Origin: a virus
Length of the DNA stretch: 43,051 bases
Direction: 5' to 3' (one strand)
IMG/VR virus record: IMGVR_UViG_3300007351_000582
Coordinates: 1 to 43,051 of that record
Shown here: positions 1-43,051 of the stretch, piece after piece
Layout: every line of letters starts with the position of its first letter
How positions within the stretch are numbered: position 1 is the stretch's first letter
Notes under the pieces: model-generated
Databases searched by the model: none
Seen by the model: the letters and a program-made list of their open reading frames with translations, nothing else
What the model was told of the DNA's origin: nothing
Position numbers and translations under genes: made by a program

Positions 1-1596
1 TTAAGCGGTGACTTCCGAGCCGTTCCTGAACCTGAATGCTATCGTGCCGTCTCGACCGACCGTGGCGGTGTCGATGACGGCGAGCCACAGCTTTTCGTCA
101 AACTCCGTGATGGCGAGCTGGCGGCTCTCGATGTCCTTGATGAAGCCTTCGATGATTTTCGCCTTGCCGAGCCGTTCGCGCTTGACGGTTTCCAACTCGT
201 CCACCCGCTCCGAGGCTTTGCGGTGGCGGTCGAGGTAGGCGTTGTTTCGCTCCGCCCACTCCGTCTGGTTGACGGCGGTTCGGGCGTTCTCGTAGATGGC
301 TTTTCTGGATAACTCCGTGACCACCTCAATCTCGCTCCGCAGTTCGGCGAGTTCGGCGTCAATCGCCGTAGTGTCGCAGAGGACGCTCTGGGCAAGGCGG
401 CAGTCCTCAATCAGCCCGTCGCGGTTGCTCATCAGCTTATTGAAAGCGGCGAGGAAACGGGCTTTTATTTCCTCCTCCGTGATGTGGGGCGTCCGACAGC
501 CCTTGCCGGGCTTGCCGAGCCGTTTGTATTTGTCGTTGCATTGCCAGACCTCTTTGCGGTAGGTCTTATCGCCTTTATAGCTTCCCCACACTTTTTTGCC
601 GAAATGACCTCCGCAGTCGGCGCACACAAGCCTTGCCGCGAATATGCTCGTGCAGCTTGTCGGGCGACCGAGGGATTTCCGGCGCTCTATTTCAAGCTGA
701 ACCGCGTCAAACTCGTCAGGCTCGATGATGGCTGGGTGGCTATCCTCGACGTAGTATTGCTGAACCTGACCCGTGTTCTTGACCATCTTCTTGGTCAGGA
801 AGTCGGTGCAGAAGCTCTTTTGGAGCAGGGCGTGACCTTTATATTTTTCGTTGGTCAGGATGGACTGCACCACGCCAGTCTGCCACGTTTTCTTGCCGGC
901 CGGCGACGGAATGCCGTGCCGTTCAAGGTACTTGGCGATTGCCGAGAATGTTTTGCCCTCCATATACAGCCGGAAGATGAGCCGCACAATCTCGGCTTCG
1001 GCGGGGACTATCTTCGGAAAGCCGTCCTCGCCTTTTTCATAGCCAAGGAACTGTGCGTAAGGCAGGCTGACCTTGCCGTCAGCCATACGCTTGCGTTGAC
1101 CCCAAGTTACGTTCTCCGAAATGGAGCGGCTCTCCTCCTGCGCCAATGAGGACATAATCGTGATTAAGAGTTCGCCCTTGGAATCCAGCGTGTATATGTT
1201 CTGTTCCTCGAACCAGATTTCGCAACCGACCTCTTTCAGCTTGCGGACGGTGGTCAGGCTGTCCACGGTGTTTCGAGCGAAGCGACTGACCGACTTCGTA
1301 ACGAGCAAGTCAAACTTGCCCGCCAAGCCGTCGGCGACCATCTGCTTGAAACCCTCGCGCCGCTTGGTGTTGACCGCCGAAATGCCCTCGTCCGTGTACC
1401 CGCAAATAAACTCCCAGTCGGGGTGGCTCTGGATGAATTTCGTGTAGTAGTCCACTTGGGCGTCGTAGGAGGTCTTCTGCTCCGAGGAGTCGGTGCTGAC
1501 CCTTGCGTAGAACGCCACGCGCCGCTTGACCATTGAGTTTCGTTCCTGAGCCGAGAGGACAGGAGCGGTGGCGGGAATTACCCGTACATTAGCCAT
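1..1596 (-). CDS. Large serine recombinase (coiled-coil form), 531 aa
   Basis: Site-specific recombinase that would cut and rejoin phage and host attachment sites. The N-terminal resolvase domain has the YARVST motif with nucleophile Ser34, followed by the Recombinase domain (about 170-300) and a zinc ribbon (CADC near 335, then a second Cys pair in WQC and GC). A long charged helical coiled coil (about 400-500) follows, as in serine integrases. I chose the ATG at 1596 because GGGAGGTG lies 6 bases upstream; an upstream in-frame start at 1623 lacks such a site. It overlaps the stop of the next recombinase by 8 bp, so the two are translationally coupled. The window begins exactly at its stop codon, so an attachment site may lie just outside. 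Family assignment is firm; the integrase role is inferred from position. Confidence 0.95.
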   Translation of the reverse strand: MANVRVIPATAPVLSAQERNSMVKRRVAFYARVSTDSSEQKTSYDAQVDYYTKFIQSHPDWEFICGYTDEGISAVNTKRREGFKQMVADGLAGKFDLLVTKSVSRFARNTVDSLTTVRKLKEVGCEIWFEEQNIYTLDSKGELLITIMSSLAQEESRSISENVTWGQRKRMADGKVSLPYAQFLGYEKGEDGFPKIVPAEAEIVRLIFRLYMEGKTFSAIAKYLERHGIPSPAGKKTWQTGVVQSILTNEKYKGHALLQKSFCTDFLTKKMVKNTGQVQQYYVEDSHPAIIEPDEFDAVQLEIERRKSLGRPTSCTSIFAARLVCADCGGHFGKKVWGSYKGDKTYRKEVWQCNDKYKRLGKPGKGCRTPHITEEEIKARFLAAFNKLMSNRDGLIEDCRLAQSVLCDTTAIDAELAELRSEIEVVTELSRKAIYENARTAVNQTEWAERNNAYLDRHRKASERVDELETVKRERLGKAKIIEGFIKDIESRQLAITEFDEKLWLAVIDTATVGRDGTIAFRFRNGSEVTA

Positions 1597-2902
1597 TGTC
1601 CGCACCTCCCATCGTCCGCTCACGGGCGGCTTGCTTCATCTCGTCCGTCCAGCTTTCGCGGCGGGAGCGATTTTCCCAAGTGACCGTCCGCTCAGAGCCG
1701 TCTTTGAAAGTGAACACCAAAACACCGTCATCTGGGACGGTTATCCCCGCGACCCTTGCCGTGAACACGGCTGGGTCGTACTCCGCAAGCCCCAGAGCCT
1801 CGGCGCACTTCTCTTTGAGGATGTCTTCGGGTATCCGCTTGGCGGCGCACTCGTGTTTGCCACGATAAGTGTATGTCGCGCAAGCCCACGTCACCTTGGC
1901 GTACTTTGTGCCGATGGCGTTCACTTTCTTGCGGAACTTCGCGCCGCACCGACCGCAGGTGATGACACCCGAAAACTCGCTGAATGTCAGCTTTCGAGGG
2001 TGATTCGCCTTTGCCGCCCGCCGCGCCATTTCAGCCTGAACAGCCTCGAAAGTCTCCTTGTCGATAATCGCCTCGTGGCTGTCTTCGACGTAGTATTTTG
2101 CCAATTCGCCGTTATTCGGTTTCCAATGCTTGGTGATGTGGTCGGCGATGAAGCCTTTTTGGAGGCACATATCGCCGATGAATTTTTCATTGGTGAGGAT
2201 TGACCCCACCGTGCTTTCCGACCACCGACCGCCACACTTCGTCGGAACGCCGAGCCGAACCAGCTTCTTCATAATGGCGTTCTTGCCAAGACCCGATAAG
2301 TAGTCGGCGAATATCATACGCACGACCTTTGCTTCCTCTGGAATGACGGTCAGCTTGCCCGCCTTGTACTCGTAGCCGTAAATGCGGATGTTGTTAGACG
2401 GCTTGCCCTCCTTGAAGTCCTTGCGGATACGCCACTTGCAGTTTTCGCTGACGGAGCGGGACTCTTCCTGAGCATACGAGGCAAGAATGGTTAACATCAA
2501 CTCCCCGTCGCCCGAAAGCGAGTGCAGGTTCTGCTCTTCGAAAAACACGCCGACACCGAGGTTTTTGAGTTCCCTGACGGTCTCAAGCAGCGTGACCGTG
2601 TTCCTTGCAAAGCGGCTGATTGATTTTGTGAGGACGAGGTCGATACGCCCCGACCGACAGTCGGCAATCAGCCGCTGAAATTCAGGTCTTGAATCCTTTG
2701 TGCCGGTTTCTGCTTCGTCGGCATACACGCCGACATACTCCCATTCGGGCTTGCCCTGTATCAGGTTAGAGTAAAAGCTGACCTGCGCGGCAAGCGAGTG
2801 GAGCATTTCGTCTTTTCCGCAGGAAACGCGGGCATAGGCCGCGACCCGTTGTCGTGACGGCAACTGCACTGTCTGCGGTAGTTTAGTTATCTTTCTGCCC
2901 AT
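1589..2902 (-). CDS. Second large serine recombinase (no coiled coil), 437 aa
   Basis: Second serine recombinase in tandem. It has a resolvase domain with YARVSC and nucleophile Ser27, the SRFARN motif shared with its neighbour, a Recombinase domain, and a zinc ribbon (CGRC near 325, later Cys in WAC and EC). Unlike the downstream copy, it goes almost directly from the zinc ribbon to a short beta-rich tail (VLVFTFKDGSE), so the coiled coil that controls integration versus excision in serine integrases is missing. The start at 2902 has AAAGGAGG 5 bases upstream. It overlaps the preceding SHOCT-like gene by 20 bp. Catalytic residues look intact, so it is probably active, perhaps with the other recombinase. 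Confidence 0.93.
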   Translation of the reverse strand: MGRKITKLPQTVQLPSRQRVAAYARVSCGKDEMLHSLAAQVSFYSNLIQGKPEWEYVGVYADEAETGTKDSRPEFQRLIADCRSGRIDLVLTKSISRFARNTVTLLETVRELKNLGVGVFFEEQNLHSLSGDGELMLTILASYAQEESRSVSENCKWRIRKDFKEGKPSNNIRIYGYEYKAGKLTVIPEEAKVVRMIFADYLSGLGKNAIMKKLVRLGVPTKCGGRWSESTVGSILTNEKFIGDMCLQKGFIADHITKHWKPNNGELAKYYVEDSHEAIIDKETFEAVQAEMARRAAKANHPRKLTFSEFSGVITCGRCGAKFRKKVNAIGTKYAKVTWACATYTYRGKHECAAKRIPEDILKEKCAEALGLAEYDPAVFTARVAGITVPDDGVLVFTFKDGSERTVTWENRSRRESWTDEMKQAARERTMGGADNG

Positions 2903-3116
2903 AACGGCCTCCTTTCGCAGTACCATATATCACTCTGTTTTCCTTACATAGCAAGTCATTTTCGAGGAATATGCTGCACGAAGATAAACCGTATTTCTGG
3001 GCGAGCGTTGTGTCTATCGCCAGCAGGTCGTCATTCGAGATCACGCCCTCGGCAAGCCAGTTTTTGAACACCGCCATCGCCGCCTTGTAGCGGAGAATTG
3101 CTTCTTCCTTGCTCAT
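2883..3116 (-). CDS. SHOCT-like small protein, 77 aa
   Basis: Short helical protein with the look of a SHOCT domain: a helix, then NWLAEGVIS, a DDLLAID helix, and LAQKYGLSS near the middle. SHOCT domains are short C-terminal or stand-alone oligomerisation modules of uncertain function and are often seen beside serine recombinases in clostridial elements. The ATG at 3116 overlaps the stop of the upstream gene as ATGA and has AAGGAGGG 7 bases upstream; a longer in-frame start at 3146 lacks support. It belongs to the recombinase operon. A role as recombinase accessory factor is inference only. Confidence 0.7.
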   Translation of the reverse strand: MSKEEAILRYKAAMAVFKNWLAEGVISNDDLLAIDTTLAQKYGLSSCSIFLENDLLCKENRVIYGTAKGGRYGQKDN

Positions 3117-3514
3117 AGCGAAGCCCTCCTTGCCGCCCCGAAGCAAGCCCGCGAGCAGTATTTGCGGTGTGCGTTGCCATAGGCTTCAAATTCCGTGCCG
3201 CAGGTCGGGCAAATGAAGCGGTAGACCGCCTTGCGGTTGACGGCTTCGGGATGAGCCTTCCACCAAGCCATACGGCACTTATCGGTACAGAAGCGTTTAT
3301 GCTTCGACCCCGGTGTGTGCGTGAGCGGACAGCCGCAGTTGACGCAAACGTCCGTGGCGGCGGGTTGCTCCGCCTTTATCGCTACGCCGATGTTGTTCCG
3401 GCGGCAGTAGGACTTCACGGTGTTCTCGGATATGCCGAGCACGTCGGCGATAACGGCGTAGCTGTCGCCCTTGCCGCGCAAGTATTCAATTCGATGTTTC
3501 TGTGATGTGGTCAT
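3113..3514 (-). CDS. Sigma-r4-like HTH protein with two zinc fingers, 133 aa
   Basis: First gene of the recombinase operon. The N-terminus (about 1-42) is a sigma-70 region 4-like helix-turn-helix (SYAVIADVLGISENTVKSY). Two Cys-rich knuckles follow, each with the pattern CxxC...FC/YC...C (starting at CVNC and CPTC), likely binding zinc. It is too short for a complete sigma factor. It could regulate the operon or act as a directionality factor for the recombinases; neither can be shown from sequence. AGGAGGT lies 7 bases before the ATG, and that site sits in the loop of a small hairpin. A copy of the 38-base repeated element lies immediately upstream. Confidence 0.75.
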   Translation of the reverse strand: MTTSQKHRIEYLRGKGDSYAVIADVLGISENTVKSYCRRNNIGVAIKAEQPAATDVCVNCGCPLTHTPGSKHKRFCTDKCRMAWWKAHPEAVNRKAVYRFICPTCGTEFEAYGNAHRKYCSRACFGAARRASL

Positions 3515-3534
3515 AGGCGTTACCTCCTGCCTAT
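3515..3534 (-). promoter_or_regulatory. Hairpin enclosing a ribosome site
   Basis: On the minus strand ATAGGC and GCCTAT pair around a loop that holds AGGAGGT, and the second arm runs up to the start codon of the HTH-zinc-finger gene. The fold could limit translation initiation or serve as a protein-binding dyad. The stem is only 6 bp, so this is tentative. Confidence 0.4.
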
Positions 3535-3564
3535 AACCGAAAAATCACTTGGATTCGAACCCCC
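3527..3564 (-). repeat. 38-base repeated intergenic element, copy A
   Basis: On the minus strand it reads GGGGGTTCGAATC, five variable bases (CAAGT), then GATTTTTCGG and TTATAGGCAG. The other copies are at 33908-33945 and 38336-38373, with identical length and spacing. This copy lies between the amidase stop and the HTH-zinc-finger gene, and its 3' end runs into that gene's ribosome site. It does not encode part of any supported protein. Confidence 0.85.
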
Positions 3565-3570
3565 ACAAAA

Positions 3571-3591
3571 CAGAAAAATTCCGCGAGGCGG
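3571..3591 (-). terminator. Weak intrinsic terminator after the lysis genes
   Basis: On the minus strand CCGC-CTC-GCGG is followed by AATTTTTCTGTTTTG. The 4-bp GC stem is short but the T-rich tail is clear. It would end the late transcript just after the amidase and before the integration operon. Confidence 0.4.
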
Positions 3592-3624
3592 CAATGAACC
3601 GTATCGAGGGATTATCCGTAGTCG

Positions 3625-4347
3625 CTATTCAGTTTTGATGAAAGCGTCAGTGAAGCCTGCCGCCTTAACCTTGGCGAGCATTGCGTCTGCGTTCGCTTTG
3701 ACCGAATACGCCCCGACCTGAACGCGGTAGAGCTTCTTCGGCTCGGTCGGCGTTTCGGGCTTGGGCGGCTCGCTTGCCGCGAGCAGTTTCTTGACCTCTG
3801 CTCGGAACGTATCCATCGACTTGCCGAACTTGGGAAACCAGTGCATCACATCACCGTGGTTGGAAGCGATGCCGAGTTTGTGGCCCTCGCTGTGGCAGAT
3901 GATGTTGGTTTCGTTAAGCCCGTACTGCTGGCAGAGGTAGGCGCAGAGTTCGGCGGCTTCCTTGTACACAGCGTTGAAATATGTGGAGTCGGTCAGCCCG
4001 TCCTCGCATATCTCAAAACTGATGTGCGTGTCGTTGCCGCTGCCCTTCGAGCCGGAGCCGCAATGCCAGCCCCTATGGTTCCACGGGAGCGTTTGGTAGG
4101 TGGCAATCGTGCCGTCAGCCAGCTTCCCGATGAAGCCGTGGACGCAGACTTGCCGTCCGTCCGGCTTGTCCTGATTCCAATGATTGCCGTACTGGTTCTT
4201 GCCCAGAAGCCCGTCGTCGGGTCCCACGTAGCGTTTCAGGTTCGGGTTGTTGGCGCCGGTCGAATGTACCATTATACCTTTCGGCGTGATGGTCTTGCCC
4301 GCTTTGTAGCAGGCGTTGTTGGTAAAGATAAGTTTGTGTAGATTCAT
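3625..4347 (-). CDS. N-acetylmuramoyl-L-alanine amidase (endolysin), 240 aa
   Basis: Endolysin that cuts the bond between muramic acid and the peptide stem. The Amidase_2 (PGRP-like) domain spans about 15-175. Candidate zinc or catalytic residues are His28 (in GIMVHSTG), His91 and His152 (in CHSEGH), with MHWFPKFG closing the domain. A proline-rich linker (about 192-205) leads to a short SPOR-like segment (LYRVQVGAYS, about 206-240) that should bind peptidoglycan. No signal peptide is seen, so export needs the holin. Its ATG overlaps the holin stop (ATGA) and has GGAGGTG upstream, so holin and lysin are co-translated. Confidence 0.93.
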   Translation of the reverse strand: MNLHKLIFTNNACYKAGKTITPKGIMVHSTGANNPNLKRYVGPDDGLLGKNQYGNHWNQDKPDGRQVCVHGFIGKLADGTIATYQTLPWNHRGWHCGSGSKGSGNDTHISFEICEDGLTDSTYFNAVYKEAAELCAYLCQQYGLNETNIICHSEGHKLGIASNHGDVMHWFPKFGKSMDTFRAEVKKLLAASEPPKPETPTEPKKLYRVQVGAYSVKANADAMLAKVKAAGFTDAFIKTE

Positions 4348-4760
4348 TTCGATTCACCTCCGTCCTTTCCGTGCAGTTGCGCCAATACTTCTTTGAGTTT
4401 GTCAGGCACGGGCAAGCCAATCGCCGTGGCGTTCTCCAAGAGCGACACGCCCTCGTTGGCGATGTAGAAGAAGATGACCGCCGTTCTAAGCGGCGCGCCC
4501 GTGCCACCGAGCAGATAGGTGTCGATGAGATGACCGATGCCGACCACAAGGAACAGCGCGACCTTCTTGGCGATTCCCTGCGCCCCGATTCGACTGGACA
4601 GCTTCTTCTCCACGATTGCCCTCAGAATGCCCGTGAGGTAGTCCACCACCACAAAGGCGATAAGGGCGTAGAGAAAGCCGTCCAGACCTCCGAGATACCA
4701 GCCGACGATACCGCCGACCCCCGCGAACGCCGTCTGCGTCCATAACCAGATAGTTTTCAT
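4344..4760 (-). CDS. Phage holin, 138 aa
   Basis: Small membrane protein that would form the lysis hole. Hydrophobic segments are visible at about 8-28, 28-45 (LYALIAFVVVDYLTGILRA), 66-85 (VALFLVVGIGHLIDTYLL) and 90-110. The VVDYLTGI motif is typical of the phage_holin_4 (Cph1/TcdE-type) family. The C-terminus is charged. I chose the ATG at 4760; GGAGG lies 10 bases upstream, and the preceding 90 or so codons in this frame run through a terminator and are not coding. It sits directly before the amidase with an ATGA overlap. Confidence 0.9.
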   Translation of the reverse strand: MKTIWLWTQTAFAGVGGIVGWYLGGLDGFLYALIAFVVVDYLTGILRAIVEKKLSSRIGAQGIAKKVALFLVVGIGHLIDTYLLGGTGAPLRTAVIFFYIANEGVSLLENATAIGLPVPDKLKEVLAQLHGKDGGESK

Positions 4761-4794
4761 TTCCTTAAATCCTCCGTTCCGTTGTTTTTGCGTA

Positions 4795-4827
4795 TAAAAA
4801 GCGCGCCCGACGGATTTCAGGCGCGCC
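4795..4827 (-). terminator. Intrinsic terminator after the GH18 tail gene
   Basis: On the minus strand GCGCGCC pairs with GGCGCGC (4801-4807 with 4820-4826) around a 12-base loop, followed by TTTTTAT. It separates the tail genes from the holin-amidase pair, so lysis genes may depend on readthrough or on their own promoter, which I could not identify. Confidence 0.8.
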
Positions 4828-4850
4828 ATATACCGAGTCAAAGTTGCGTA

Positions 4851-4892
4851 GCCGCCAAGTTCAGCACAGTTTGCCGTGGTGAAGTTGGCGGC
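4851..4892 (-). other. Imperfect 17-bp hairpin after the GH18 stop
   Basis: Arms 4851-4867 and 4876-4892 match at 15 of 17 positions around an 8-base loop. It starts 4 bases past the GH18 stop codon and precedes the terminator at 4795-4827. No T-tract follows, so it may protect the 3' end of the late transcript or slow polymerase rather than terminate. Confidence 0.5.
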
Positions 4893-4896
4893 TGCG

Positions 4897-7368
4897 CTAT
4901 GTCTGTTTTGGGAGAGCCGGCCAGAGCCGTAAATCTTCCTGTCCGAGCGACCAGAGCGCGAACCCTCGCAAGCCCCACCGATACGCCGCCTCGTTTGCCC
5001 AGTAGACGATGGAGTCCACGTCTTGATAGTAGACAATGCCGAAGCCGTCGGCGTCGCCGAGGAACAGCCGCGAACACCAGACGTTGATGTCCCGTGGCGT
5101 GAACGCCGCCGTGTAATCGGCGTTGCAAGGGATGGCGAGCAGAGCCGAATGCACGAAGTCGTAGTCCATCGAGATGTCCTCCGTGCGGGTGGACGGTTCC
5201 TCTACGTCACTCTGGAGCGTGAAAACCTCAAACTCGCTGTCCCAAGATACCCCTGTGCGGCTTATCCTGCCGTAGCTTGTGGTCGTGCCGTCCGGCATTG
5301 TCACATCGAACGCTTCATACGGCTCGTAAGTCCAAGCGTCGCCGAGCCGAAGCAGTTCGCACTTGATTTGCCCGTCGGACTGGATACCGCAGTAGCCGTT
5401 CGTCGCCGATACCGTCGCCGTGAATCGGAGGGTGTTCGTGCTGCCGGAGTAGACGCGCACGTTGTTGCCGCGCTTCCGCATTTCCACAAGGTACATATTC
5501 GGGTTTGTACGGATGTCGGCGTTCGGCGTTTTGCTGTATGACCCTTGCCAACTGCCAAGGAGTGTACTGCCTTGGTAGAGTTCCACGCACTGGTTGTCGA
5601 TGTTGATGCAACAGAAGATGTTGCCAAGAAACACTCCCGCCCGTCCGCTGCCGCTCTGTGGGAACGCTATCCTTACCCTGACGTGAACATCGTTGAATCC
5701 GCTGTAATTCCACGCCAACTGCCCGCTGCCCTCAAGCTGTGAGTAGACGCGCTCCGAGGAATACTCCTCCGACCGCCACACCGCCCAACTGCCTGAAAGC
5801 GTCGTCCAGTAGGTGCTTTGGAGCGTGATGGGGTCTCGGAAATCCTCGTACCACGCCAGAGCCGAGTCCGGCTTTCGTCGCAGGATTTCCGTGGTTAGCT
5901 TGAAGCCTTTGTCAGGCACAGCCATATTGCCGTCCACGTCCTTGAAACTGCGCGGCGAGAGGGCGAAGGTCGCCGAACCCGCCGAAGGCTGTTCGCTGAA
6001 TGCCGAGCAGACGCGAAAGCCGTAAAACTGCGTCCCCGGTACGCCGCCCTCGACCGTCAGCGTGTGGCTTCCCGCCGACAGGCTTACGCTTGAAGCAAGC
6101 GAAGCCCAGGCCGTCTTCCTCCAATACGGCCACCACAGGCGGCTTTCGCCGAAAGTGACAGCCGAGCCGTCAAGCGAAATCGTTATGCCGTTCTTGTCCC
6201 AGAACGGATAGCACAAATTCACCGCCACATCGTAAACTCCGGATTGCGAAATCGTGAAGTTGTAATCCGCCATGCCGTCGCTCGCCGAAAGCGTTATCGT
6301 TCCGTTGCCGACCACAATGCCGTCAGTGTAGTCGTCCGGCTCACCGTCGCGGTCAACGTAGATTGTGCCGAAACAGGACTTCTGCGTCTTGCCGTAGCAG
6401 GTCAGGTATCTGCGGCGGTTGTATGTGTCGCCCGTGATAGGAGACTCCCTTGTCGCGGCGTCGCCGCCCTCGGAGTAGTCGTAGACTTCGGGGAACATGT
6501 ACGGCACTTTGTCGTAGTCGTCCCAGTAGGCAAGCCACGGTATCATCGGCTCCGGCGGCGCGTTATCTGTAAAATTGTAGCCGCCCTCCGCCCAAATCTT
6601 GGCGGCATAATATGTGAGCGACACGCCGCGATAGGTTTTGCCGATGTCGGCGGGCAAGGCGTAAATCTGCCACTCCCAACCGTAGCCGGGCAAGCCCATA
6701 AAAACCTTTTGTGGATTCATCGCTTGCAATGCGTAGTCGTAAACGCCCACAAGCCAATCCCTCGGCGATACGGGACCCGGCGCACTGCCCGCCCATGCCA
6801 TGCCGTAGGACATAATCGCCGCCGTGTCGCAGTAGGCGTTCAGGTCTGCGTAAACGCACCAATTCTCACCCCCGACAGAGCCTTCCACGCCAGTCATACC
6901 CGGCAGGCAGATGTTTACCATCTTCGTGGCTTCGTAATTCTTGACCGTCGAGTAAATGAGCGAGAACAGATTGTTTGCCGCGTCCTTATTCTCGTACCCG
7001 CCGCCGCGCTCCAAGTCGATATCCACGCCCGCGCACCACGGGTACTTGGTCATAATCCGTACCAACTCCGAAAGGAACGTGTCCCTCGCGCCGTTCGAGT
7101 TATTCCGCAGCGCGTCAAAGATTGAAGCCGTGCCGTTGTTCATACAGGTCAGCAGCCACTTAATGTGCGGCCACTTGGTGCGGTATGGGGATAGGCTTGA
7201 AACCGTGACGCCCGTTTCGGAAATCGTGCCGTCGGCGGCAATGGCAAAAGTAAAGATGCCCACGGTGTCGAGCCTGTCGCCGTAGTCGTTCAGGGCTTGG
7301 TACATACGGGAGTTGCCCATAAACGTCCAGACCATATTCCGCTTGCCTTTCAGGTAGTCTCGGCTCAT
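4897..7368 (-). CDS. GH18 (chitinase-like) tail protein, 823 aa
   Basis: Virion-associated glycosidase-like protein, probably at the tail tip for cell-wall or surface-glycan digestion. The N-terminal 300 residues look like a GH18 TIM barrel: the catalytic motif DIDLE is at 116-120 (acid Glu120), followed by MSYGMAW and VFMGLPGYGW strands. The last barrel strand, FALWSLGQ with its conserved Trp near 806, is at the very C-terminus. Between them lie a carbohydrate-binding-like beta sandwich (about 350-460) and a LamG-like beta sandwich (about 505-690). The start at 7368 overlaps the upstream stop as ATGA with GAGGTG upstream. Exact substrate unknown. Confidence 0.85.
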   Translation of the reverse strand: MSRDYLKGKRNMVWTFMGNSRMYQALNDYGDRLDTVGIFTFAIAADGTISETGVTVSSLSPYRTKWPHIKWLLTCMNNGTASIFDALRNNSNGARDTFLSELVRIMTKYPWCAGVDIDLERGGGYENKDAANNLFSLIYSTVKNYEATKMVNICLPGMTGVEGSVGGENWCVYADLNAYCDTAAIMSYGMAWAGSAPGPVSPRDWLVGVYDYALQAMNPQKVFMGLPGYGWEWQIYALPADIGKTYRGVSLTYYAAKIWAEGGYNFTDNAPPEPMIPWLAYWDDYDKVPYMFPEVYDYSEGGDAATRESPITGDTYNRRRYLTCYGKTQKSCFGTIYVDRDGEPDDYTDGIVVGNGTITLSASDGMADYNFTISQSGVYDVAVNLCYPFWDKNGITISLDGSAVTFGESRLWWPYWRKTAWASLASSVSLSAGSHTLTVEGGVPGTQFYGFRVCSAFSEQPSAGSATFALSPRSFKDVDGNMAVPDKGFKLTTEILRRKPDSALAWYEDFRDPITLQSTYWTTLSGSWAVWRSEEYSSERVYSQLEGSGQLAWNYSGFNDVHVRVRIAFPQSGSGRAGVFLGNIFCCINIDNQCVELYQGSTLLGSWQGSYSKTPNADIRTNPNMYLVEMRKRGNNVRVYSGSTNTLRFTATVSATNGYCGIQSDGQIKCELLRLGDAWTYEPYEAFDVTMPDGTTTSYGRISRTGVSWDSEFEVFTLQSDVEEPSTRTEDISMDYDFVHSALLAIPCNADYTAAFTPRDINVWCSRLFLGDADGFGIVYYQDVDSIVYWANEAAYRWGLRGFALWSLGQEDLRLWPALPKQT

Positions 7369-7934
7369 TGCAGCACCTCGCTCTCGTTCATTTCCGTGTA
7401 TTCCAGATACACCCGCGCCGACTTCTTTGTTTCAAGCTGTATCTGATGTTTGCTGTCATAAGCGGCGGTGTACTGAAAAAAGCCCTTTTTCGGAGTAGCA
7501 GAGCCATTTCGCAGGCTTTCTCTTGTTGTGGCTTTCAGAGCAAACTCATCACCGGCGTTTGCCGCCGCCGTGAACTTGCACTTGTGCGAACCCATACCCT
7601 GCGAGACCTCAATGCTGCCTGCCGCCATTGCCTGTTTGGGGTAGATATACACGTCAAGCCCCGCCGACGTGCCGCCCGTGTTGAACAGCACGACCGTTTC
7701 GCCGCCTCTGACCACGCCGTTTTGGTAGCGCGGAGCGTTGCCGGAGTTCACGAGCATTGTAGTCGTATGCGGCGTGTAGCCTGTCAGCTTGTCGCCCTCC
7801 TGAAGCTGAATGTCGGTGAAGTACACAGAGCCTGTGCAGTCGGTAATCGTAGGTTGGACGGTCACGGACACCACGCGCTTATCCTCTTTGAGTTTTATAA
7901 CCTCGGCGAAGCGGAGAAAGTTATTGATTACCAT
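7365..7934 (-). CDS. Tail-tip protein, 189 aa
   Basis: Structural protein of the tail tip by position, between the endopeptidase-tail protein and the GH18 protein. Residues 20-50 contain TDCTGSVYFTDIQLQEG, which is repeated in the 64-residue protein just upstream (QDCTGEVWFTDLMLQAG). The remainder is predicted beta-rich without a family I recognise, ending in YLEYTEMNESEVLQ. The stop overlaps the GH18 start (ATGA). The start at 7934 is 3 bp after the preceding gene's stop. Confidence 0.75.
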   Translation of the reverse strand: MVINNFLRFAEVIKLKEDKRVVSVTVQPTITDCTGSVYFTDIQLQEGDKLTGYTPHTTTMLVNSGNAPRYQNGVVRGGETVVLFNTGGTSAGLDVYIYPKQAMAAGSIEVSQGMGSHKCKFTAAANAGDEFALKATTRESLRNGSATPKKGFFQYTAAYDSKHQIQLETKKSARVYLEYTEMNESEVLQ

Positions 7935-7937
7935 AGG

Positions 7938-8132
7938 CTATCCGTCCTCCGTCCACTGGATTTCCGCGACGTTCCCAACCCAGCCCGTAGCGACAGACCC
8001 CGCCTGTAACATAAGGTCGGTAAACCACACCTCGCCCGTGCAGTCCTGCATAACGAGCCGCACGGTTATGGTGGCAATCCTGCCGTAGCCTTTCGGCGAA
8101 GCGTTACGTGCCACAATCTGAAAAACAGCCAT
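7938..8132 (-). CDS. Small tail-tip protein, 64 aa
   Basis: Short beta-rich protein made almost wholly of the module shared with the following 189-residue protein (VRLVMQDCTGEVWFTDLML). It may be a duplicated domain that became a separate gene, or a remnant of a longer tail protein. It sits in the tail operon 12 bp from the preceding gene and 3 bp from the next. No enzymatic motif is seen. Confidence 0.65.
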   Translation of the reverse strand: MAVFQIVARNASPKGYGRIATITVRLVMQDCTGEVWFTDLMLQAGSVATGWVGNVAEIQWTEDG

Positions 8133-8144
8133 AGTCGCACCATC

Positions 8145-10664
8145 CTAAAACAAGTCGATGAACCGCGTTTCCGTGGTTCCATCCTCGTACTCGAATACCA
8201 ACTCAATGCCGACCTGACCGTTGGCGCCTTTTTGCAGATTGTCCGAGCCGATTTGCGCTGAGATGGTGTAGCTTCGGCGTGAAGCGGGAGTTACGGTCTG
8301 CGCCATACTCTTGGTGGAGCCGGACACACCGACCGCCTTGAATGAGGCTGTTCCCGTGACGCCGTTTTCCGTATCCACCTCAAAGCCGCTGTTCTGCCAG
8401 TAGGCGAAGCCGTCGTCGGCGCGGGAGTTCCGAAGATGGTTAAACGGCACCATATCCTTGATTTCCTGCCCGATGAGGTTCGACTGGTCAAGCTGGTCGG
8501 CAATCGCCGAGGACGACGAATCGCCCAACTCGCGGAGTTTGGTTGATAATTCCAGCACCGTCTTCCACGGTTCTTGGAGGTTGTACTCGCGGCGAATGAC
8601 ACGGGTTTTGATTGTCAGGTCAAGGTCGCGGTCGTCCACCGTCACGATATCGCCCAAGTCCCACTGCTCGTGTTCGTAGCCCGTCAGGACGGACAAGTCC
8701 ATCGCCGAGAGGACATAGGACACCCTCGGCTTTGCGTACTCCGCGAGCCGCATATTGGCAAACTCCAACATCTGATAAGGGTTCGTGAATGATGAGCAGT
8801 CGAGCGTTGAAACCCGCACTTCACTTGAATAGGTGAAGTCCTCCACATACTCTTTGCCGTTGTTGATAGCGGCGAAAGTCATACCGTCCTTGCCGATGGC
8901 ATAGAGTCTCGTCACGAGCGAGCGTGTATCCACCACACGCTTAATGCCCGTCAGGTTCTTGCGGTAAGCGAAAAGCGCGCCGCTGTCCGTGCCGCTGAAT
9001 GTGAGCAGGTCAACAAGCCTGTCACGGCTTCGGAAAACAAGGTCTCCGCCGTGGATTTGCTGAACCATCCGCAGGATTGCGAGGGCATTCTTCTCTTGAC
9101 AGTCCCATGTCCGCAAAGTCGTGACGTTCACCGTGCCTATTTCCCAGCCTGTGCCGTCAAGGGCATACACCATCGCTTCGTTGGCGAGCGCGGCGTTGAA
9201 TTCGGTCGGGTCTTTCTCAGCGCTGAACGTCAGGTCGTAGAAAGCCGCCTCCGCGTAGACCGTGGTCAGGATACCGCTGCCGTCCGAGCCTTTCTCGTCG
9301 GTGAGAGTCCTTATGCGATAAATCTCCCCAGCAATCTGGACTTGCTTCTCGTTGTCGAGGTTCGCCCGCTTGGGGTCAGAGTACGGCAGCTTGAATTCCA
9401 ATGTGTCCGCGCCGTTGACCTCGCCAGTGACGATGATGTCGTAGGCGTTCTCCAAAACAGCCTCCCACGCGCCGTCACTGTCCAAGACCACTGGTCTTGC
9501 GAAGCCCAGCTTCTCATACGGGGCTTTCGGGATGTCGTGGAGCGTAATGTCGAGCAGCTTCGGCGTGACGGAAGTATCCGTGGTAGCAAGCGTTACCCTA
9601 TATTTAATGTAGGCGCGGTTCGGGGAAGCAAGTTCTCCGCTTGAGCCGACCGACTGCCAAGCCGACCAGTCCTGCAAATCGTCCGATGTGGCGGTCTCCA
9701 CAAGCGAAATCGAGGTAACGCCTGCCGTGTACTCCGAACCGACCGACACACGACCGCTCCCTGCAAGGGAACACGCCGCCGCGATTGTGGTCAACTGCCC
9801 GCTTGTCGGATAGGTGTTATCGCTTGCCTTGCGGAGCGTCACTGCGTCGGGGATTGTGATACCGTCCACCGCGCCCGATGTGTCGCCGCCGTTGGCAAGC
9901 TGAGACTGCCGGAAATACCGCACTAAATCGTCGATGGTGAGTTGGCTCTCGGTCTCGATGAACCAGTCGTCGAAACCGCCCGCGTAATAATACTGGTTCG
10001 CGTGCATTCCCATTATGATGTCGGCTGTGCAGGAAGCGTTCAGGTCGCCCGTGAACGTCCGAATCGGCGCAATCCAGACCGCACCGTTACTCCTGTCACA
10101 GAGAACATACTGCGAGGTCTTGGCGGTAACCCCTATAATCGCCGCGATGAAGTACCAGCCGTTGTTGACCATATTGAAACTCGGCGTTTCAGTCTGGTCG
10201 AGGATGAGCGTACCTGACGAGTTGTAGAGCATCATCCTCGGTCTGCCCTGATAAAGCGACAGATACAAAAGTGGCTGGCCGGGTCCCTGCCTCGTGTTGA
10301 ACAGCGGGATGTAGGTCGAGCCGACGGAGTATGTGGTCGGGTTAATCCAACCGCCCACGGCGATTTTGTCCCCAAGCGTGGTAAAAAAGTTGCTGTCGTT
10401 GACGGCTTGAAGATAGGTTTTCTCCGAGGTCGGGTTGTTGATGTTCATTTTGAAATAGTGCCCATAGCGACCGTTTGGGAGCGATGCCGTCGTGCCAGAC
10501 CACCCCGATATGAGAAACCGCCTGTTGTGACCGCTCGCATCGGCGAGTTTGGTGTCGCTGTCCGGCGCGGTCTCGTTGAACCGCCAAAGGGCGAGCGTGT
10601 TTTCACTCACGGGGAATTCGCCCGTGAAGTCCGTTTGTGTGGTCAATATTGATTTAACAGCCAT
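8145..10664 (-). CDS. Tail-associated (LamG plus prophage-tail) protein, 839 aa
   Basis: Large tail-tip protein. Residues about 20-240 look like a LamG/concanavalin domain (NTLALWRFNE at the start, GGFDDWFIE at the end). The middle (about 385-720) resembles the phage minor structural/endopeptidase-tail region (Gp18/Tal-like; VLDSDGAWEAVLENAYD, ADTLEFKLPYSD, then a long beta-rich hub domain ending near LSTKLRELGD). The C-terminus (about 740-839) looks like a carbohydrate-binding sandwich (FNHLRNSRADDGFAYW). It likely forms the hub and host-binding part of the tail. GGAGGTG is 8 bases before the ATG at 10664. No peptidase motif could be confirmed. Confidence 0.85.
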   Translation of the reverse strand: MAVKSILTTQTDFTGEFPVSENTLALWRFNETAPDSDTKLADASGHNRRFLISGWSGTTASLPNGRYGHYFKMNINNPTSEKTYLQAVNDSNFFTTLGDKIAVGGWINPTTYSVGSTYIPLFNTRQGPGQPLLYLSLYQGRPRMMLYNSSGTLILDQTETPSFNMVNNGWYFIAAIIGVTAKTSQYVLCDRSNGAVWIAPIRTFTGDLNASCTADIIMGMHANQYYYAGGFDDWFIETESQLTIDDLVRYFRQSQLANGGDTSGAVDGITIPDAVTLRKASDNTYPTSGQLTTIAAACSLAGSGRVSVGSEYTAGVTSISLVETATSDDLQDWSAWQSVGSSGELASPNRAYIKYRVTLATTDTSVTPKLLDITLHDIPKAPYEKLGFARPVVLDSDGAWEAVLENAYDIIVTGEVNGADTLEFKLPYSDPKRANLDNEKQVQIAGEIYRIRTLTDEKGSDGSGILTTVYAEAAFYDLTFSAEKDPTEFNAALANEAMVYALDGTGWEIGTVNVTTLRTWDCQEKNALAILRMVQQIHGGDLVFRSRDRLVDLLTFSGTDSGALFAYRKNLTGIKRVVDTRSLVTRLYAIGKDGMTFAAINNGKEYVEDFTYSSEVRVSTLDCSSFTNPYQMLEFANMRLAEYAKPRVSYVLSAMDLSVLTGYEHEQWDLGDIVTVDDRDLDLTIKTRVIRREYNLQEPWKTVLELSTKLRELGDSSSSAIADQLDQSNLIGQEIKDMVPFNHLRNSRADDGFAYWQNSGFEVDTENGVTGTASFKAVGVSGSTKSMAQTVTPASRRSYTISAQIGSDNLQKGANGQVGIELVFEYEDGTTETRFIDLF

Positions 10665-10670
10665 TCTCGC

Positions 10671-11463
10671 TCACCTCCAGCGGCTTTTCGCCTGAATCTG
10701 TAGTTCCGTAAATGTCGCGCCCAAGGCGGCCACCGTGATTGTGTTTGCGCCTTTCCGTAAAACAGGAAAGTTCAACTCCTGCAACAGCGGCAGACCGTTT
10801 CGGAGAGTTTCGCCCGTGTCATCCACCACCTTGGCGGTCACAAGACCGCTGTCGATGACAAGCGTTTCGCCATCGTTGAGCGCGCCGACCACGCGCAGTT
10901 CCTCGTTGTTGGTAATAAGCGACACATAAGTGCCGCTCCCCGCCGGAATGACCGCTTTCAGGTGGTAGACGGGGAGTGAGTCGGTGTTGCCCTTTGTGCG
11001 CGTTATGGTCCAATCGCCCGTTGCGGTTATATCGAAGGTCTCGTCCGTCAGGGCATAGCCGTATGGGTCGGGGCAGACAAATTTCAATTCAAACGTGCCC
11101 GCCGCAAGAATAAGTCGCTCACAGTCCACGGCGTCTTGCAATCGCGCCGTGAAGTAGCGGTCTGGGACATCATCCAGCACAAGCTGTTTCAGACCGTTGT
11201 CGGGGTTAAGCCACTCGACGACCTCGTCCAAAACCGACACAAGGCTTGAGAATTGGAGTTGTGGGTACACATTGCACTTGACTGTAATCGTGCGCTCCGC
11301 ACCATCGCTGCCGAAATCGGCAACACCCGCCTTGCCGGGTATCTGCCGCCTTGCCGGGTATCTGCACAAAGGAGTATCTGAGTGATGGCACGGCAGTCCA
11401 GTTGGTGAGCCGTGCCTTGATATTCATTGATTGGGACGTAATCCCGTTATAGATAAAGCCCAC
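10671..11463 (-). pseudogene. Distal tail protein (Dit-like), frameshifted
   Basis: Would encode a distal tail (Sipho_tail family) protein that joins the tail tube to the tip. The GTG at 11463 gives the family-typical opening GFIYNGITS and has AGGAGGT 7 bases upstream; a GTG at 11469 is too close to that site. The frame breaks at 11328-11365 where a 19-bp segment is exactly duplicated. Reading through yields an 85-residue truncated product; removing one copy restores one 257-residue protein (the join reads QIPGKAGVADFG). Position between tape measure and tip protein is as expected. It could be a real loss, a reversible slip, or an assembly error. Confidence 0.85.
11328..11365. repeat. Exact 19-bp tandem duplication in the Dit gene
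   Basis: Positions 11328-11346 and 11347-11365 are identical (CGCCTTGCCGGGTATCTGC). Because 19 is not a multiple of three, the duplication shifts the reading frame by one. The amino-acid sequences on each side join perfectly if one copy is removed. Confidence 0.97.
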
Positions 11464-11474
11464 GCTCACACCTC

Positions 11475-13931
11475 CTATGCCGGGCTGAATCGGCCTTGCG
11501 CCCTTGAGCCGGTTTGCATCAGGTTATACAGTTCCTGTGAAATCCTGCGGATATCGTCCTCCGAACGCACAAACATCTGCTGTATCGTAATCAGCGAACC
11601 GCCAAGACCGCCAACACCCGTAGCACCATTTACGGCGGCGTTGATGTTCACGCCCGGCGCGTCGAAGTCGGTCGGTATAGCGTTCTGCATATCCTCGCCG
11701 ACCTGCGCCATCGTCTTTTCAAAGCCTTGACCTAAGCCCTCCGCCATATTGTCGCCAAGCCCCGCGAAGAGCGTAGAGGGCGAGTGGATGCCGAAGAAGT
11801 TCTTGATTTTGTCCACAACGCCGCCGAAGAAGCCGGATATCTTATTCCAGAGCCACGCGCCCGCGTCGGAAATGCCCTGCCACAAGCCCTTGATGAGGTT
11901 GCCGCCGACCTGCACAATCTGCCCGATTGACCCCGTGAAGCCCTTGACCAGAGCCGCGATGATTTGTGGCACGGCTTTCACGATTTCCACAATGATGGTC
12001 GGCAGGTTCTTAATCAGCGACACCAGAAGCTGTATGCCCGCTTGGATAAGTTGCGGGATTGAGCCGATAATCGCCGAAACAAGCGACGTTATAATCTGCG
12101 GTATCGCCGCCACGATGGTCGTAATAATGAGCGGCAAGTTCTGTATGAGCGCCACCAGTAGGTCGATGCCCGCCTGTACCAACTGCGGTATCGAGCCAAG
12201 GATAGCCGTAATCAGCCCCTCAATGATTTGAGGGATTGCCGCGACTATCGCCACGATGATTTCGGGCAGAGCCTGTACGAGAGACACCAAAAGCTGAATC
12301 CCCGCGTCTATAATCTGCGGAATCGCCCCGATAATGAAGTCCACTATTCCCGTGATGATGGCGGGCAGAGCGGCTATCAACTGGGGCAGAGCGTCAAGCA
12401 GACCCTGCGCCAAGCCGAGGATTAACTGCAACGCAGCGTCAAGCAGCATAGGGAGGTTGTCCACCAAGCCTTGGACGATAGTGGTTATGGTATTGACCGC
12501 CGCCGGTATCAGTTCAGGCAGAGCCGAGCCGATACCCTCCACCAAAGCGGTCACCAACTGCACCGCCGCGTCGATTAAGAGCGGGAGGTTGTCAATCAGC
12601 GCGCCGACGATGGTCATCACCGCGTCCACGGCGGCGGGTATCAGTTCGGGCAGCAGGTTCAAAATCGTGGTCAGCACCTGACTGAACAACTCCGTTACGG
12701 TTTCGAGCAGTATTGGCAATAGGTCACCAACCGCCGTAAGGATTGCGCCTGTAGCCGTCGGTAGAGCCGCGACGATATTCTCCAAGACAGGCACGATGTT
12801 CTGCACCACGGCTTGGAAAGCGTCCACGAGGTTCTGCGTCAGGTTCGTCATATCGGCGTTGGCGTTGCCAAGCCCCGCCGTGAACGAGCCGAGGGCGGCT
12901 TGTAAAAGACCTATAGAGCCTGAAATTGTCTGTGTGGACTCCCTCGCGAAGTTGCCCGCGTACTGCTCCGTGTTCTCAAAGAACATCTGCATTGCGACTT
13001 CGGCTTTTTCGGCTTGCGTCGCGGAAGCCCATACGAAGTCCAGCCCCTTGGCGGCGGCATACGCTTCGATGCTTGTTGCGTTCATCGCCACGCCAAGATT
13101 GTCCATCATCGTGAAGTTGCCCTTGGCGGCTCCGGCTACGCTGTCGAGGGCGGTCTGCATATCTATGCCCATAACGCTCGCCATGTCAGCGGCGCGTTGC
13201 ATCGCCTTTTCGGTCAGTTCAAGCGACTTGCGCTGTTCCACGCCTGAGCCTTGGAAGAGGGCCCCCATTTTGTTTGCCGTCGCAAGGTACTCAGACTGGC
13301 TCACTCCGAGGTTCTTATACGCTTCCTCGCCGGTCTTTTGAATGGAAGCGGCATACTCGCCGAACACGGCTTCCGAGCCGCCGAGGTTCTGCTCCAGTTC
13401 GCCGAACTGATGCACGACCTCTTTGCCGAGTTTGATTGCGGCGGCACCGGCGGCGACGGCCACCGCGCCCATCGCCGTGCCGATGCCTTTCAGGACGCCG
13501 CCCAGCTTCTCAAACTTGGAGCCGGACTTTTCCGCTTCATCGCCCGTTTCCTTGAGTTCGTCGCCCAATTTGTCAGTCTCATCGGCGGATTCCTCCAACT
13601 CACGCTCCATACCGTTGAGTTCAGCTTTGGCGTTGTTAAGCTGGATAGCCCAGTTCTGCGTCCTCTTGTCGTTTTCGCCGAAACTCTCGGCGGCATTCTT
13701 GAGGGCGGCTTCGAGGGTGGAGATTTTCTCCTTCTGCGCGTCGATTGCCTTATTCAGCACCTCGTGTCGGGCGGCGACCGCCTGTATGCTCTTGTCGTTT
13801 TTGTCGAACTCGGAAGCGACAAGTTTCATCTCGCTCCCAAGCACCTTAAAGGACTGGTTGATGTCGCGCAGGGCGTTCTTGAATTCCTTCTCGCCTTCCA
13901 AGCCTATCTTCAGCCCGAAATTATCAGCCAT
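11475..13931 (-). CDS. Tail tape measure protein, 818 aa
   Basis: Sets tail length and is injected during infection. The N-terminus (1-150) is helical and charged, then comes an alanine-rich segment and the TP901-type core (about 180-330). Residues about 375-690 are strongly hydrophobic, with repeats of LPxLIxAAVxxV and, at 12326-11931, three consecutive 44-residue repeats beginning IPQ. The tail end carries the IHSPSTLFAGLGDNMAEGLGQG motif typical of siphophage tape measures. AAGGAGG lies 10 bases before the ATG. Length suggests a tail of roughly 120 nm if 1.5 angstrom per residue applies (inference). Confidence 0.95.
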   Translation of the reverse strand: MADNFGLKIGLEGEKEFKNALRDINQSFKVLGSEMKLVASEFDKNDKSIQAVAARHEVLNKAIDAQKEKISTLEAALKNAAESFGENDKRTQNWAIQLNNAKAELNGMERELEESADETDKLGDELKETGDEAEKSGSKFEKLGGVLKGIGTAMGAVAVAAGAAAIKLGKEVVHQFGELEQNLGGSEAVFGEYAASIQKTGEEAYKNLGVSQSEYLATANKMGALFQGSGVEQRKSLELTEKAMQRAADMASVMGIDMQTALDSVAGAAKGNFTMMDNLGVAMNATSIEAYAAAKGLDFVWASATQAEKAEVAMQMFFENTEQYAGNFARESTQTISGSIGLLQAALGSFTAGLGNANADMTNLTQNLVDAFQAVVQNIVPVLENIVAALPTATGAILTAVGDLLPILLETVTELFSQVLTTILNLLPELIPAAVDAVMTIVGALIDNLPLLIDAAVQLVTALVEGIGSALPELIPAAVNTITTIVQGLVDNLPMLLDAALQLILGLAQGLLDALPQLIAALPAIITGIVDFIIGAIPQIIDAGIQLLVSLVQALPEIIVAIVAAIPQIIEGLITAILGSIPQLVQAGIDLLVALIQNLPLIITTIVAAIPQIITSLVSAIIGSIPQLIQAGIQLLVSLIKNLPTIIVEIVKAVPQIIAALVKGFTGSIGQIVQVGGNLIKGLWQGISDAGAWLWNKISGFFGGVVDKIKNFFGIHSPSTLFAGLGDNMAEGLGQGFEKTMAQVGEDMQNAIPTDFDAPGVNINAAVNGATGVGGLGGSLITIQQMFVRSEDDIRRISQELYNLMQTGSRAQGRFSPA

Positions 13932-13949
13932 AAGCGCGGCACCTCCTTC

Positions 13950-14524
13950 CTATACAAGCCCGTCAGGGATAATCTCATCGATGAACATTTCTCTTTTCGG
14001 CTTCGCCAAGCCGAGGTACTGTCTGTGGCATTCCCACAAGTCCATCAGCAAGCCGATGGGCGTGAGCCACGTTTCCTCTTCGGAGCGGTTCAGGTGAACC
14101 GTGCCGTAATAGAGCAGTCGGGTAAACAACTCGTCGTCGCTTACCCGACCTCCGCGTTTTTTGGGTCTGTCTCGCTCTCGATGTTGCGGGCAGTCCCCTT
14201 GAACATTGCCTCGGTAATCGCCGCCTTGTAGGTCGCCAACTCCAAGGGCGAGGTCAGCAGTTCCACCTCTTCCTCGGTCAACTGCTCCTGCGGTTTGTCC
14301 TTATGCTTCAGGTTGTGGATGAGGATGCTCTGGTTCGCCAACAGCGTGATGAGCCAGATAATCTCATCGAGGGCGAGTTCAAAGTTCTCCGCTTTGAGCA
14401 GTTTCTCTCCGAGGTTTTCAAGCCCGCCATAGCGACGGGCGATTTCCTTGGTGGCGCGAGTGGTTAAGACCAGTTCATACTCCGAGCCGCCGATGATGAT
14501 TTTCGCGCTTCTCTCGTTATCCAT
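13950..14524 (-). CDS. Tail assembly chaperone, -1 frameshift fusion, 191 aa
   Basis: gpG/gpGT-like chaperone that coats the tape measure during tail assembly. The zero-frame product (14524 to 14141, 127 aa) starts MDNERSAKI and ends in NAEVG. At 14162-14156 the minus strand has the canonical slippery heptamer A-AAA-AAC in the correct phase. Slipping back one base opens a second frame that continues for 68 codons, with LFTRLLYYG and MDLWECHRQYLGL, to a TAG at 13950, just before the tape measure ribosome site. The extension has no start codon near its beginning. Both the location between tail tube and tape measure genes and the slip site match the family rule. Confidence 0.9.
14156..14162 (-). 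other. Programmed -1 frameshift slippery site
   Basis: On the minus strand the bases read AAAAAAC, with the zero frame split A-AAA-AAC. The next codons in zero frame run only five sense codons to a stop, whereas the -1 frame stays open for 68 codons. Confidence 0.88.
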
Positions 14525-14537
14525 CTGTCAGCCCCCC

Positions 14538-15134
14538 TTACGCCACCGCGAATGTCGGCTCGTAGACGGCGGTGTACCAACCGCTGATAACGCTCGCGCC
14601 GATGTCCGCGTCGTCCTCGTCAACCTCCGCTTTCCACGGGTGCAGGTTGTCGTTGCCCGTCGCCGTCTTGTTGCGGCGAAGCACCGTCCCCTCAATCGTG
14701 GGTGTGCTGAATGTGATGCTGTCGCCCTTGGTCGCAAGGTTAGTGCTGGGAACGCCGAATTTCACGCGGTATAGCCAGAAGTAGCGGTAATGCCCGTTAG
14801 ACTTCTTTGCCCTGAAGCCGATAGCCACGGGCGCGCCACCGTCCTCGGAAGCCGAGATTAAAACGCCGTTCTCGTCCACGGTCGAGCCTGTGAGAGCCGC
14901 CGCGACGCTGCGCCCGATGCCGTCCACGCCGAGCGTCAGCTTGCCGTTCTTGAATTCTTTGACCACCTCGGCGGCACCGTCGTCCGCGTAAAGCGTGGCT
15001 TCCGCAAGTTCCACGGACAGTTCCGCAGAGATGGCTTTCGCCAGCATAACGGGAGTGCCGTAGGTCTCAACGCCCGTGGTCGGGGCTTCGGTTATCGGCG
15101 CGTAATAGAGCCGGTCAAGTCCGATTGTCGCCAT
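14538..15134 (-). CDS. Major tail tube protein, 198 aa
   Basis: Likely the tail tube subunit. It starts MATIGLDRLYYAPI, has the beta-rich sequence SAELSVELAEATLYADD (where many tube proteins vary), and ends in SGWYTAVYEPTF. Position directly before the tail chaperone is diagnostic for the tube gene. I chose the ATG at 15134 because GGAGG lies 8 bases upstream; longer in-frame starts overlap the previous gene. Expected to form hexameric rings around the tape measure. Confidence 0.88.
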   Translation of the reverse strand: MATIGLDRLYYAPITEAPTTGVETYGTPVMLAKAISAELSVELAEATLYADDGAAEVVKEFKNGKLTLGVDGIGRSVAAALTGSTVDENGVLISASEDGGAPVAIGFRAKKSNGHYRYFWLYRVKFGVPSTNLATKGDSITFSTPTIEGTVLRRNKTATGNDNLHPWKAEVDEDDADIGASVISGWYTAVYEPTFAVA

Positions 15135-15135
15135 A

Positions 15136-15477
15136 TCAAAAATCCTCCGTTTCATATTCTTTCGCCACGTCAATGGCATAATGGTTGTAGCCGCTATCGT
15201 CCTCGTGTCCGACATAGCGGCGGTCGGTTATGGTGAAGTCCGCACCAAGAAGTGCGGCGGTTATCTGCTTTTTCCGTTGCAGATAATTGCCCTTGGAAAA
15301 CAGCGAAATCCGCACCTCGGACACGTCCACCAGCGGCGCGTTATCGCCGAACAGGACAAACTCGTCCGTCATCGGCGTCAACACGATGTACTCGTCGGGC
15401 GGTACGCCGCTGAAAACGCCCGTCTCTACGGGGAGGACGGGCGATAAGAGCGTATTCAGTTCCTGTAAAATGCTCAT
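15136..15477 (-). CDS. Tail terminator/completion-like protein, 113 aa
   Basis: Small head-tail interface protein. Its order (after the HK97 gp10-like gene, before the tail tube) is that of the tail terminator in siphophages. The sequence has a predicted alpha-beta fold (SILQELNTLL helix, then EYIVLTPMTDEFV strands and ITAALLGADFTITDRRYVG) similar to short DUF3168-like terminators. It overlaps the preceding gene by 4 bp and ends one base before the tail tube start. Assignment rests mostly on position. Confidence 0.7.
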   Translation of the reverse strand: MSILQELNTLLSPVLPVETGVFSGVPPDEYIVLTPMTDEFVLFGDNAPLVDVSEVRISLFSKGNYLQRKKQITAALLGADFTITDRRYVGHEDDSGYNHYAIDVAKEYETEDF

Positions 15478-15908
15478 ACGCCGTCCACCTCGCTTTCAAA
15501 CTTCACCTTCATCGCCGCGACCACCGCGTTCTTGCTTGACGACTTGGCGGGCTTCAAGAAGGGCTTCGGGGTCTGCCCGTGCCGACCATATTCGAGGATG
15601 TTGGCGATTTTGGCGTTGCTGCCGCCGTCGCTCCTTGGTTCTTTGAAGCCGACCTTGATGTCCCAGCCGGAGCCGTCCCGCTTTTGCTTGGCGGGCGATA
15701 GACCGAGGGAGCGTTCCAATTCGCCTGTGGATCGGCTATCTTCCTTTGTGCCGCATCCGACCACGGACGAGAGGTTGCCTTTTACCTTGGCAAGAACGAC
15801 CTCGCCGCCCGCTTCCAGAACCTTGGGTATAATCTCGTCGGTCTTGTTGGCAAGGCGTGAAAGCCGCTCCTCGAAGTCGGTCGGGAGTTTCAGTTCAACC
15901 TTTGCCAT
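15474..15908 (-). CDS. HK97 gp10-like head-tail protein, 144 aa
   Basis: Resembles the HK97 gp10 family, head-tail joining proteins. Features are an N-terminal amphipathic helix (DFEERLSRLANKTDEI), a middle region with GELERSLG, and the family signature KIANILEYGRHGQTPKPFLKPA near 105-125. The start at 15908 overlaps the preceding stop by one base (TGATG); a longer start at 15944 would run into the preceding gene. Ribosome site GGGAG is moderate, consistent with coupled translation. Confidence 0.88.
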   Translation of the reverse strand: MAKVELKLPTDFEERLSRLANKTDEIIPKVLEAGGEVVLAKVKGNLSSVVGCGTKEDSRSTGELERSLGLSPAKQKRDGSGWDIKVGFKEPRSDGGSNAKIANILEYGRHGQTPKPFLKPAKSSSKNAVVAAMKVKFESEVDGV

Positions 15909-16243
15909 CACTTCACGCTCCCTTCGAGTTTCTCGCACAAGCACTCGACGTACATCCCGCGACCTCGGACATCTTCTGCGGATATAATGCGGTATCTGCC
16001 CGTGTCACAGGTGATGACGAGGGTGGTATCCACGGTCAGGTCGGGCAGTTTACGGAAGCGGAACAGGGCGGACGCTTCAGAAAACGCCACCATATTCGCC
16101 CACCGCTCCGAGCCGTGTTTGTCCTCTTTGTATGCCCGAACGGAAGCAAGCACTGTGTCGCCTGTGGTCACGAAGCCCTCCGCGTCCTTGACCGGGGCAG
16201 TGGTGATGATGTCTATGAAGGTGTTCATTTTGCCGAATGCCAT
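15908..16243 (-). CDS. Head-tail adaptor (head closure) protein, 111 aa
   Basis: Similar to the SPP1 gp16/phage head-tail joining family. It opens AFGKMNTFIDIITTAPVKDAEGF, and then has the beta-barrel pattern RAYKEDKHGSERW...ALFRFR and RYRIISAEDVRGRGMYVE typical of that family. It likely seals the portal after packaging. I chose ATG 16243; a GTG at 16249 is in frame but overlaps the ribosome site. Gene order connector, closure, gp10, terminator, tube is standard. Confidence 0.85.
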   Translation of the reverse strand: MAFGKMNTFIDIITTAPVKDAEGFVTTGDTVLASVRAYKEDKHGSERWANMVAFSEASALFRFRKLPDLTVDTTLVITCDTGRYRIISAEDVRGRGMYVECLCEKLEGSVK

Positions 16244-16245
16244 CC

Positions 16246-16563
16246 TCACACCCCCCAGAGCCTATCCAAGCGTAGCAGCGTATTGACCGTATCCCAGACC
16301 TGCCGCCCCGCTTGGACGCTGTCCGCGAAAAAGCCGCCCGTCGAGCCGTCGCGGGACTCGTACCAGTTGGATACGAGCATAATCACCGCTTGCTCGGTGG
16401 TGGGCGGCATATCGTTCTCGCCGTAGTATCCGGCTTCAACGTGCTGATAGCTTTCGGCGTAGTTCACGGCGGCGGTGATGAGCCGCAAGAGCAGAGCGTC
16501 GTCTTGGTCGTGGGTCAGGATAAGGTTATCCTTGACGGGTTGTAACAGTTCCGTTGGTGTCAT
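16246..16563 (-). CDS. Head-tail connector (gp6-like) protein, 105 aa
   Basis: All-helical connector that binds below the portal. The sequence LLLRLITAAVNYAESYQH and EQAVIMLVSNWYESRDG is characteristic of the phage gp6-like/QLRG head-tail connector family, and the protein ends in LLRLDRLWGV. It follows the capsid gene by 18 bp and ends 2 bp before the head-closure start. Length fits the family (about 100 aa). Confidence 0.87.
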   Translation of the reverse strand: MTPTELLQPVKDNLILTHDQDDALLLRLITAAVNYAESYQHVEAGYYGENDMPPTTEQAVIMLVSNWYESRDGSTGGFFADSVQAGRQVWDTVNTLLRLDRLWGV

Positions 16564-16581
16564 CGCCGCTCACCTCCATTC

Positions 16582-17766
16582 TTACGATGCGGCCATAGCG
16601 AGAAGCTGAATGCCCTCGCTGAGAATGACCCTGCCGTCCAAGCGCTCGGTGGCGATAAAGCCGACCTGACCGTTTCCGGCGTAGAGTTCGTTCAGGCGCT
16701 GTACCGTCCTGCCCATACGGTCGGCAATCCAGTAGTTGGAGAAGTCGCCGAAGGCAATCGGCAGAGCCGAAGCCGCCACAGCGGGTACATAGGGCGAGGT
16801 GTAAATCGGGTAGCCGAGCAAGCGGTCGGGTTGACCCGCCTGTACGGAGGGCTGCCACAAATAGGCGCCGTTGCTGTCTTTCAGTTTGCGGAGCGCGGAC
16901 ACCGTAACGTCCTTCATTAGGAACGCCGCGTTCCTACGGTACGGAGACTTCAAGGCGTAGATGAGGTCGATGAGGTTGTCGACGGTGATTGCCGAAGCCG
17001 AACCCGCCGTCACGCCGACCGTGCCGCCATTGGCGGTGAAGATGCCCGTAGGCTGACCCGTGCCGGTGCCGACACAGAAGGCTTCCTCCTCGGCCACGCC
17101 GAACGCCCTTGCGAACTCGCCCGCGATGTAGGTTTCGAGGTCGAACATACTGTCTTGGAGCAGTTCGATGGAAACCTTTACGAGGTCGGTCAGCTTGAAT
17201 GCGTCGATGGTTTTCTGGTCGAAGGTCGGGTTGCTCTCGGTGTACGCGCCGTTCTCCGCAGTCCACTGGGCGGTCGAGTGCGTAGCCGCCACGGGGATTT
17301 TGCGCTCCGCCGAGGTGCTGATGGTCTTGGCGAGGGTGCGGATGATGTTCGCTTCCTCCAAACCAGTGATAATCTGGCGTTCGAACTCCACCGGCACGAG
17401 GTAGCCGCCGTCCGCGTCTACGCCCTCGCTCATCACGTTGTGCAGGAGCGGCTTGCCGCGCAGGGCGCGGGCAAAGTCGGCTTTGTACTCGTCGGAAGCC
17501 CTGCCGGTCTTGGCCTCGGCGGGCTTGGTCGGGGTGTTCGTGATAGGGTTGCTCGTAGGTTTCGCCATTTCGAGGTCGTAGGCAGCCTGACGCTCCAGAC
17601 GCTCGATTTCCTTGCCGAGGGCGACCATATCGGCTTCCATCTTGTCGTACTCGGCGGCGGCTTCAGGCGGCACCTTACCGTCCGCGCCGCGCTTGTGGTC
17701 GAGGAACTCCTTGGCGGTGTTCCAGATTTTGTTGCGCTTCTCGCGCAGTTCAAGGATTGTACTCAT
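16582..17766 (-). CDS. Major capsid protein (HK97 fold), 394 aa
   Basis: Main shell protein. Residues 1-75 are a charged coiled coil (STILELREKRNKIW onward), the delta/scaffold domain that the prohead protease should remove. The mature capsid starts around 100-115. The HK97-family core is visible in GGYLVPVEFERQII, LVKVSIELLQDS, EEEAFCVGTGTGQPTGIF and GYPIYTSPYVP. I chose ATG 17766 since GGAGGT is 8 bases upstream. It follows the ClpP-type protease, as expected for this morphogenesis type. Confidence 0.95.
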   Translation of the reverse strand: MSTILELREKRNKIWNTAKEFLDHKRGADGKVPPEAAAEYDKMEADMVALGKEIERLERQAAYDLEMAKPTSNPITNTPTKPAEAKTGRASDEYKADFARALRGKPLLHNVMSEGVDADGGYLVPVEFERQIITGLEEANIIRTLAKTISTSAERKIPVAATHSTAQWTAENGAYTESNPTFDQKTIDAFKLTDLVKVSIELLQDSMFDLETYIAGEFARAFGVAEEEAFCVGTGTGQPTGIFTANGGTVGVTAGSASAITVDNLIDLIYALKSPYRRNAAFLMKDVTVSALRKLKDSNGAYLWQPSVQAGQPDRLLGYPIYTSPYVPAVAASALPIAFGDFSNYWIADRMGRTVQRLNELYAGNGQVGFIATERLDGRVILSEGIQLLAMAAS

Positions 17767-17785
17767 TGTCTTTACCTCCATAAAA

Positions 17786-18520
17786 TTAGTGGATAATCAG
17801 GTTGAGCCGCTGTTTGAGCGACTCAGCGTCCACGCCTTTCGGCGTTTCGGGTATGGGATGCGGGGCTTGCTTGGGTGTCACCTTCGGCATTACCTTGCCG
17901 AGCAGGGAGTTGGTGACCGCCCGCCTTGAAAACGCGAACGTCACGTCCTCCGTGGTCTTGCGTTTCTCGTCCTCCAAGACGCCGTCCGCGAAGCCAAGTT
18001 CAATCGCCTTGTTCGCGTTCATCCAAGTCTCCGCGTCCATCCAGTGACTGATTTTGGCGCGGCTCTGGCTTGTCTTGATTTGGTAGGCGTTGATGATGGA
18101 CTCCTTCACCTCGGCGAGCATATCGATGGCTTTCCGCATTTCCTCGCTGTCGCCGATAGCGATTGTCAGCGGGTTATGCACCATCATTAGCGCCGTCGGA
18201 GCCATTAGCACTTTCGTTCCCGCCATAGCGATTACGCTTGCCGCGCTCGCGGCGATGCCGTCGATTTTGATCGTGACGCTGTGCGGGTAGTCCATCAGCA
18301 TTGCGTAGATTTGGCTTGCCGCCACGCAGTCGCCGCCCGGACTGTTGAGCCAGATGGTGATGTCACCCGCGTCTTTGAACAGTTCGTCGCGGAACAGCTT
18401 AGGCGTGACCTCGTCGCCCCACCAAGTCTCCTCCGAGATTTCCCCGTCGAAGTAGAGGACGCGCCCGCCGGTGGTCTCGTCGCGCGCCCAGTCCCAGAAT
18501 TTTTTGCTTTTTGTTTTCAC
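17786..18520 (-). CDS. ClpP-type prohead protease, 244 aa
   Basis: Serine protease that matures the prohead by cutting the capsid delta domain and itself. The ClpP fold is visible: VLYFDGEIS, WLNSPGGDCVAASQ (about 57-70), GIAASAAS with catalytic Ser92, and MMVHNP with His115. The acidic member probably lies in WMNANKAIELGFADG. The C-terminal 60 residues (RRAVTNSLLGK onward) are polar and may be a scaffold or cleaved tail. The start overlaps the portal stop (ATGA). Confidence 0.94.
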   Translation of the reverse strand: MKTKSKKFWDWARDETTGGRVLYFDGEISEETWWGDEVTPKLFRDELFKDAGDITIWLNSPGGDCVAASQIYAMLMDYPHSVTIKIDGIAASAASVIAMAGTKVLMAPTALMMVHNPLTIAIGDSEEMRKAIDMLAEVKESIINAYQIKTSQSRAKISHWMDAETWMNANKAIELGFADGVLEDEKRKTTEDVTFAFSRRAVTNSLLGKVMPKVTPKQAPHPIPETPKGVDAESLKQRLNLIIH

Positions 18521-19752
18521 GATGTGTCCTCCGTAACGTTTGATTTGTATGCCGCGCCCACGTCGGCGAGTTTGACCATATTGCCGTTCAGGACGTGGAT
18601 GTTCCCGCCCTCACTGTCGGGCAGCAGGTTCAGGTCTTCCAAACCGCGCACGTCGTTGACCGAGTAGAAACCGTTTTGTATGCCCACTGAGTAGCCCTGC
18701 ATACGGCTTTGGTAATCGCCACGAAGCAGACCGTCCAAGTTGAACTTGATGAACACCGCCGCCTTTTCGGATGGCAGGATGAGGGCTTGCTGTAACGACT
18801 GCTCCCACCTGACCACCCACGGGTCGAGGGTATACTTCACAAACTCCAAAGACTGCTGTTCGATGTTGCTGAAACTGCTCTTGTCGAGGTCGCCGACCAT
18901 ATGGGGCGGCACGCGGAATATCCTCGCAATCTCGTTTATCTGAAACTTCCGTGTTTCGAGGAATTGGGCTTGTTCGGGCGGTATGGACATCTGGTGGAAC
19001 TTTAAGCCTTCCTCCAAAACAGCCACCTTGTGGGCGTTTGCGCCGCCGAACTGCGACTGCCAGCTTTCCCGAAGCCTGTCGGCCTGCTCTGGCTTGATTA
19101 CGCCGGGGTGTTCCAACACGCCGCCGGGGTTCGCGCCGTTGGCGAAAAAAGCCGCGCCATAATCTTCGGTGGCAAGGGCAAGCCCGACGGCGTTCTTTGC
19201 CATCGCAATCGGGCTGTACCCGATTAAGCCGTCAAAGCCTAAGCCGGGAATATGCAGGACGCTTTCTTTCCGCAGCTTGACTTGCCCTTTGTCGCTCTGG
19301 TAGGTGTAGACCAGTTCGCCTTGCGGGTCGCGGTCTACCGACATTCGGTCGGGCAGCATTGGGTAGAGCGCAACCGGATAGCCCCTGCCGTCCCTGATAA
19401 TTTGCGCGTAAGCGTTGCCCCAAAGGAGCAGGTGCGCCATCAGCGTCTCTCGGAACACGAACGAGGTCATCTCGCGGTTCGGCTCGTCGTGGAGAAGTTT
19501 TTGCAAAGGGTGGTCAAGCGACCGCTCCTTGCCGCCGTCGCGGTTGTAGCGGTAGACGTGGAGCGGCAAGCCCGCAATCGACTCCGACAGTATCCGCACA
19601 CAGGCGTAAACCGCAGAGGTCTGCATCGCCGTCCGCTCGTTCACCGCCGTGCCGCTTGTTGTGCCGCCGAAGAGGAACGACCACCCGCCGCCGACAGAGT
19701 TTCGCGGTTTATCGCGGCTATGCGGTCGAAACAGTCTGTTGAATAATCCCAT
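18517..19752 (-). CDS. Portal protein (HK97 family), 411 aa
   Basis: Forms the dodecameric DNA gate. Family features include SAVYACVRILSESIAGLPLHVYR (about 46-70), NPGGVLEHPG near 215, a long helix, and IARIFRVPPHMVGDLDKSSFSNIEQQ in the 270-300 range, followed by the clip/wing region. Length is normal. The start at 19752 lies 17 bp downstream of the large terminase stop. Gene order terminase, portal, protease, capsid is standard. Confidence 0.95.
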   Translation of the reverse strand: MGLFNRLFRPHSRDKPRNSVGGGWSFLFGGTTSGTAVNERTAMQTSAVYACVRILSESIAGLPLHVYRYNRDGGKERSLDHPLQKLLHDEPNREMTSFVFRETLMAHLLLWGNAYAQIIRDGRGYPVALYPMLPDRMSVDRDPQGELVYTYQSDKGQVKLRKESVLHIPGLGFDGLIGYSPIAMAKNAVGLALATEDYGAAFFANGANPGGVLEHPGVIKPEQADRLRESWQSQFGGANAHKVAVLEEGLKFHQMSIPPEQAQFLETRKFQINEIARIFRVPPHMVGDLDKSSFSNIEQQSLEFVKYTLDPWVVRWEQSLQQALILPSEKAAVFIKFNLDGLLRGDYQSRMQGYSVGIQNGFYSVNDVRGLEDLNLLPDSEGGNIHVLNGNMVKLADVGAAYKSNVTEDTS

Positions 19753-19769
19753 CTATAGTTCACCTCCCG

Positions 19770-21380
19770 TCAAATGAATAGAAGCCCACGCGTGTCATAC
19801 ACGCTCTCGGTCGGTACCCCACCGCCAAGCGTGGCGCGGGCAAAGCCCATAATCATTGCCACCACGCCGTCGATTTTCTCCGTGGACTTCTTTTTGTTGG
19901 GCTTGATGTTGCCCGCCGCGTCTTGGTCGATGATGACGTTGGACATATTCCAGTCGAGGACGGGATGCCGCCCGTGGCGGATTTTGCCCTCCATCACAAA
20001 CTGGTAGAAGTCCTTGCTGGGCGGCGACATTGAAATAAAGCCCTGTCCGAAGGGTACGACTTCAAAGCCGTGTTCTGCACCTAACTCCTCAAGGTCGCGG
20101 CGTATCTTCTCTGCGCCGTAGCGATCGTAGGCAATCTCCCGAATCTTGAACCGCTCGGACAGCTTGCCGATGAATGCCACGATGTAGTCATAGTCCACGA
20201 CATTGCCTTCGGTCGTATTGAACACGCCCATCTTCTTCCACACCTCATACGGGACGTGGTCGCGGCGGGTACGAAGGTCGATAACGTCCTCCGGCAGCCA
20301 GTAGAATGGCATCACCGTGTATTTGGTATCACCCGCTGTCGGCGGGAACATCAAGACCAGAGCCGTCAGGTCGCCTGTGGAAGAGAGGTCAAGACCGCAG
20401 TAACAGTCGCGCCCCTCGTAATCCTCCCAGTCGATTTCCTCGCCAAGCACGTCCCATTTGTCCATAGGCATCCAGCGAATGTCGGCATTGCACCACTCGT
20501 TCAAACGGAACTGACGAAAATGCATCTCCTCGGCGGGGTTCTGCTTTGCCTGTTCATAAGCGGCCTGCACGGTTTCATATGGAATCGTCACGCCAATGCT
20601 CGGATTGACGCGCCGCCAGACTTTCTCATCCTCCCAGTCATCGCCTTCCTCGATGCCGAACACGGCGGGGTAAAAGGACGGGTCAATCTTAGAGCCGTCC
20701 ATCACGGCTTTCGCCTTGCAATGAATCTCGTAGCAGATGGACGTTTTGTCCCTGCCAGCCGTGGTGATGAGGAAGTAGAGGGGCTGGCGTCTGGCGTCGC
20801 CCGTGAACTTGGTCATCGTATCGAATAGCTCGCGGGTTTGCTGTGCGAACAACTCGTCGAAAATCAGCCCCGACACGTTGAAGCCCTGTTTAGACTTGGT
20901 TTCTGACGACAGCACACGGTAGGTGCTGTTCATGTGCGGGAACGTGATGCGCTTGGTGCTGGGTATCAGCTTCGACAGCGCGGCGAGGTCTTTGTTCTGC
21001 TCCACCATCGCCTTTGCTGTGTTGAACACGATGGACGCTTGGTTTATATCCGCCGCACAGGAGTAGACCTCGGCTCCGGCTTCACCATCGGCAAACAGGA
21101 GGTAGAGGGCGATTGCCGCCGCCAACTCGCTCTTGCCGTTCTTCTTGCCAATCTCAACGTAGGCGGTTCGAAACTGCCTATTGCCGTCATTATCGACAAT
21201 GCCGAAGATGTCACGGACTATCTGTTCTTGCCAAGGCATCAGGCGGAATGGCTTCCCGAACCACTCGCCCGTGGTATGCTTGAGCATTGATATGAAACCC
21301 ACAGCGAAGTCCGCTCGCCGCTTATCATAATGACTGGTAGGCAACATCAACGGTGTCGGCGTGTATTTGTAATCGTTCAT
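19770..21380 (-). CDS. Terminase large subunit, 536 aa
   Basis: Motor ATPase and nuclease for DNA packaging (Terminase_1 family). The adenine/Walker A-like segment EIGKKNGKSEL is at 76-86 and Walker B LIFDE is at 172-176, followed by the coupling motif ITTAG near 205-209. The nuclease domain has Asp331 and Asp337 (GLDLSSTGD) and a later FDRYG-type segment (IAYDRYGAEKI). Length is typical. A 122-bp gap precedes it. The small subunit lies about 5 kb away, with methyltransferases between. Confidence 0.95.
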   Translation of the reverse strand: MNDYKYTPTPLMLPTSHYDKRRADFAVGFISMLKHTTGEWFGKPFRLMPWQEQIVRDIFGIVDNDGNRQFRTAYVEIGKKNGKSELAAAIALYLLFADGEAGAEVYSCAADINQASIVFNTAKAMVEQNKDLAALSKLIPSTKRITFPHMNSTYRVLSSETKSKQGFNVSGLIFDELFAQQTRELFDTMTKFTGDARRQPLYFLITTAGRDKTSICYEIHCKAKAVMDGSKIDPSFYPAVFGIEEGDDWEDEKVWRRVNPSIGVTIPYETVQAAYEQAKQNPAEEMHFRQFRLNEWCNADIRWMPMDKWDVLGEEIDWEDYEGRDCYCGLDLSSTGDLTALVLMFPPTAGDTKYTVMPFYWLPEDVIDLRTRRDHVPYEVWKKMGVFNTTEGNVVDYDYIVAFIGKLSERFKIREIAYDRYGAEKIRRDLEELGAEHGFEVVPFGQGFISMSPPSKDFYQFVMEGKIRHGRHPVLDWNMSNVIIDQDAAGNIKPNKKKSTEKIDGVVAMIMGFARATLGGGVPTESVYDTRGLLFI

Positions 21381-21453
21381 CAGCGAGCCTCCTTCTCGAA
21401 AAATCGCAATAAAAAAGACCTCCGCTCGGAAGCCTTGAAATCTATCTGTACGA

Positions 21454-21481
21454 GAGACAGCCCCGTTATCGGGGTGTCCTC
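21454..21481 (-). other. Bulged hairpin upstream of the large terminase
   Basis: CCCCG and CGGGG (21461-21465 and 21470-21474) pair around TTAT, and the flanks GAGACAG/TGTCCTC extend the stem with single-base bulges. No T-tract follows on the minus strand. It sits in the 122-bp gap before the terminase start and may modulate transcription into the structural genes. Confidence 0.5.
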
Positions 21482-21502
21482 GGCTGTATTCGAAGTTAAG
21501 CC

Positions 21503-21736
21503 TTAGTTGTATTTGCTGAGGATAATTGCGTAGACCGCTTTCACTTCCTCGATTGGTTTAACATCCCAGCCCCTGTCGTAGTTGCAGAGGTCGCGGGTGC
21601 TGTCAACCTTGCGGATTGTCAGCTTAGAAATTTTGCCGCCGTCAATCCCAAACTGGGAGCCTTCCTCGAAGTGCTTCACCCAGTATTTGTACTTGCCGCC
21701 CGTCATCGGGCAGGCGATAATGCCTTCTGACCACAT
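21503..21736 (-). CDS. Small phage protein, 77 aa
   Basis: Short alpha-beta protein of unknown function. The sequence KYWVKHFEEGSQFGIDGGKISKLTIR resembles a small protein family (possibly DUF7678) common in clostridial prophages; I cannot confirm the family without a search. AAGGAGG lies 8 bases before the ATG. It is in a run of small genes between the C5-methyltransferase and the terminase. Confidence 0.65.
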   Translation of the reverse strand: MWSEGIIACPMTGGKYKYWVKHFEEGSQFGIDGGKISKLTIRKVDSTRDLCNYDRGWDVKPIEEVKAVYAIILSKYN

Positions 21737-21749
21737 TTACGCGTCCTCC

Positions 21750-22175
21750 TTACGGTTCGATAATGTCGGCGTCACTCAGTTCGCCCGTGAGTATAAGCGT
21801 CGAGTAGGCTTTGGTATTCATAAAAATGAAGTCCGCCAACTCGTTAAAACCCATTTCAATAGCTATTTCAAACGCCGCCTTCGAGTCGAACATATTGGTT
21901 CTGCCCGTCTGGGCGACCTTGCGGCATTGCTCCTTGACGACCTCGGCTTTAGAGAGAAGCCGTATCTCGTCCTCGCCGTAGACCGCGCCGAGGGTGGAGC
22001 CGTTGTCCCAGTCGGCAAAGACCGTACCCGTGTCATCCGTGAAGGTGACCGTTCCTCGGTCTCCCGCCTTGAGGCTGGTATAGGGGTCGCTCATCAAAAC
22101 CAGTTCAATCCGCGCGCCCTGCGTGTACCTTGCCCGCCGCGCCTCCGCGGCGGCTTTGCTCGGAAAGTTGCTCAT
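21750..22175 (-). CDS. DUF4314-DUF5049 fusion protein, 141 aa
   Basis: Two domains usually met as separate phage proteins appear joined. Residues 18-70 match the DUF4314 pattern (RIELVLMSDPYTSLKAGDRGTV, then FADWDNGSTLG). Residues about 80-135 match the DUF5049 pattern (CRKVAQTGRTNMFDSKAA, then GFNELADFI and ILTGEL). Neither domain has a known activity; the first looks like a small beta-barrel. The start overlaps the upstream stop as ATGA. Confidence 0.75.
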   Translation of the reverse strand: MSNFPSKAAAEARRARYTQGARIELVLMSDPYTSLKAGDRGTVTFTDDTGTVFADWDNGSTLGAVYGEDEIRLLSKAEVVKEQCRKVAQTGRTNMFDSKAAFEIAIEMGFNELADFIFMNTKAYSTLILTGELSDADIIEP

Positions 22176-23077
22176 TGCTCGTTCACCGTCCCGTCTGTCA
22201 GAATTTCATATAGGTATGCGCCATTGTCGTCCTCGACGTGGCAGCCCGCAAACTTCACACTTTCGCAGTCGGCAAGGAAAGCGTTGCAGTGGGTTTTCGC
22301 CTTGGAAAAGCTCGTATATTCCTCGGTCTCGCAGTCCATCGCGTCCTCCTCCGAGCCGTTCGGGTAGGTGTAGCAATGGGCAGTGTAGGTCGGGCGGCTG
22401 CCACCCTTGAAGCTGCCGTTGCCGCCGAGCCTTGAGAGCAGAATCTTTCGGCTGACCTTGTACTCGTCGCCGATGAAGCCGAGGGAGAGGAGCCAGCACC
22501 TCATTGCGTACTTGGGGTTATCGCCCGTGTCATGTTCCTTGGCGGTGACGCGGTGCTTTTCTTTCGCCGCTTTGCAGAGTTTTTCGACCAGCGTGGCGTA
22601 GGCTTTGACCTTGTCGCCGTAGTCGTAGGCGGCGGCGTAGCCGAAGTCGAACCACGGGAACCGCAGTTTGCCGCCGTCCTCGTCTGTCTGCTGTATTGGT
22701 AATTCCTCCGCGCCGAGGGCGGCTTTAAGCAAGCCTTCTTTTGCCTTGACCAGTTTAGCGAGGTTGTCGAGTTTTTCAGGCGTGAAGCCCGTGAGCGGAA
22801 CCTCTATGACCAGTCCGTCAGTTTCGATAACATCGTCCTCGTGTATGGGCAGGTTGTCGTACTGGGTGACGCCTGTGAAGCCTTGGGCGGCGAGTTTGCT
22901 TACCAGCTCCTCATCGTCCAAGCCGATTACCGTGCCGACCTTGTCGATATGGTAGCCGCCGACCTCGTAGGCGAATGTCGGGGCTCCGAGGTATTTCGTC
23001 TGGGCGTTCAGTTCTTGGCTGATTGCGCCTATCAGACTTTTGCGCTCCGCACCGGTTACATTGAATGTGATTTTCAT
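22172..23077 (-). CDS. Virulence-related-type phage protein, 301 aa
   Basis: The opening KITFNVTGAERKSLIGAIS is the start of a protein family common in clostridial and bacilli prophages that is annotated as virulence-related without proof of function. The N-terminal half binds no recognisable motif; the 165-230 region (KAKEKHRVTAKEHDTGDNPKYAMRCWLLSLGFIGDEYK) is the conserved C-terminal block. The last part is Cys-rich with a region like an immunoglobulin-poor hydrophilic tail. I chose ATG 23077 with GGAGG 9 bases upstream. Confidence 0.75.
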   Translation of the reverse strand: MKITFNVTGAERKSLIGAISQELNAQTKYLGAPTFAYEVGGYHIDKVGTVIGLDDEELVSKLAAQGFTGVTQYDNLPIHEDDVIETDGLVIEVPLTGFTPEKLDNLAKLVKAKEGLLKAALGAEELPIQQTDEDGGKLRFPWFDFGYAAAYDYGDKVKAYATLVEKLCKAAKEKHRVTAKEHDTGDNPKYAMRCWLLSLGFIGDEYKVSRKILLSRLGGNGSFKGGSRPTYTAHCYTYPNGSEEDAMDCETEEYTSFSKAKTHCNAFLADCESVKFAGCHVEDDNGAYLYEILTDGTVNEQ

Positions 23078-23206
23078 TGGGTAAAACCTCCGTTTTTCCT
23101 TGATTTCAAAGGGCTTTCGCTCCCTTCGTTGCATACATATATCACTCTAAACGATGTGAATAGCAAGCGTTTATGCGATAATAAAGCGCAAAAACATCAA
23201 GGAAAA

Positions 23207-25186
23207 TCACAGGTTGTTTCGGTTGCTGTACACAATGCCGCCGAGAACGAAAACCACGCACGGGAGCGCCACACCGTTACCCCACATTTTGTACTCGGCG
23301 GCGTCGGAATGCGGGTCTTTGAGCCATTTCACAATCTGTTTGCGGCTCTTGGGCTTTGTGGATGTACCTATAATATTGCGGTGCGTTTCCCAGACTTCAG
23401 ACCAGAAGGCGATGTCCTCTTCGGTCGGGTTTTCTGTGTAGAGGTTGGCACACCAGTTTGGAGGGAAGCCTTGGAGCAGGGCGCACTCGGCAGGGGTAAG
23501 CCTGCGGACTACATAGCGGTTCTCCACGACGACGCTTTCCGAGCCGCCGCCGTTTGTGCCACCGCAGGATTTGAGTGTACCCGCCGTGTCCCTCTCGCGG
23601 TATCCGCTGTGCTGATAGTTCTCAATCGCCACACGCTCCACGACCGCCTTGCCTTCCTCAATCTGCTGTTGCTGCGGGAATTTATAATCCGAAGCACAGA
23701 GCGCGCCGACCTTATCTTGGTAACAAACACTGTGACATTCCACGGAATTCAAGGTGAACGATACTTCGCCACCGTAACCGTCGCCCCGATGAGAGGGACG
23801 CGAACCATTGCCTTCAACAGCCACCACCGCCATACCGCCGGCGTTCTTGTTCGGGTCGGGAATGGAGGTGTCGAGCGTTCTCGCGGTCTTGGCTTCATAT
23901 ATCCCGCTGTGAGGATTTCCTGACTTCATCGAGTTGCTGTTTTTGGAGCAGATGCCGTAAACCTTCGGCACGAAAACGGTCTGATCGTTGCTCGTGGAGA
24001 GCGTCGCCGACTTATTGTCTTGGATGAGCGCACCCTTACCGCCACCTTCACAGCCGGAACGGATTTTCAGAGTTTTTGGCTCAAATACGCACTGAGTACC
24101 TTTAAAATCTGTGCCTGTGAGGGTGTTCGCCACATCCTCGCCGACCGTCAGGGCGTATTGCCTTTCGTTCATCACGAGCGGGACGTTGCCGCCGCCGGTT
24201 CCCATCCTGCCGGAAAGGGTCTGCACCACGCCGCTTTCGTCGAGTTTGACCCTGCTGTCGGCGGGGTGGTTTTCAATCGCCACCGCAAATTGGTTGTCGC
24301 CCATATCGGCACGGAGCGCACCCGTCGGCTCGCCGCTCCAAGCGTGGCCGCCCAAGCGAGAGACCGCGCCGGGTTCAAACACAATCGGCTGATGCCCGTG
24401 TTCCTGTGAGCGTAGCGTTCCCGTTACATCTTCCGATACGTCCATAAAACTGCCGCCTTGGTCGTTTAAGCAGATTGTGCCTCCAGAGCCATCCGCAGAA
24501 CCTCCGGCAGTTGCTTGCCCCGCTGCGCCGCACGACGGAGGATTCCCTGACAGGCGAGTTTCGTCAAATAGTATTTCTCCGGCACGTTCGCCTGTAAAAT
24601 CGACGACAATGTAACAACGGCGGCGTCTCTGGGCGACTCCCCAAAATTGAGCGTCAAGCGTCCGCCAGCCGACTGAGAAACCGTCTCCCACGATTTCACC
24701 CGATGTTGACCATTTGCCCTTTTCAGGTAAAGGTACTGACAAGGTTTCGTCTTTGATGTGTATGAGTTCATTGAGTACCTCCAAAAAGTCCTCGCCACCG
24801 GATGATGAGTACATACCCGGCACGTTTTCGAGGACGGCATATTTCGGGTACTCGCCGTTTGTGGCGGCGAGCATCTCCTTGATAATCCGTATCACCTGAA
24901 AGAACAGCCCCGACCGCTCGCCGTGGAGACCGGCTCTCTTGCCCGCGACCGAGAGGTCTTGGCAGCAGAAGCCGCCGGTGATGATGTCCACGGGCGGCAC
25001 GGCGGCGCCGTCTATCTTGTTGATGTCGCCGTAGTGCTTCATCTGCGGCAGCCGTTTGGTCGTGACCCGTATCGGGAACGGCTCCACTTCGCTCGCCCAA
25101 AGCGGCTCCATCCCTGTTAAAACGGCTCCGAGCGGAAAACCGCCGGAGCCGTCGAAGAGCGAGCCTAATGTCAATTTCTTATCCAC
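23207..25186 (-). CDS. DNA cytosine-5 methyltransferase with repeat insertion, 659 aa
   Basis: Methylates C5 of cytosine, probably to protect phage DNA from host restriction. Motif I is LFDGSGGFPLG (10-20), motif IV GGFCCQ (71-76, catalytic Cys75), motif VI ENV (120-122), motif VIII QRRRRCYIV (186-194), motif IX RRLTPAECALLQGFP (561-575) and motif X GNGVALPCVVF near the end. About 345 residues (211-556) between motifs VIII and IX hold some eight or nine degenerate units, each with a TL/AL core followed by a short strand, far longer than a normal recognition domain. Motif IV has Cys where Pro is usual. Overlaps the upstream gene by 8 bp. Confidence 0.93.
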   Translation of the reverse strand: MDKKLTLGSLFDGSGGFPLGAVLTGMEPLWASEVEPFPIRVTTKRLPQMKHYGDINKIDGAAVPPVDIITGGFCCQDLSVAGKRAGLHGERSGLFFQVIRIIKEMLAATNGEYPKYAVLENVPGMYSSSGGEDFLEVLNELIHIKDETLSVPLPEKGKWSTSGEIVGDGFSVGWRTLDAQFWGVAQRRRRCYIVVDFTGERAGEILFDETRLSGNPPSCGAAGQATAGGSADGSGGTICLNDQGGSFMDVSEDVTGTLRSQEHGHQPIVFEPGAVSRLGGHAWSGEPTGALRADMGDNQFAVAIENHPADSRVKLDESGVVQTLSGRMGTGGGNVPLVMNERQYALTVGEDVANTLTGTDFKGTQCVFEPKTLKIRSGCEGGGKGALIQDNKSATLSTSNDQTVFVPKVYGICSKNSNSMKSGNPHSGIYEAKTARTLDTSIPDPNKNAGGMAVVAVEGNGSRPSHRGDGYGGEVSFTLNSVECHSVCYQDKVGALCASDYKFPQQQQIEEGKAVVERVAIENYQHSGYRERDTAGTLKSCGGTNGGGSESVVVENRYVVRRLTPAECALLQGFPPNWCANLYTENPTEEDIAFWSEVWETHRNIIGTSTKPKSRKQIVKWLKDPHSDAAEYKMWGNGVALPCVVFVLGGIVYSNRNNL

Positions 25187-26435
25187 GCTCCGCCACCTCC
25201 TTCACGAGGTCGGCGTATTGGAGCGTTTCGCCGTTGCGTTCACAGACTATATCCGCACCGCCGTTTTGCTTGAACTCGGCATACCGGCGCAGGATTACGC
25301 TTGCGTACTTCTCGTCCAGTTCGAGCATATTGCAGATGCGGTCGGCTTGCTCACAGGCGATAAGGGTGGAACCCGAACCACCAAAGGTGTCAAGGACGAT
25401 GCCGTTTGCCTGACTGCTGTTCTTAATCGGGTATGCGAGCAGGTCAAGGGGCTTTGAAGTCGGGTGGTCGCTGTTGCGCTTGGGCTTGGCGAAGTTCCAT
25501 ATAGTGGCTTCGCTCCGTCCTGCGTACCATTTGTGCGTTCCCGTTTTGAGCCACCCATAGAGGATAGGCTCGTGCTGCCATTGGTATGGGCTTCTGCCCA
25601 TAACGAAGCTGTCTTTGACCCAAATGCAAGTACCGCTCAGGTGGAACCCCGCCTCGCGGAACGCCCTGCGGAAGTTTTCGCCCTCGGTGTCGGCGTGGAA
25701 GATATATGCTGAGCCGCCGCCTTCGAGGTTTTCGGCAAGGTTACGGAAAGACGAGAGCAGGAAGGCATAGAACTGCTCCGCCTTCATAGAGTCGTTCTTT
25801 ATTTTCAGCCCGCTCGAACCCTCAAAATTTACATTGTATGGCGGGTCGGTGAGGACGAGGTTCGCCTTGCGACCGTCCATCAGCTTCTTGACCGTGGCGG
25901 CATCGGTGGCGTCACCGCAAATGAGCCGGTGGCGACCGAGCGTCCAAATGTCGCCAGGCAAAACAAAAGCCGCCTGTTCAAGGGCGGCTGTAAGGTCGAA
26001 GTCATCGTCTTGTACGTCGCCAACATCGGCGGCAAACAGCTTCTCTATTTCCTTTTCGTCAAAGCCCGTCAACTCCAAGCCGAAGCCGAGGTCTTTAAGT
26101 TCGGCAAATTCCAGAGCGAGCAGTTCCTCATCCCATCCGGCGTTTAACGCCAGACGGTTATCGGCGAGGATATACGCACGTTTCTGCGCCTCGGTCAAAT
26201 GCTCCGCGAACACGCATGGCACTTTCGTCAGCCCTTCGGCTTTGGCGGCTTCCACACGCCCGTGACCCGCAATGATATTGTAGTCCTTGTCCACGATGAT
26301 GGGGTTGACGAAGCCAAACTCACGAAGGCTTGCGCGAAGCTGCAGAATCTGTTCCTTGCTGTGAGTTCGGGCATTGCGGACATACGGCACAAGGGCGTCG
26401 ATATTCACTTGTTCAAATCTGCTTGTAGCGTTCAT
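25179..26435 (-). CDS. ParB-domain DNA N-methylase, 418 aa
   Basis: Amino-methyltransferase fused to a ParB/Srx-like N-terminal domain. The ParB part (about 8-100) includes NARTHSKEQI and the AGHGRVEAA box (56-64). The methylase has the catalytic DPPY at 197-200 and the AdoMet-binding DTFGGSGST at 349-357, an order typical of beta-class enzymes that methylate adenine N6 or cytosine N4. The ParB domain may recruit it to particular sites. Likely acts with the adjacent C5 enzyme in phage DNA modification. Start at 26435; stop 3 bp before the small terminase end. Confidence 0.93.
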   Translation of the reverse strand: MNATSRFEQVNIDALVPYVRNARTHSKEQILQLRASLREFGFVNPIIVDKDYNIIAGHGRVEAAKAEGLTKVPCVFAEHLTEAQKRAYILADNRLALNAGWDEELLALEFAELKDLGFGLELTGFDEKEIEKLFAADVGDVQDDDFDLTAALEQAAFVLPGDIWTLGRHRLICGDATDAATVKKLMDGRKANLVLTDPPYNVNFEGSSGLKIKNDSMKAEQFYAFLLSSFRNLAENLEGGGSAYIFHADTEGENFRRAFREAGFHLSGTCIWVKDSFVMGRSPYQWQHEPILYGWLKTGTHKWYAGRSEATIWNFAKPKRNSDHPTSKPLDLLAYPIKNSSQANGIVLDTFGGSGSTLIACEQADRICNMLELDEKYASVILRRYAEFKQNGGADIVCERNGETLQYADLVKEVAERG

Positions 26436-26438
26436 ATC

Positions 26439-26936
26439 CTAAAACCCCCTGTTCATCAAAAGAGCGAGGAAGTCGTTTTTCTCCTCGCTCTGCGTGGTGC
26501 TGTACTTATTGATAATCTGCATAATCAGGTTGAAGTCGGCTTGCATCGCCTTGTAGTAACCCTGACCCGCCGTGACGTATGGCGAGAGTTTCAGTTCCTT
26601 GGTCATTCTCCCGATTTTGCGGTTCATGCACTCACAGGCAAGGAAGCCCTGCCTGTTCAGGACATAGTCGGTAATCGTCTGCGGAGCGACGAATCCCTCG
26701 CAGCCACGTGCCGCAATGTATTCCTCAATCTCGGCTCGAAGCACGTCCGCCGATGGAACTTCCTTCTCGCATTCCTTCATTGCCATTGAGAAGTAGTCCG
26801 CCATAACATTTTTAGAGTAAACCTTCTTTGGCGCAGTTACCGGCGCGGTCGGTTTGACCGGCTTGCCTTCCAGTTTCTTTTCGTTTATATTTTTCCGAGG
26901 GCGACCTGCCCCCGGACGATAGCCTCCGCTGGGCAT
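26439..26936 (-). CDS. Terminase small subunit (P27-like), 165 aa
   Basis: DNA-recognition subunit of the packaging motor. The basic N-terminus GYRPGAGRPRK is a hallmark of P27-type small terminases, followed by a linker and a helical core (EIEEYIAARGCEGF, YVLNRQGFLACE, SPYVTAGQGYYK). The start at 26936 has GAGGTG upstream. It is separated from the large subunit by five genes, which is less common than direct adjacency. The following HNH protein is transcriptionally upstream. Confidence 0.9.
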   Translation of the reverse strand: MPSGGYRPGAGRPRKNINEKKLEGKPVKPTAPVTAPKKVYSKNVMADYFSMAMKECEKEVPSADVLRAEIEEYIAARGCEGFVAPQTITDYVLNRQGFLACECMNRKIGRMTKELKLSPYVTAGQGYYKAMQADFNLIMQIINKYSTTQSEEKNDFLALLMNRGF

Positions 26937-27073
26937 AATCCATCACCTCGGTTTTGATTTTGATTGTTTGATATTTTGATTTTTGATTTTTGAAAAATTC
27001 ACGCGAAAGGCCGAGCGCGCTGCCCGCCTAAAAGGCGGTAGAGATGCTGACCGCCCCTCGGTCGATGTCATCC
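26937..27073. other. Short intergenic stretch with A/T repeats
   Basis: This 137-bp gap between the HNH gene and the small terminase has an imperfect repeated ATCAAAA unit on the minus strand (about 26950-27000) and no protein-coding signal. It may be a cos or pac region because of its position between the HNH and small terminase genes; no cohesive end or other proof is visible. Confidence 0.4.
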
Positions 27074-27424
27074 CTAAAAGTAATCGCCTTTCTCCGCGTG
27101 CAAACGGCTGTGGCATTCTTGGCAGAGAGCCTGTAAGTTGTTCCAGTCGTTGTTGCCGCCGTCGGTTAGCTTGCGCTTGTGGTGAACGAGTGTTGCGGGA
27201 ACGAGTCGTCCGTCGCTCCGGCACACCTCGCACAGCGGGTTCGCCGACAGGAACGCGGCTCTAATCCTGTTCCAACTCCTACCGTAGCGTTTGTTGGCGT
27301 CGGGGTCGCGGTCAATGTGGTTGTATCGCTTGGCTTCAGCCTTGGCGTGTTCCTCGCAGTACCGACCCGCGGTCAGCTTGGGGCAGCCGGGGTGGGCGCA
27401 GGGCTTCCTTGCTTTGTAGGGCAT
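27074..27424 (-). CDS. HNH endonuclease, 116 aa
   Basis: Small HNH nuclease that in related cos-packaging phages helps cut DNA with the terminase. The N-terminal zinc knuckle has CAHPGC and YCEEHA (about 8-26). The HNH core is CEVC (about 68-71), LVHHKRKLTDGGNNDW, NNLQALCQECHSRLH. The spacing of Cys and His residues is intact. It is the first packaging-operon gene, preceded by a promoter-terminator leader. Confidence 0.93.
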   Translation of the reverse strand: MPYKARKPCAHPGCPKLTAGRYCEEHAKAEAKRYNHIDRDPDANKRYGRSWNRIRAAFLSANPLCEVCRSDGRLVPATLVHHKRKLTDGGNNDWNNLQALCQECHSRLHAEKGDYF

Positions 27425-27452
27425 TCATCTTCACCGACCTTTCAGGGCATAG

Positions 27453-27483
27453 AAAAAGGACGCGCCCGCACGGGGAACGTCCT
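27453..27483 (-). terminator. Intrinsic terminator in the late leader
   Basis: On the minus strand AGGACG pairs with CGTCCT, an inner CCCG/CGGG extends the stem, and TTTTT follows. It lies 29 bp before the HNH start, so it would stop transcripts of the packaging and structural genes unless antiterminated. Confidence 0.75.
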
Positions 27484-27495
27484 CATTGTTTCGTC

Positions 27496-27501
27496 ATTAT
27501 A
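27496..27501 (-). promoter_or_regulatory. Consensus -10 box of a late promoter candidate
   Basis: The minus strand reads TATAAT here, a perfect -10 hexamer. No good -35 box lies 16-18 bases upstream, as expected for an activator-dependent promoter. The predicted start is about 6 bases before the terminator at 27453-27483. Confidence 0.45.
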
Positions 27502-27528
27502 GTTATAACATAAGAGCCGCGTGGCTTT

Positions 27529-27963
27529 CTATGGTCTGGAGTGGCGAATCGCGTCAACCTCGTTCAAAGCCCTGTTGTGTAGCCGATGCACCCATCGTAT
27601 GTCGAGGTGCAGTTCCACCGAAATCTCCTCCCAAGTGTTGAAGCAGAGGTAGCGGAGTTCCAATATGGTCTGGAGGTCGGGCGCTTCCACACACTTTATA
27701 ATCGTGACGATTTCGCGCTTAAGGTCGATGAGGGCTTGCAGGTCGGCGTTTATCTCCGACTCCAAGTCCATCGCCTTGGTGATGAATTCCTCCATACGGT
27801 GGTGGTTCGGGCTTGAGCTTCGCGGCATATCCGATAAAGTGGCGGTCGCTTTTGTCGCCAGTTCCCGAAGCGAATGCACCTGCTCCAGTTTGCTGTTTAT
27901 CCTCTGGTCGATGCGATAGGCTTGGGAGAGGTACTCCTTCGCCGTCATTTCTTGCGTGTTCAT
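27529..27963 (-). CDS. Sigma-r4/ArpU-like late regulator, 144 aa
   Basis: Helical protein resembling the DUF1492/ArpU-type regulators of clostridial and bacilli phages. The N-terminal two thirds form a coiled coil (EYLSQAYRIDQRIN, RMEEFITKAMDLESE). The C-terminus is sigma-70 region 4-like (LRYLCFNTWEEISVELHLDIRWVHRLHNRAL). Members of this type switch on late genes. It sits just before the late promoter-terminator leader, which fits. GGAGGG lies 7 bases before the ATG at 27963. Confidence 0.82.
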   Translation of the reverse strand: MNTQEMTAKEYLSQAYRIDQRINSKLEQVHSLRELATKATATLSDMPRSSSPNHHRMEEFITKAMDLESEINADLQALIDLKREIVTIIKCVEAPDLQTILELRYLCFNTWEEISVELHLDIRWVHRLHNRALNEVDAIRHSRP

Positions 27964-28026
27964 AGGCTTGCCCTCCGATACAGTGATGGCTTCCCTCGGA
28001 TTGGCAGCTTTTGACTTCTGCGATTG

Positions 28027-29385
28027 TCATAGGTTTGCTTTCACCGCGTCGATTAGGGCGGTCTGCGTCCTGTCTTTTTCAGACAGGGCTTTTAAGACCC
28101 GCTCGTCAATCGTTTCTTTGGCGGTGATGTGGTGGATGACCACCGTTTGGGATTGCTGACCCTGCCGCCACAAGCGGGCGTTGGTCTGTTGATAGAGTTC
28201 CAGACTCCATGTCAGCCCGAACCATATAATCGTGTTGCCTCCCGCTTGCAGGTTCAGCCCGTGGCCTGCCGAAGCGGGGTGGATGAGCGCCACGGGCAAC
28301 TCGCCGTTGTTCCATCGAGCGATACTCTCGCTCGTATCCATCTTGGAAAATGGGATATGCTTTTGCTTAAGCCTCGCGGCAATCCGCTCCAAGTCGTGCT
28401 TGAACCAATAGGCGACCAGAACGGGTTTTCCGTTGGCGGCTTCGATTAAGTCCTCCAAAGCGTCAAGTTTGCGGTCGTGGATGTGCCGGACATCGCCGTT
28501 ATCATCGTAGACCGCGCCGTTCGCCATCTGGCACAGCTTGTTTGACAGGGCAGCGGCATTGGCGGCGGTCACTTCGCCGTCGGCAAGCTGAAGCACCAAA
28601 TCCCTCTTCATATCGTCGTACCGTTCCCGTTCATCGTTCGACATCCGCACTGGGTACTCGGCGGTCACCAGTTCCGGCATCTTCAGGTGGTCGGTGGACT
28701 TCATCGAAATGGTAATGTCGGCGATTTTGGCGTATATCCGCTTCTCAGCGTCAGGCAAAGGCTTATAGCTGAAGATGACCTGACCATTTCGCTTGTCGGG
28801 GACAAAGTAGTCCGTGCGATACTGCCCGATGAACCGCCCAAGCCGCTGACCCATATCCAGAAGCCGAAACTCCGCCCACAAGTCCATCAAGCCGTTGCTC
28901 GATGGCGTTCCCGTCAGCCCTACGATGCGCTTGACCTTCGGGCGGGCTTTCATCAGCGACCGGAACCGTTTTGACTGGTGGCTCTTGAACGACGACAACT
29001 CGTCGACCACCACGGTGTCGAAGTCTAAAGGCAGGCCGCTTTCCTCGATGAGCCATTGCACGTTCTCACGGTTGATGATGTAGATGTCGGCGGCTTTCCG
29101 CAGGGCGGCTTTTCGCTCCGCTTCCGTGCCGACCGCCACGGAGAACCGCAAGTCGGAGAGGTGTTCCCATTTCCGCAGTTCCTCCGGCCAAGTGTCGCGG
29201 GCAACGCGGAGAGGCGCGATGACCAGAACGCGGTGGGCTTCGAAGCTGTCAAACAGCAGGTCGTTTATAGCGGTCAGCGTTATCGCCGTCTTGCCAAGCC
29301 CCATGTCGAGCAGCAGGCAGGAAACGGGGTTCGCCTCGATGAACGCCGTGGCGTATTCCTGATAGCTATGCGGTTGATATTTCAG
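28027..29385 (-). CDS. SNF2-type helicase/ATPase, 452 aa
   Basis: Superfamily 2 translocase, probably for replication or recombination. Motif I is LLLDMGLGKT (24-33), motif II VVVDELS (125-131), motif III IVGLTGTPSSN, and motifs V-VI are HPASAGHGLNLQAGG and QTNARLWRQGQ. It lacks a long accessory domain. No ATG is in a suitable place. A CTG at 29385 has GGAGGT 7 bases upstream and gives a protein starting KYQPHSYQEYA, like family members that start MKY; an upstream TTG at 29400 has no ribosome site. I therefore propose a CTG start. It overlaps the VRR-NUC gene by 20 bp. Confidence 0.9.
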   Translation of the reverse strand: MKYQPHSYQEYATAFIEANPVSCLLLDMGLGKTAITLTAINDLLFDSFEAHRVLVIAPLRVARDTWPEELRKWEHLSDLRFSVAVGTEAERKAALRKAADIYIINRENVQWLIEESGLPLDFDTVVVDELSSFKSHQSKRFRSLMKARPKVKRIVGLTGTPSSNGLMDLWAEFRLLDMGQRLGRFIGQYRTDYFVPDKRNGQVIFSYKPLPDAEKRIYAKIADITISMKSTDHLKMPELVTAEYPVRMSNDERERYDDMKRDLVLQLADGEVTAANAAALSNKLCQMANGAVYDDNGDVRHIHDRKLDALEDLIEAANGKPVLVAYWFKHDLERIAARLKQKHIPFSKMDTSESIARWNNGELPVALIHPASAGHGLNLQAGGNTIIWFGLTWSLELYQQTNARLWRQGQQSQTVVIHHITAKETIDERVLKALSEKDRTQTALIDAVKANL

Positions 29386-29647
29386 GAAGCACACCTCCAA
29401 TCTGTCCCGCGTCGTCCAAGACGTAGACCTTGTAGCCCAGCCGCTGTAACATCCCGTGCCTTGCTTCCTGCAACGGGCGGGGCTTCTCGCCGCGCCGTTT
29501 CACTTCTACGAAGCCGCACTTCCCGTCGGGCAGAAGCACAAGGCGGTCGGGCATTCCGTCGAAACCGGGGCTTACGAACTTGGGCGCGATACCTCCCGTC
29601 GCCTTGACCGCCTCCGTGAGCTTGCGCTCCAATGTTTTCTCTCGCAT
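29366..29647 (-). CDS. VRR-NUC domain nuclease, 93 aa
   Basis: Minimal VRR-NUC (PD-(D/E)XK-like) nuclease of 93 residues. The conserved sequence PGFDGMPDRLVLLP (about 27-40) supplies the acidic residues, and CGFVEVKRRGE (about 44-54) the ExK. Related phage proteins may resolve branched DNA. The start has GGAGG 5 bases upstream. It lies between the candidate origin region and the SNF2 helicase, so it belongs to the replication operon. Confidence 0.92.
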   Translation of the reverse strand: MREKTLERKLTEAVKATGGIAPKFVSPGFDGMPDRLVLLPDGKCGFVEVKRRGEKPRPLQEARHGMLQRLGYKVYVLDDAGQIGGVLPEISTA

Positions 29648-29878
29648 AGTGACCTCCGCTTTTCACATTGCCCAACTTGCCGATTCTGCCTATAATTCCT
29701 ACGCGGGCGTATTGCGTATGCCCATTATCCTTATTACTACTTAAATAAGATTTAGTAAGGTGAACATCGGCAATATGGGCAATGGCTGTGTAAGAACCGT
29801 GATTTATTCGGGGCTTGCGACTTTGCCGATAACGGTTGCCGAAGCCCCGACTGGCAATCACGGGCAATCGTCCCGCGC
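29648..29878. other. Candidate replication origin between VirE and VRR-NUC genes
   Basis: A 231-bp gap with no supported gene. It has 19-base inverted arms at 29666-29684 and 29766-29784 (17 of 19 matching), each containing ATTGCCC followed by TTGCCG. A third related unit (ATTGCCCGTGATTGCC on the minus strand) is at 29853-29868. The spacer holds an AT-rich stretch (29724-29759). Two nested 8-bp perfect stems lie at 29797-29804 with 29856-29863, and 29809-29816 with 29842-29849. Iterons, AT-rich core and stem-loops next to the primase-helicase gene fit an origin. No experimental proof. Confidence 0.55.
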
Positions 29879-32206
29879 TCATTCAGACCTCACGAACACG
29901 CGCTGGACGCCGTACATCGGGACTGCCTTCTTGCCGGTCTTGTTGCCCTCGTACTTAGCCCAGCCGCCTATCTGGTTGAGGATACCCTCAATCTCGTAGG
30001 AGTCGGCTTTCTTGATGGACTCGCGGGACTTCCCGAAGCACTCGCACCAAATCTCCATCACGCAGACCTGATTGCGCCGCACGGTGCCTTTTGTCCTCGT
30101 GGGGTCGTCGGTCGAGCGGATGTATTCCAAACGCCTGTAAATATCCATCGTGTCCCAGTTGTCAGGGAGCAGGGCTTCAAGGTACTCCGCCACCAAGCCC
30201 TCGCGGTCGTCGTTCTCCATAGCGTCCCGCTGTTCGGCGAAAGCCGCTAATGCGATGTCGCCTTTGAGGAACAGTTCTTCGCCCTCGGTGTACTTAACAA
30301 GGGCTTCCGCCCAAATCTGGTCAATCTCCGTAAGTTCCCAAGCGCGGTATTTGCCTTCGCCCGATACCCGCACAGGCCAGAAGCGGCGGTTGCCCGTGAT
30401 GTCCCGAAGGAAGCCGCCGTCGGAGTTGGTCGTGCCGACGATGACGCATTGGCGCGGGTGGCTCTCAACGGCGCGTCCGTAAGACGGGCGGTACTTGTCA
30501 TCGGTGCGGGTGATGAACGACTTCACGGTCTCAACGTCCATCTTCTTGATGCCCGCCAACTCGCCAAGTTCGAGAATCCAGTAGCCCTGTAGCTTCTCCG
30601 GCGCGGTCTTGTCCTTCATATCCGATATGGAGAGGCTGTCGGAGTACCATTGCCGTCCGAGCCGTGAGAACAGCGTGGATTTGCCGATGCCCTGTTTGCC
30701 GTTTAGCACAAGGATTGAGTCGTGCTTTGCGCCGGGGTTCAGGATTCGGGCGACCGCCGCAACGAGCGTCTTTCGGGTGACGGCTCTGGTGTAAGGCGAG
30801 TTCTCCGCGCCGAGGTAGTCGATGAGCAGCGTGTCCATTCGGGGAACCCTGTCCCAAGGCGGCAGACTGTTCAGGTACTCCCTTATCGGGTGATAGGCGC
30901 GGTCGTCCGCGACCTTGGTCAGCGCCAGTTCGTAATTCCTCGCCGAGAACGTGCCGTAGCGTTTGTCGATATAAGCCACAAGCTGTGCGGTGTCGGCATC
31001 GCGCCAAGGCGGGTGCGGACGTTCCCACGGGAGGTTTTCGCCGTATATCTGGTTCGCCAGTTTGTTGTAGCGGATGCCGCCGATGGCATCGTCGTTGTTC
31101 AGAATAAGGAGCAGGTTGCCGAGCGTATTGGCGAGGACGCCGCTTTTCTCCCTTTGGAGCCGCGACATCCAATCGTCGCCCTCGGCAAACTCCGTCTCAG
31201 CGGCGGCGATGCGCTCTTCGGCAATCAGCGCGTTGACTTTTTCGTCTTTCAAGGCAAACTCGCTCATCGCTTTGAAGCCCGCCTTGTCGTCAAGGTCGGC
31301 AAATTTGTGGATGCGGACGAGGTCAAAAGCGTTCAGCAACTTGCCGCAGGCGGGGTCGGTGGCGTGGTGGGAGTAAGCCCACTTGCCTTCGTACAGCACC
31401 ACGCCCGCGCTGCTGTCGGCTGGGATATAGTCGTAGCGGCCAGTAATCGCAGATGGTTCATAAACATCGGGCAGGAACGCCGCGATTGCGTCCTCGATGC
31501 CGTAAGCCCGGCAAAACGCCCCGACCACGCCGTCTTTTTCGAGCGGGTCTTGCTGCTGCCGGATACTGCGTTGTATCACCTCGGACTGGCGGCTTGATGT
31601 CGGCCAAAGCGAGCAGTCGCGCCAGTCGGACAGCTTTGCGAGGTATTCGTCGGGGTCGAGTTCGCTGCCGTCGATGGCCTTGAACACATACTCCCCGTCG
31701 GAGGGCGTGGACGGCCAGTACATCAGGCGTTCCGGCTCGTAGGTCGAATCGTCAAAGAAATCCATCCCTATTTCGTCTGCCACAAGCCGTGAAAGCGCAG
31801 CATATTCGTCCGGCGTAACGTCGCGGGAGAGTGGAATAACCACGCGGAGTCTTGGGGCTTCCGGCGTGTGGCTGTGGGTGGAGTAAATGGCGCACTTATG
31901 CGGGAACAACATCTCCACGCTGTCGATGAAGCCGCCGTCGGCATGGTCGGCGTCAAGCGTAATCCCCGAACGGCTCTCGACCGTGTCCTTCTTGCGCCGT
32001 CCCGACTTTAGGTGACCGAGGACATATCCGCCCACGTCTTTGGCGGCGTCGCGGCGGTCTTTCGTAAACTTCCGGTACTCGGCGACCGTCTCGGTGGTGC
32101 GGCGGGTGACATTGAACCGCTCGCACAACTTTTCAAAGGTGGTCTTTTTGTTGACCCACCGTTTCGACAGGCGGCTGTCGCCGTAGGATATTTTCAGGTC
32201 TCGCAT
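29879..32206 (-). CDS. VirE/VapE-type primase-helicase, 775 aa
   Basis: Replication initiator combining primase and helicase parts. The N-terminal half resembles an archaeo-eukaryotic primase fold: ITLDADHADGG with Asp85 and Asp87, YSTHSHTPEAPRLRVVIPLS with His111/His113, and a following helical region. The C-terminal half is VirE/SF3-like, with Walker A GKQGIGKS at 503-510, WILELGELAGIKK acidic box, and TTNSDGGFLRDITGNRRFWPV near the sensor region. I chose ATG 32206 with AGGAGG 10 bases upstream; the longer frame to 32317 overlaps another gene. Located just before the candidate origin. Confidence 0.93.
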   Translation of the reverse strand: MRDLKISYGDSRLSKRWVNKKTTFEKLCERFNVTRRTTETVAEYRKFTKDRRDAAKDVGGYVLGHLKSGRRKKDTVESRSGITLDADHADGGFIDSVEMLFPHKCAIYSTHSHTPEAPRLRVVIPLSRDVTPDEYAALSRLVADEIGMDFFDDSTYEPERLMYWPSTPSDGEYVFKAIDGSELDPDEYLAKLSDWRDCSLWPTSSRQSEVIQRSIRQQQDPLEKDGVVGAFCRAYGIEDAIAAFLPDVYEPSAITGRYDYIPADSSAGVVLYEGKWAYSHHATDPACGKLLNAFDLVRIHKFADLDDKAGFKAMSEFALKDEKVNALIAEERIAAAETEFAEGDDWMSRLQREKSGVLANTLGNLLLILNNDDAIGGIRYNKLANQIYGENLPWERPHPPWRDADTAQLVAYIDKRYGTFSARNYELALTKVADDRAYHPIREYLNSLPPWDRVPRMDTLLIDYLGAENSPYTRAVTRKTLVAAVARILNPGAKHDSILVLNGKQGIGKSTLFSRLGRQWYSDSLSISDMKDKTAPEKLQGYWILELGELAGIKKMDVETVKSFITRTDDKYRPSYGRAVESHPRQCVIVGTTNSDGGFLRDITGNRRFWPVRVSGEGKYRAWELTEIDQIWAEALVKYTEGEELFLKGDIALAAFAEQRDAMENDDREGLVAEYLEALLPDNWDTMDIYRRLEYIRSTDDPTRTKGTVRRNQVCVMEIWCECFGKSRESIKKADSYEIEGILNQIGGWAKYEGNKTGKKAVPMYGVQRVFVRSE

Positions 32207-32418
32207 TCCGCCGTTTCCTCCTCTACATATTTGCCCCGCGCCCAAATCAGGAAATTGCCCCGGCAGGTCGTGTCGTACTTGTTGCAGGTCTTGCCGAAAG
32301 CCGGGCAGCCGCCGCAAGCCAGCACGACAAAGTGGTGGTTGGCGATAAATTCGGGCGTGAGGGTTTCTTTCCAGACATCGAAGTTGGTCTTTATGGGCTT
32401 GGTTTGTTTAGATGCCAT
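32194..32418 (-). CDS. Cys-rich small protein, 74 aa
   Basis: Unknown small protein. After a basic N-terminus (ASKQTKPIK) it has HHFVVLACGGCPAFGKTC, and a further CRGNFLIW, a set of four to five cysteines suggesting metal binding or a disulfide. No family recognised. AGGAGGT is 8 bases before the ATG at 32418. It overlaps the VirE start by 13 bp and its neighbour by 11 bp, so it is translated with the replication genes. Confidence 0.6.
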   Translation of the reverse strand: MASKQTKPIKTNFDVWKETLTPEFIANHHFVVLACGGCPAFGKTCNKYDTTCRGNFLIWARGKYVEEETAECET

Positions 32419-32830
32419 TGCCGGACACCTCCTCACATTTGCTGTTGAAAAATCGGATGGGCATATTGCGCTTCCGAGCCTTGGCGATTTCGCGGTTCAT
32501 ACCCTCGGAGGGTAAGCCGAAAGCCCATAACTCGTCGCATTTGCCAAGCAGGATGAGGGCGAATCGAAGCCCCAGCTCACGCTGGCTTCGGTCGCCATCG
32601 TCCATAAACTGCGGGTAGTGCAGGTGCGGCGCAAGGGGAATGCACCCCCTGCTGACCGCAAACCTGCAATAGCCCCGCCCCCGCTCGATGTTACGTTCCG
32701 TGTCGCCCGCGAAAGGCGAAGCGATGTAAACGAGCGGGAAGTACTGCTTCGCCTTTTCCTCACGGGCGACCGCCGTCAGAGCATTGTAGGCGGTCGGGTC
32801 GGGATAGCCTTCACTGTTGTATCTGTCCAT
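32408..32830 (-). CDS. DUF4406/nucleoside deoxyribosyltransferase-like protein, 140 aa
   Basis: Alpha-beta protein of the nucleoside 2-deoxyribosyltransferase-like (DUF4406/DUF7768) group. The pattern VYIASPFAGDTERNIERG (about 33-50), APHLHYPQFMDD (about 66-77), and CDELWAFGLPSEGMNREI (about 97-114) matches that family. It may metabolise or sense nucleotides, but catalytic residues are not proven. GGCGATG precedes the start at 32830. It overlaps both neighbours. Confidence 0.82.
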   Translation of the reverse strand: MDRYNSEGYPDPTAYNALTAVAREEKAKQYFPLVYIASPFAGDTERNIERGRGYCRFAVSRGCIPLAPHLHYPQFMDDGDRSQRELGLRFALILLGKCDELWAFGLPSEGMNREIAKARKRNMPIRFFNSKCEEVSGNGI

Positions 32831-33089
32831 CGCCGACCTCCCTGATTAGCGAACGGAGCCATTCAATCTCGTCGGTAAGACGGGCATACTCCGATTCGTA
32901 CATTGCGTTCTCGGCTTCGAGCGCGGAGATTTGGTTCGTCAGTTCCGCCTTTTCGTTTGCGTGGAGAAGCGGGAGGGAAAGGATACAGAACAGCCAGATT
33001 GCCAACCATATCCACGGGAGCGCAGACCATATCGCCTTGCCGACCTTCTTCAGAACCGATTTAACGGCTTGTTTCTTTTCACTCGTCAT
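32811..33089 (-). CDS. Membrane-anchored coiled-coil protein, 92 aa
   Basis: Unknown small protein. A basic N-terminus is followed by one hydrophobic segment at about 20-43 (WSALPWIWLAIWLFCILSLPLL), then a heptad-patterned coiled coil at about 47-85 (LTNQISALEAENAMYESEYARL). This is the architecture of a membrane-anchored dimer. Similar proteins in prophages have been proposed as superinfection-exclusion or replication-membrane factors, but there is no direct clue here. It overlaps the antirepressor end by 11 bp. Confidence 0.6.
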   Translation of the reverse strand: MTSEKKQAVKSVLKKVGKAIWSALPWIWLAIWLFCILSLPLLHANEKAELTNQISALEAENAMYESEYARLTDEIEWLRSLIREVGDGQIQQ

Positions 33090-33861
33090 TGCCGGTTACC
33101 CCTTTCCCAAGGAACAGATTGATGAAGTATTGCTGCCCCTTGCCTGTAACCTTTGTGGTCTTACTGATGGTGACGTGACCGTCGGAGTGCGTGATGGCGG
33201 TCTCCTTGACACGGAATAGCCCCAGTTCCATCGCCCTCTGCGTCGGAGCGTTGTAGTCTGTGCCTTGCCGCTTGATGAGGTAGCCGTCCTGACGCAGTTT
33301 CTCGAACAGGCGGTTCTGCCCGATTTCGATGCCGTTGCCCTTGAGGATTTTCGCCAACTCGCCGATGAGGATGGTTCCGTCCGAAACAGATACGGCGTCG
33401 GCAAACACGACCTTCGGCTCGTTCTTGGCGGCTTCCAGTTGGAGGTGTTCCTTGGCGGCGCGCTCGTCTTTGAGGGCGGTCAGCACCTTAATCCAAGCGT
33501 CGGGGTCGTTCATCATCTCTTCCAGCTTGGCGGGCGTAACATACGCGCCGTGCTTGCGGATGGTCGGAAGCACCTCGTGGGTAACCCAGCGTTTGAACTT
33601 CTTTGCTTCGGGTTTGCGGGACAAAAGGATGGTGCTATACAGCCCGCTCTCGCTGATGACCGTGAGTTCCTGTTTCCCGCCAAGGGTGTCGATAATATCG
33701 ACGCCCTTTTCGTCGTCATCCAAACGAGCGGTAACGTCGCGGCTGTTGCCGATTTCGAGGATGTCGCATACATCCTTCAGCACCCACCACGGCTCGCCGC
33801 CCCTCTGGATTGTCCTGACCTCGTTCCCCTCGTAGGAGAACACTTGCATTTCGTTGTTCAT
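33079..33861 (-). CDS. Phage antirepressor (Bro-N plus KilAC), 260 aa
   Basis: Likely antirepressor-type DNA-binding protein. The Bro-N domain spans about 4-110 (EVRTIQRGGEPWWVLKDVCDILE, ISESGLYSTILLSRKPEAKKFKRWV). The KilAC domain is about 160-250 (ILIGELAKILKGNGIEIGQNRLFEKLRQDGYL). I chose ATG 33861 with GGAGG 7 bases upstream. A longer in-frame start at 33954 would translate a repeated intergenic element and is unlikely. Copy B of the 38-base element and an 11-bp inverted repeat lie just upstream. Confidence 0.92.
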   Translation of the reverse strand: MNNEMQVFSYEGNEVRTIQRGGEPWWVLKDVCDILEIGNSRDVTARLDDDEKGVDIIDTLGGKQELTVISESGLYSTILLSRKPEAKKFKRWVTHEVLPTIRKHGAYVTPAKLEEMMNDPDAWIKVLTALKDERAAKEHLQLEAAKNEPKVVFADAVSVSDGTILIGELAKILKGNGIEIGQNRLFEKLRQDGYLIKRQGTDYNAPTQRAMELGLFRVKETAITHSDGHVTISKTTKVTGKGQQYFINLFLGKGVTGNDE

Positions 33862-33880
33862 ATTCGAACCTCCGTAAAAT

Positions 33881-33928
33881 GGATTTTTCGGAGTCAGCGA
33901 ACTGCTCCTGTCCATAACCGAAAAATCC
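33881..33928 (-). other. 11-bp perfect inverted repeat upstream of the antirepressor
   Basis: GGATTTTTCGG (33881-33891) and CCGAAAAATCC (33918-33928) pair perfectly around a 26-base loop. One arm is part of repeat copy B. It would place the gap between DNA polymerase and antirepressor genes in a stem-loop, and could be a regulatory or processing site. Confidence 0.7.
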
Positions 33929-33945
33929 AAGCGATTCGAACCCCC
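33908..33945 (-). repeat. 38-base repeated intergenic element, copy B
   Basis: On the minus strand GGGGGTTCGAATC, variable GCTTG, then GATTTTTCGG and TTATGGACAG. It begins 5 bases after the DNA polymerase stop codon and lies before the antirepressor. It matches copy A except for two bases outside the variable pentamer. Confidence 0.85.
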
Positions 33946-33950
33946 TGTAC

Positions 33951-35945
33951 TCAATCTTTTTTATAAAATGGGCAATCGTAGCCATCGGCACGGAGCAGAA
34001 GCCCCTCCGCCCAAGGCGGGGTGCGGCTCATTTGTTCGCAGAGAACCTTGGTAGACATACGCTTGTCGGCTTCGATGACCATTTCGTCGTGTACGTGCAT
34101 CACAATGTCGCAGCACCGTTGCGCCTGCATTGCGTAGCAGAGAATGTCGCGGCTCGTAGCCTGCACGATGTTTTCCACGAACTTGGGTCCGTAGCTTTCG
34201 AGCCGTTCCCACTTTTTCGTGCCGCCAACTCCCTCGTAAGTCACGCAGTCCGAGCCGAACTGGTTAGCGCCGATGCGCGGCTTCACATAGGCGAGCCGCC
34301 GTCCCGACGGCAATGTAATAAAGAGCATTGCGCTCTGAACGCCGAAGCGGATGCCGTGGGCTTCGGTGACCGTCCTGTCCCTGACCGCTGTCATTGCCGC
34401 TTTGTCCACGTCCCACCAGAGCCTAACGATGTTCGGGTTGGAAGCCCGCCACGCCGTCACCAGTGGTTGCAATTCGTCCTCCTGCAAACCCATCTCCAAC
34501 GCGCCCATTGCTTTGAGCGCGCCGACCGAGCCGCCGTAGCCGAGGGCGAGTTCCGCAATCTTGCCTTTTTGCCGCAGGGGTGAGCCTTTGGTGACTTCCT
34601 CAATCGGGACGTGGAACATCTGGCTTGCCGAAGCCTCGTATATTTTGCCGTGGGTGGCAAACACATCGTTGCGCCACCGCTCCCCGGCAAGCCACGCGAT
34701 GACGCGGGCTTCGATTGCCGAGAAGTCGGCCACGACAAACTTCGTGCCGGGCTTCGGGATAAACGCCGTGCGAATGAGTTCCGACAGTACCTCCGGCACG
34801 GAATCATAAAGAAGTTCCAAAGCGTTAAAGTCGCCGCTACGCACCAAAGCCCGCGCCTGTTCGAGGTCGGGCAGATGGTTCTGCGGGAGGTTCTGCATCT
34901 GAATCAAGCGGCCAGCCCACCTACCGGTTCGGTTAGCGCCATAAAACTGGAACATCCCGCGAGCGCGACCGTCGGCGCAGACAGCGTTCTCCATCGCCTG
35001 ATACTTCTTGACCGAGGATTTCGCTAACTGCTGTCGCAGTGACAAAGCCCGACTGAGCGGCTCAGGAGCCGTTTTCAGCAATTCTGCGACCGCTTTCTTA
35101 CCGAGCGTATCGGTTTCCAAACCGTGGTCGGCAAGCCATTGCTTCATCTGAGCCACGGAGTTCGGGTTGTCAAGTTCCGTGATTTTCTTCATCAGGCGGG
35201 TGAGTTCGGCCTTAGAGCGGGCGTCGGCGGCGATGGCGTTCCTGACGAGCGTCATATCAACCATCACGCCACGGTCGTTGATTTCTTGGTCGAGTGCGTA
35301 CTCGTCCCAGACGGATTCAGGCACGGGAAATTTTGAGAGACGCTCCTGAATGGACATTTCCGCTTCCACGTCGCGGCGGTTATACGCCTTGAAAGCCGCC
35401 CACTTGTCGGGAGAGTGGTCAGGAAGATTGCGGGTGCGCTGGCCATTGGCGGCGGTCGCCTCGCACGGCTTGCAGAAATAGCGGATGAGTTCCTTGCCCT
35501 CGGTCAGCTTCTGCTTTTCCAATCCCAAAACCGCGCCCGCGCCTTCAAGCGAAAGCGGCAGTCCCATATAGGCTGACCAGACCATACTGCACCGCCACGA
35601 TTCTGGGTTCAGGTATTTCGCCTTGCCGAGGTATTGGGAAGAAAAGTGATTGTCGGCGAATGGGTCAAGGGATATGCCCATATCAGATAGGTAGCGGGAA
35701 AGGCATACCCGCTCGAAGTTGGCGTTAAACGCCCATTTCTGCACGTCGTCATCCGTAAGTGCGTCGATGATTTCATTTGGAAGCATTTCGCCCGCCGTTA
35801 AGTCCACGACTTGCACCTCGCCGCCGTCCACGGAGTACCCAAACAGCAAAATCTCAAAGTCCGGCGATTCGGCATAGCGATAAACACCAGACTTTGCGAG
35901 GTCGACAGACGAGAAAGTTTCAATATCTATGCTGATAGTTTTCAT
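33951..35945 (-). CDS. Family A DNA polymerase, 664 aa
   Basis: Phage replicative polymerase of the Pol I type. The N-terminal 3'-5' exonuclease has the DxE motif in SIDIETFSS (Asp7, Glu9), and NANFERVCLSRYL. Polymerase motif A is FVVADFSAIEARVIAWL (about 403-420, catalytic Asp407), motif B KGSPLRQKGKIAELALGYGG, and motif C MHVHDEMVIE (about 613-622). There is no 5'-3' exonuclease domain. I chose ATG 35945 behind GGAGGG; a longer frame start at 35963 is less likely. It is the centre of the replication operon. Confidence 0.95.
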   Translation of the reverse strand: MKTISIDIETFSSVDLAKSGVYRYAESPDFEILLFGYSVDGGEVQVVDLTAGEMLPNEIIDALTDDDVQKWAFNANFERVCLSRYLSDMGISLDPFADNHFSSQYLGKAKYLNPESWRCSMVWSAYMGLPLSLEGAGAVLGLEKQKLTEGKELIRYFCKPCEATAANGQRTRNLPDHSPDKWAAFKAYNRRDVEAEMSIQERLSKFPVPESVWDEYALDQEINDRGVMVDMTLVRNAIAADARSKAELTRLMKKITELDNPNSVAQMKQWLADHGLETDTLGKKAVAELLKTAPEPLSRALSLRQQLAKSSVKKYQAMENAVCADGRARGMFQFYGANRTGRWAGRLIQMQNLPQNHLPDLEQARALVRSGDFNALELLYDSVPEVLSELIRTAFIPKPGTKFVVADFSAIEARVIAWLAGERWRNDVFATHGKIYEASASQMFHVPIEEVTKGSPLRQKGKIAELALGYGGSVGALKAMGALEMGLQEDELQPLVTAWRASNPNIVRLWWDVDKAAMTAVRDRTVTEAHGIRFGVQSAMLFITLPSGRRLAYVKPRIGANQFGSDCVTYEGVGGTKKWERLESYGPKFVENIVQATSRDILCYAMQAQRCCDIVMHVHDEMVIEADKRMSTKVLCEQMSRTPPWAEGLLLRADGYDCPFYKKD

Positions 35946-35963
35946 AAGCCCTCCATAACGCAA

Positions 35964-35991
35964 GAGGGCGGCAAGTTTCCCCGCCGCCCTC
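35964..35991 (-). other. 9-bp GC-rich hairpin between DUF2815 and polymerase genes
   Basis: GAGGGCGGC and GCCGCCCTC pair perfectly around a 10-base loop. On the minus strand it is followed by TTGCGTTATGG, not a T-tract, so it may attenuate or protect RNA rather than terminate. It lies 18 bp before the polymerase start. Confidence 0.65.
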
Positions 35992-36011
35992 CGCAGACTG
36001 TGTAATCGTGG

Positions 36012-36602
36012 TTAGCTGAGGAAGTCTTCATCGTCGTCAGTGGCAAAGTCGTCCTCGGCTCTGGGTTTGCCGCCGAGCGGGTCGCCGTCGCGCAGTTTCT
36101 GGATGTTGTTCAGCCCGCAGGCGATGCCCTTGTTGCCGTTGCTGTTGAAAGCGTAGAAGTTCACGCTGGCGCGGGCGTACACGCCGCTGTAAATCTGCGA
36201 GCGTTCGAAGATGGTCTCGCAGGCGCTGTCCACGATGCCGGGCGCCGTGCCGCTGTTGGCGTTGACGAAGTAGCTGTCGGCATAGGCTTCGTCGTCGGGG
36301 CGGTCGATGTCGCCGTCACGGAGCGGGGTCTTGAGGGAAGCGAGCGGCGGGACGGTCTTGCCGTTGCCTTTCAGCTTGGTCTCGCCTTCGCGGTACGCCG
36401 CCTCAATCGCCGCCTTAATCTTGGCGATGGTGCGGGTATCCGACTTCGGGATGATGATGCTGACCGAGTATTTCGGCGCGCCGCCGTTGATGGACTTCGA
36501 CTCCCACAGATTGGCGTAGGAGAGCCTGACTTCGCCCGTGATGACCTTCGTGGGGTTCGGGGCGGGGTTCGGGTTATTGCGGTTCATTGTCTGATTAGCC
36601 AT
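36012..36602 (-). CDS. DUF2815 (putative ssDNA-binding) protein, 196 aa
   Basis: Member of the DUF2815 family found beside DUF2800 nucleases in phage replication modules and suspected of binding single-stranded DNA. Beta-strand-rich core VITGEVRLSYANLWESKSIN (about 19-39), YSVSIIIPKSD, and SGVYARASVNFYAFN (about 140-155). The C-terminal tail is very acidic (DDFATDDDEDF), as in many ssDNA-binding proteins. GGAGGT is 8 bases before the ATG. Its start overlaps the nuclease gene by 8 bp. Confidence 0.85.
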   Translation of the reverse strand: MANQTMNRNNPNPAPNPTKVITGEVRLSYANLWESKSINGGAPKYSVSIIIPKSDTRTIAKIKAAIEAAYREGETKLKGNGKTVPPLASLKTPLRDGDIDRPDDEAYADSYFVNANSGTAPGIVDSACETIFERSQIYSGVYARASVNFYAFNSNGNKGIACGLNNIQKLRDGDPLGGKPRAEDDFATDDDEDFLS

Positions 36603-37728
36603 TGTCTTTTACCTCCATAAAATCGTTTTTGGCTGTGTTGATTGCCGGACGTTTGTCTCCCTCCGGCACGAGCGTTGGTTTGCCTTGTGGTTTTTCGACC
36701 AGACCGCCGAGCAGTTCGGCGAACCGGGCTTTTCCAAGAGCCTTTTCCATTGCGGTGATGCCCATCACCTTACGTTCGTAGGGGTCGTAGCCAGCGGACT
36801 TCACTGTCTGTGCGACCGCTTCCTCATTGACGTATTTGCGGTTGCTCTTGCCCTCGACGACCTTCCAGCCGAACCACCGCTTCCCGCCGAGTGCGGCTTG
36901 CAGTGCGTAGTCCTTGATGTCGGAAGCCCAAGACACGAGGTCGTCGATTTTGCCGAGTATGGATTCGATTTCGTCGTCCTCCAACAGTGGCGGGCGTTTG
37001 AATTCGAGCCTTGAGAGTTCCATATTCCGCTCGGCGCGTTTGCGGCACTCGTGCTTCGCCTTGCAGAACTGGCACCATTCGCCGCAGTTGTACTCGCCGC
37101 CGCCTGCGTAGGCAATTTCGGCGATGGGCTTCAAGACTTCCTCAGCCCACTGGTAGAGCGACTCCTTGAAAACCGTGTGGGTACTGACATTGTCGCGGCG
37201 GGGCTGGTAGATAGTCATACTGACCTCGTCAATGTCGTAGATTCCGTCGAACAACTCCAAAGCGCCCAAGGCGTACAGCTTCATCTGCGGGTTGTCGGTC
37301 GCCTGAACGAGTACCCCTTGCCCATGCTTGTAATCGCAAATGTGCAATGTGCCGTCAGCGATAATCACGCAGTCGCCCGTGCCGAAGCTTCCCTCCACGT
37401 ACTTGGAGAAGTCGAGCCGCTGCTCTATCAGCACCACGGGGTCGGCGCAGGTCTGCTTCGCCGTCTCCACCAGTTCGAGGATGTAGGCGGCGTAGCCGTT
37501 GGCGCACTCGTCCATTTCCTCGGAGTAGTAGGTCAGGTTGGCGGTCGGGTCTTTCGCCTTGATGCCGAGCGCGGATTTCAGCTTGTATTCGCCAAGGGTG
37601 TGCGCGTCCGTGCCTTCGGCGGCGTAGTCGCTGCCTTTGTCCTCGTATTGTTCGCAGAGCCTTGCCGAGGGCGGGCAGTTGAGCCACCTATGGCTTGAGG
37701 AAGCCGAGAGGAGCGCGTGTTTACCCAT
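36595..37728 (-). CDS. DUF2800 RecB-like nuclease, 377 aa
   Basis: PD-(D/E)XK-type nuclease with an iron-sulfur-like C-terminal Cys set. The core motif includes GDCVIIADGTLHICDYKHGQGVLV (about 121-144), with Asp and the Lys of DYK in the active site. CGEWCQFCKAKHEC (about 221-234) likely binds a [4Fe-4S] cluster, as in AddB and Cas4 nucleases. I chose ATG 37728 (GGGAGGG upstream, start GKHALLSASSSHRWLNCPPS). The 37995 frame start would overlap another gene extensively. It belongs to the recombination/replication module. Confidence 0.88.
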   Translation of the reverse strand: MGKHALLSASSSHRWLNCPPSARLCEQYEDKGSDYAAEGTDAHTLGEYKLKSALGIKAKDPTANLTYYSEEMDECANGYAAYILELVETAKQTCADPVVLIEQRLDFSKYVEGSFGTGDCVIIADGTLHICDYKHGQGVLVQATDNPQMKLYALGALELFDGIYDIDEVSMTIYQPRRDNVSTHTVFKESLYQWAEEVLKPIAEIAYAGGGEYNCGEWCQFCKAKHECRKRAERNMELSRLEFKRPPLLEDDEIESILGKIDDLVSWASDIKDYALQAALGGKRWFGWKVVEGKSNRKYVNEEAVAQTVKSAGYDPYERKVMGITAMEKALGKARFAELLGGLVEKPQGKPTLVPEGDKRPAINTAKNDFMEVKDNG

Positions 37729-38095
37729 CTTCGCCCTCCCCAAGCCCGATACTGGCGGCTTCCCCAAGCAGGGCTTCAAACTCCGACGGGTCAATCTCCG
37801 ACAGCTTCGCCGCGCCGTGCTTCTGGAGCAGTTCACGAACCTCGGCGGTGTGTCCGCTGCGGGACTTTTCCGCGAGTACGGCTCGCACCTGCTCCAACGT
37901 GACGGGCTTCGGCTTCGGGGTGGTTGCTCCGACAACGATTTGCTTGTTGTCGTTGCCGGTCTGGGTAAAGACGTAAGATTCCGTCTTGCCTCCACCGCTG
38001 AACAACGCCGTCAGGCTGTCCGCGACCGCCGTCAGCGACTGCGCCGCTTCCCGCAGTTCTCCGATGCAGATGTCGAGTTCACTCATCTTGCTCAT
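37721..38095 (-). CDS. Small phage protein, 124 aa
   Basis: Unknown protein usually found in this position in clostridial prophages. N-terminal helix (LDICIGELREAAQSLTAVADSLTALF), then a linker and a C-terminal helical hairpin (TLEQVRAVLAEKSRSGHTAEVRELLQKHG and SEIDPSEFEALLGEA). No enzymatic motif. I chose ATG 38095 with GGAGGT 7 bases upstream; a GTG at 38104 has the site inside it. It overlaps the next gene's stop by 17 bp. Confidence 0.65.
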   Translation of the reverse strand: MSKMSELDICIGELREAAQSLTAVADSLTALFSGGGKTESYVFTQTGNDNKQIVVGATTPKPKPVTLEQVRAVLAEKSRSGHTAEVRELLQKHGAAKLSEIDPSEFEALLGEAASIGLGEGEDG

Positions 38096-38294
38096 TGCGT
38101 TCACCTCCTCGAAGTTCCTTGATTTCCACGGTTTCCACCGTCTCGCCGGGTGTCACGACGATAACGCCGACCTTGTCGCCGAAAAGCAAACTGAGCAGCT
38201 TACTCCTCAACGTGCGCGACCCGCCTTTCAGAACTGCCGTCCTGCCGCCGTCGGGGCGGGTCACGCAGATACTTACCTTGTGCTTCAGGTTCAT
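38079..38294 (-). CDS. Small phage protein, 71 aa
   Basis: Unknown small protein. Basic N-terminus (KHKVSICVTRPDGGRTAVLKGGSR) and a likely beta strand (KVGVIVVTPGETVETVEIKEL). GGAAGGAGG precedes the ATG, which is 42 bases from copy C of the repeated element. It is the first gene after the sigma-like gene. Confidence 0.6.
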   Translation of the reverse strand: MNLKHKVSICVTRPDGGRTAVLKGGSRTLRSKLLSLLFGDKVGVIVVTPGETVETVEIKELRGGERNEQDE

Positions 38295-38335
38295 TGGCTC
38301 TTTGCCTCCTTCCAGAGGTTGCTTTATCGCGTCCT

Positions 38336-38373
38336 CTGTCCATAAGCGAAAAAGCCGCCCGATTCGAACCCCC
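38336..38373 (-). repeat. 38-base repeated intergenic element, copy C
   Basis: On the minus strand GGGGGTTCGAATC, variable GGGCG, then GCTTTTTCGC and TTATGGACAG. It starts one base after the sigma-like gene's stop codon. It differs from copy B at two bases outside the variable pentamer. Confidence 0.85.
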
Positions 38374-38374
38374 T

Positions 38375-38860
38375 TTAGCGGAGGTTTTTGAATTTCTCCT
38401 GAATCTTTGTGAGTCGGTTGCGGATTGCAGCCTCGGTCACGCCTTCCTCGGCGGCGATGTCTACGTTGGTGCGTCCTTGCCGCTTCTTCTTGATAAGGTC
38501 ACGTTGTTGCGGCAGAAGCCCGCGCCAGATTTCCTTGAACGCGGCGTTGCGTTCCGCTCTGGTCAGCGAAGCCATAAACGCCTCTTCGGGGTTGGGACGG
38601 GTATCGACGAGATACTCGTTGCGGTCTTCCGCGTCGTCGCCATCCCCATCTTTGTAGGCTTGATAGTGGATAGGCGCGAGATAATCCTCGCGGCGCTGCG
38701 CGTCGAATTCCTCATCGTCGGCTTGGTGGAGCATAGCGATATGCGCCTCGGTCACACCGTTTTCGCCGGGTTTCAGTTCCATTACTTTGTTGCCGTCAGC
38801 GTCATAGTAGATATAGGTAGAACGTGCTTCGGGCTTCTTGCTTGTCTTGAATTGCCTCAT
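38375..38860 (-). CDS. Sigma-70 region 4-like protein, 161 aa
   Basis: Early regulatory protein. The C-terminal part (about 100-158) is sigma-r4-like, with RNAAFKEIWRGLLPQQRDLIKKKRQGRTNVDIAAEEGVTEAAIRN as helix-turn-helix. The N-terminal 90 residues are hydrophilic and acidic. No region 2 is seen, so it is an adaptor or incomplete sigma rather than a full sigma factor. The ATG at 38860 has AAAGGAG upstream, which can be hidden by the leader hairpin at 38867-38892. Confidence 0.8.
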   Translation of the reverse strand: MRQFKTSKKPEARSTYIYYDADGNKVMELKPGENGVTEAHIAMLHQADDEEFDAQRREDYLAPIHYQAYKDGDGDDAEDRNEYLVDTRPNPEEAFMASLTRAERNAAFKEIWRGLLPQQRDLIKKKRQGRTNVDIAAEEGVTEAAIRNRLTKIQEKFKNLR

Positions 38861-38866
38861 AAAATT

Positions 38867-38892
38867 GGCTCCTTTCGAGTTCGGAAGGAGCC
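38867..38892 (-). promoter_or_regulatory. Ribosome-site-sequestering hairpin of the sigma-like gene
   Basis: GGCTCCTT (38867-38874) and AAGGAGCC (38885-38892) pair perfectly. On the minus strand the downstream arm contains the gene's ribosome-binding site (AAAGGAGCC), so folding would block initiation. Translational control by melting or by a bound factor is possible. Confidence 0.65.
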
Positions 38893-38914
38893 TGAGCAAG
38901 CAGCCACAACAAGC

Positions 38915-38966
38915 AAAAAGGACGAACCTTAACGCATAGCTATAAAGCTACTTGTCAGGCTCGTCC
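38915..38966 (-). terminator. Intrinsic terminator before the sigma-like gene
   Basis: On the minus strand GGACGAGCCT pairs with AGGTTCGTCC including one G-T wobble, closed by an internal stem TAGCT/AGCTA, and followed by TTTTTG. It ends or attenuates the transcript from the zinc-ribbon gene; the sigma-like gene may then need readthrough or its own promoter. Confidence 0.65.
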
Positions 38967-38981
38967 GTCATTTTTAATCTC

Positions 38982-38998
38982 TGCCGCCGTTGGCGGCA
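38982..38998. other. 7-bp perfect hairpin
   Basis: TGCCGCC-GTT-GGCGGCA is a perfect 7-bp stem with a three-base loop between the zinc-ribbon gene and the terminator at 38915-38966. On the minus strand no T-run follows. It may act as a transcript-stability or pausing element. Confidence 0.55.
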
Positions 38999-39030
38999 TT
39001 TGCGTCGCGCTCTGTTAAGTACAGATTGGG

Positions 39031-39264
39031 TTATTCAATTTTTCGGATGCCGATTTCGGCCTTGCAAGATGAACACTTCTGGTAGTAATCGGCATCGAGA
39101 TAGCCATCTTCTCCGACAACGTAGGTCTTTGACCGTGTGTACTGACCCGTGTCAATGAGCCGTTCGAAGTGGCAGGCTGGGCAGGGTAGTCGCTGTCGGT
39201 AGTGCTGATGGTTGCGTGAGGACTTCTTTCGCTTCACCTTTGGAAGCAAGGTCTCCGAGTTCAA
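39031..39264 (-). CDS. Zinc-ribbon protein, 77 aa
   Basis: First gene of the early operon after the immunity region. Basic N-terminus (KVKRKKSSRNHQHYRQ), then CPAC (about 28-31) and CSSC (about 63-66), forming a zinc ribbon. Function unknown; it could bind nucleic acid. I chose TTG 39264 since AAGGAGG lies 8 bases upstream; GTG 39273 would be only one base from that site. Start is uncertain by three codons. The repressor operator lies just upstream. Confidence 0.6.
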   Translation of the reverse strand: MNSETLLPKVKRKKSSRNHQHYRQRLPCPACHFERLIDTGQYTRSKTYVVGEDGYLDADYYQKCSSCKAEIGIRKIE

Positions 39265-39287
39265 AGGCAACACCTCCTTAATCGTGT

Positions 39288-39313
39288 CTATGTTAGCGAA
39301 CTTGCGAACATAG
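39288..39313 (-). promoter_or_regulatory. Operator O3 before the early operon
   Basis: A 26-bp imperfect inverted repeat with outer ends CTATGTT and AACATAG. It shares TATGTTAGCGAAC with the operator at 40470-40485, suggesting that the same XRE repressor binds. It overlaps the expected transcription start of the early operon; a TATATT box lies at 39320-39325 but no good -35. Confidence 0.65.
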
Positions 39314-39327
39314 GGGTAAAATATATG

Positions 39328-39354
39328 GAGAATCCTTGGGTATAGAATTCTCCG
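39328..39354 (-). terminator. Weak terminator after the XRE-ImmA operon
   Basis: GGAGAAT and ATTCTCC pair around 13 bases; on the minus strand it is followed by ATATATTTTACC. It would separate the immunity operon from the early operon, which lie on the same strand. Confidence 0.45.
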
Positions 39355-39359
39355 CGTGG

Positions 39360-40034
39360 TTAGGAGAGCTTAAGGTTCAAATCTTCAAGCCGAATTGACA
39401 TCGCGGACTTGGACACATTGTAAACAGCCGCCATTTCCTCGATGAGGGAGTCGGAATAATACGCAGGGGCAAGCGTGTCAACGCCCACGCCCAAACGGTC
39501 GGCAAGCAGCATCTTCACGGTCACGGCGGGCATAATCAAAGCCGCGCCAAGCCGGTTGGCTTGCCATTCTCGGACTTCCTCATCGGTCATCGGTAGCCGT
39601 CTCGCTCCGTTTTCTATTTGATAGATGGTGCATTTAATCTTGGGAATCTTCTCGCCGGGCTTCTGGTAATAAAAGCGCGGATGCAGAATCCAGTGGGCGC
39701 ACTCATGGATAATGGTAAAGCGCACTCTGCCCTCAACCTCGGAGTCGAGGACTCCGTTGTCCACAAAGATGTAGCCCTTCTCGACCTCAAGCGGGATTTC
39801 ATTGGTGCGGTCTTCGTTCCAGACCATCAGAATCCCGTCGTTGAAACAAGTACAGCCCAAAGTCTGCCTATCCTGCGACAGGTTGGCAAAGTCAATCTTG
39901 GCGTTCAGGTGGAATTCGGCGAAGTGGTCAACATCCATCGCCTGCGGCGATACAAGCAACGCACCCTGCTTGTATTTTTGGAGTATCTCAACGGCTTTCT
40001 TTTCAAGTCGCTCAGGTGAGTAGTTGTGGTACAA
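39360..40034 (-). CDS. ImmA/IrrE-type metallopeptidase, 224 aa
   Basis: Likely cleaves the adjacent XRE repressor to induce the prophage, as ImmA does for ImmR in ICEBs1. The zinc motif HECAH is at 110-114 within RVRFTIIHECAHWILH. A C-terminal helix-turn-helix-like region (VSKSAMSIRLEDL) is present. The TTG at 40034 has AGGAGG 7 bases upstream and gives the start YHNYSPERLE; the longer frame to 40094 overlaps the repressor end. It follows the repressor by 28 bp. Confidence 0.88.
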   Translation of the reverse strand: MYHNYSPERLEKKAVEILQKYKQGALLVSPQAMDVDHFAEFHLNAKIDFANLSQDRQTLGCTCFNDGILMVWNEDRTNEIPLEVEKGYIFVDNGVLDSEVEGRVRFTIIHECAHWILHPRFYYQKPGEKIPKIKCTIYQIENGARRLPMTDEEVREWQANRLGAALIMPAVTVKMLLADRLGVGVDTLAPAYYSDSLIEEMAAVYNVSKSAMSIRLEDLNLKLS

Positions 40035-40062
40035 ACTTATGCCTCCTGTCGTAGACACAGCG

Positions 40063-40440
40063 TCAGTCGCTGATTTTCTTGTTGATAAGGTCAATCACCT
40101 CCTGCCACCCCTCGTCGGAGAGGTTACCGGCTTTTGCCCTGCGGAGGGCGACACGCGCCAAGTCCTTCTCCATAATGTATTCCGGAAGGTCGGATGACAC
40201 GGTCTTGGTTTTCGTCAAAGCGGCAAGGTCGAGCATATGGGACTTCTCCTCGTCGGTCAGTTTCAGAAGCGCGGCGATTTCATCCAGCTTCTTATCGGGC
40301 GGGTAACGGCGACCCTTCTCGATGTCGCTCATATAAGCCGGAGCAATGTCCAACTCCGCCGCAAAGCCTCTGAGGGTAATTCCCTGCGCCTTGCGCCGCT
40401 CTTCGATGAATTTGCCGAAGGCGGTCTCGTTTTCGTTCAT
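40063..40440 (-). CDS. XRE-family repressor, 125 aa
   Basis: CI-like repressor of the prophage. The N-terminal XRE helix-turn-helix (about 8-62) has GKFIEERRKAQGITLRGFAAELDIAPAYMSDIEKGRRYP. The C-terminal part is helical (LARVALRRAKAGNLSDEGWQEVIDLINKK) and probably mediates dimerisation; there is no LexA-like protease domain, so induction likely depends on the ImmA neighbour. The ATG at 40440 has AAAGGAG 7 bases upstream. Its promoter is flanked by operator-like dyads. Confidence 0.92.
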   Translation of the reverse strand: MNENETAFGKFIEERRKAQGITLRGFAAELDIAPAYMSDIEKGRRYPPDKKLDEIAALLKLTDEEKSHMLDLAALTKTKTVSSDLPEYIMEKDLARVALRRAKAGNLSDEGWQEVIDLINKKISD

Positions 40441-40469
40441 GGTTTGGCTCCTTTCGTTGCTTGCGTGAA

Positions 40470-40485
40470 TATGTTCGCTAACATA
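40470..40485 (-). promoter_or_regulatory. Operator O1
   Basis: The 16-bp dyad TATGTTCGCTAACATA (five-base arms TATGTT/AACATA perfect). It lies just downstream of the -10 box of the repressor promoter, so binding would block transcription start. Matching sequences are at 39288-39313 and, in part, 40526-40545. Confidence 0.75.
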
Positions 40486-40490
40486 GTAAC

Positions 40491-40520
40491 AATATACACC
40501 CGTCGCTATGTGTTTGTCAA
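40491..40520 (-). promoter_or_regulatory. Repressor promoter
   Basis: On the minus strand TTGACA (40520 to 40515), an 18-bp spacer, and TATATT (40496 to 40491), a strong sigma-A-type promoter for the XRE-ImmA operon. Confidence 0.8.
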
Positions 40521-40525
40521 GAGAA

Positions 40526-40545
40526 ATGTTCGCAAATCCGCTAAC
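40526..40545 (-). promoter_or_regulatory. Operator O2 (partial)
   Basis: ATGTTCGCAAATCCGCTAAC contains ATGTTCGC and GCTAAC half sites matching O1 and O3, just upstream of the -35 box. It may allow self-activation or cooperative repression. Confidence 0.5.
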
Positions 40546-40696
40546 TTTTTTACAGAGGGTCAATTGAGGTCTCCTGCAATGGTTCTGGCGGTTATCGCGG
40601 CTGTTCCTGAATACTGGGCGGTTATTACGCCAAAACCACCAACTCAGCTACATATGATAAACCCTTGTAAATACAATGTCTACAGCGTTTTTTTAT

Positions 40697-40722
40697 ACCC
40701 AAAAAGTAATTACTTTATGGGT
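40697..40722. promoter_or_regulatory. 26-bp palindromic operator candidate
   Basis: Arms ACCCAAAAAGTAA and TTACTTTATGGGT match at 12 of 13 positions with no loop, and contain the perfect 14-bp core AAAGTAATTACTTT. Such dyads are typical autoregulator sites of Phd/YefM-type proteins. It lies 36 bp upstream of the -35 box. Confidence 0.65.
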
Positions 40723-40757
40723 GCTAAAAATAATTTTAAAAAATGTTAAATTAGGGC

Positions 40758-40786
40758 TTGTAATTATCATTACTTTGTGTTAGAAT
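40758..40786 (+). promoter_or_regulatory. Sigma-A promoter for the Phd-like/HsdM operon
   Basis: TTGTAA (40758-40763), a 17-bp spacer, and TAGAAT (40781-40786). The spacer includes TAATTATCATTACTTT, a degenerate copy of the palindrome core at 40703-40716. Confidence 0.8.
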
Positions 40787-40821
40787 AGGAGGGTGTAAGT
40801 TGGCGAAAGGAGGAATGACCG

Positions 40822-41034
40822 TTGGCTGACAAGAAATCTAAGCCCAAAGTGCCGATGGAGCATCTCAACATTGCCGAGTTCAACCGCGGCCAGTCCTCAA
40901 AGCTAATTCGTGAATTGGTCGCGGAAGACAAGGCGGCATTCATACAAAAAAACGGCAAGCCCATAGCAGTTATGATTTCATACGCCCGCTATAAACGCCT
41001 GCTTGATGAAGGAGTAGATATCAATGAACATTAA
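40822..41034 (+). CDS. Phd/YefM-like small protein, 70 aa
   Basis: Resembles the Phd/YefM antitoxin family. The core SSKLIRELVAEDKAAFIQKNGKPIAVMISYARYKRLLDE (about 24-63) matches the typical pattern of these proteins, which bind operators and often a toxin. No toxin gene follows; instead HsdM overlaps it by 11 bp. The TTG at 40822 has AAAGGAGG 8 bases upstream. It may regulate the restriction-modification genes. Family call is good, function inferred. Confidence 0.8.
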   Translation: MADKKSKPKVPMEHLNIAEFNRGQSSKLIRELVAEDKAAFIQKNGKPIAVMISYARYKRLLDEGVDINEH

Positions 41035-43051
41035 CGTATCCGAAAAATCCAGCTTCATATGGAAGATAGCCGACCTGCTCCGAGGCGACTACAAGCAGAG
41101 CGAGTACGGCGACGTTATCCTGCCCTTTACGGTGCTTTGCCGACTGGACAGCGTTCTTGCGCCGACGAAGGACAAGGTTCTGGAATTGAACGCGACCCTC
41201 AAATACAAAAACAAAGCCCCGTTCTTTGAGAGAACGACGGGCTATAAGTTCTATAACACAAGCAAGTTCACGTTTGCCAAGCTGAAAGATGACGCGGGCA
41301 ACATCGCCGATAACTTGCGCGACTACATCAAGGGCTTCTCCGAGAACGCCCGCGAGATTTTGGAGTCGTTCGACATCTACGCCCAGATTGCGCGGCTCGA
41401 CAAGGCGAACCTGCTTTATCTCGTCGTGTCCCGCTTTGTGGACGACATCGACCTCCATCCCGATAAGGTGTCCAACAACGAGATGGGCTACATCTTTGAG
41501 GAGTTGATTCGCCGCTTCTCTGAAATGAGCAATGAGACCGCCGGCGAACACTTCACTCCTCGTGAGGTCATTCGGCTAATGGTTTCTATGCTGTTCACAC
41601 CCGATATGCAGAAAATCTGCGAGCCGGGCTTTATGGCAAAGCTATACGACCCGGCGGCGGGAACCGGCGGTATGCTTTCGGCGGGCATCGAGTACGCTGG
41701 GGAGCTAAACGACCGCGCCATTATCGAGGTGTACGGTCAGGAACTCAACGAAAAGACCTATGCTATCTGCAAGTCCGACACGATGATTAAAGGGAAGGGC
41801 TATGAGAACATCTACCTCGGTAACAGCTTCACCGAGGACAGACTGGCGTGTGAGCATTTCCACTATATGCTCTGCAATCCGCCTTTCGGCGTTGAGTGGA
41901 AAAAGTACGAGGGCTTCATCCGCGACGAAAACGAGGACAAAGGCTATGCCGGTCGCTTCGGCGCGGGACTGCCCCGCGTGTCGGACGGCTCACTGCTGTT
42001 CTTGCAGCACATGATAAGCAAGATGCTCCCGCCGGAGGAAGGCGGCACACGCATCGGCATCGTTTTCAACGGCTCTCCGCTCTTCACGGGTGACGCTGGC
42101 AGCGGCGAAAGCGAAATCCGCAGATGGATTATCGAGAACCATTGGCTCGAAACCATCATCGCCCTGCCTGACCAGATGTTTTATAACACGGGCATCCAGA
42201 CATACGTTTGGATTATTACCAACCGCAAGAAAAAGACGATAAGGAACAAGGTCTTGCTGATAGATGGCACTTCGTTCTTTGAACGTATGCGGAAGCCGCT
42301 CGGAGAGAAGCGCAAGATGTTCACCGACGACCACATCAAGGCATTGACCGCCATCTACGGCGATGCCTTGCTCGGCGCGACGAAAAGTGAGTTCTGCAAA
42401 ATCTTTGACGAGGACGACTTCGCCTATTGGAAAGTTACCGTGGAGCGTCCGCTCCGTCTGAACTTCCAGACGAGCGCGGAGCGCATTGAGCGTGTGCGGG
42501 AGCAGACGGCTTTCGCCAACCTCGCCAAAAGCCGCAAGCGCAAGCTGGAGGAAATTGCCCGCGAGGAAGCCGAGGGCAGGAAACAGCAGCAAGCGATACT
42601 TGAGGCTATCCGCACGATTGACAGCGCAACGGTCTATAAGAACCGCGAGACGTTTTCCAAGTTGCTCTCCAAAGCATTTAAAAAGGCGGGGCTTAACGTG
42701 AAAACCTCGCTCCTAAAAGCCATTCTTGCCGGGCTGTCCGAAAAGGATGAGACCGCCGATATCTGCACGGACGCCAAGGGCAGGCCGGAACCCGACCCCG
42801 ATTTGCGTGACACCGAGCAAGTGCCGTTCAAAGAGGATATCGATGAATACATTCGGCGCGAGGTGCTGCCCTATGTACCGGACGCTTGGGTAGACGAAAA
42901 AAAGACAAAAAAGGGCTACGAAATTCCCTTCACGCGACACTTTTACAAATACGAAGAATTGGGCGATGCTGATAAAACCCTGCGCGAAATTCAGTCGCTG
43001 GGCGAGAAAATTCAAACCGCCATCTCTCGGCTGTTTGCGGAGGAGGTGTGA
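41024..43051 (+). CDS. hsdM: Type I restriction-modification methyltransferase subunit HsdM, 675 aa
   Basis: N6-adenine methyltransferase of a type I system. The N-terminal helical domain (about 5-170, with SFIWKIADLLRGDYKQSEYGDVILPFTVLCRL) is the HsdM_N domain. The AdoMet motif DPAAGTGGM is at 209-217 and the catalytic NPPF at 285-288. A C-terminal extension (about 490-675) is charged and helical, longer than in E. coli-type HsdM, and ends TAISRLFAEEV. The start overlaps the Phd-like gene. The window ends at its stop codon, so HsdS and HsdR, if present, lie outside. Confidence 0.95.
   Translation: MNINVSEKSSFIWKIADLLRGDYKQSEYGDVILPFTVLCRLDSVLAPTKDKVLELNATLKYKNKAPFFERTTGYKFYNTSKFTFAKLKDDAGNIADNLRDYIKGFSENAREILESFDIYAQIARLDKANLLYLVVSRFVDDIDLHPDKVSNNEMGYIFEELIRRFSEMSNETAGEHFTPREVIRLMVSMLFTPDMQKICEPGFMAKLYDPAAGTGGMLSAGIEYAGELNDRAIIEVYGQELNEKTYAICKSDTMIKGKGYENIYLGNSFTEDRLACEHFHYMLCNPPFGVEWKKYEGFIRDENEDKGYAGRFGAGLPRVSDGSLLFLQHMISKMLPPEEGGTRIGIVFNGSPLFTGDAGSGESEIRRWIIENHWLETIIALPDQMFYNTGIQTYVWIITNRKKKTIRNKVLLIDGTSFFERMRKPLGEKRKMFTDDHIKALTAIYGDALLGATKSEFCKIFDEDDFAYWKVTVERPLRLNFQTSAERIERVREQTAFANLAKSRKRKLEEIAREEAEGRKQQQAILEAIRTIDSATVYKNRETFSKLLSKAFKKAGLNVKTSLLKAILAGLSEKDETADICTDAKGRPEPDPDLRDTEQVPFKEDIDEYIRREVLPYVPDAWVDEKKTKKGYEIPFTRHFYKYEELGDADKTLREIQSLGEKIQTAISRLFAEEV

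Follow-up and report, generated by a model that had tools for sequence, protein, structure and literature searches.

The stretch of DNA analysed here (the window; positions 1 to 43,051 of IMG/VR virus record IMGVR_UViG_3300007351_000582, 43,051 nt) carries a 38-nt element three times in gaps between genes, which raises the question of its role at these places. A sequence-only reading had offered three possibilities: a phage-specific promoter, an RNA processing or T-loop element, or a protein-binding site. Among these, the phage-specific promoter proved best supported, while the T-loop found no support as a function. As judged from sequence comparison, the element is probably a phage-specific promoter in three copies that is read by the phage's own sigma-like protein.

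Three copies of a two-part element

Copies A (3527-3564), B (33908-33945) and C (38336-38373) all lie on the minus strand, in agreement with the claim that they share one strand. They are real and chance, the explanation that the sequence-only reading had set against them, is excluded: the 38-nt pattern has three matches in the window versus none in 100 dinucleotide shuffles. Pattern matches and limits taken from a 15-copy consensus of the window-type element place block 1 (GGGGGTTCGA in copy A) at 3555-3564, 33936-33945 and 38364-38373 in A, B and C, respectively, and the core at 3533-3546 (GATTTTTCGGTTAT, A), 33914-33927 (GATTTTTCGGTTAT, B) and 38342-38355 (GCTTTTTCGCTTAT, C). Direct reading confirmed that, leaving aside the variable five bases, A differs from B at two positions and so does B from C, and TTCGAA and TTATRG are indeed separated by 17 nt in all three copies. 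The described fixed spacing holds inside the element but not between the copies, which are 30,381 and 4,428 nt apart. Similarly, the count of exactly five variable bases is true of these three copies and arose because only three were compared; among 15 distinct copies, three bases are free and about five partly conserved.

Every copy is located between the stop of one gene and the next start, as noted before, and the measured distance from the stop to GGTTCGA is 63 nt (A), 8 nt (B) and 4 nt (C). All neighbouring genes named here with a strand are on the minus strand. Upstream of A lies the endolysin gene (3625-4347, minus) and downstream an HTH protein gene (3113-3514, minus; phrog_2308), followed within 1-3146 by genes for a SHOCT protein and two large serine recombinases. 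Copy B is preceded by a polA-type DNA polymerase gene (33951-35963, minus; Pfam DNA_pol_A, 4e-21) and followed by an antirepressor gene (Bro-N + ANT; 33079-33858, minus). Directly upstream of C is the gene for a 161-aa sigma-region-4-like protein (38375-38860, minus), the proposed reader, recognised by profile searches and a structure model, and downstream of C a small protein gene (38079-38294, minus; phrog_7234, unknown function) is the first in a recombination/replication run.

The likeness of GGTTCGAA to a tRNA T-loop had been pointed out together with the inability of its flanks to form a T-stem. The latter was borne out, as the 3' side of TTCGAAT mismatches the G run in all three copies, and ARAGORN found no tRNA gene in the window. 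The sole helix that can be drawn within the element, CGAAUC with GAUUUUUCG, is broken in TTCGATTC, TTCGAAAA and TTCGAACA with no matching change. Because this helix is broken and relatives carry quite different blocks in place of GGTTCGAA at the same junctions, a T-loop function is unsupported, and a tRNA or T-loop element was rejected.

Recurrence and geometry in related phages

Absence from all related phages, raised earlier as a reason to discard the element, was not observed: other phage records contain the element, and at matching junctions. Copy C follows the sigma-region-4-like gene, copy B follows polA, and copy A separates the endolysin gene from the HTH/serine-recombinase module. In one relative (G002), A, B and C are all at corresponding junctions, which counts for a promoter, and the host genome of this relative holds six copies, each of which, judging by context, lies within or next to a phage region. 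Another (G010) has three copies too, two of them read in context. Seven of the nine records with the window-type element have the sigma-like gene, the other two being records of 25 kb and 7 kb. In the 76%-identical phage PV036457 the window-type element is absent and another repeated element is found at those places. More distant relatives also carry other repeated elements at these junctions, which follow one common plan: a block of 7-10 nt, a spacer of fixed length and free sequence, and a core.

For a wider comparison, 155 of 160 polA loci were used (L070, L153, L154, L155 and L159 were omitted), many of which represent one prophage present in two collections. The sigma-like gene adjoins C in 123 of the 155, a further point for a promoter. 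At 71 of 129 polA loci the post-polA gap shares an element with a same-strand site that lies 2.2-3.1 kb further upstream, while the controls over these 129 loci gave two cases on the reverse strand and none inside polA. Blocks at B and C pair within two mismatches at 54 of 123 loci (49 identical), and the 69 loci without a pair lack one mostly because the listed block was unrecognised in one gap. The element type switches between lineages yet is common to B and C, which also favours a promoter. The same direction is indicated by nine Clostridium/Bacillus-type loci, in which the sigma-like gene contains the C element within its 3' end, and by one locus (L192), in which two divergent start codons have nothing between them but the element and about 70 nt. 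Exceptions are L181, L184 and L044, whose B gap holds two elements that differ in type, and L064, where C has CGGCCAA and B has GTACGAT.

Within a type, the S1 element shows a 12-nt spacer at 49 forward sites (any other length at two at most) and the S2 element a 14-nt spacer at 31 sites versus at most two for other lengths, counts that are partly given by construction since the motif pairs were drawn from elements already seen. The S1 type occurs, for example, in prophages of Alkalibacterium thalassium and Anaerocolumna sedimenticola. In whole genomes, S1 with a 12-nt spacer gave eight matches, in four of five genomes, and with an 11-nt spacer none. The mean information of 27 S1 copies is 1.57 bits in the block, 0.42 in the spacer and 1.48 in the core. 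Two blocks at fixed spacing before several phage genes are what is expected of a phage-specific promoter. A terminator precedes the element at five of seven A sites, by scan or fold, which counts in the same direction, and the window's own A site, with no clear terminator, counts in the other. The window-type core GATTTTTCGsTTAT is far from TATAAT and likewise speaks against a promoter. A consensus sigma-A/sigma-70 promoter (TTGACA-N16-18-TATAAT-like) was rejected, with no occurrence at the six A sites scanned, a result that is also counted for the phage-specific promoter.

The sigma-region-4-like protein and block 1

The 161-aa protein matches a PHROG sigma factor family (1.3e-5) and, below the family cut-off, TIGR02937 (6e-6). 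Sigma factors and LuxR-type HTH proteins make up most of the 66 sequences that a PDB profile search returned at E <= 0.01 (best 1.1e-8), with matches at profile positions 63-150. The structure model is confident for approximately residues 111-160, the N-terminal half staying below pLDDT 65, and Foldseek gave no match at E <= 0.001, its partial matches including isolated sigma regions 4. Region 4, the -35-binding HTH, is present in this protein. For region 2, the part that binds core polymerase and binds and melts the -10 region, searches of Pfam, PHROGs and NCBIfam and the PDB profile search gave no match, and its non-detection in the low-confidence N-terminal half counts, together with the non-TATAAT core, against a promoter. 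Across relatives, N-terminal classes track spacer and core classes, though each class also equals one lineage and the core-finding rule of this comparison misplaces the core at, e.g., L037, L163, L176, L179, L092 and L096. Annotated copies of these proteins are named 'hypothetical protein' in the phage records searched.

The recognition helix co-varies with block 1 beyond relatedness (partial Mantel 0.43, reached in 0 of 1000 permutations), compared with 0.13 for the remainder of the domain once the helix is controlled for; these values refer to 69 of the 70 rows, window included, left after redundancy removal (L086 was dropped as misaligned) and to block labels set at 99 of 123 loci, at 14 of these from the B gap alone, by patterns that were drawn up by eye once proteins and DNA had been viewed side by side, with 24 loci unlabelled. 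Seven same-block pairs with less than 40% identity elsewhere, which stem from only two block types, have helix identities of 0.67-0.89 and can be viewed as convergent cases, while pairs with at least three block differences average 0.16-0.19. With neighbours limited to those less than 50% identical, the nearest helix predicted the block within one mismatch in 36 of 69 cases and the nearest rest-of-domain in 16 of 69. In PV036453, fetched afterwards, the helix ETAIRNRL is accompanied by GGGGGTTCGA at C and GGGGGTTCGG at B in unchanged geometry, and the finding of the expected block at both sites counts for a promoter. One exception is TACGCAA, which accompanies two different helices, SSRSITVHV and.KSVNKRK. 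The co-variation, known exceptions included, suggests that the element may be recognised by a cognate phage protein. Alongside the promoter role, the earlier hint that a sigma-like protein binds the element is the best supported, since the protein encoded upstream of C changes with the element across phages.

Proposed promoter, rival explanations and known systems

What was observed, and what the proposed mechanism builds on, is an element that is repeated, follows a fixed plan and recurs at particular places, together with a block 1 that co-varies with the helix. In this mechanism, the product of 38375-38860 would use its C-terminal sigma-region-4 domain to bind block 1 (GGGGGTTCGA) as a -35-type element, and the core GATTTTTCGsTTAT would span the -10 region. 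Once the sigma-like gene is switched on, presumably soon after induction or infection, RNA polymerase would start at C towards the recombination/replication genes, at B towards the antirepressor and following genes, and at A towards the HTH protein and recombinases. As each lineage has its own spelling, protein and sites would change together.

A possible, if on balance unlikely, version of the promoter explanation rather than its opposite is that the sigma-like protein acts as an activator on block 1 and host sigma-A reads the core, as with T4 MotA. That region 4 alone is recognisable in the protein agrees with this version; the distance of the core from TATAAT, the lack of a consensus promoter at the six A sites and the tracking of spacer and core classes by the N-terminal classes, with the lineage effect given above, argue against it. 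An operator would instead let a repressor or regulator silence or group the modules through three sites, as immunity sites or stoperators. Such a role would suit three sites with a lineage-specific spelling altered together and the repressor-like gene with an ImmA-like peptidase at 39360-40563, but the site is two-part and asymmetric with -35/-10-like geometry, and the protein compared and found to co-vary is the sigma-region-4-like one, so that an operator seems very improbable.

RNA structure was considered in view of the strong PV036457-type hairpins and the outer complementary arms at some B sites, which in the window are GGATTTTTCGG and CCGAAAAATCC. Here, a cis-acting structured RNA at the start of each module would let polymerase read through terminators, in the manner of HK022 put or Tn916 canT. 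The element and its downstream gene always share a strand, terminators are present at A sites, and the flanks of the PV036457-type hairpins change in step (GAG/CTC, GCA/TGC, ATG/CAT, CCG/CGG). In Tn916, the antiterminator RNA canT comes right after regulatory genes and serves terminator-containing operons (PMC11658703). Predicted hairpins also stand just after copy B (GGAG..CTCC, 33890-33908, minus; fold z = -1.2), with stronger counterparts at B sites of this kind in two relatives (z -2.3 and -2.4), and just after copy C (CAGAGG..CCTCTG, 38313-38338, minus; z = -3.9). Among 15 window-type copies, z <= -2 occurs in seven, all B or C, and in none of five A copies. In certain types, spacer and core end pair as an RNA hairpin with matching changes, which counts against a promoter because a promoter needs no such pairing. 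Against an antiterminator RNA, the A terminator precedes the element and not the reverse, no multi-pair co-varying helix is found in 29 S1 or 23 S2 sequences (one isolated S2 pair), one PV036457-type flank is unpaired (L017), the spacer is fixed in length and free in sequence, and block 1 tracks a DNA-reading helix. Rfam gave no match to the element at gathering score; it returned besides only a group II intron elsewhere and four weak matches at chance level that lay outside the element or had no meaning. The conserved, co-variation-supported structure expected of a put- or canT-like RNA was not found. RNA structure was thus rejected as the main explanation, with no common helix by column covariation and arms absent in relatives, namely at the B sites of L193 and L199. 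canT is a cis RNA that needs about 400 nt, versus 38 nt for the element, and comes without a 38-nt three-copy element or protein-helix coupling; differing in size and nature, it was rejected as the identity of the element (PMC11658703). An antiterminator RNA is accordingly improbable, and the antiterminator, operator and T-loop explanations all fit worse than a promoter.

The element is not described in the titles and abstracts of the literature searched. PBSX Xpf and RinA/ArpU are sigma-like or HTH phage activators in Firmicutes that act on late or packaging promoters; unlike these, the junctions here belong to replication, antirepressor and integration modules. MotA is not known to be a sigma region 4, unlike the protein considered here, whose recognition helix is part of a sigma-region-4 domain. 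In T4 middle-promoter activation by MotA/AsiA, contact with the -35 region passes to a phage protein (PMC11598898), a likeness to the contact proposed here. Phage and mobile-element sigma factors such as SPO1 gp28/gp34, T4 gp55 and SigN of the phage-like plasmid pBS32 direct polymerase to private promoters (PMC9429907, PMC6751061), and the present proposal resembles them in a sigma-type protein of the phage's own and a private promoter class. It differs from those systems in that region 2 went undetected, that each genome has three sites at fixed junctions, and that block 1 varies widely among relatives along with the recognition helix.

If the promoter explanation is true, replication, antirepressor and integration modules would share one nameable, testable switch across a widespread temperate-phage group. 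Since proteins and sites co-vary over many phages, they would offer a natural experiment relating region 4 residues to -35 bases, and the co-varying set would be a source of non-cross-reacting promoter pairs. A doubtful extension is that a Firmicutes temperate-phage family of minimal sigma-type factors (region 4 plus a small non-region-2 N-terminal module), reading both -35 and -10, has radiated, so that the private lineage spelling at the same three junctions would form a promoter-level identity tag, and tandem sites with two spellings would answer another phage's factor too.

Regarding the leaders, the Shine-Dalgarno sequence at copy A comes directly after the core and would leave a very short one, which is counted against a promoter. 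At copy B, an in-frame short leader peptide may be present, as a secondary idea.

The three copies and their occurrence in other records

The sequence-only reading had placed three copies of the 38-base element on one strand of the window, a virus record of 43,051 bases, and these positions were confirmed, all on the minus strand; a chance origin was tested, and the element pattern was absent from 100 dinucleotide shuffles. Measured to GGTTCGA, copy C (38336-38373) lies 4 nt past the stop of the gene for a sigma-region-4-like protein and is followed by a small protein gene, copy B (33908-33945) lies 8 nt past the polA stop with an antirepressor gene next, and copy A (3527-3564) lies 63 nt past the endolysin stop and precedes the gene of an HTH protein, which heads a serine-recombinase module. 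Among window-type copies, folding confined a leader hairpin to sites B and C (z <= -2 in 7/10 B/C copies and in 0/5 A copies). A frame open from an ATG in the core of copy B into the antirepressor (33856-33916, minus strand), which may be due to chance, was also seen by eye in loci L028 and L109. At 41024-43051, an HsdM-type N6 DNA methylase gene on the plus strand, opposite to the phage genes, reaches the end of the record.

Exact scans of IMG/VR initially recovered the element in two further records, and a looser pattern matched ten stretches; the consensus of 15 distinct copies is GGGGGTTCGAatc...c.GaTTTTTCGcTTAT.G.caGgaG. The virus record G002, a prophage in the Clostridiales MAG Firm_11, presents all three sites in the order and context of the window, and G010 carries three copies, with the context read for two. 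The entire 3.4 Mb Firm_11 MAG contains six copies (reversed-pattern control: no match), five within two prophages and one at locus L192, where an endolysin-like gene precedes it and the same HTH gene follows. The sigma-like gene is present in 7/9 records with the window-type element, the other two records being 25 kb and 7 kb long.

Element types at the equivalent junctions

Phage record PV036457 (Ca. Heliusvirales) aligns by megablast with 51% of window positions 26000-43000 at 76% identity. The window-type element is absent from this record, and the three equivalent gaps hold a different one, GTACGCAA..CCCCTC..CTGTCTGTAG.C.GTAGAGGGG, a pattern that matches 14 stretches in IMG/VR. In this phage (L007, 27462-27558), a group II intron match lies beside an annotated reverse transcriptase. 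Using polA as bait, 80 IMG/VR and 80 genome loci were fetched, of which 155 were used. In 71 of the 129 loci with enough flank, one element recurs on the same strand in the gap that follows polA and at a position 2.2-3.1 kb upstream, with a score that two reverse-strand and no polA-internal controls reached. The polA relatives at L107, L110 and L113, 82-90% identical, come from contigs that binning assigned, probably in error, to Desulfobulbaceae, Parabacteroides and a Micrarchaeota archaeon.

The elements were sorted by eye into four types: S1 (blocks TACTCAA, TACGCAA or TTGCCAA; core TGTCC), S2 (CGTTCAA, CGTCCAA, CGGCCAA and others; core TCCA(G/T)T), S3 (TCCTCAA, CACGCAA, GTCCGA; core GTGGCT) and S4, the window type. 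Some loci lack an element in the gap after polA (e.g. L080, L096, L160). Several S1 loci carry two tandem elements at C, 65-72 nt apart. Upstream of the recombination genes, L047, L052, L061, L065, L067, L121 and L142 have tandem elements of one type at this distance, with a strong hairpin in the spacer and core of the first element and none in the second. After polA, L181 and L184 present CGGCCAA followed by CGTCAAA, and L044 presents GTCCGAT followed by TACTCAA. Such mixed gaps look as though the phage responded to the factor of another lineage as well. At L105, the HTH gene usual downstream of site A is found at site B after polA, preceded by an element.

Element architecture and the promoter reading

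In S1, 49 forward sites have a distance of 12 nt between block 1 and core, and other lengths are very rare, a peak that is partly by construction, since the motif pairs were taken from seen elements. Independently of that count, five whole genomes gave eight matches with a 12-nt spacer and none with 11 nt, two of the eight lying 33-36 kb from C, the A position. The spacer measures 14 nt in S2 and 10 nt in S4. Over 27 S1 copies, the block averages 1.57 bits of information and the core 1.48, against 0.42 for the spacer. A conserved block and core around a free spacer of fixed length is the behaviour of a two-part protein-binding site on DNA. Pairing of the RNA inside the element finds little support, although one element type shows a hairpin with flanks that change in step.

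Block and core lie at -35 and -10 distances from the presumed leader start. A terminator precedes the element at 5/7 A sites (L004, L200 and L201 by scan; L012 and L197 by fold), so that transcription of the following module has to begin anew; the A sites of the window and of L192 are the two with no clear terminator. At L192, the element occupies roughly 70 nt between two divergent inferred start codons, and in nine S3-group loci the sigma-like gene carries the C element within its final codons. Together, these distances, terminators and layouts point to the junction elements as candidate phage promoters. Phage sigma-type factors with their own promoters are a known kind. No such element was described in the titles or abstracts found in the open-licence literature, and, as far as this was searched, the family, its three-junction layout and its coupled variation have apparently not been described before.

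A sigma-region-4-like gene lies 1.5-4.5 kb upstream of polA in 123/155 loci (profile from six seeds; L185 is a doubtful case), and in most of the loci listed it ends beside element C. The window protein (38375-38860, minus strand) matches PHROG and NCBIfam sigma factors in its C-terminal half only, the NCBIfam match being below cut-off, and its PDB profile matches fall in the region-4 end. Its AlphaFold model is confident only at about residues 111-160 and returned no Foldseek match at E <= 0.001; the phage records searched name such proteins hypothetical wherever they are annotated. As to how the core is read and melted, the protein may act as a sigma factor whose N-terminal part is unusual, or as an activator that cooperates with host sigma-A.

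Co-variation of the recognition helix and block 1

In a set of 69 non-redundant loci, the more alike two nine-residue recognition helices are, the more alike are their blocks 1, also after correction for the remainder of the domain (partial Mantel 0.43, 0/1000 permutations, which shuffle labels and model no tree); the remainder of the domain, corrected for the helix, gives only 0.13. In the sharpest cases, which are convergent, proteins with about 37% identity outside the helix share SQKA(I/V)NKRK and TACTCAA/TACTTAA, and proteins with 31-39% identity outside it share RNTFVYKR and CGGCCAA. In addition, a tryptophan in the helix accompanies GACCA blocks in a small set (L060, L098, L160). There are, however, counter-cases: TACGCAA is accompanied by two different helices, the block of L064 at B differs from that at C, and the B gaps of L181, L184 and L044 hold two element types. 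The N-terminal classes of the sigma-like protein track the spacer and core classes, each class also being one lineage, and this possible match is taken as a lead only.

The sigma-like protein of phage record PV036453 is 46% identical to that of the window and has the helix ETAIRNRL; checked later, this record bore the anticipated blocks, GGGGGTTCGA at site C and GGGGGTTCGG at site B, in the same geometry, and an A copy was not found in the gaps inspected. In PV036412, whose helix is different, sites C and B and the gap separating the endolysin from the next gene hold a new element, GGGGTAAAA..TTTGCCTGT.

Follow-up and report, generated by a model that had tools for sequence, protein, structure and literature searches.

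A non-coding gap adjoining vapE as a probable iteron-type replication origin of a tailed-phage prophage

We analysed a 43,051-nt stretch of viral DNA (IMG/VR record IMGVR_UViG_3300007351_000582, positions 1 to 43,051; hereafter the window). The window is a prophage. Its genes encode a serine integrase, portal, terminase, methylases, a sigma-like regulator, an SNF2 helicase, a VRR-NUC nuclease and, across a non-coding gap, the primase-helicase VapE, together with a nucleoside deoxyribosyltransferase-like protein, an antirepressor, a family-A polymerase, a ssDNA-binding protein, an exonuclease and a repressor-like protein. Every gene in this list, from integrase to repressor-like protein, is encoded on the − strand. 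The − strand frame at 25179–26435 joins the N-terminal domain of ParB to an N6/N4 DNA methylase. At the right end, beyond the phage gene block, a type I restriction gene, HsdM, begins on the opposite strand (41024–43051, +). The vapE open reading frame of 812 aa opens with TTG; the true start is probably near 32221, because most homologues begin there, about 30 residues later.

Table 1. Positions of the proposed origin, its elements and the neighbouring genes in the window
Feature	Position	Strand	Remark
Proposed replication origin: whole non-coding gap, vapE stop to VRR-NUC start	29648–29878	−	231 bases
Iteron doublet A, TTGCC, 10-bp spacing, directly 3′ of vapE	29853–29867	−	TTGCC at 29853 and 29863
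Stem-loop GGGGCTT...AAGCCCC with two oppositely oriented iterons	29808–29850	−	kept in close relatives only
Iteron doublet B, left arm	29766–29784	−	CATTGCCCATATTGCCGAT on − strand; adjoins AT-rich core
AT-rich core, proposed melting region	about 29711–29765		0.67–0.71 AT in 45-nt windows; position conserved
Degenerate copy of alternating pyrimidine-purine box	29688–29723	−	GGCATACGCAATACGCCCGCGTAGGAATTATAGG; family consensus CGTATACGCGCGTATAGG
Iteron doublet C, right arm	29666–29684	+	inverted relative to B
vapE, primase-helicase, proposed origin-binding initiator	29879–32317	−	conserved part from near 32221, 780 aa
VapE C-terminal winged-helix domain, proposed iteron reader	29882–30208	−	residues 672–780; residue 762 in wing
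VRR-NUC nuclease gene, downstream of proposed origin	29366–29647	−	
Serine integrase	1–1623	−	

The gap is, as a first-pass annotation had described it, free of genes, and no other non-coding stretch between the main phage genes listed in this analysis is as long. It contains three TTGCC doublets, two of which make up inverted arms of 19 nt that flank an AT-rich core. The arms, which the annotation had also pointed out, are complementary at 17 of 19 positions with 81 nt between them, whereas 200 dinucleotide-shuffled versions of the gap never gave better than 16/19 (mean of the best arms 12.7). Furthermore, among 186 tiled 231-nt windows over the phage, the only one with arms scoring 17 overlaps the gap. 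The core between them, likewise noted at first pass, reaches 71% AT, and the reported third unit of the same type corresponds to doublet A. Same-strand TTGCC doublets with 8–10-bp spacing occur five times in the 43 kb, three of them inside the gap; the others are at position 503 and at 34561. The two 8-bp stems of the annotation are both present, with 8–9 bp (29797–29804/29856–29863 and 29808–29816/29842–29850), but they are the least general feature of the gap, and the inner one is conserved among close relatives only.

Among VapE relatives drawn from IMG/VR, GTDB genomes, phages and plasmids, hundreds of loci have the gap and its repeats beside VapE, so the comparison with related phages proposed at first pass came out in favour of the repeats. 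Specifically, 154 of 162 loci in a first set have a non-coding gap of 120–400 bp between VapE and VRR-NUC, typically about 230 bp, and the median gap in an enlarged set (235 proteins) is 228 bp. Longer spaces separate the two genes in L057, L059, L108 and L114–L118 (about 358 bp) and in L050, L055 and L103 (537–896 bp); L057 has a small open frame after the repeat region. Along the direction of the genes, the common order is VapE stop, iterons (accompanied by the stem-loop where relatives are close), a direct iteron doublet with 8–10-bp spacing, the AT-rich core, the alternating box CGTATACGCGCGTATAGG, an inverted iteron doublet, and then a Shine-Dalgarno sequence and the VRR-NUC start. The iteron doublets and the AT-rich core are common to a wide range of relatives, and the alternating box is found in most. 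Between the window and its relative L004 the gap is 88.7% identical, versus 62.8% at vapE 4-fold sites (p = 8e-13), and nine other pairs all lean in the same direction. This excess of gap identity over 4-fold-site identity indicates purifying selection acting on the gap at the DNA level.

The alternating CGTATACGCGCGTATA box is a family feature that is weak in the window. Its core matches at 10 or more of 11 positions in 175 of 211 distinct gaps, versus 4 of 235 coding controls. The window's own copy is degenerate (9/11), and we count the box as weak there because the alternating run of 9 nt is no longer than expected by chance. When one version of the box was searched against a phage collection at the nucleotide level, a single weak match came back, as the box is short and variable.

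Each phage repeats its own iteron word, which is TTGCC, GTGCC, GTTCC, GTTTCC, TTACC or TGTCC, and all copies within one phage change together, even between phages whose VapE proteins are nearly identical. In particular, L046 carries seven copies of TTACC and L049 seven copies of TTGCC, with VapE 97% identical, while L058 carries seven copies of GTTCC and L060 eight copies of GTGCC, again with VapE 97% identical. Over the last 109 residues, the only differences between the VapE proteins of L058 and L060 are at residue 762 (S/T) and at three positions among the final four. Such concerted change is the pattern that one sequence-specific binding protein would be expected to enforce.

VapE and the SaPI initiator PriRep1 are homologues in both the helicase and the predicted C-terminal winged helix. 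A phmmer comparison with PriRep1 (PDB 7pds, annotated 'Similar to D. nodosus vapE') gives an E-value of 1.5e-67, and VapE residues 349–780 match the 7pds structure with a Z-score of 27 and 34% identity in the structural alignment. The C-terminal domain folded alone is confidently predicted (pLDDT 94) to be a winged helix, with residue 762 in the wing loop. Structurally this domain is most similar to the equivalent portion of PriRep1 (7pds, Z 12.4), and winged-helix DNA-binding domains are numerous among the weaker matches. Unlike PriRep1, the phage VapE has an N-terminal AEP PrimPol-like region, which matches structure 6zp9.

To relate VapE residues to iteron words, we took 11 independent word-switch contrasts on a tree built without the VapE C-terminal domain. 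Residue 762 differs in all 11 contrasts, four of which are affected by indels or an uncertain alignment of the wing, whereas it differs in 10 of the 67 pairs that share a word (Fisher p = 4.5e-8). It is the best of 780 VapE columns, the next column reaching 6.5e-5; this ranking uses the same pairs throughout, despite the switch pairs being on average more diverged than the control pairs (0.80 versus 0.90 identity). The ten best columns include 761, 762, 763 and 772, which lie within residues 761–772, as well as 780 and 718. In the same contrast test the best SNF2 column reaches about 2e-4 and the best VRR-NUC column about 6e-4. Residue 762 is typically T for G words (46/52), Q for both A words, and S, N, V or T for T words; exceptions to this rule include Q with TTGCC in L092 and L095 and T in 15 T-class proteins. 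The co-variation of residue 762 with an iteron base lends indirect support to iteron binding by VapE, and it is the outcome expected if VapE reads an iteron origin.

The module is also found on extrachromosomal elements. The VapE-gap-VRR-NUC-helicase block is present on a circular element of Paenibacillus cellulosilyticus (40.9 kb) and on the circular Corynebacterium falsenii element phiCFAL8171I (42 kb). In the 4.3-kb Gluconobacter plasmid pGO128 (L476, NC_003374), a helicase-only VapE is the sole recognisable replication gene, and after it, at 2685–3202, an AT-rich stretch is surrounded by 13 AGCAC/GTGCT words. These circular carriers support, short of proof, the notion that VapE and its downstream iterons constitute a replicon.

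The arrangement closely resembles that of SaPI and other PICI replicons. The C-terminal domain of SaPI Rep recognises an iteron origin directly downstream of its own gene, segments comprising pri, rep and ori replicate plasmids, and iteron words differ between PICI elements (PMC7581432, PMC6092414). As in SaPIbov1, SaPI5, EfCIV583 and EcCICFT073, the proposed origin of the window and its relatives lies immediately 3′ of the initiator gene, and two sets of short, element-specific iterons surround an AT-rich segment. The initiator is in both cases a helicase of the SaPI Rep/PriRep type with a C-terminal DNA-binding domain, which is predicted here. Unlike in the satellites, the module resides on full tailed phages that encode a portal, a terminase and a family-A polymerase of their own, VRR-NUC follows the origin, and most members add the invariant alternating box. 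The window is not itself a PICI element, as it encodes a portal and a terminase large subunit. A 2018 paper called this layout unique to PICI/SaPI satellites (PMC6092414), and its presence in complete phages is relevant to the ancestry of PICI replicons. Our search of the non-subscription literature found no paper naming an origin beside VapE in a tailed phage.

Other systems share parts of this plan. The SCCmec helicase Cch2 uses its C-terminal domain to bind direct repeats of 5 nt that lie downstream of its gene (PMC7581432), as we propose for VapE. Cch2 differs in belonging to another helicase branch, and its putative origin has only three iterons and is primed by a separate polymerase pair, CCPol-MP. 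The origin of phage lambda resembles the gap in having iterons and an AT-rich element adjoining a replication gene, but the lambda iterons lie inside the O gene, and the lambda initiator and loader are unrelated to VapE. PMC11447400 likewise locates the lambda iterons within a replication gene. A lambda-type origin does not fit the window, where no TTGCC doublet lies within vapE. An oriC-type origin with a cluster of DnaA boxes is not supported either; the window has no exact match to TTWTNCACA, with 1.6 expected by chance.

We consider it highly probable that the gap is a prophage replication origin of PICI-type layout read by VapE. The origin suggested at first pass for this site is thus supported by the conserved repeats, the purifying selection, the PriRep1 homology and the wing co-variation. 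We infer that VapE, which joins an AEP-type primase, an SF3-like helicase and a C-terminal winged helix, uses the last of these domains to bind the TTGCC iterons, and that the oppositely oriented doublets load two VapE hexamers face to face. The AT-rich core would then melt, together with the pyrimidine-purine box where present, and VapE would unwind the DNA and prime it for the phage family-A polymerase. A change of GC skew had been proposed as a check; in about 200 loci neither GC nor AT skew shows a step around the gap, a weak test because all genes and transcription there run in one direction.

The gap could instead serve mainly in transcriptional control; its repeats would then be the operator of the VRR-NUC/SNF2 operon, bound by VapE or another phage protein, and replication would start elsewhere. 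The gap does precede that operon, and TATAGG comes after the conserved box, but a promoter scan found no promoter-like site on the coding strand of the gap; its one sigma-70-like match is on the + strand, antisense to the genes. Moreover, the co-varying protein is a PriRep1-type helicase and not a repressor, and pGO128 keeps its iterons 3′ of VapE though the genes downstream differ from those of the VRR-NUC block. We regard a mainly regulatory role as unlikely. Still less probable is a structured RNA or leader whose stems are the inverted arms. The gap has an RNA fold z-score of −4.4 and some paired columns change on both sides, but consensus-fold pairing is confounded, as it falls largely within the iterons: most both-side changes in A4 are at iteron positions, and same-strand copies also co-change, which pairing does not explain. 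Rfam gives no match for the gap, and an RNA would leave the co-variation with the VapE wing unexplained. Given the stem-loop and the negative fold energy, a role in RNA or regulation keeps a low probability, and it could coexist with an origin.

A similarly slim chance attaches to a packaging start, a recombination site or a partition centromere for a ParB-like protein. The ParB-N-methylase fusion would suit a centromere, but the iteron word tracks VapE residue 762 far more strongly than any column of SNF2 or VRR-NUC, the two other genes compared. An origin read by VapE remains our preferred reading of the gap.

What is new here is a PICI-type origin layout across a wide phage lineage, with a testable link between residue and base. 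We propose, tentatively, that a large tailed-phage lineage of Bacillota and Actinomycetota uses such origins, with specificity set largely by one to three residues of the VapE wing (761–763), which would give rise to concerted word switches and mutual orthogonality; the invariant alternating tract may be an extra origin element undescribed for PICIs. VapE proteins are still often labelled 'virulence-associated', and our data would place this branch as replication initiators with a cognate origin adjoining. The natural iteron switches between near-identical phages offer a ready experiment on origin reading that involves one to three residues, and also a means of flagging origins automatically across many phages from the gut and the environment. 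Three GTDB contigs, QKJV01000098 (L082), QKJV01000332 (L089) and JAHKLX010000061 (L084), are binned as Desulfobulbaceae and Micrarchaeota; they carry VapE modules 65–90% identical to that of the window and are probably mis-binned Bacillota phage contigs.
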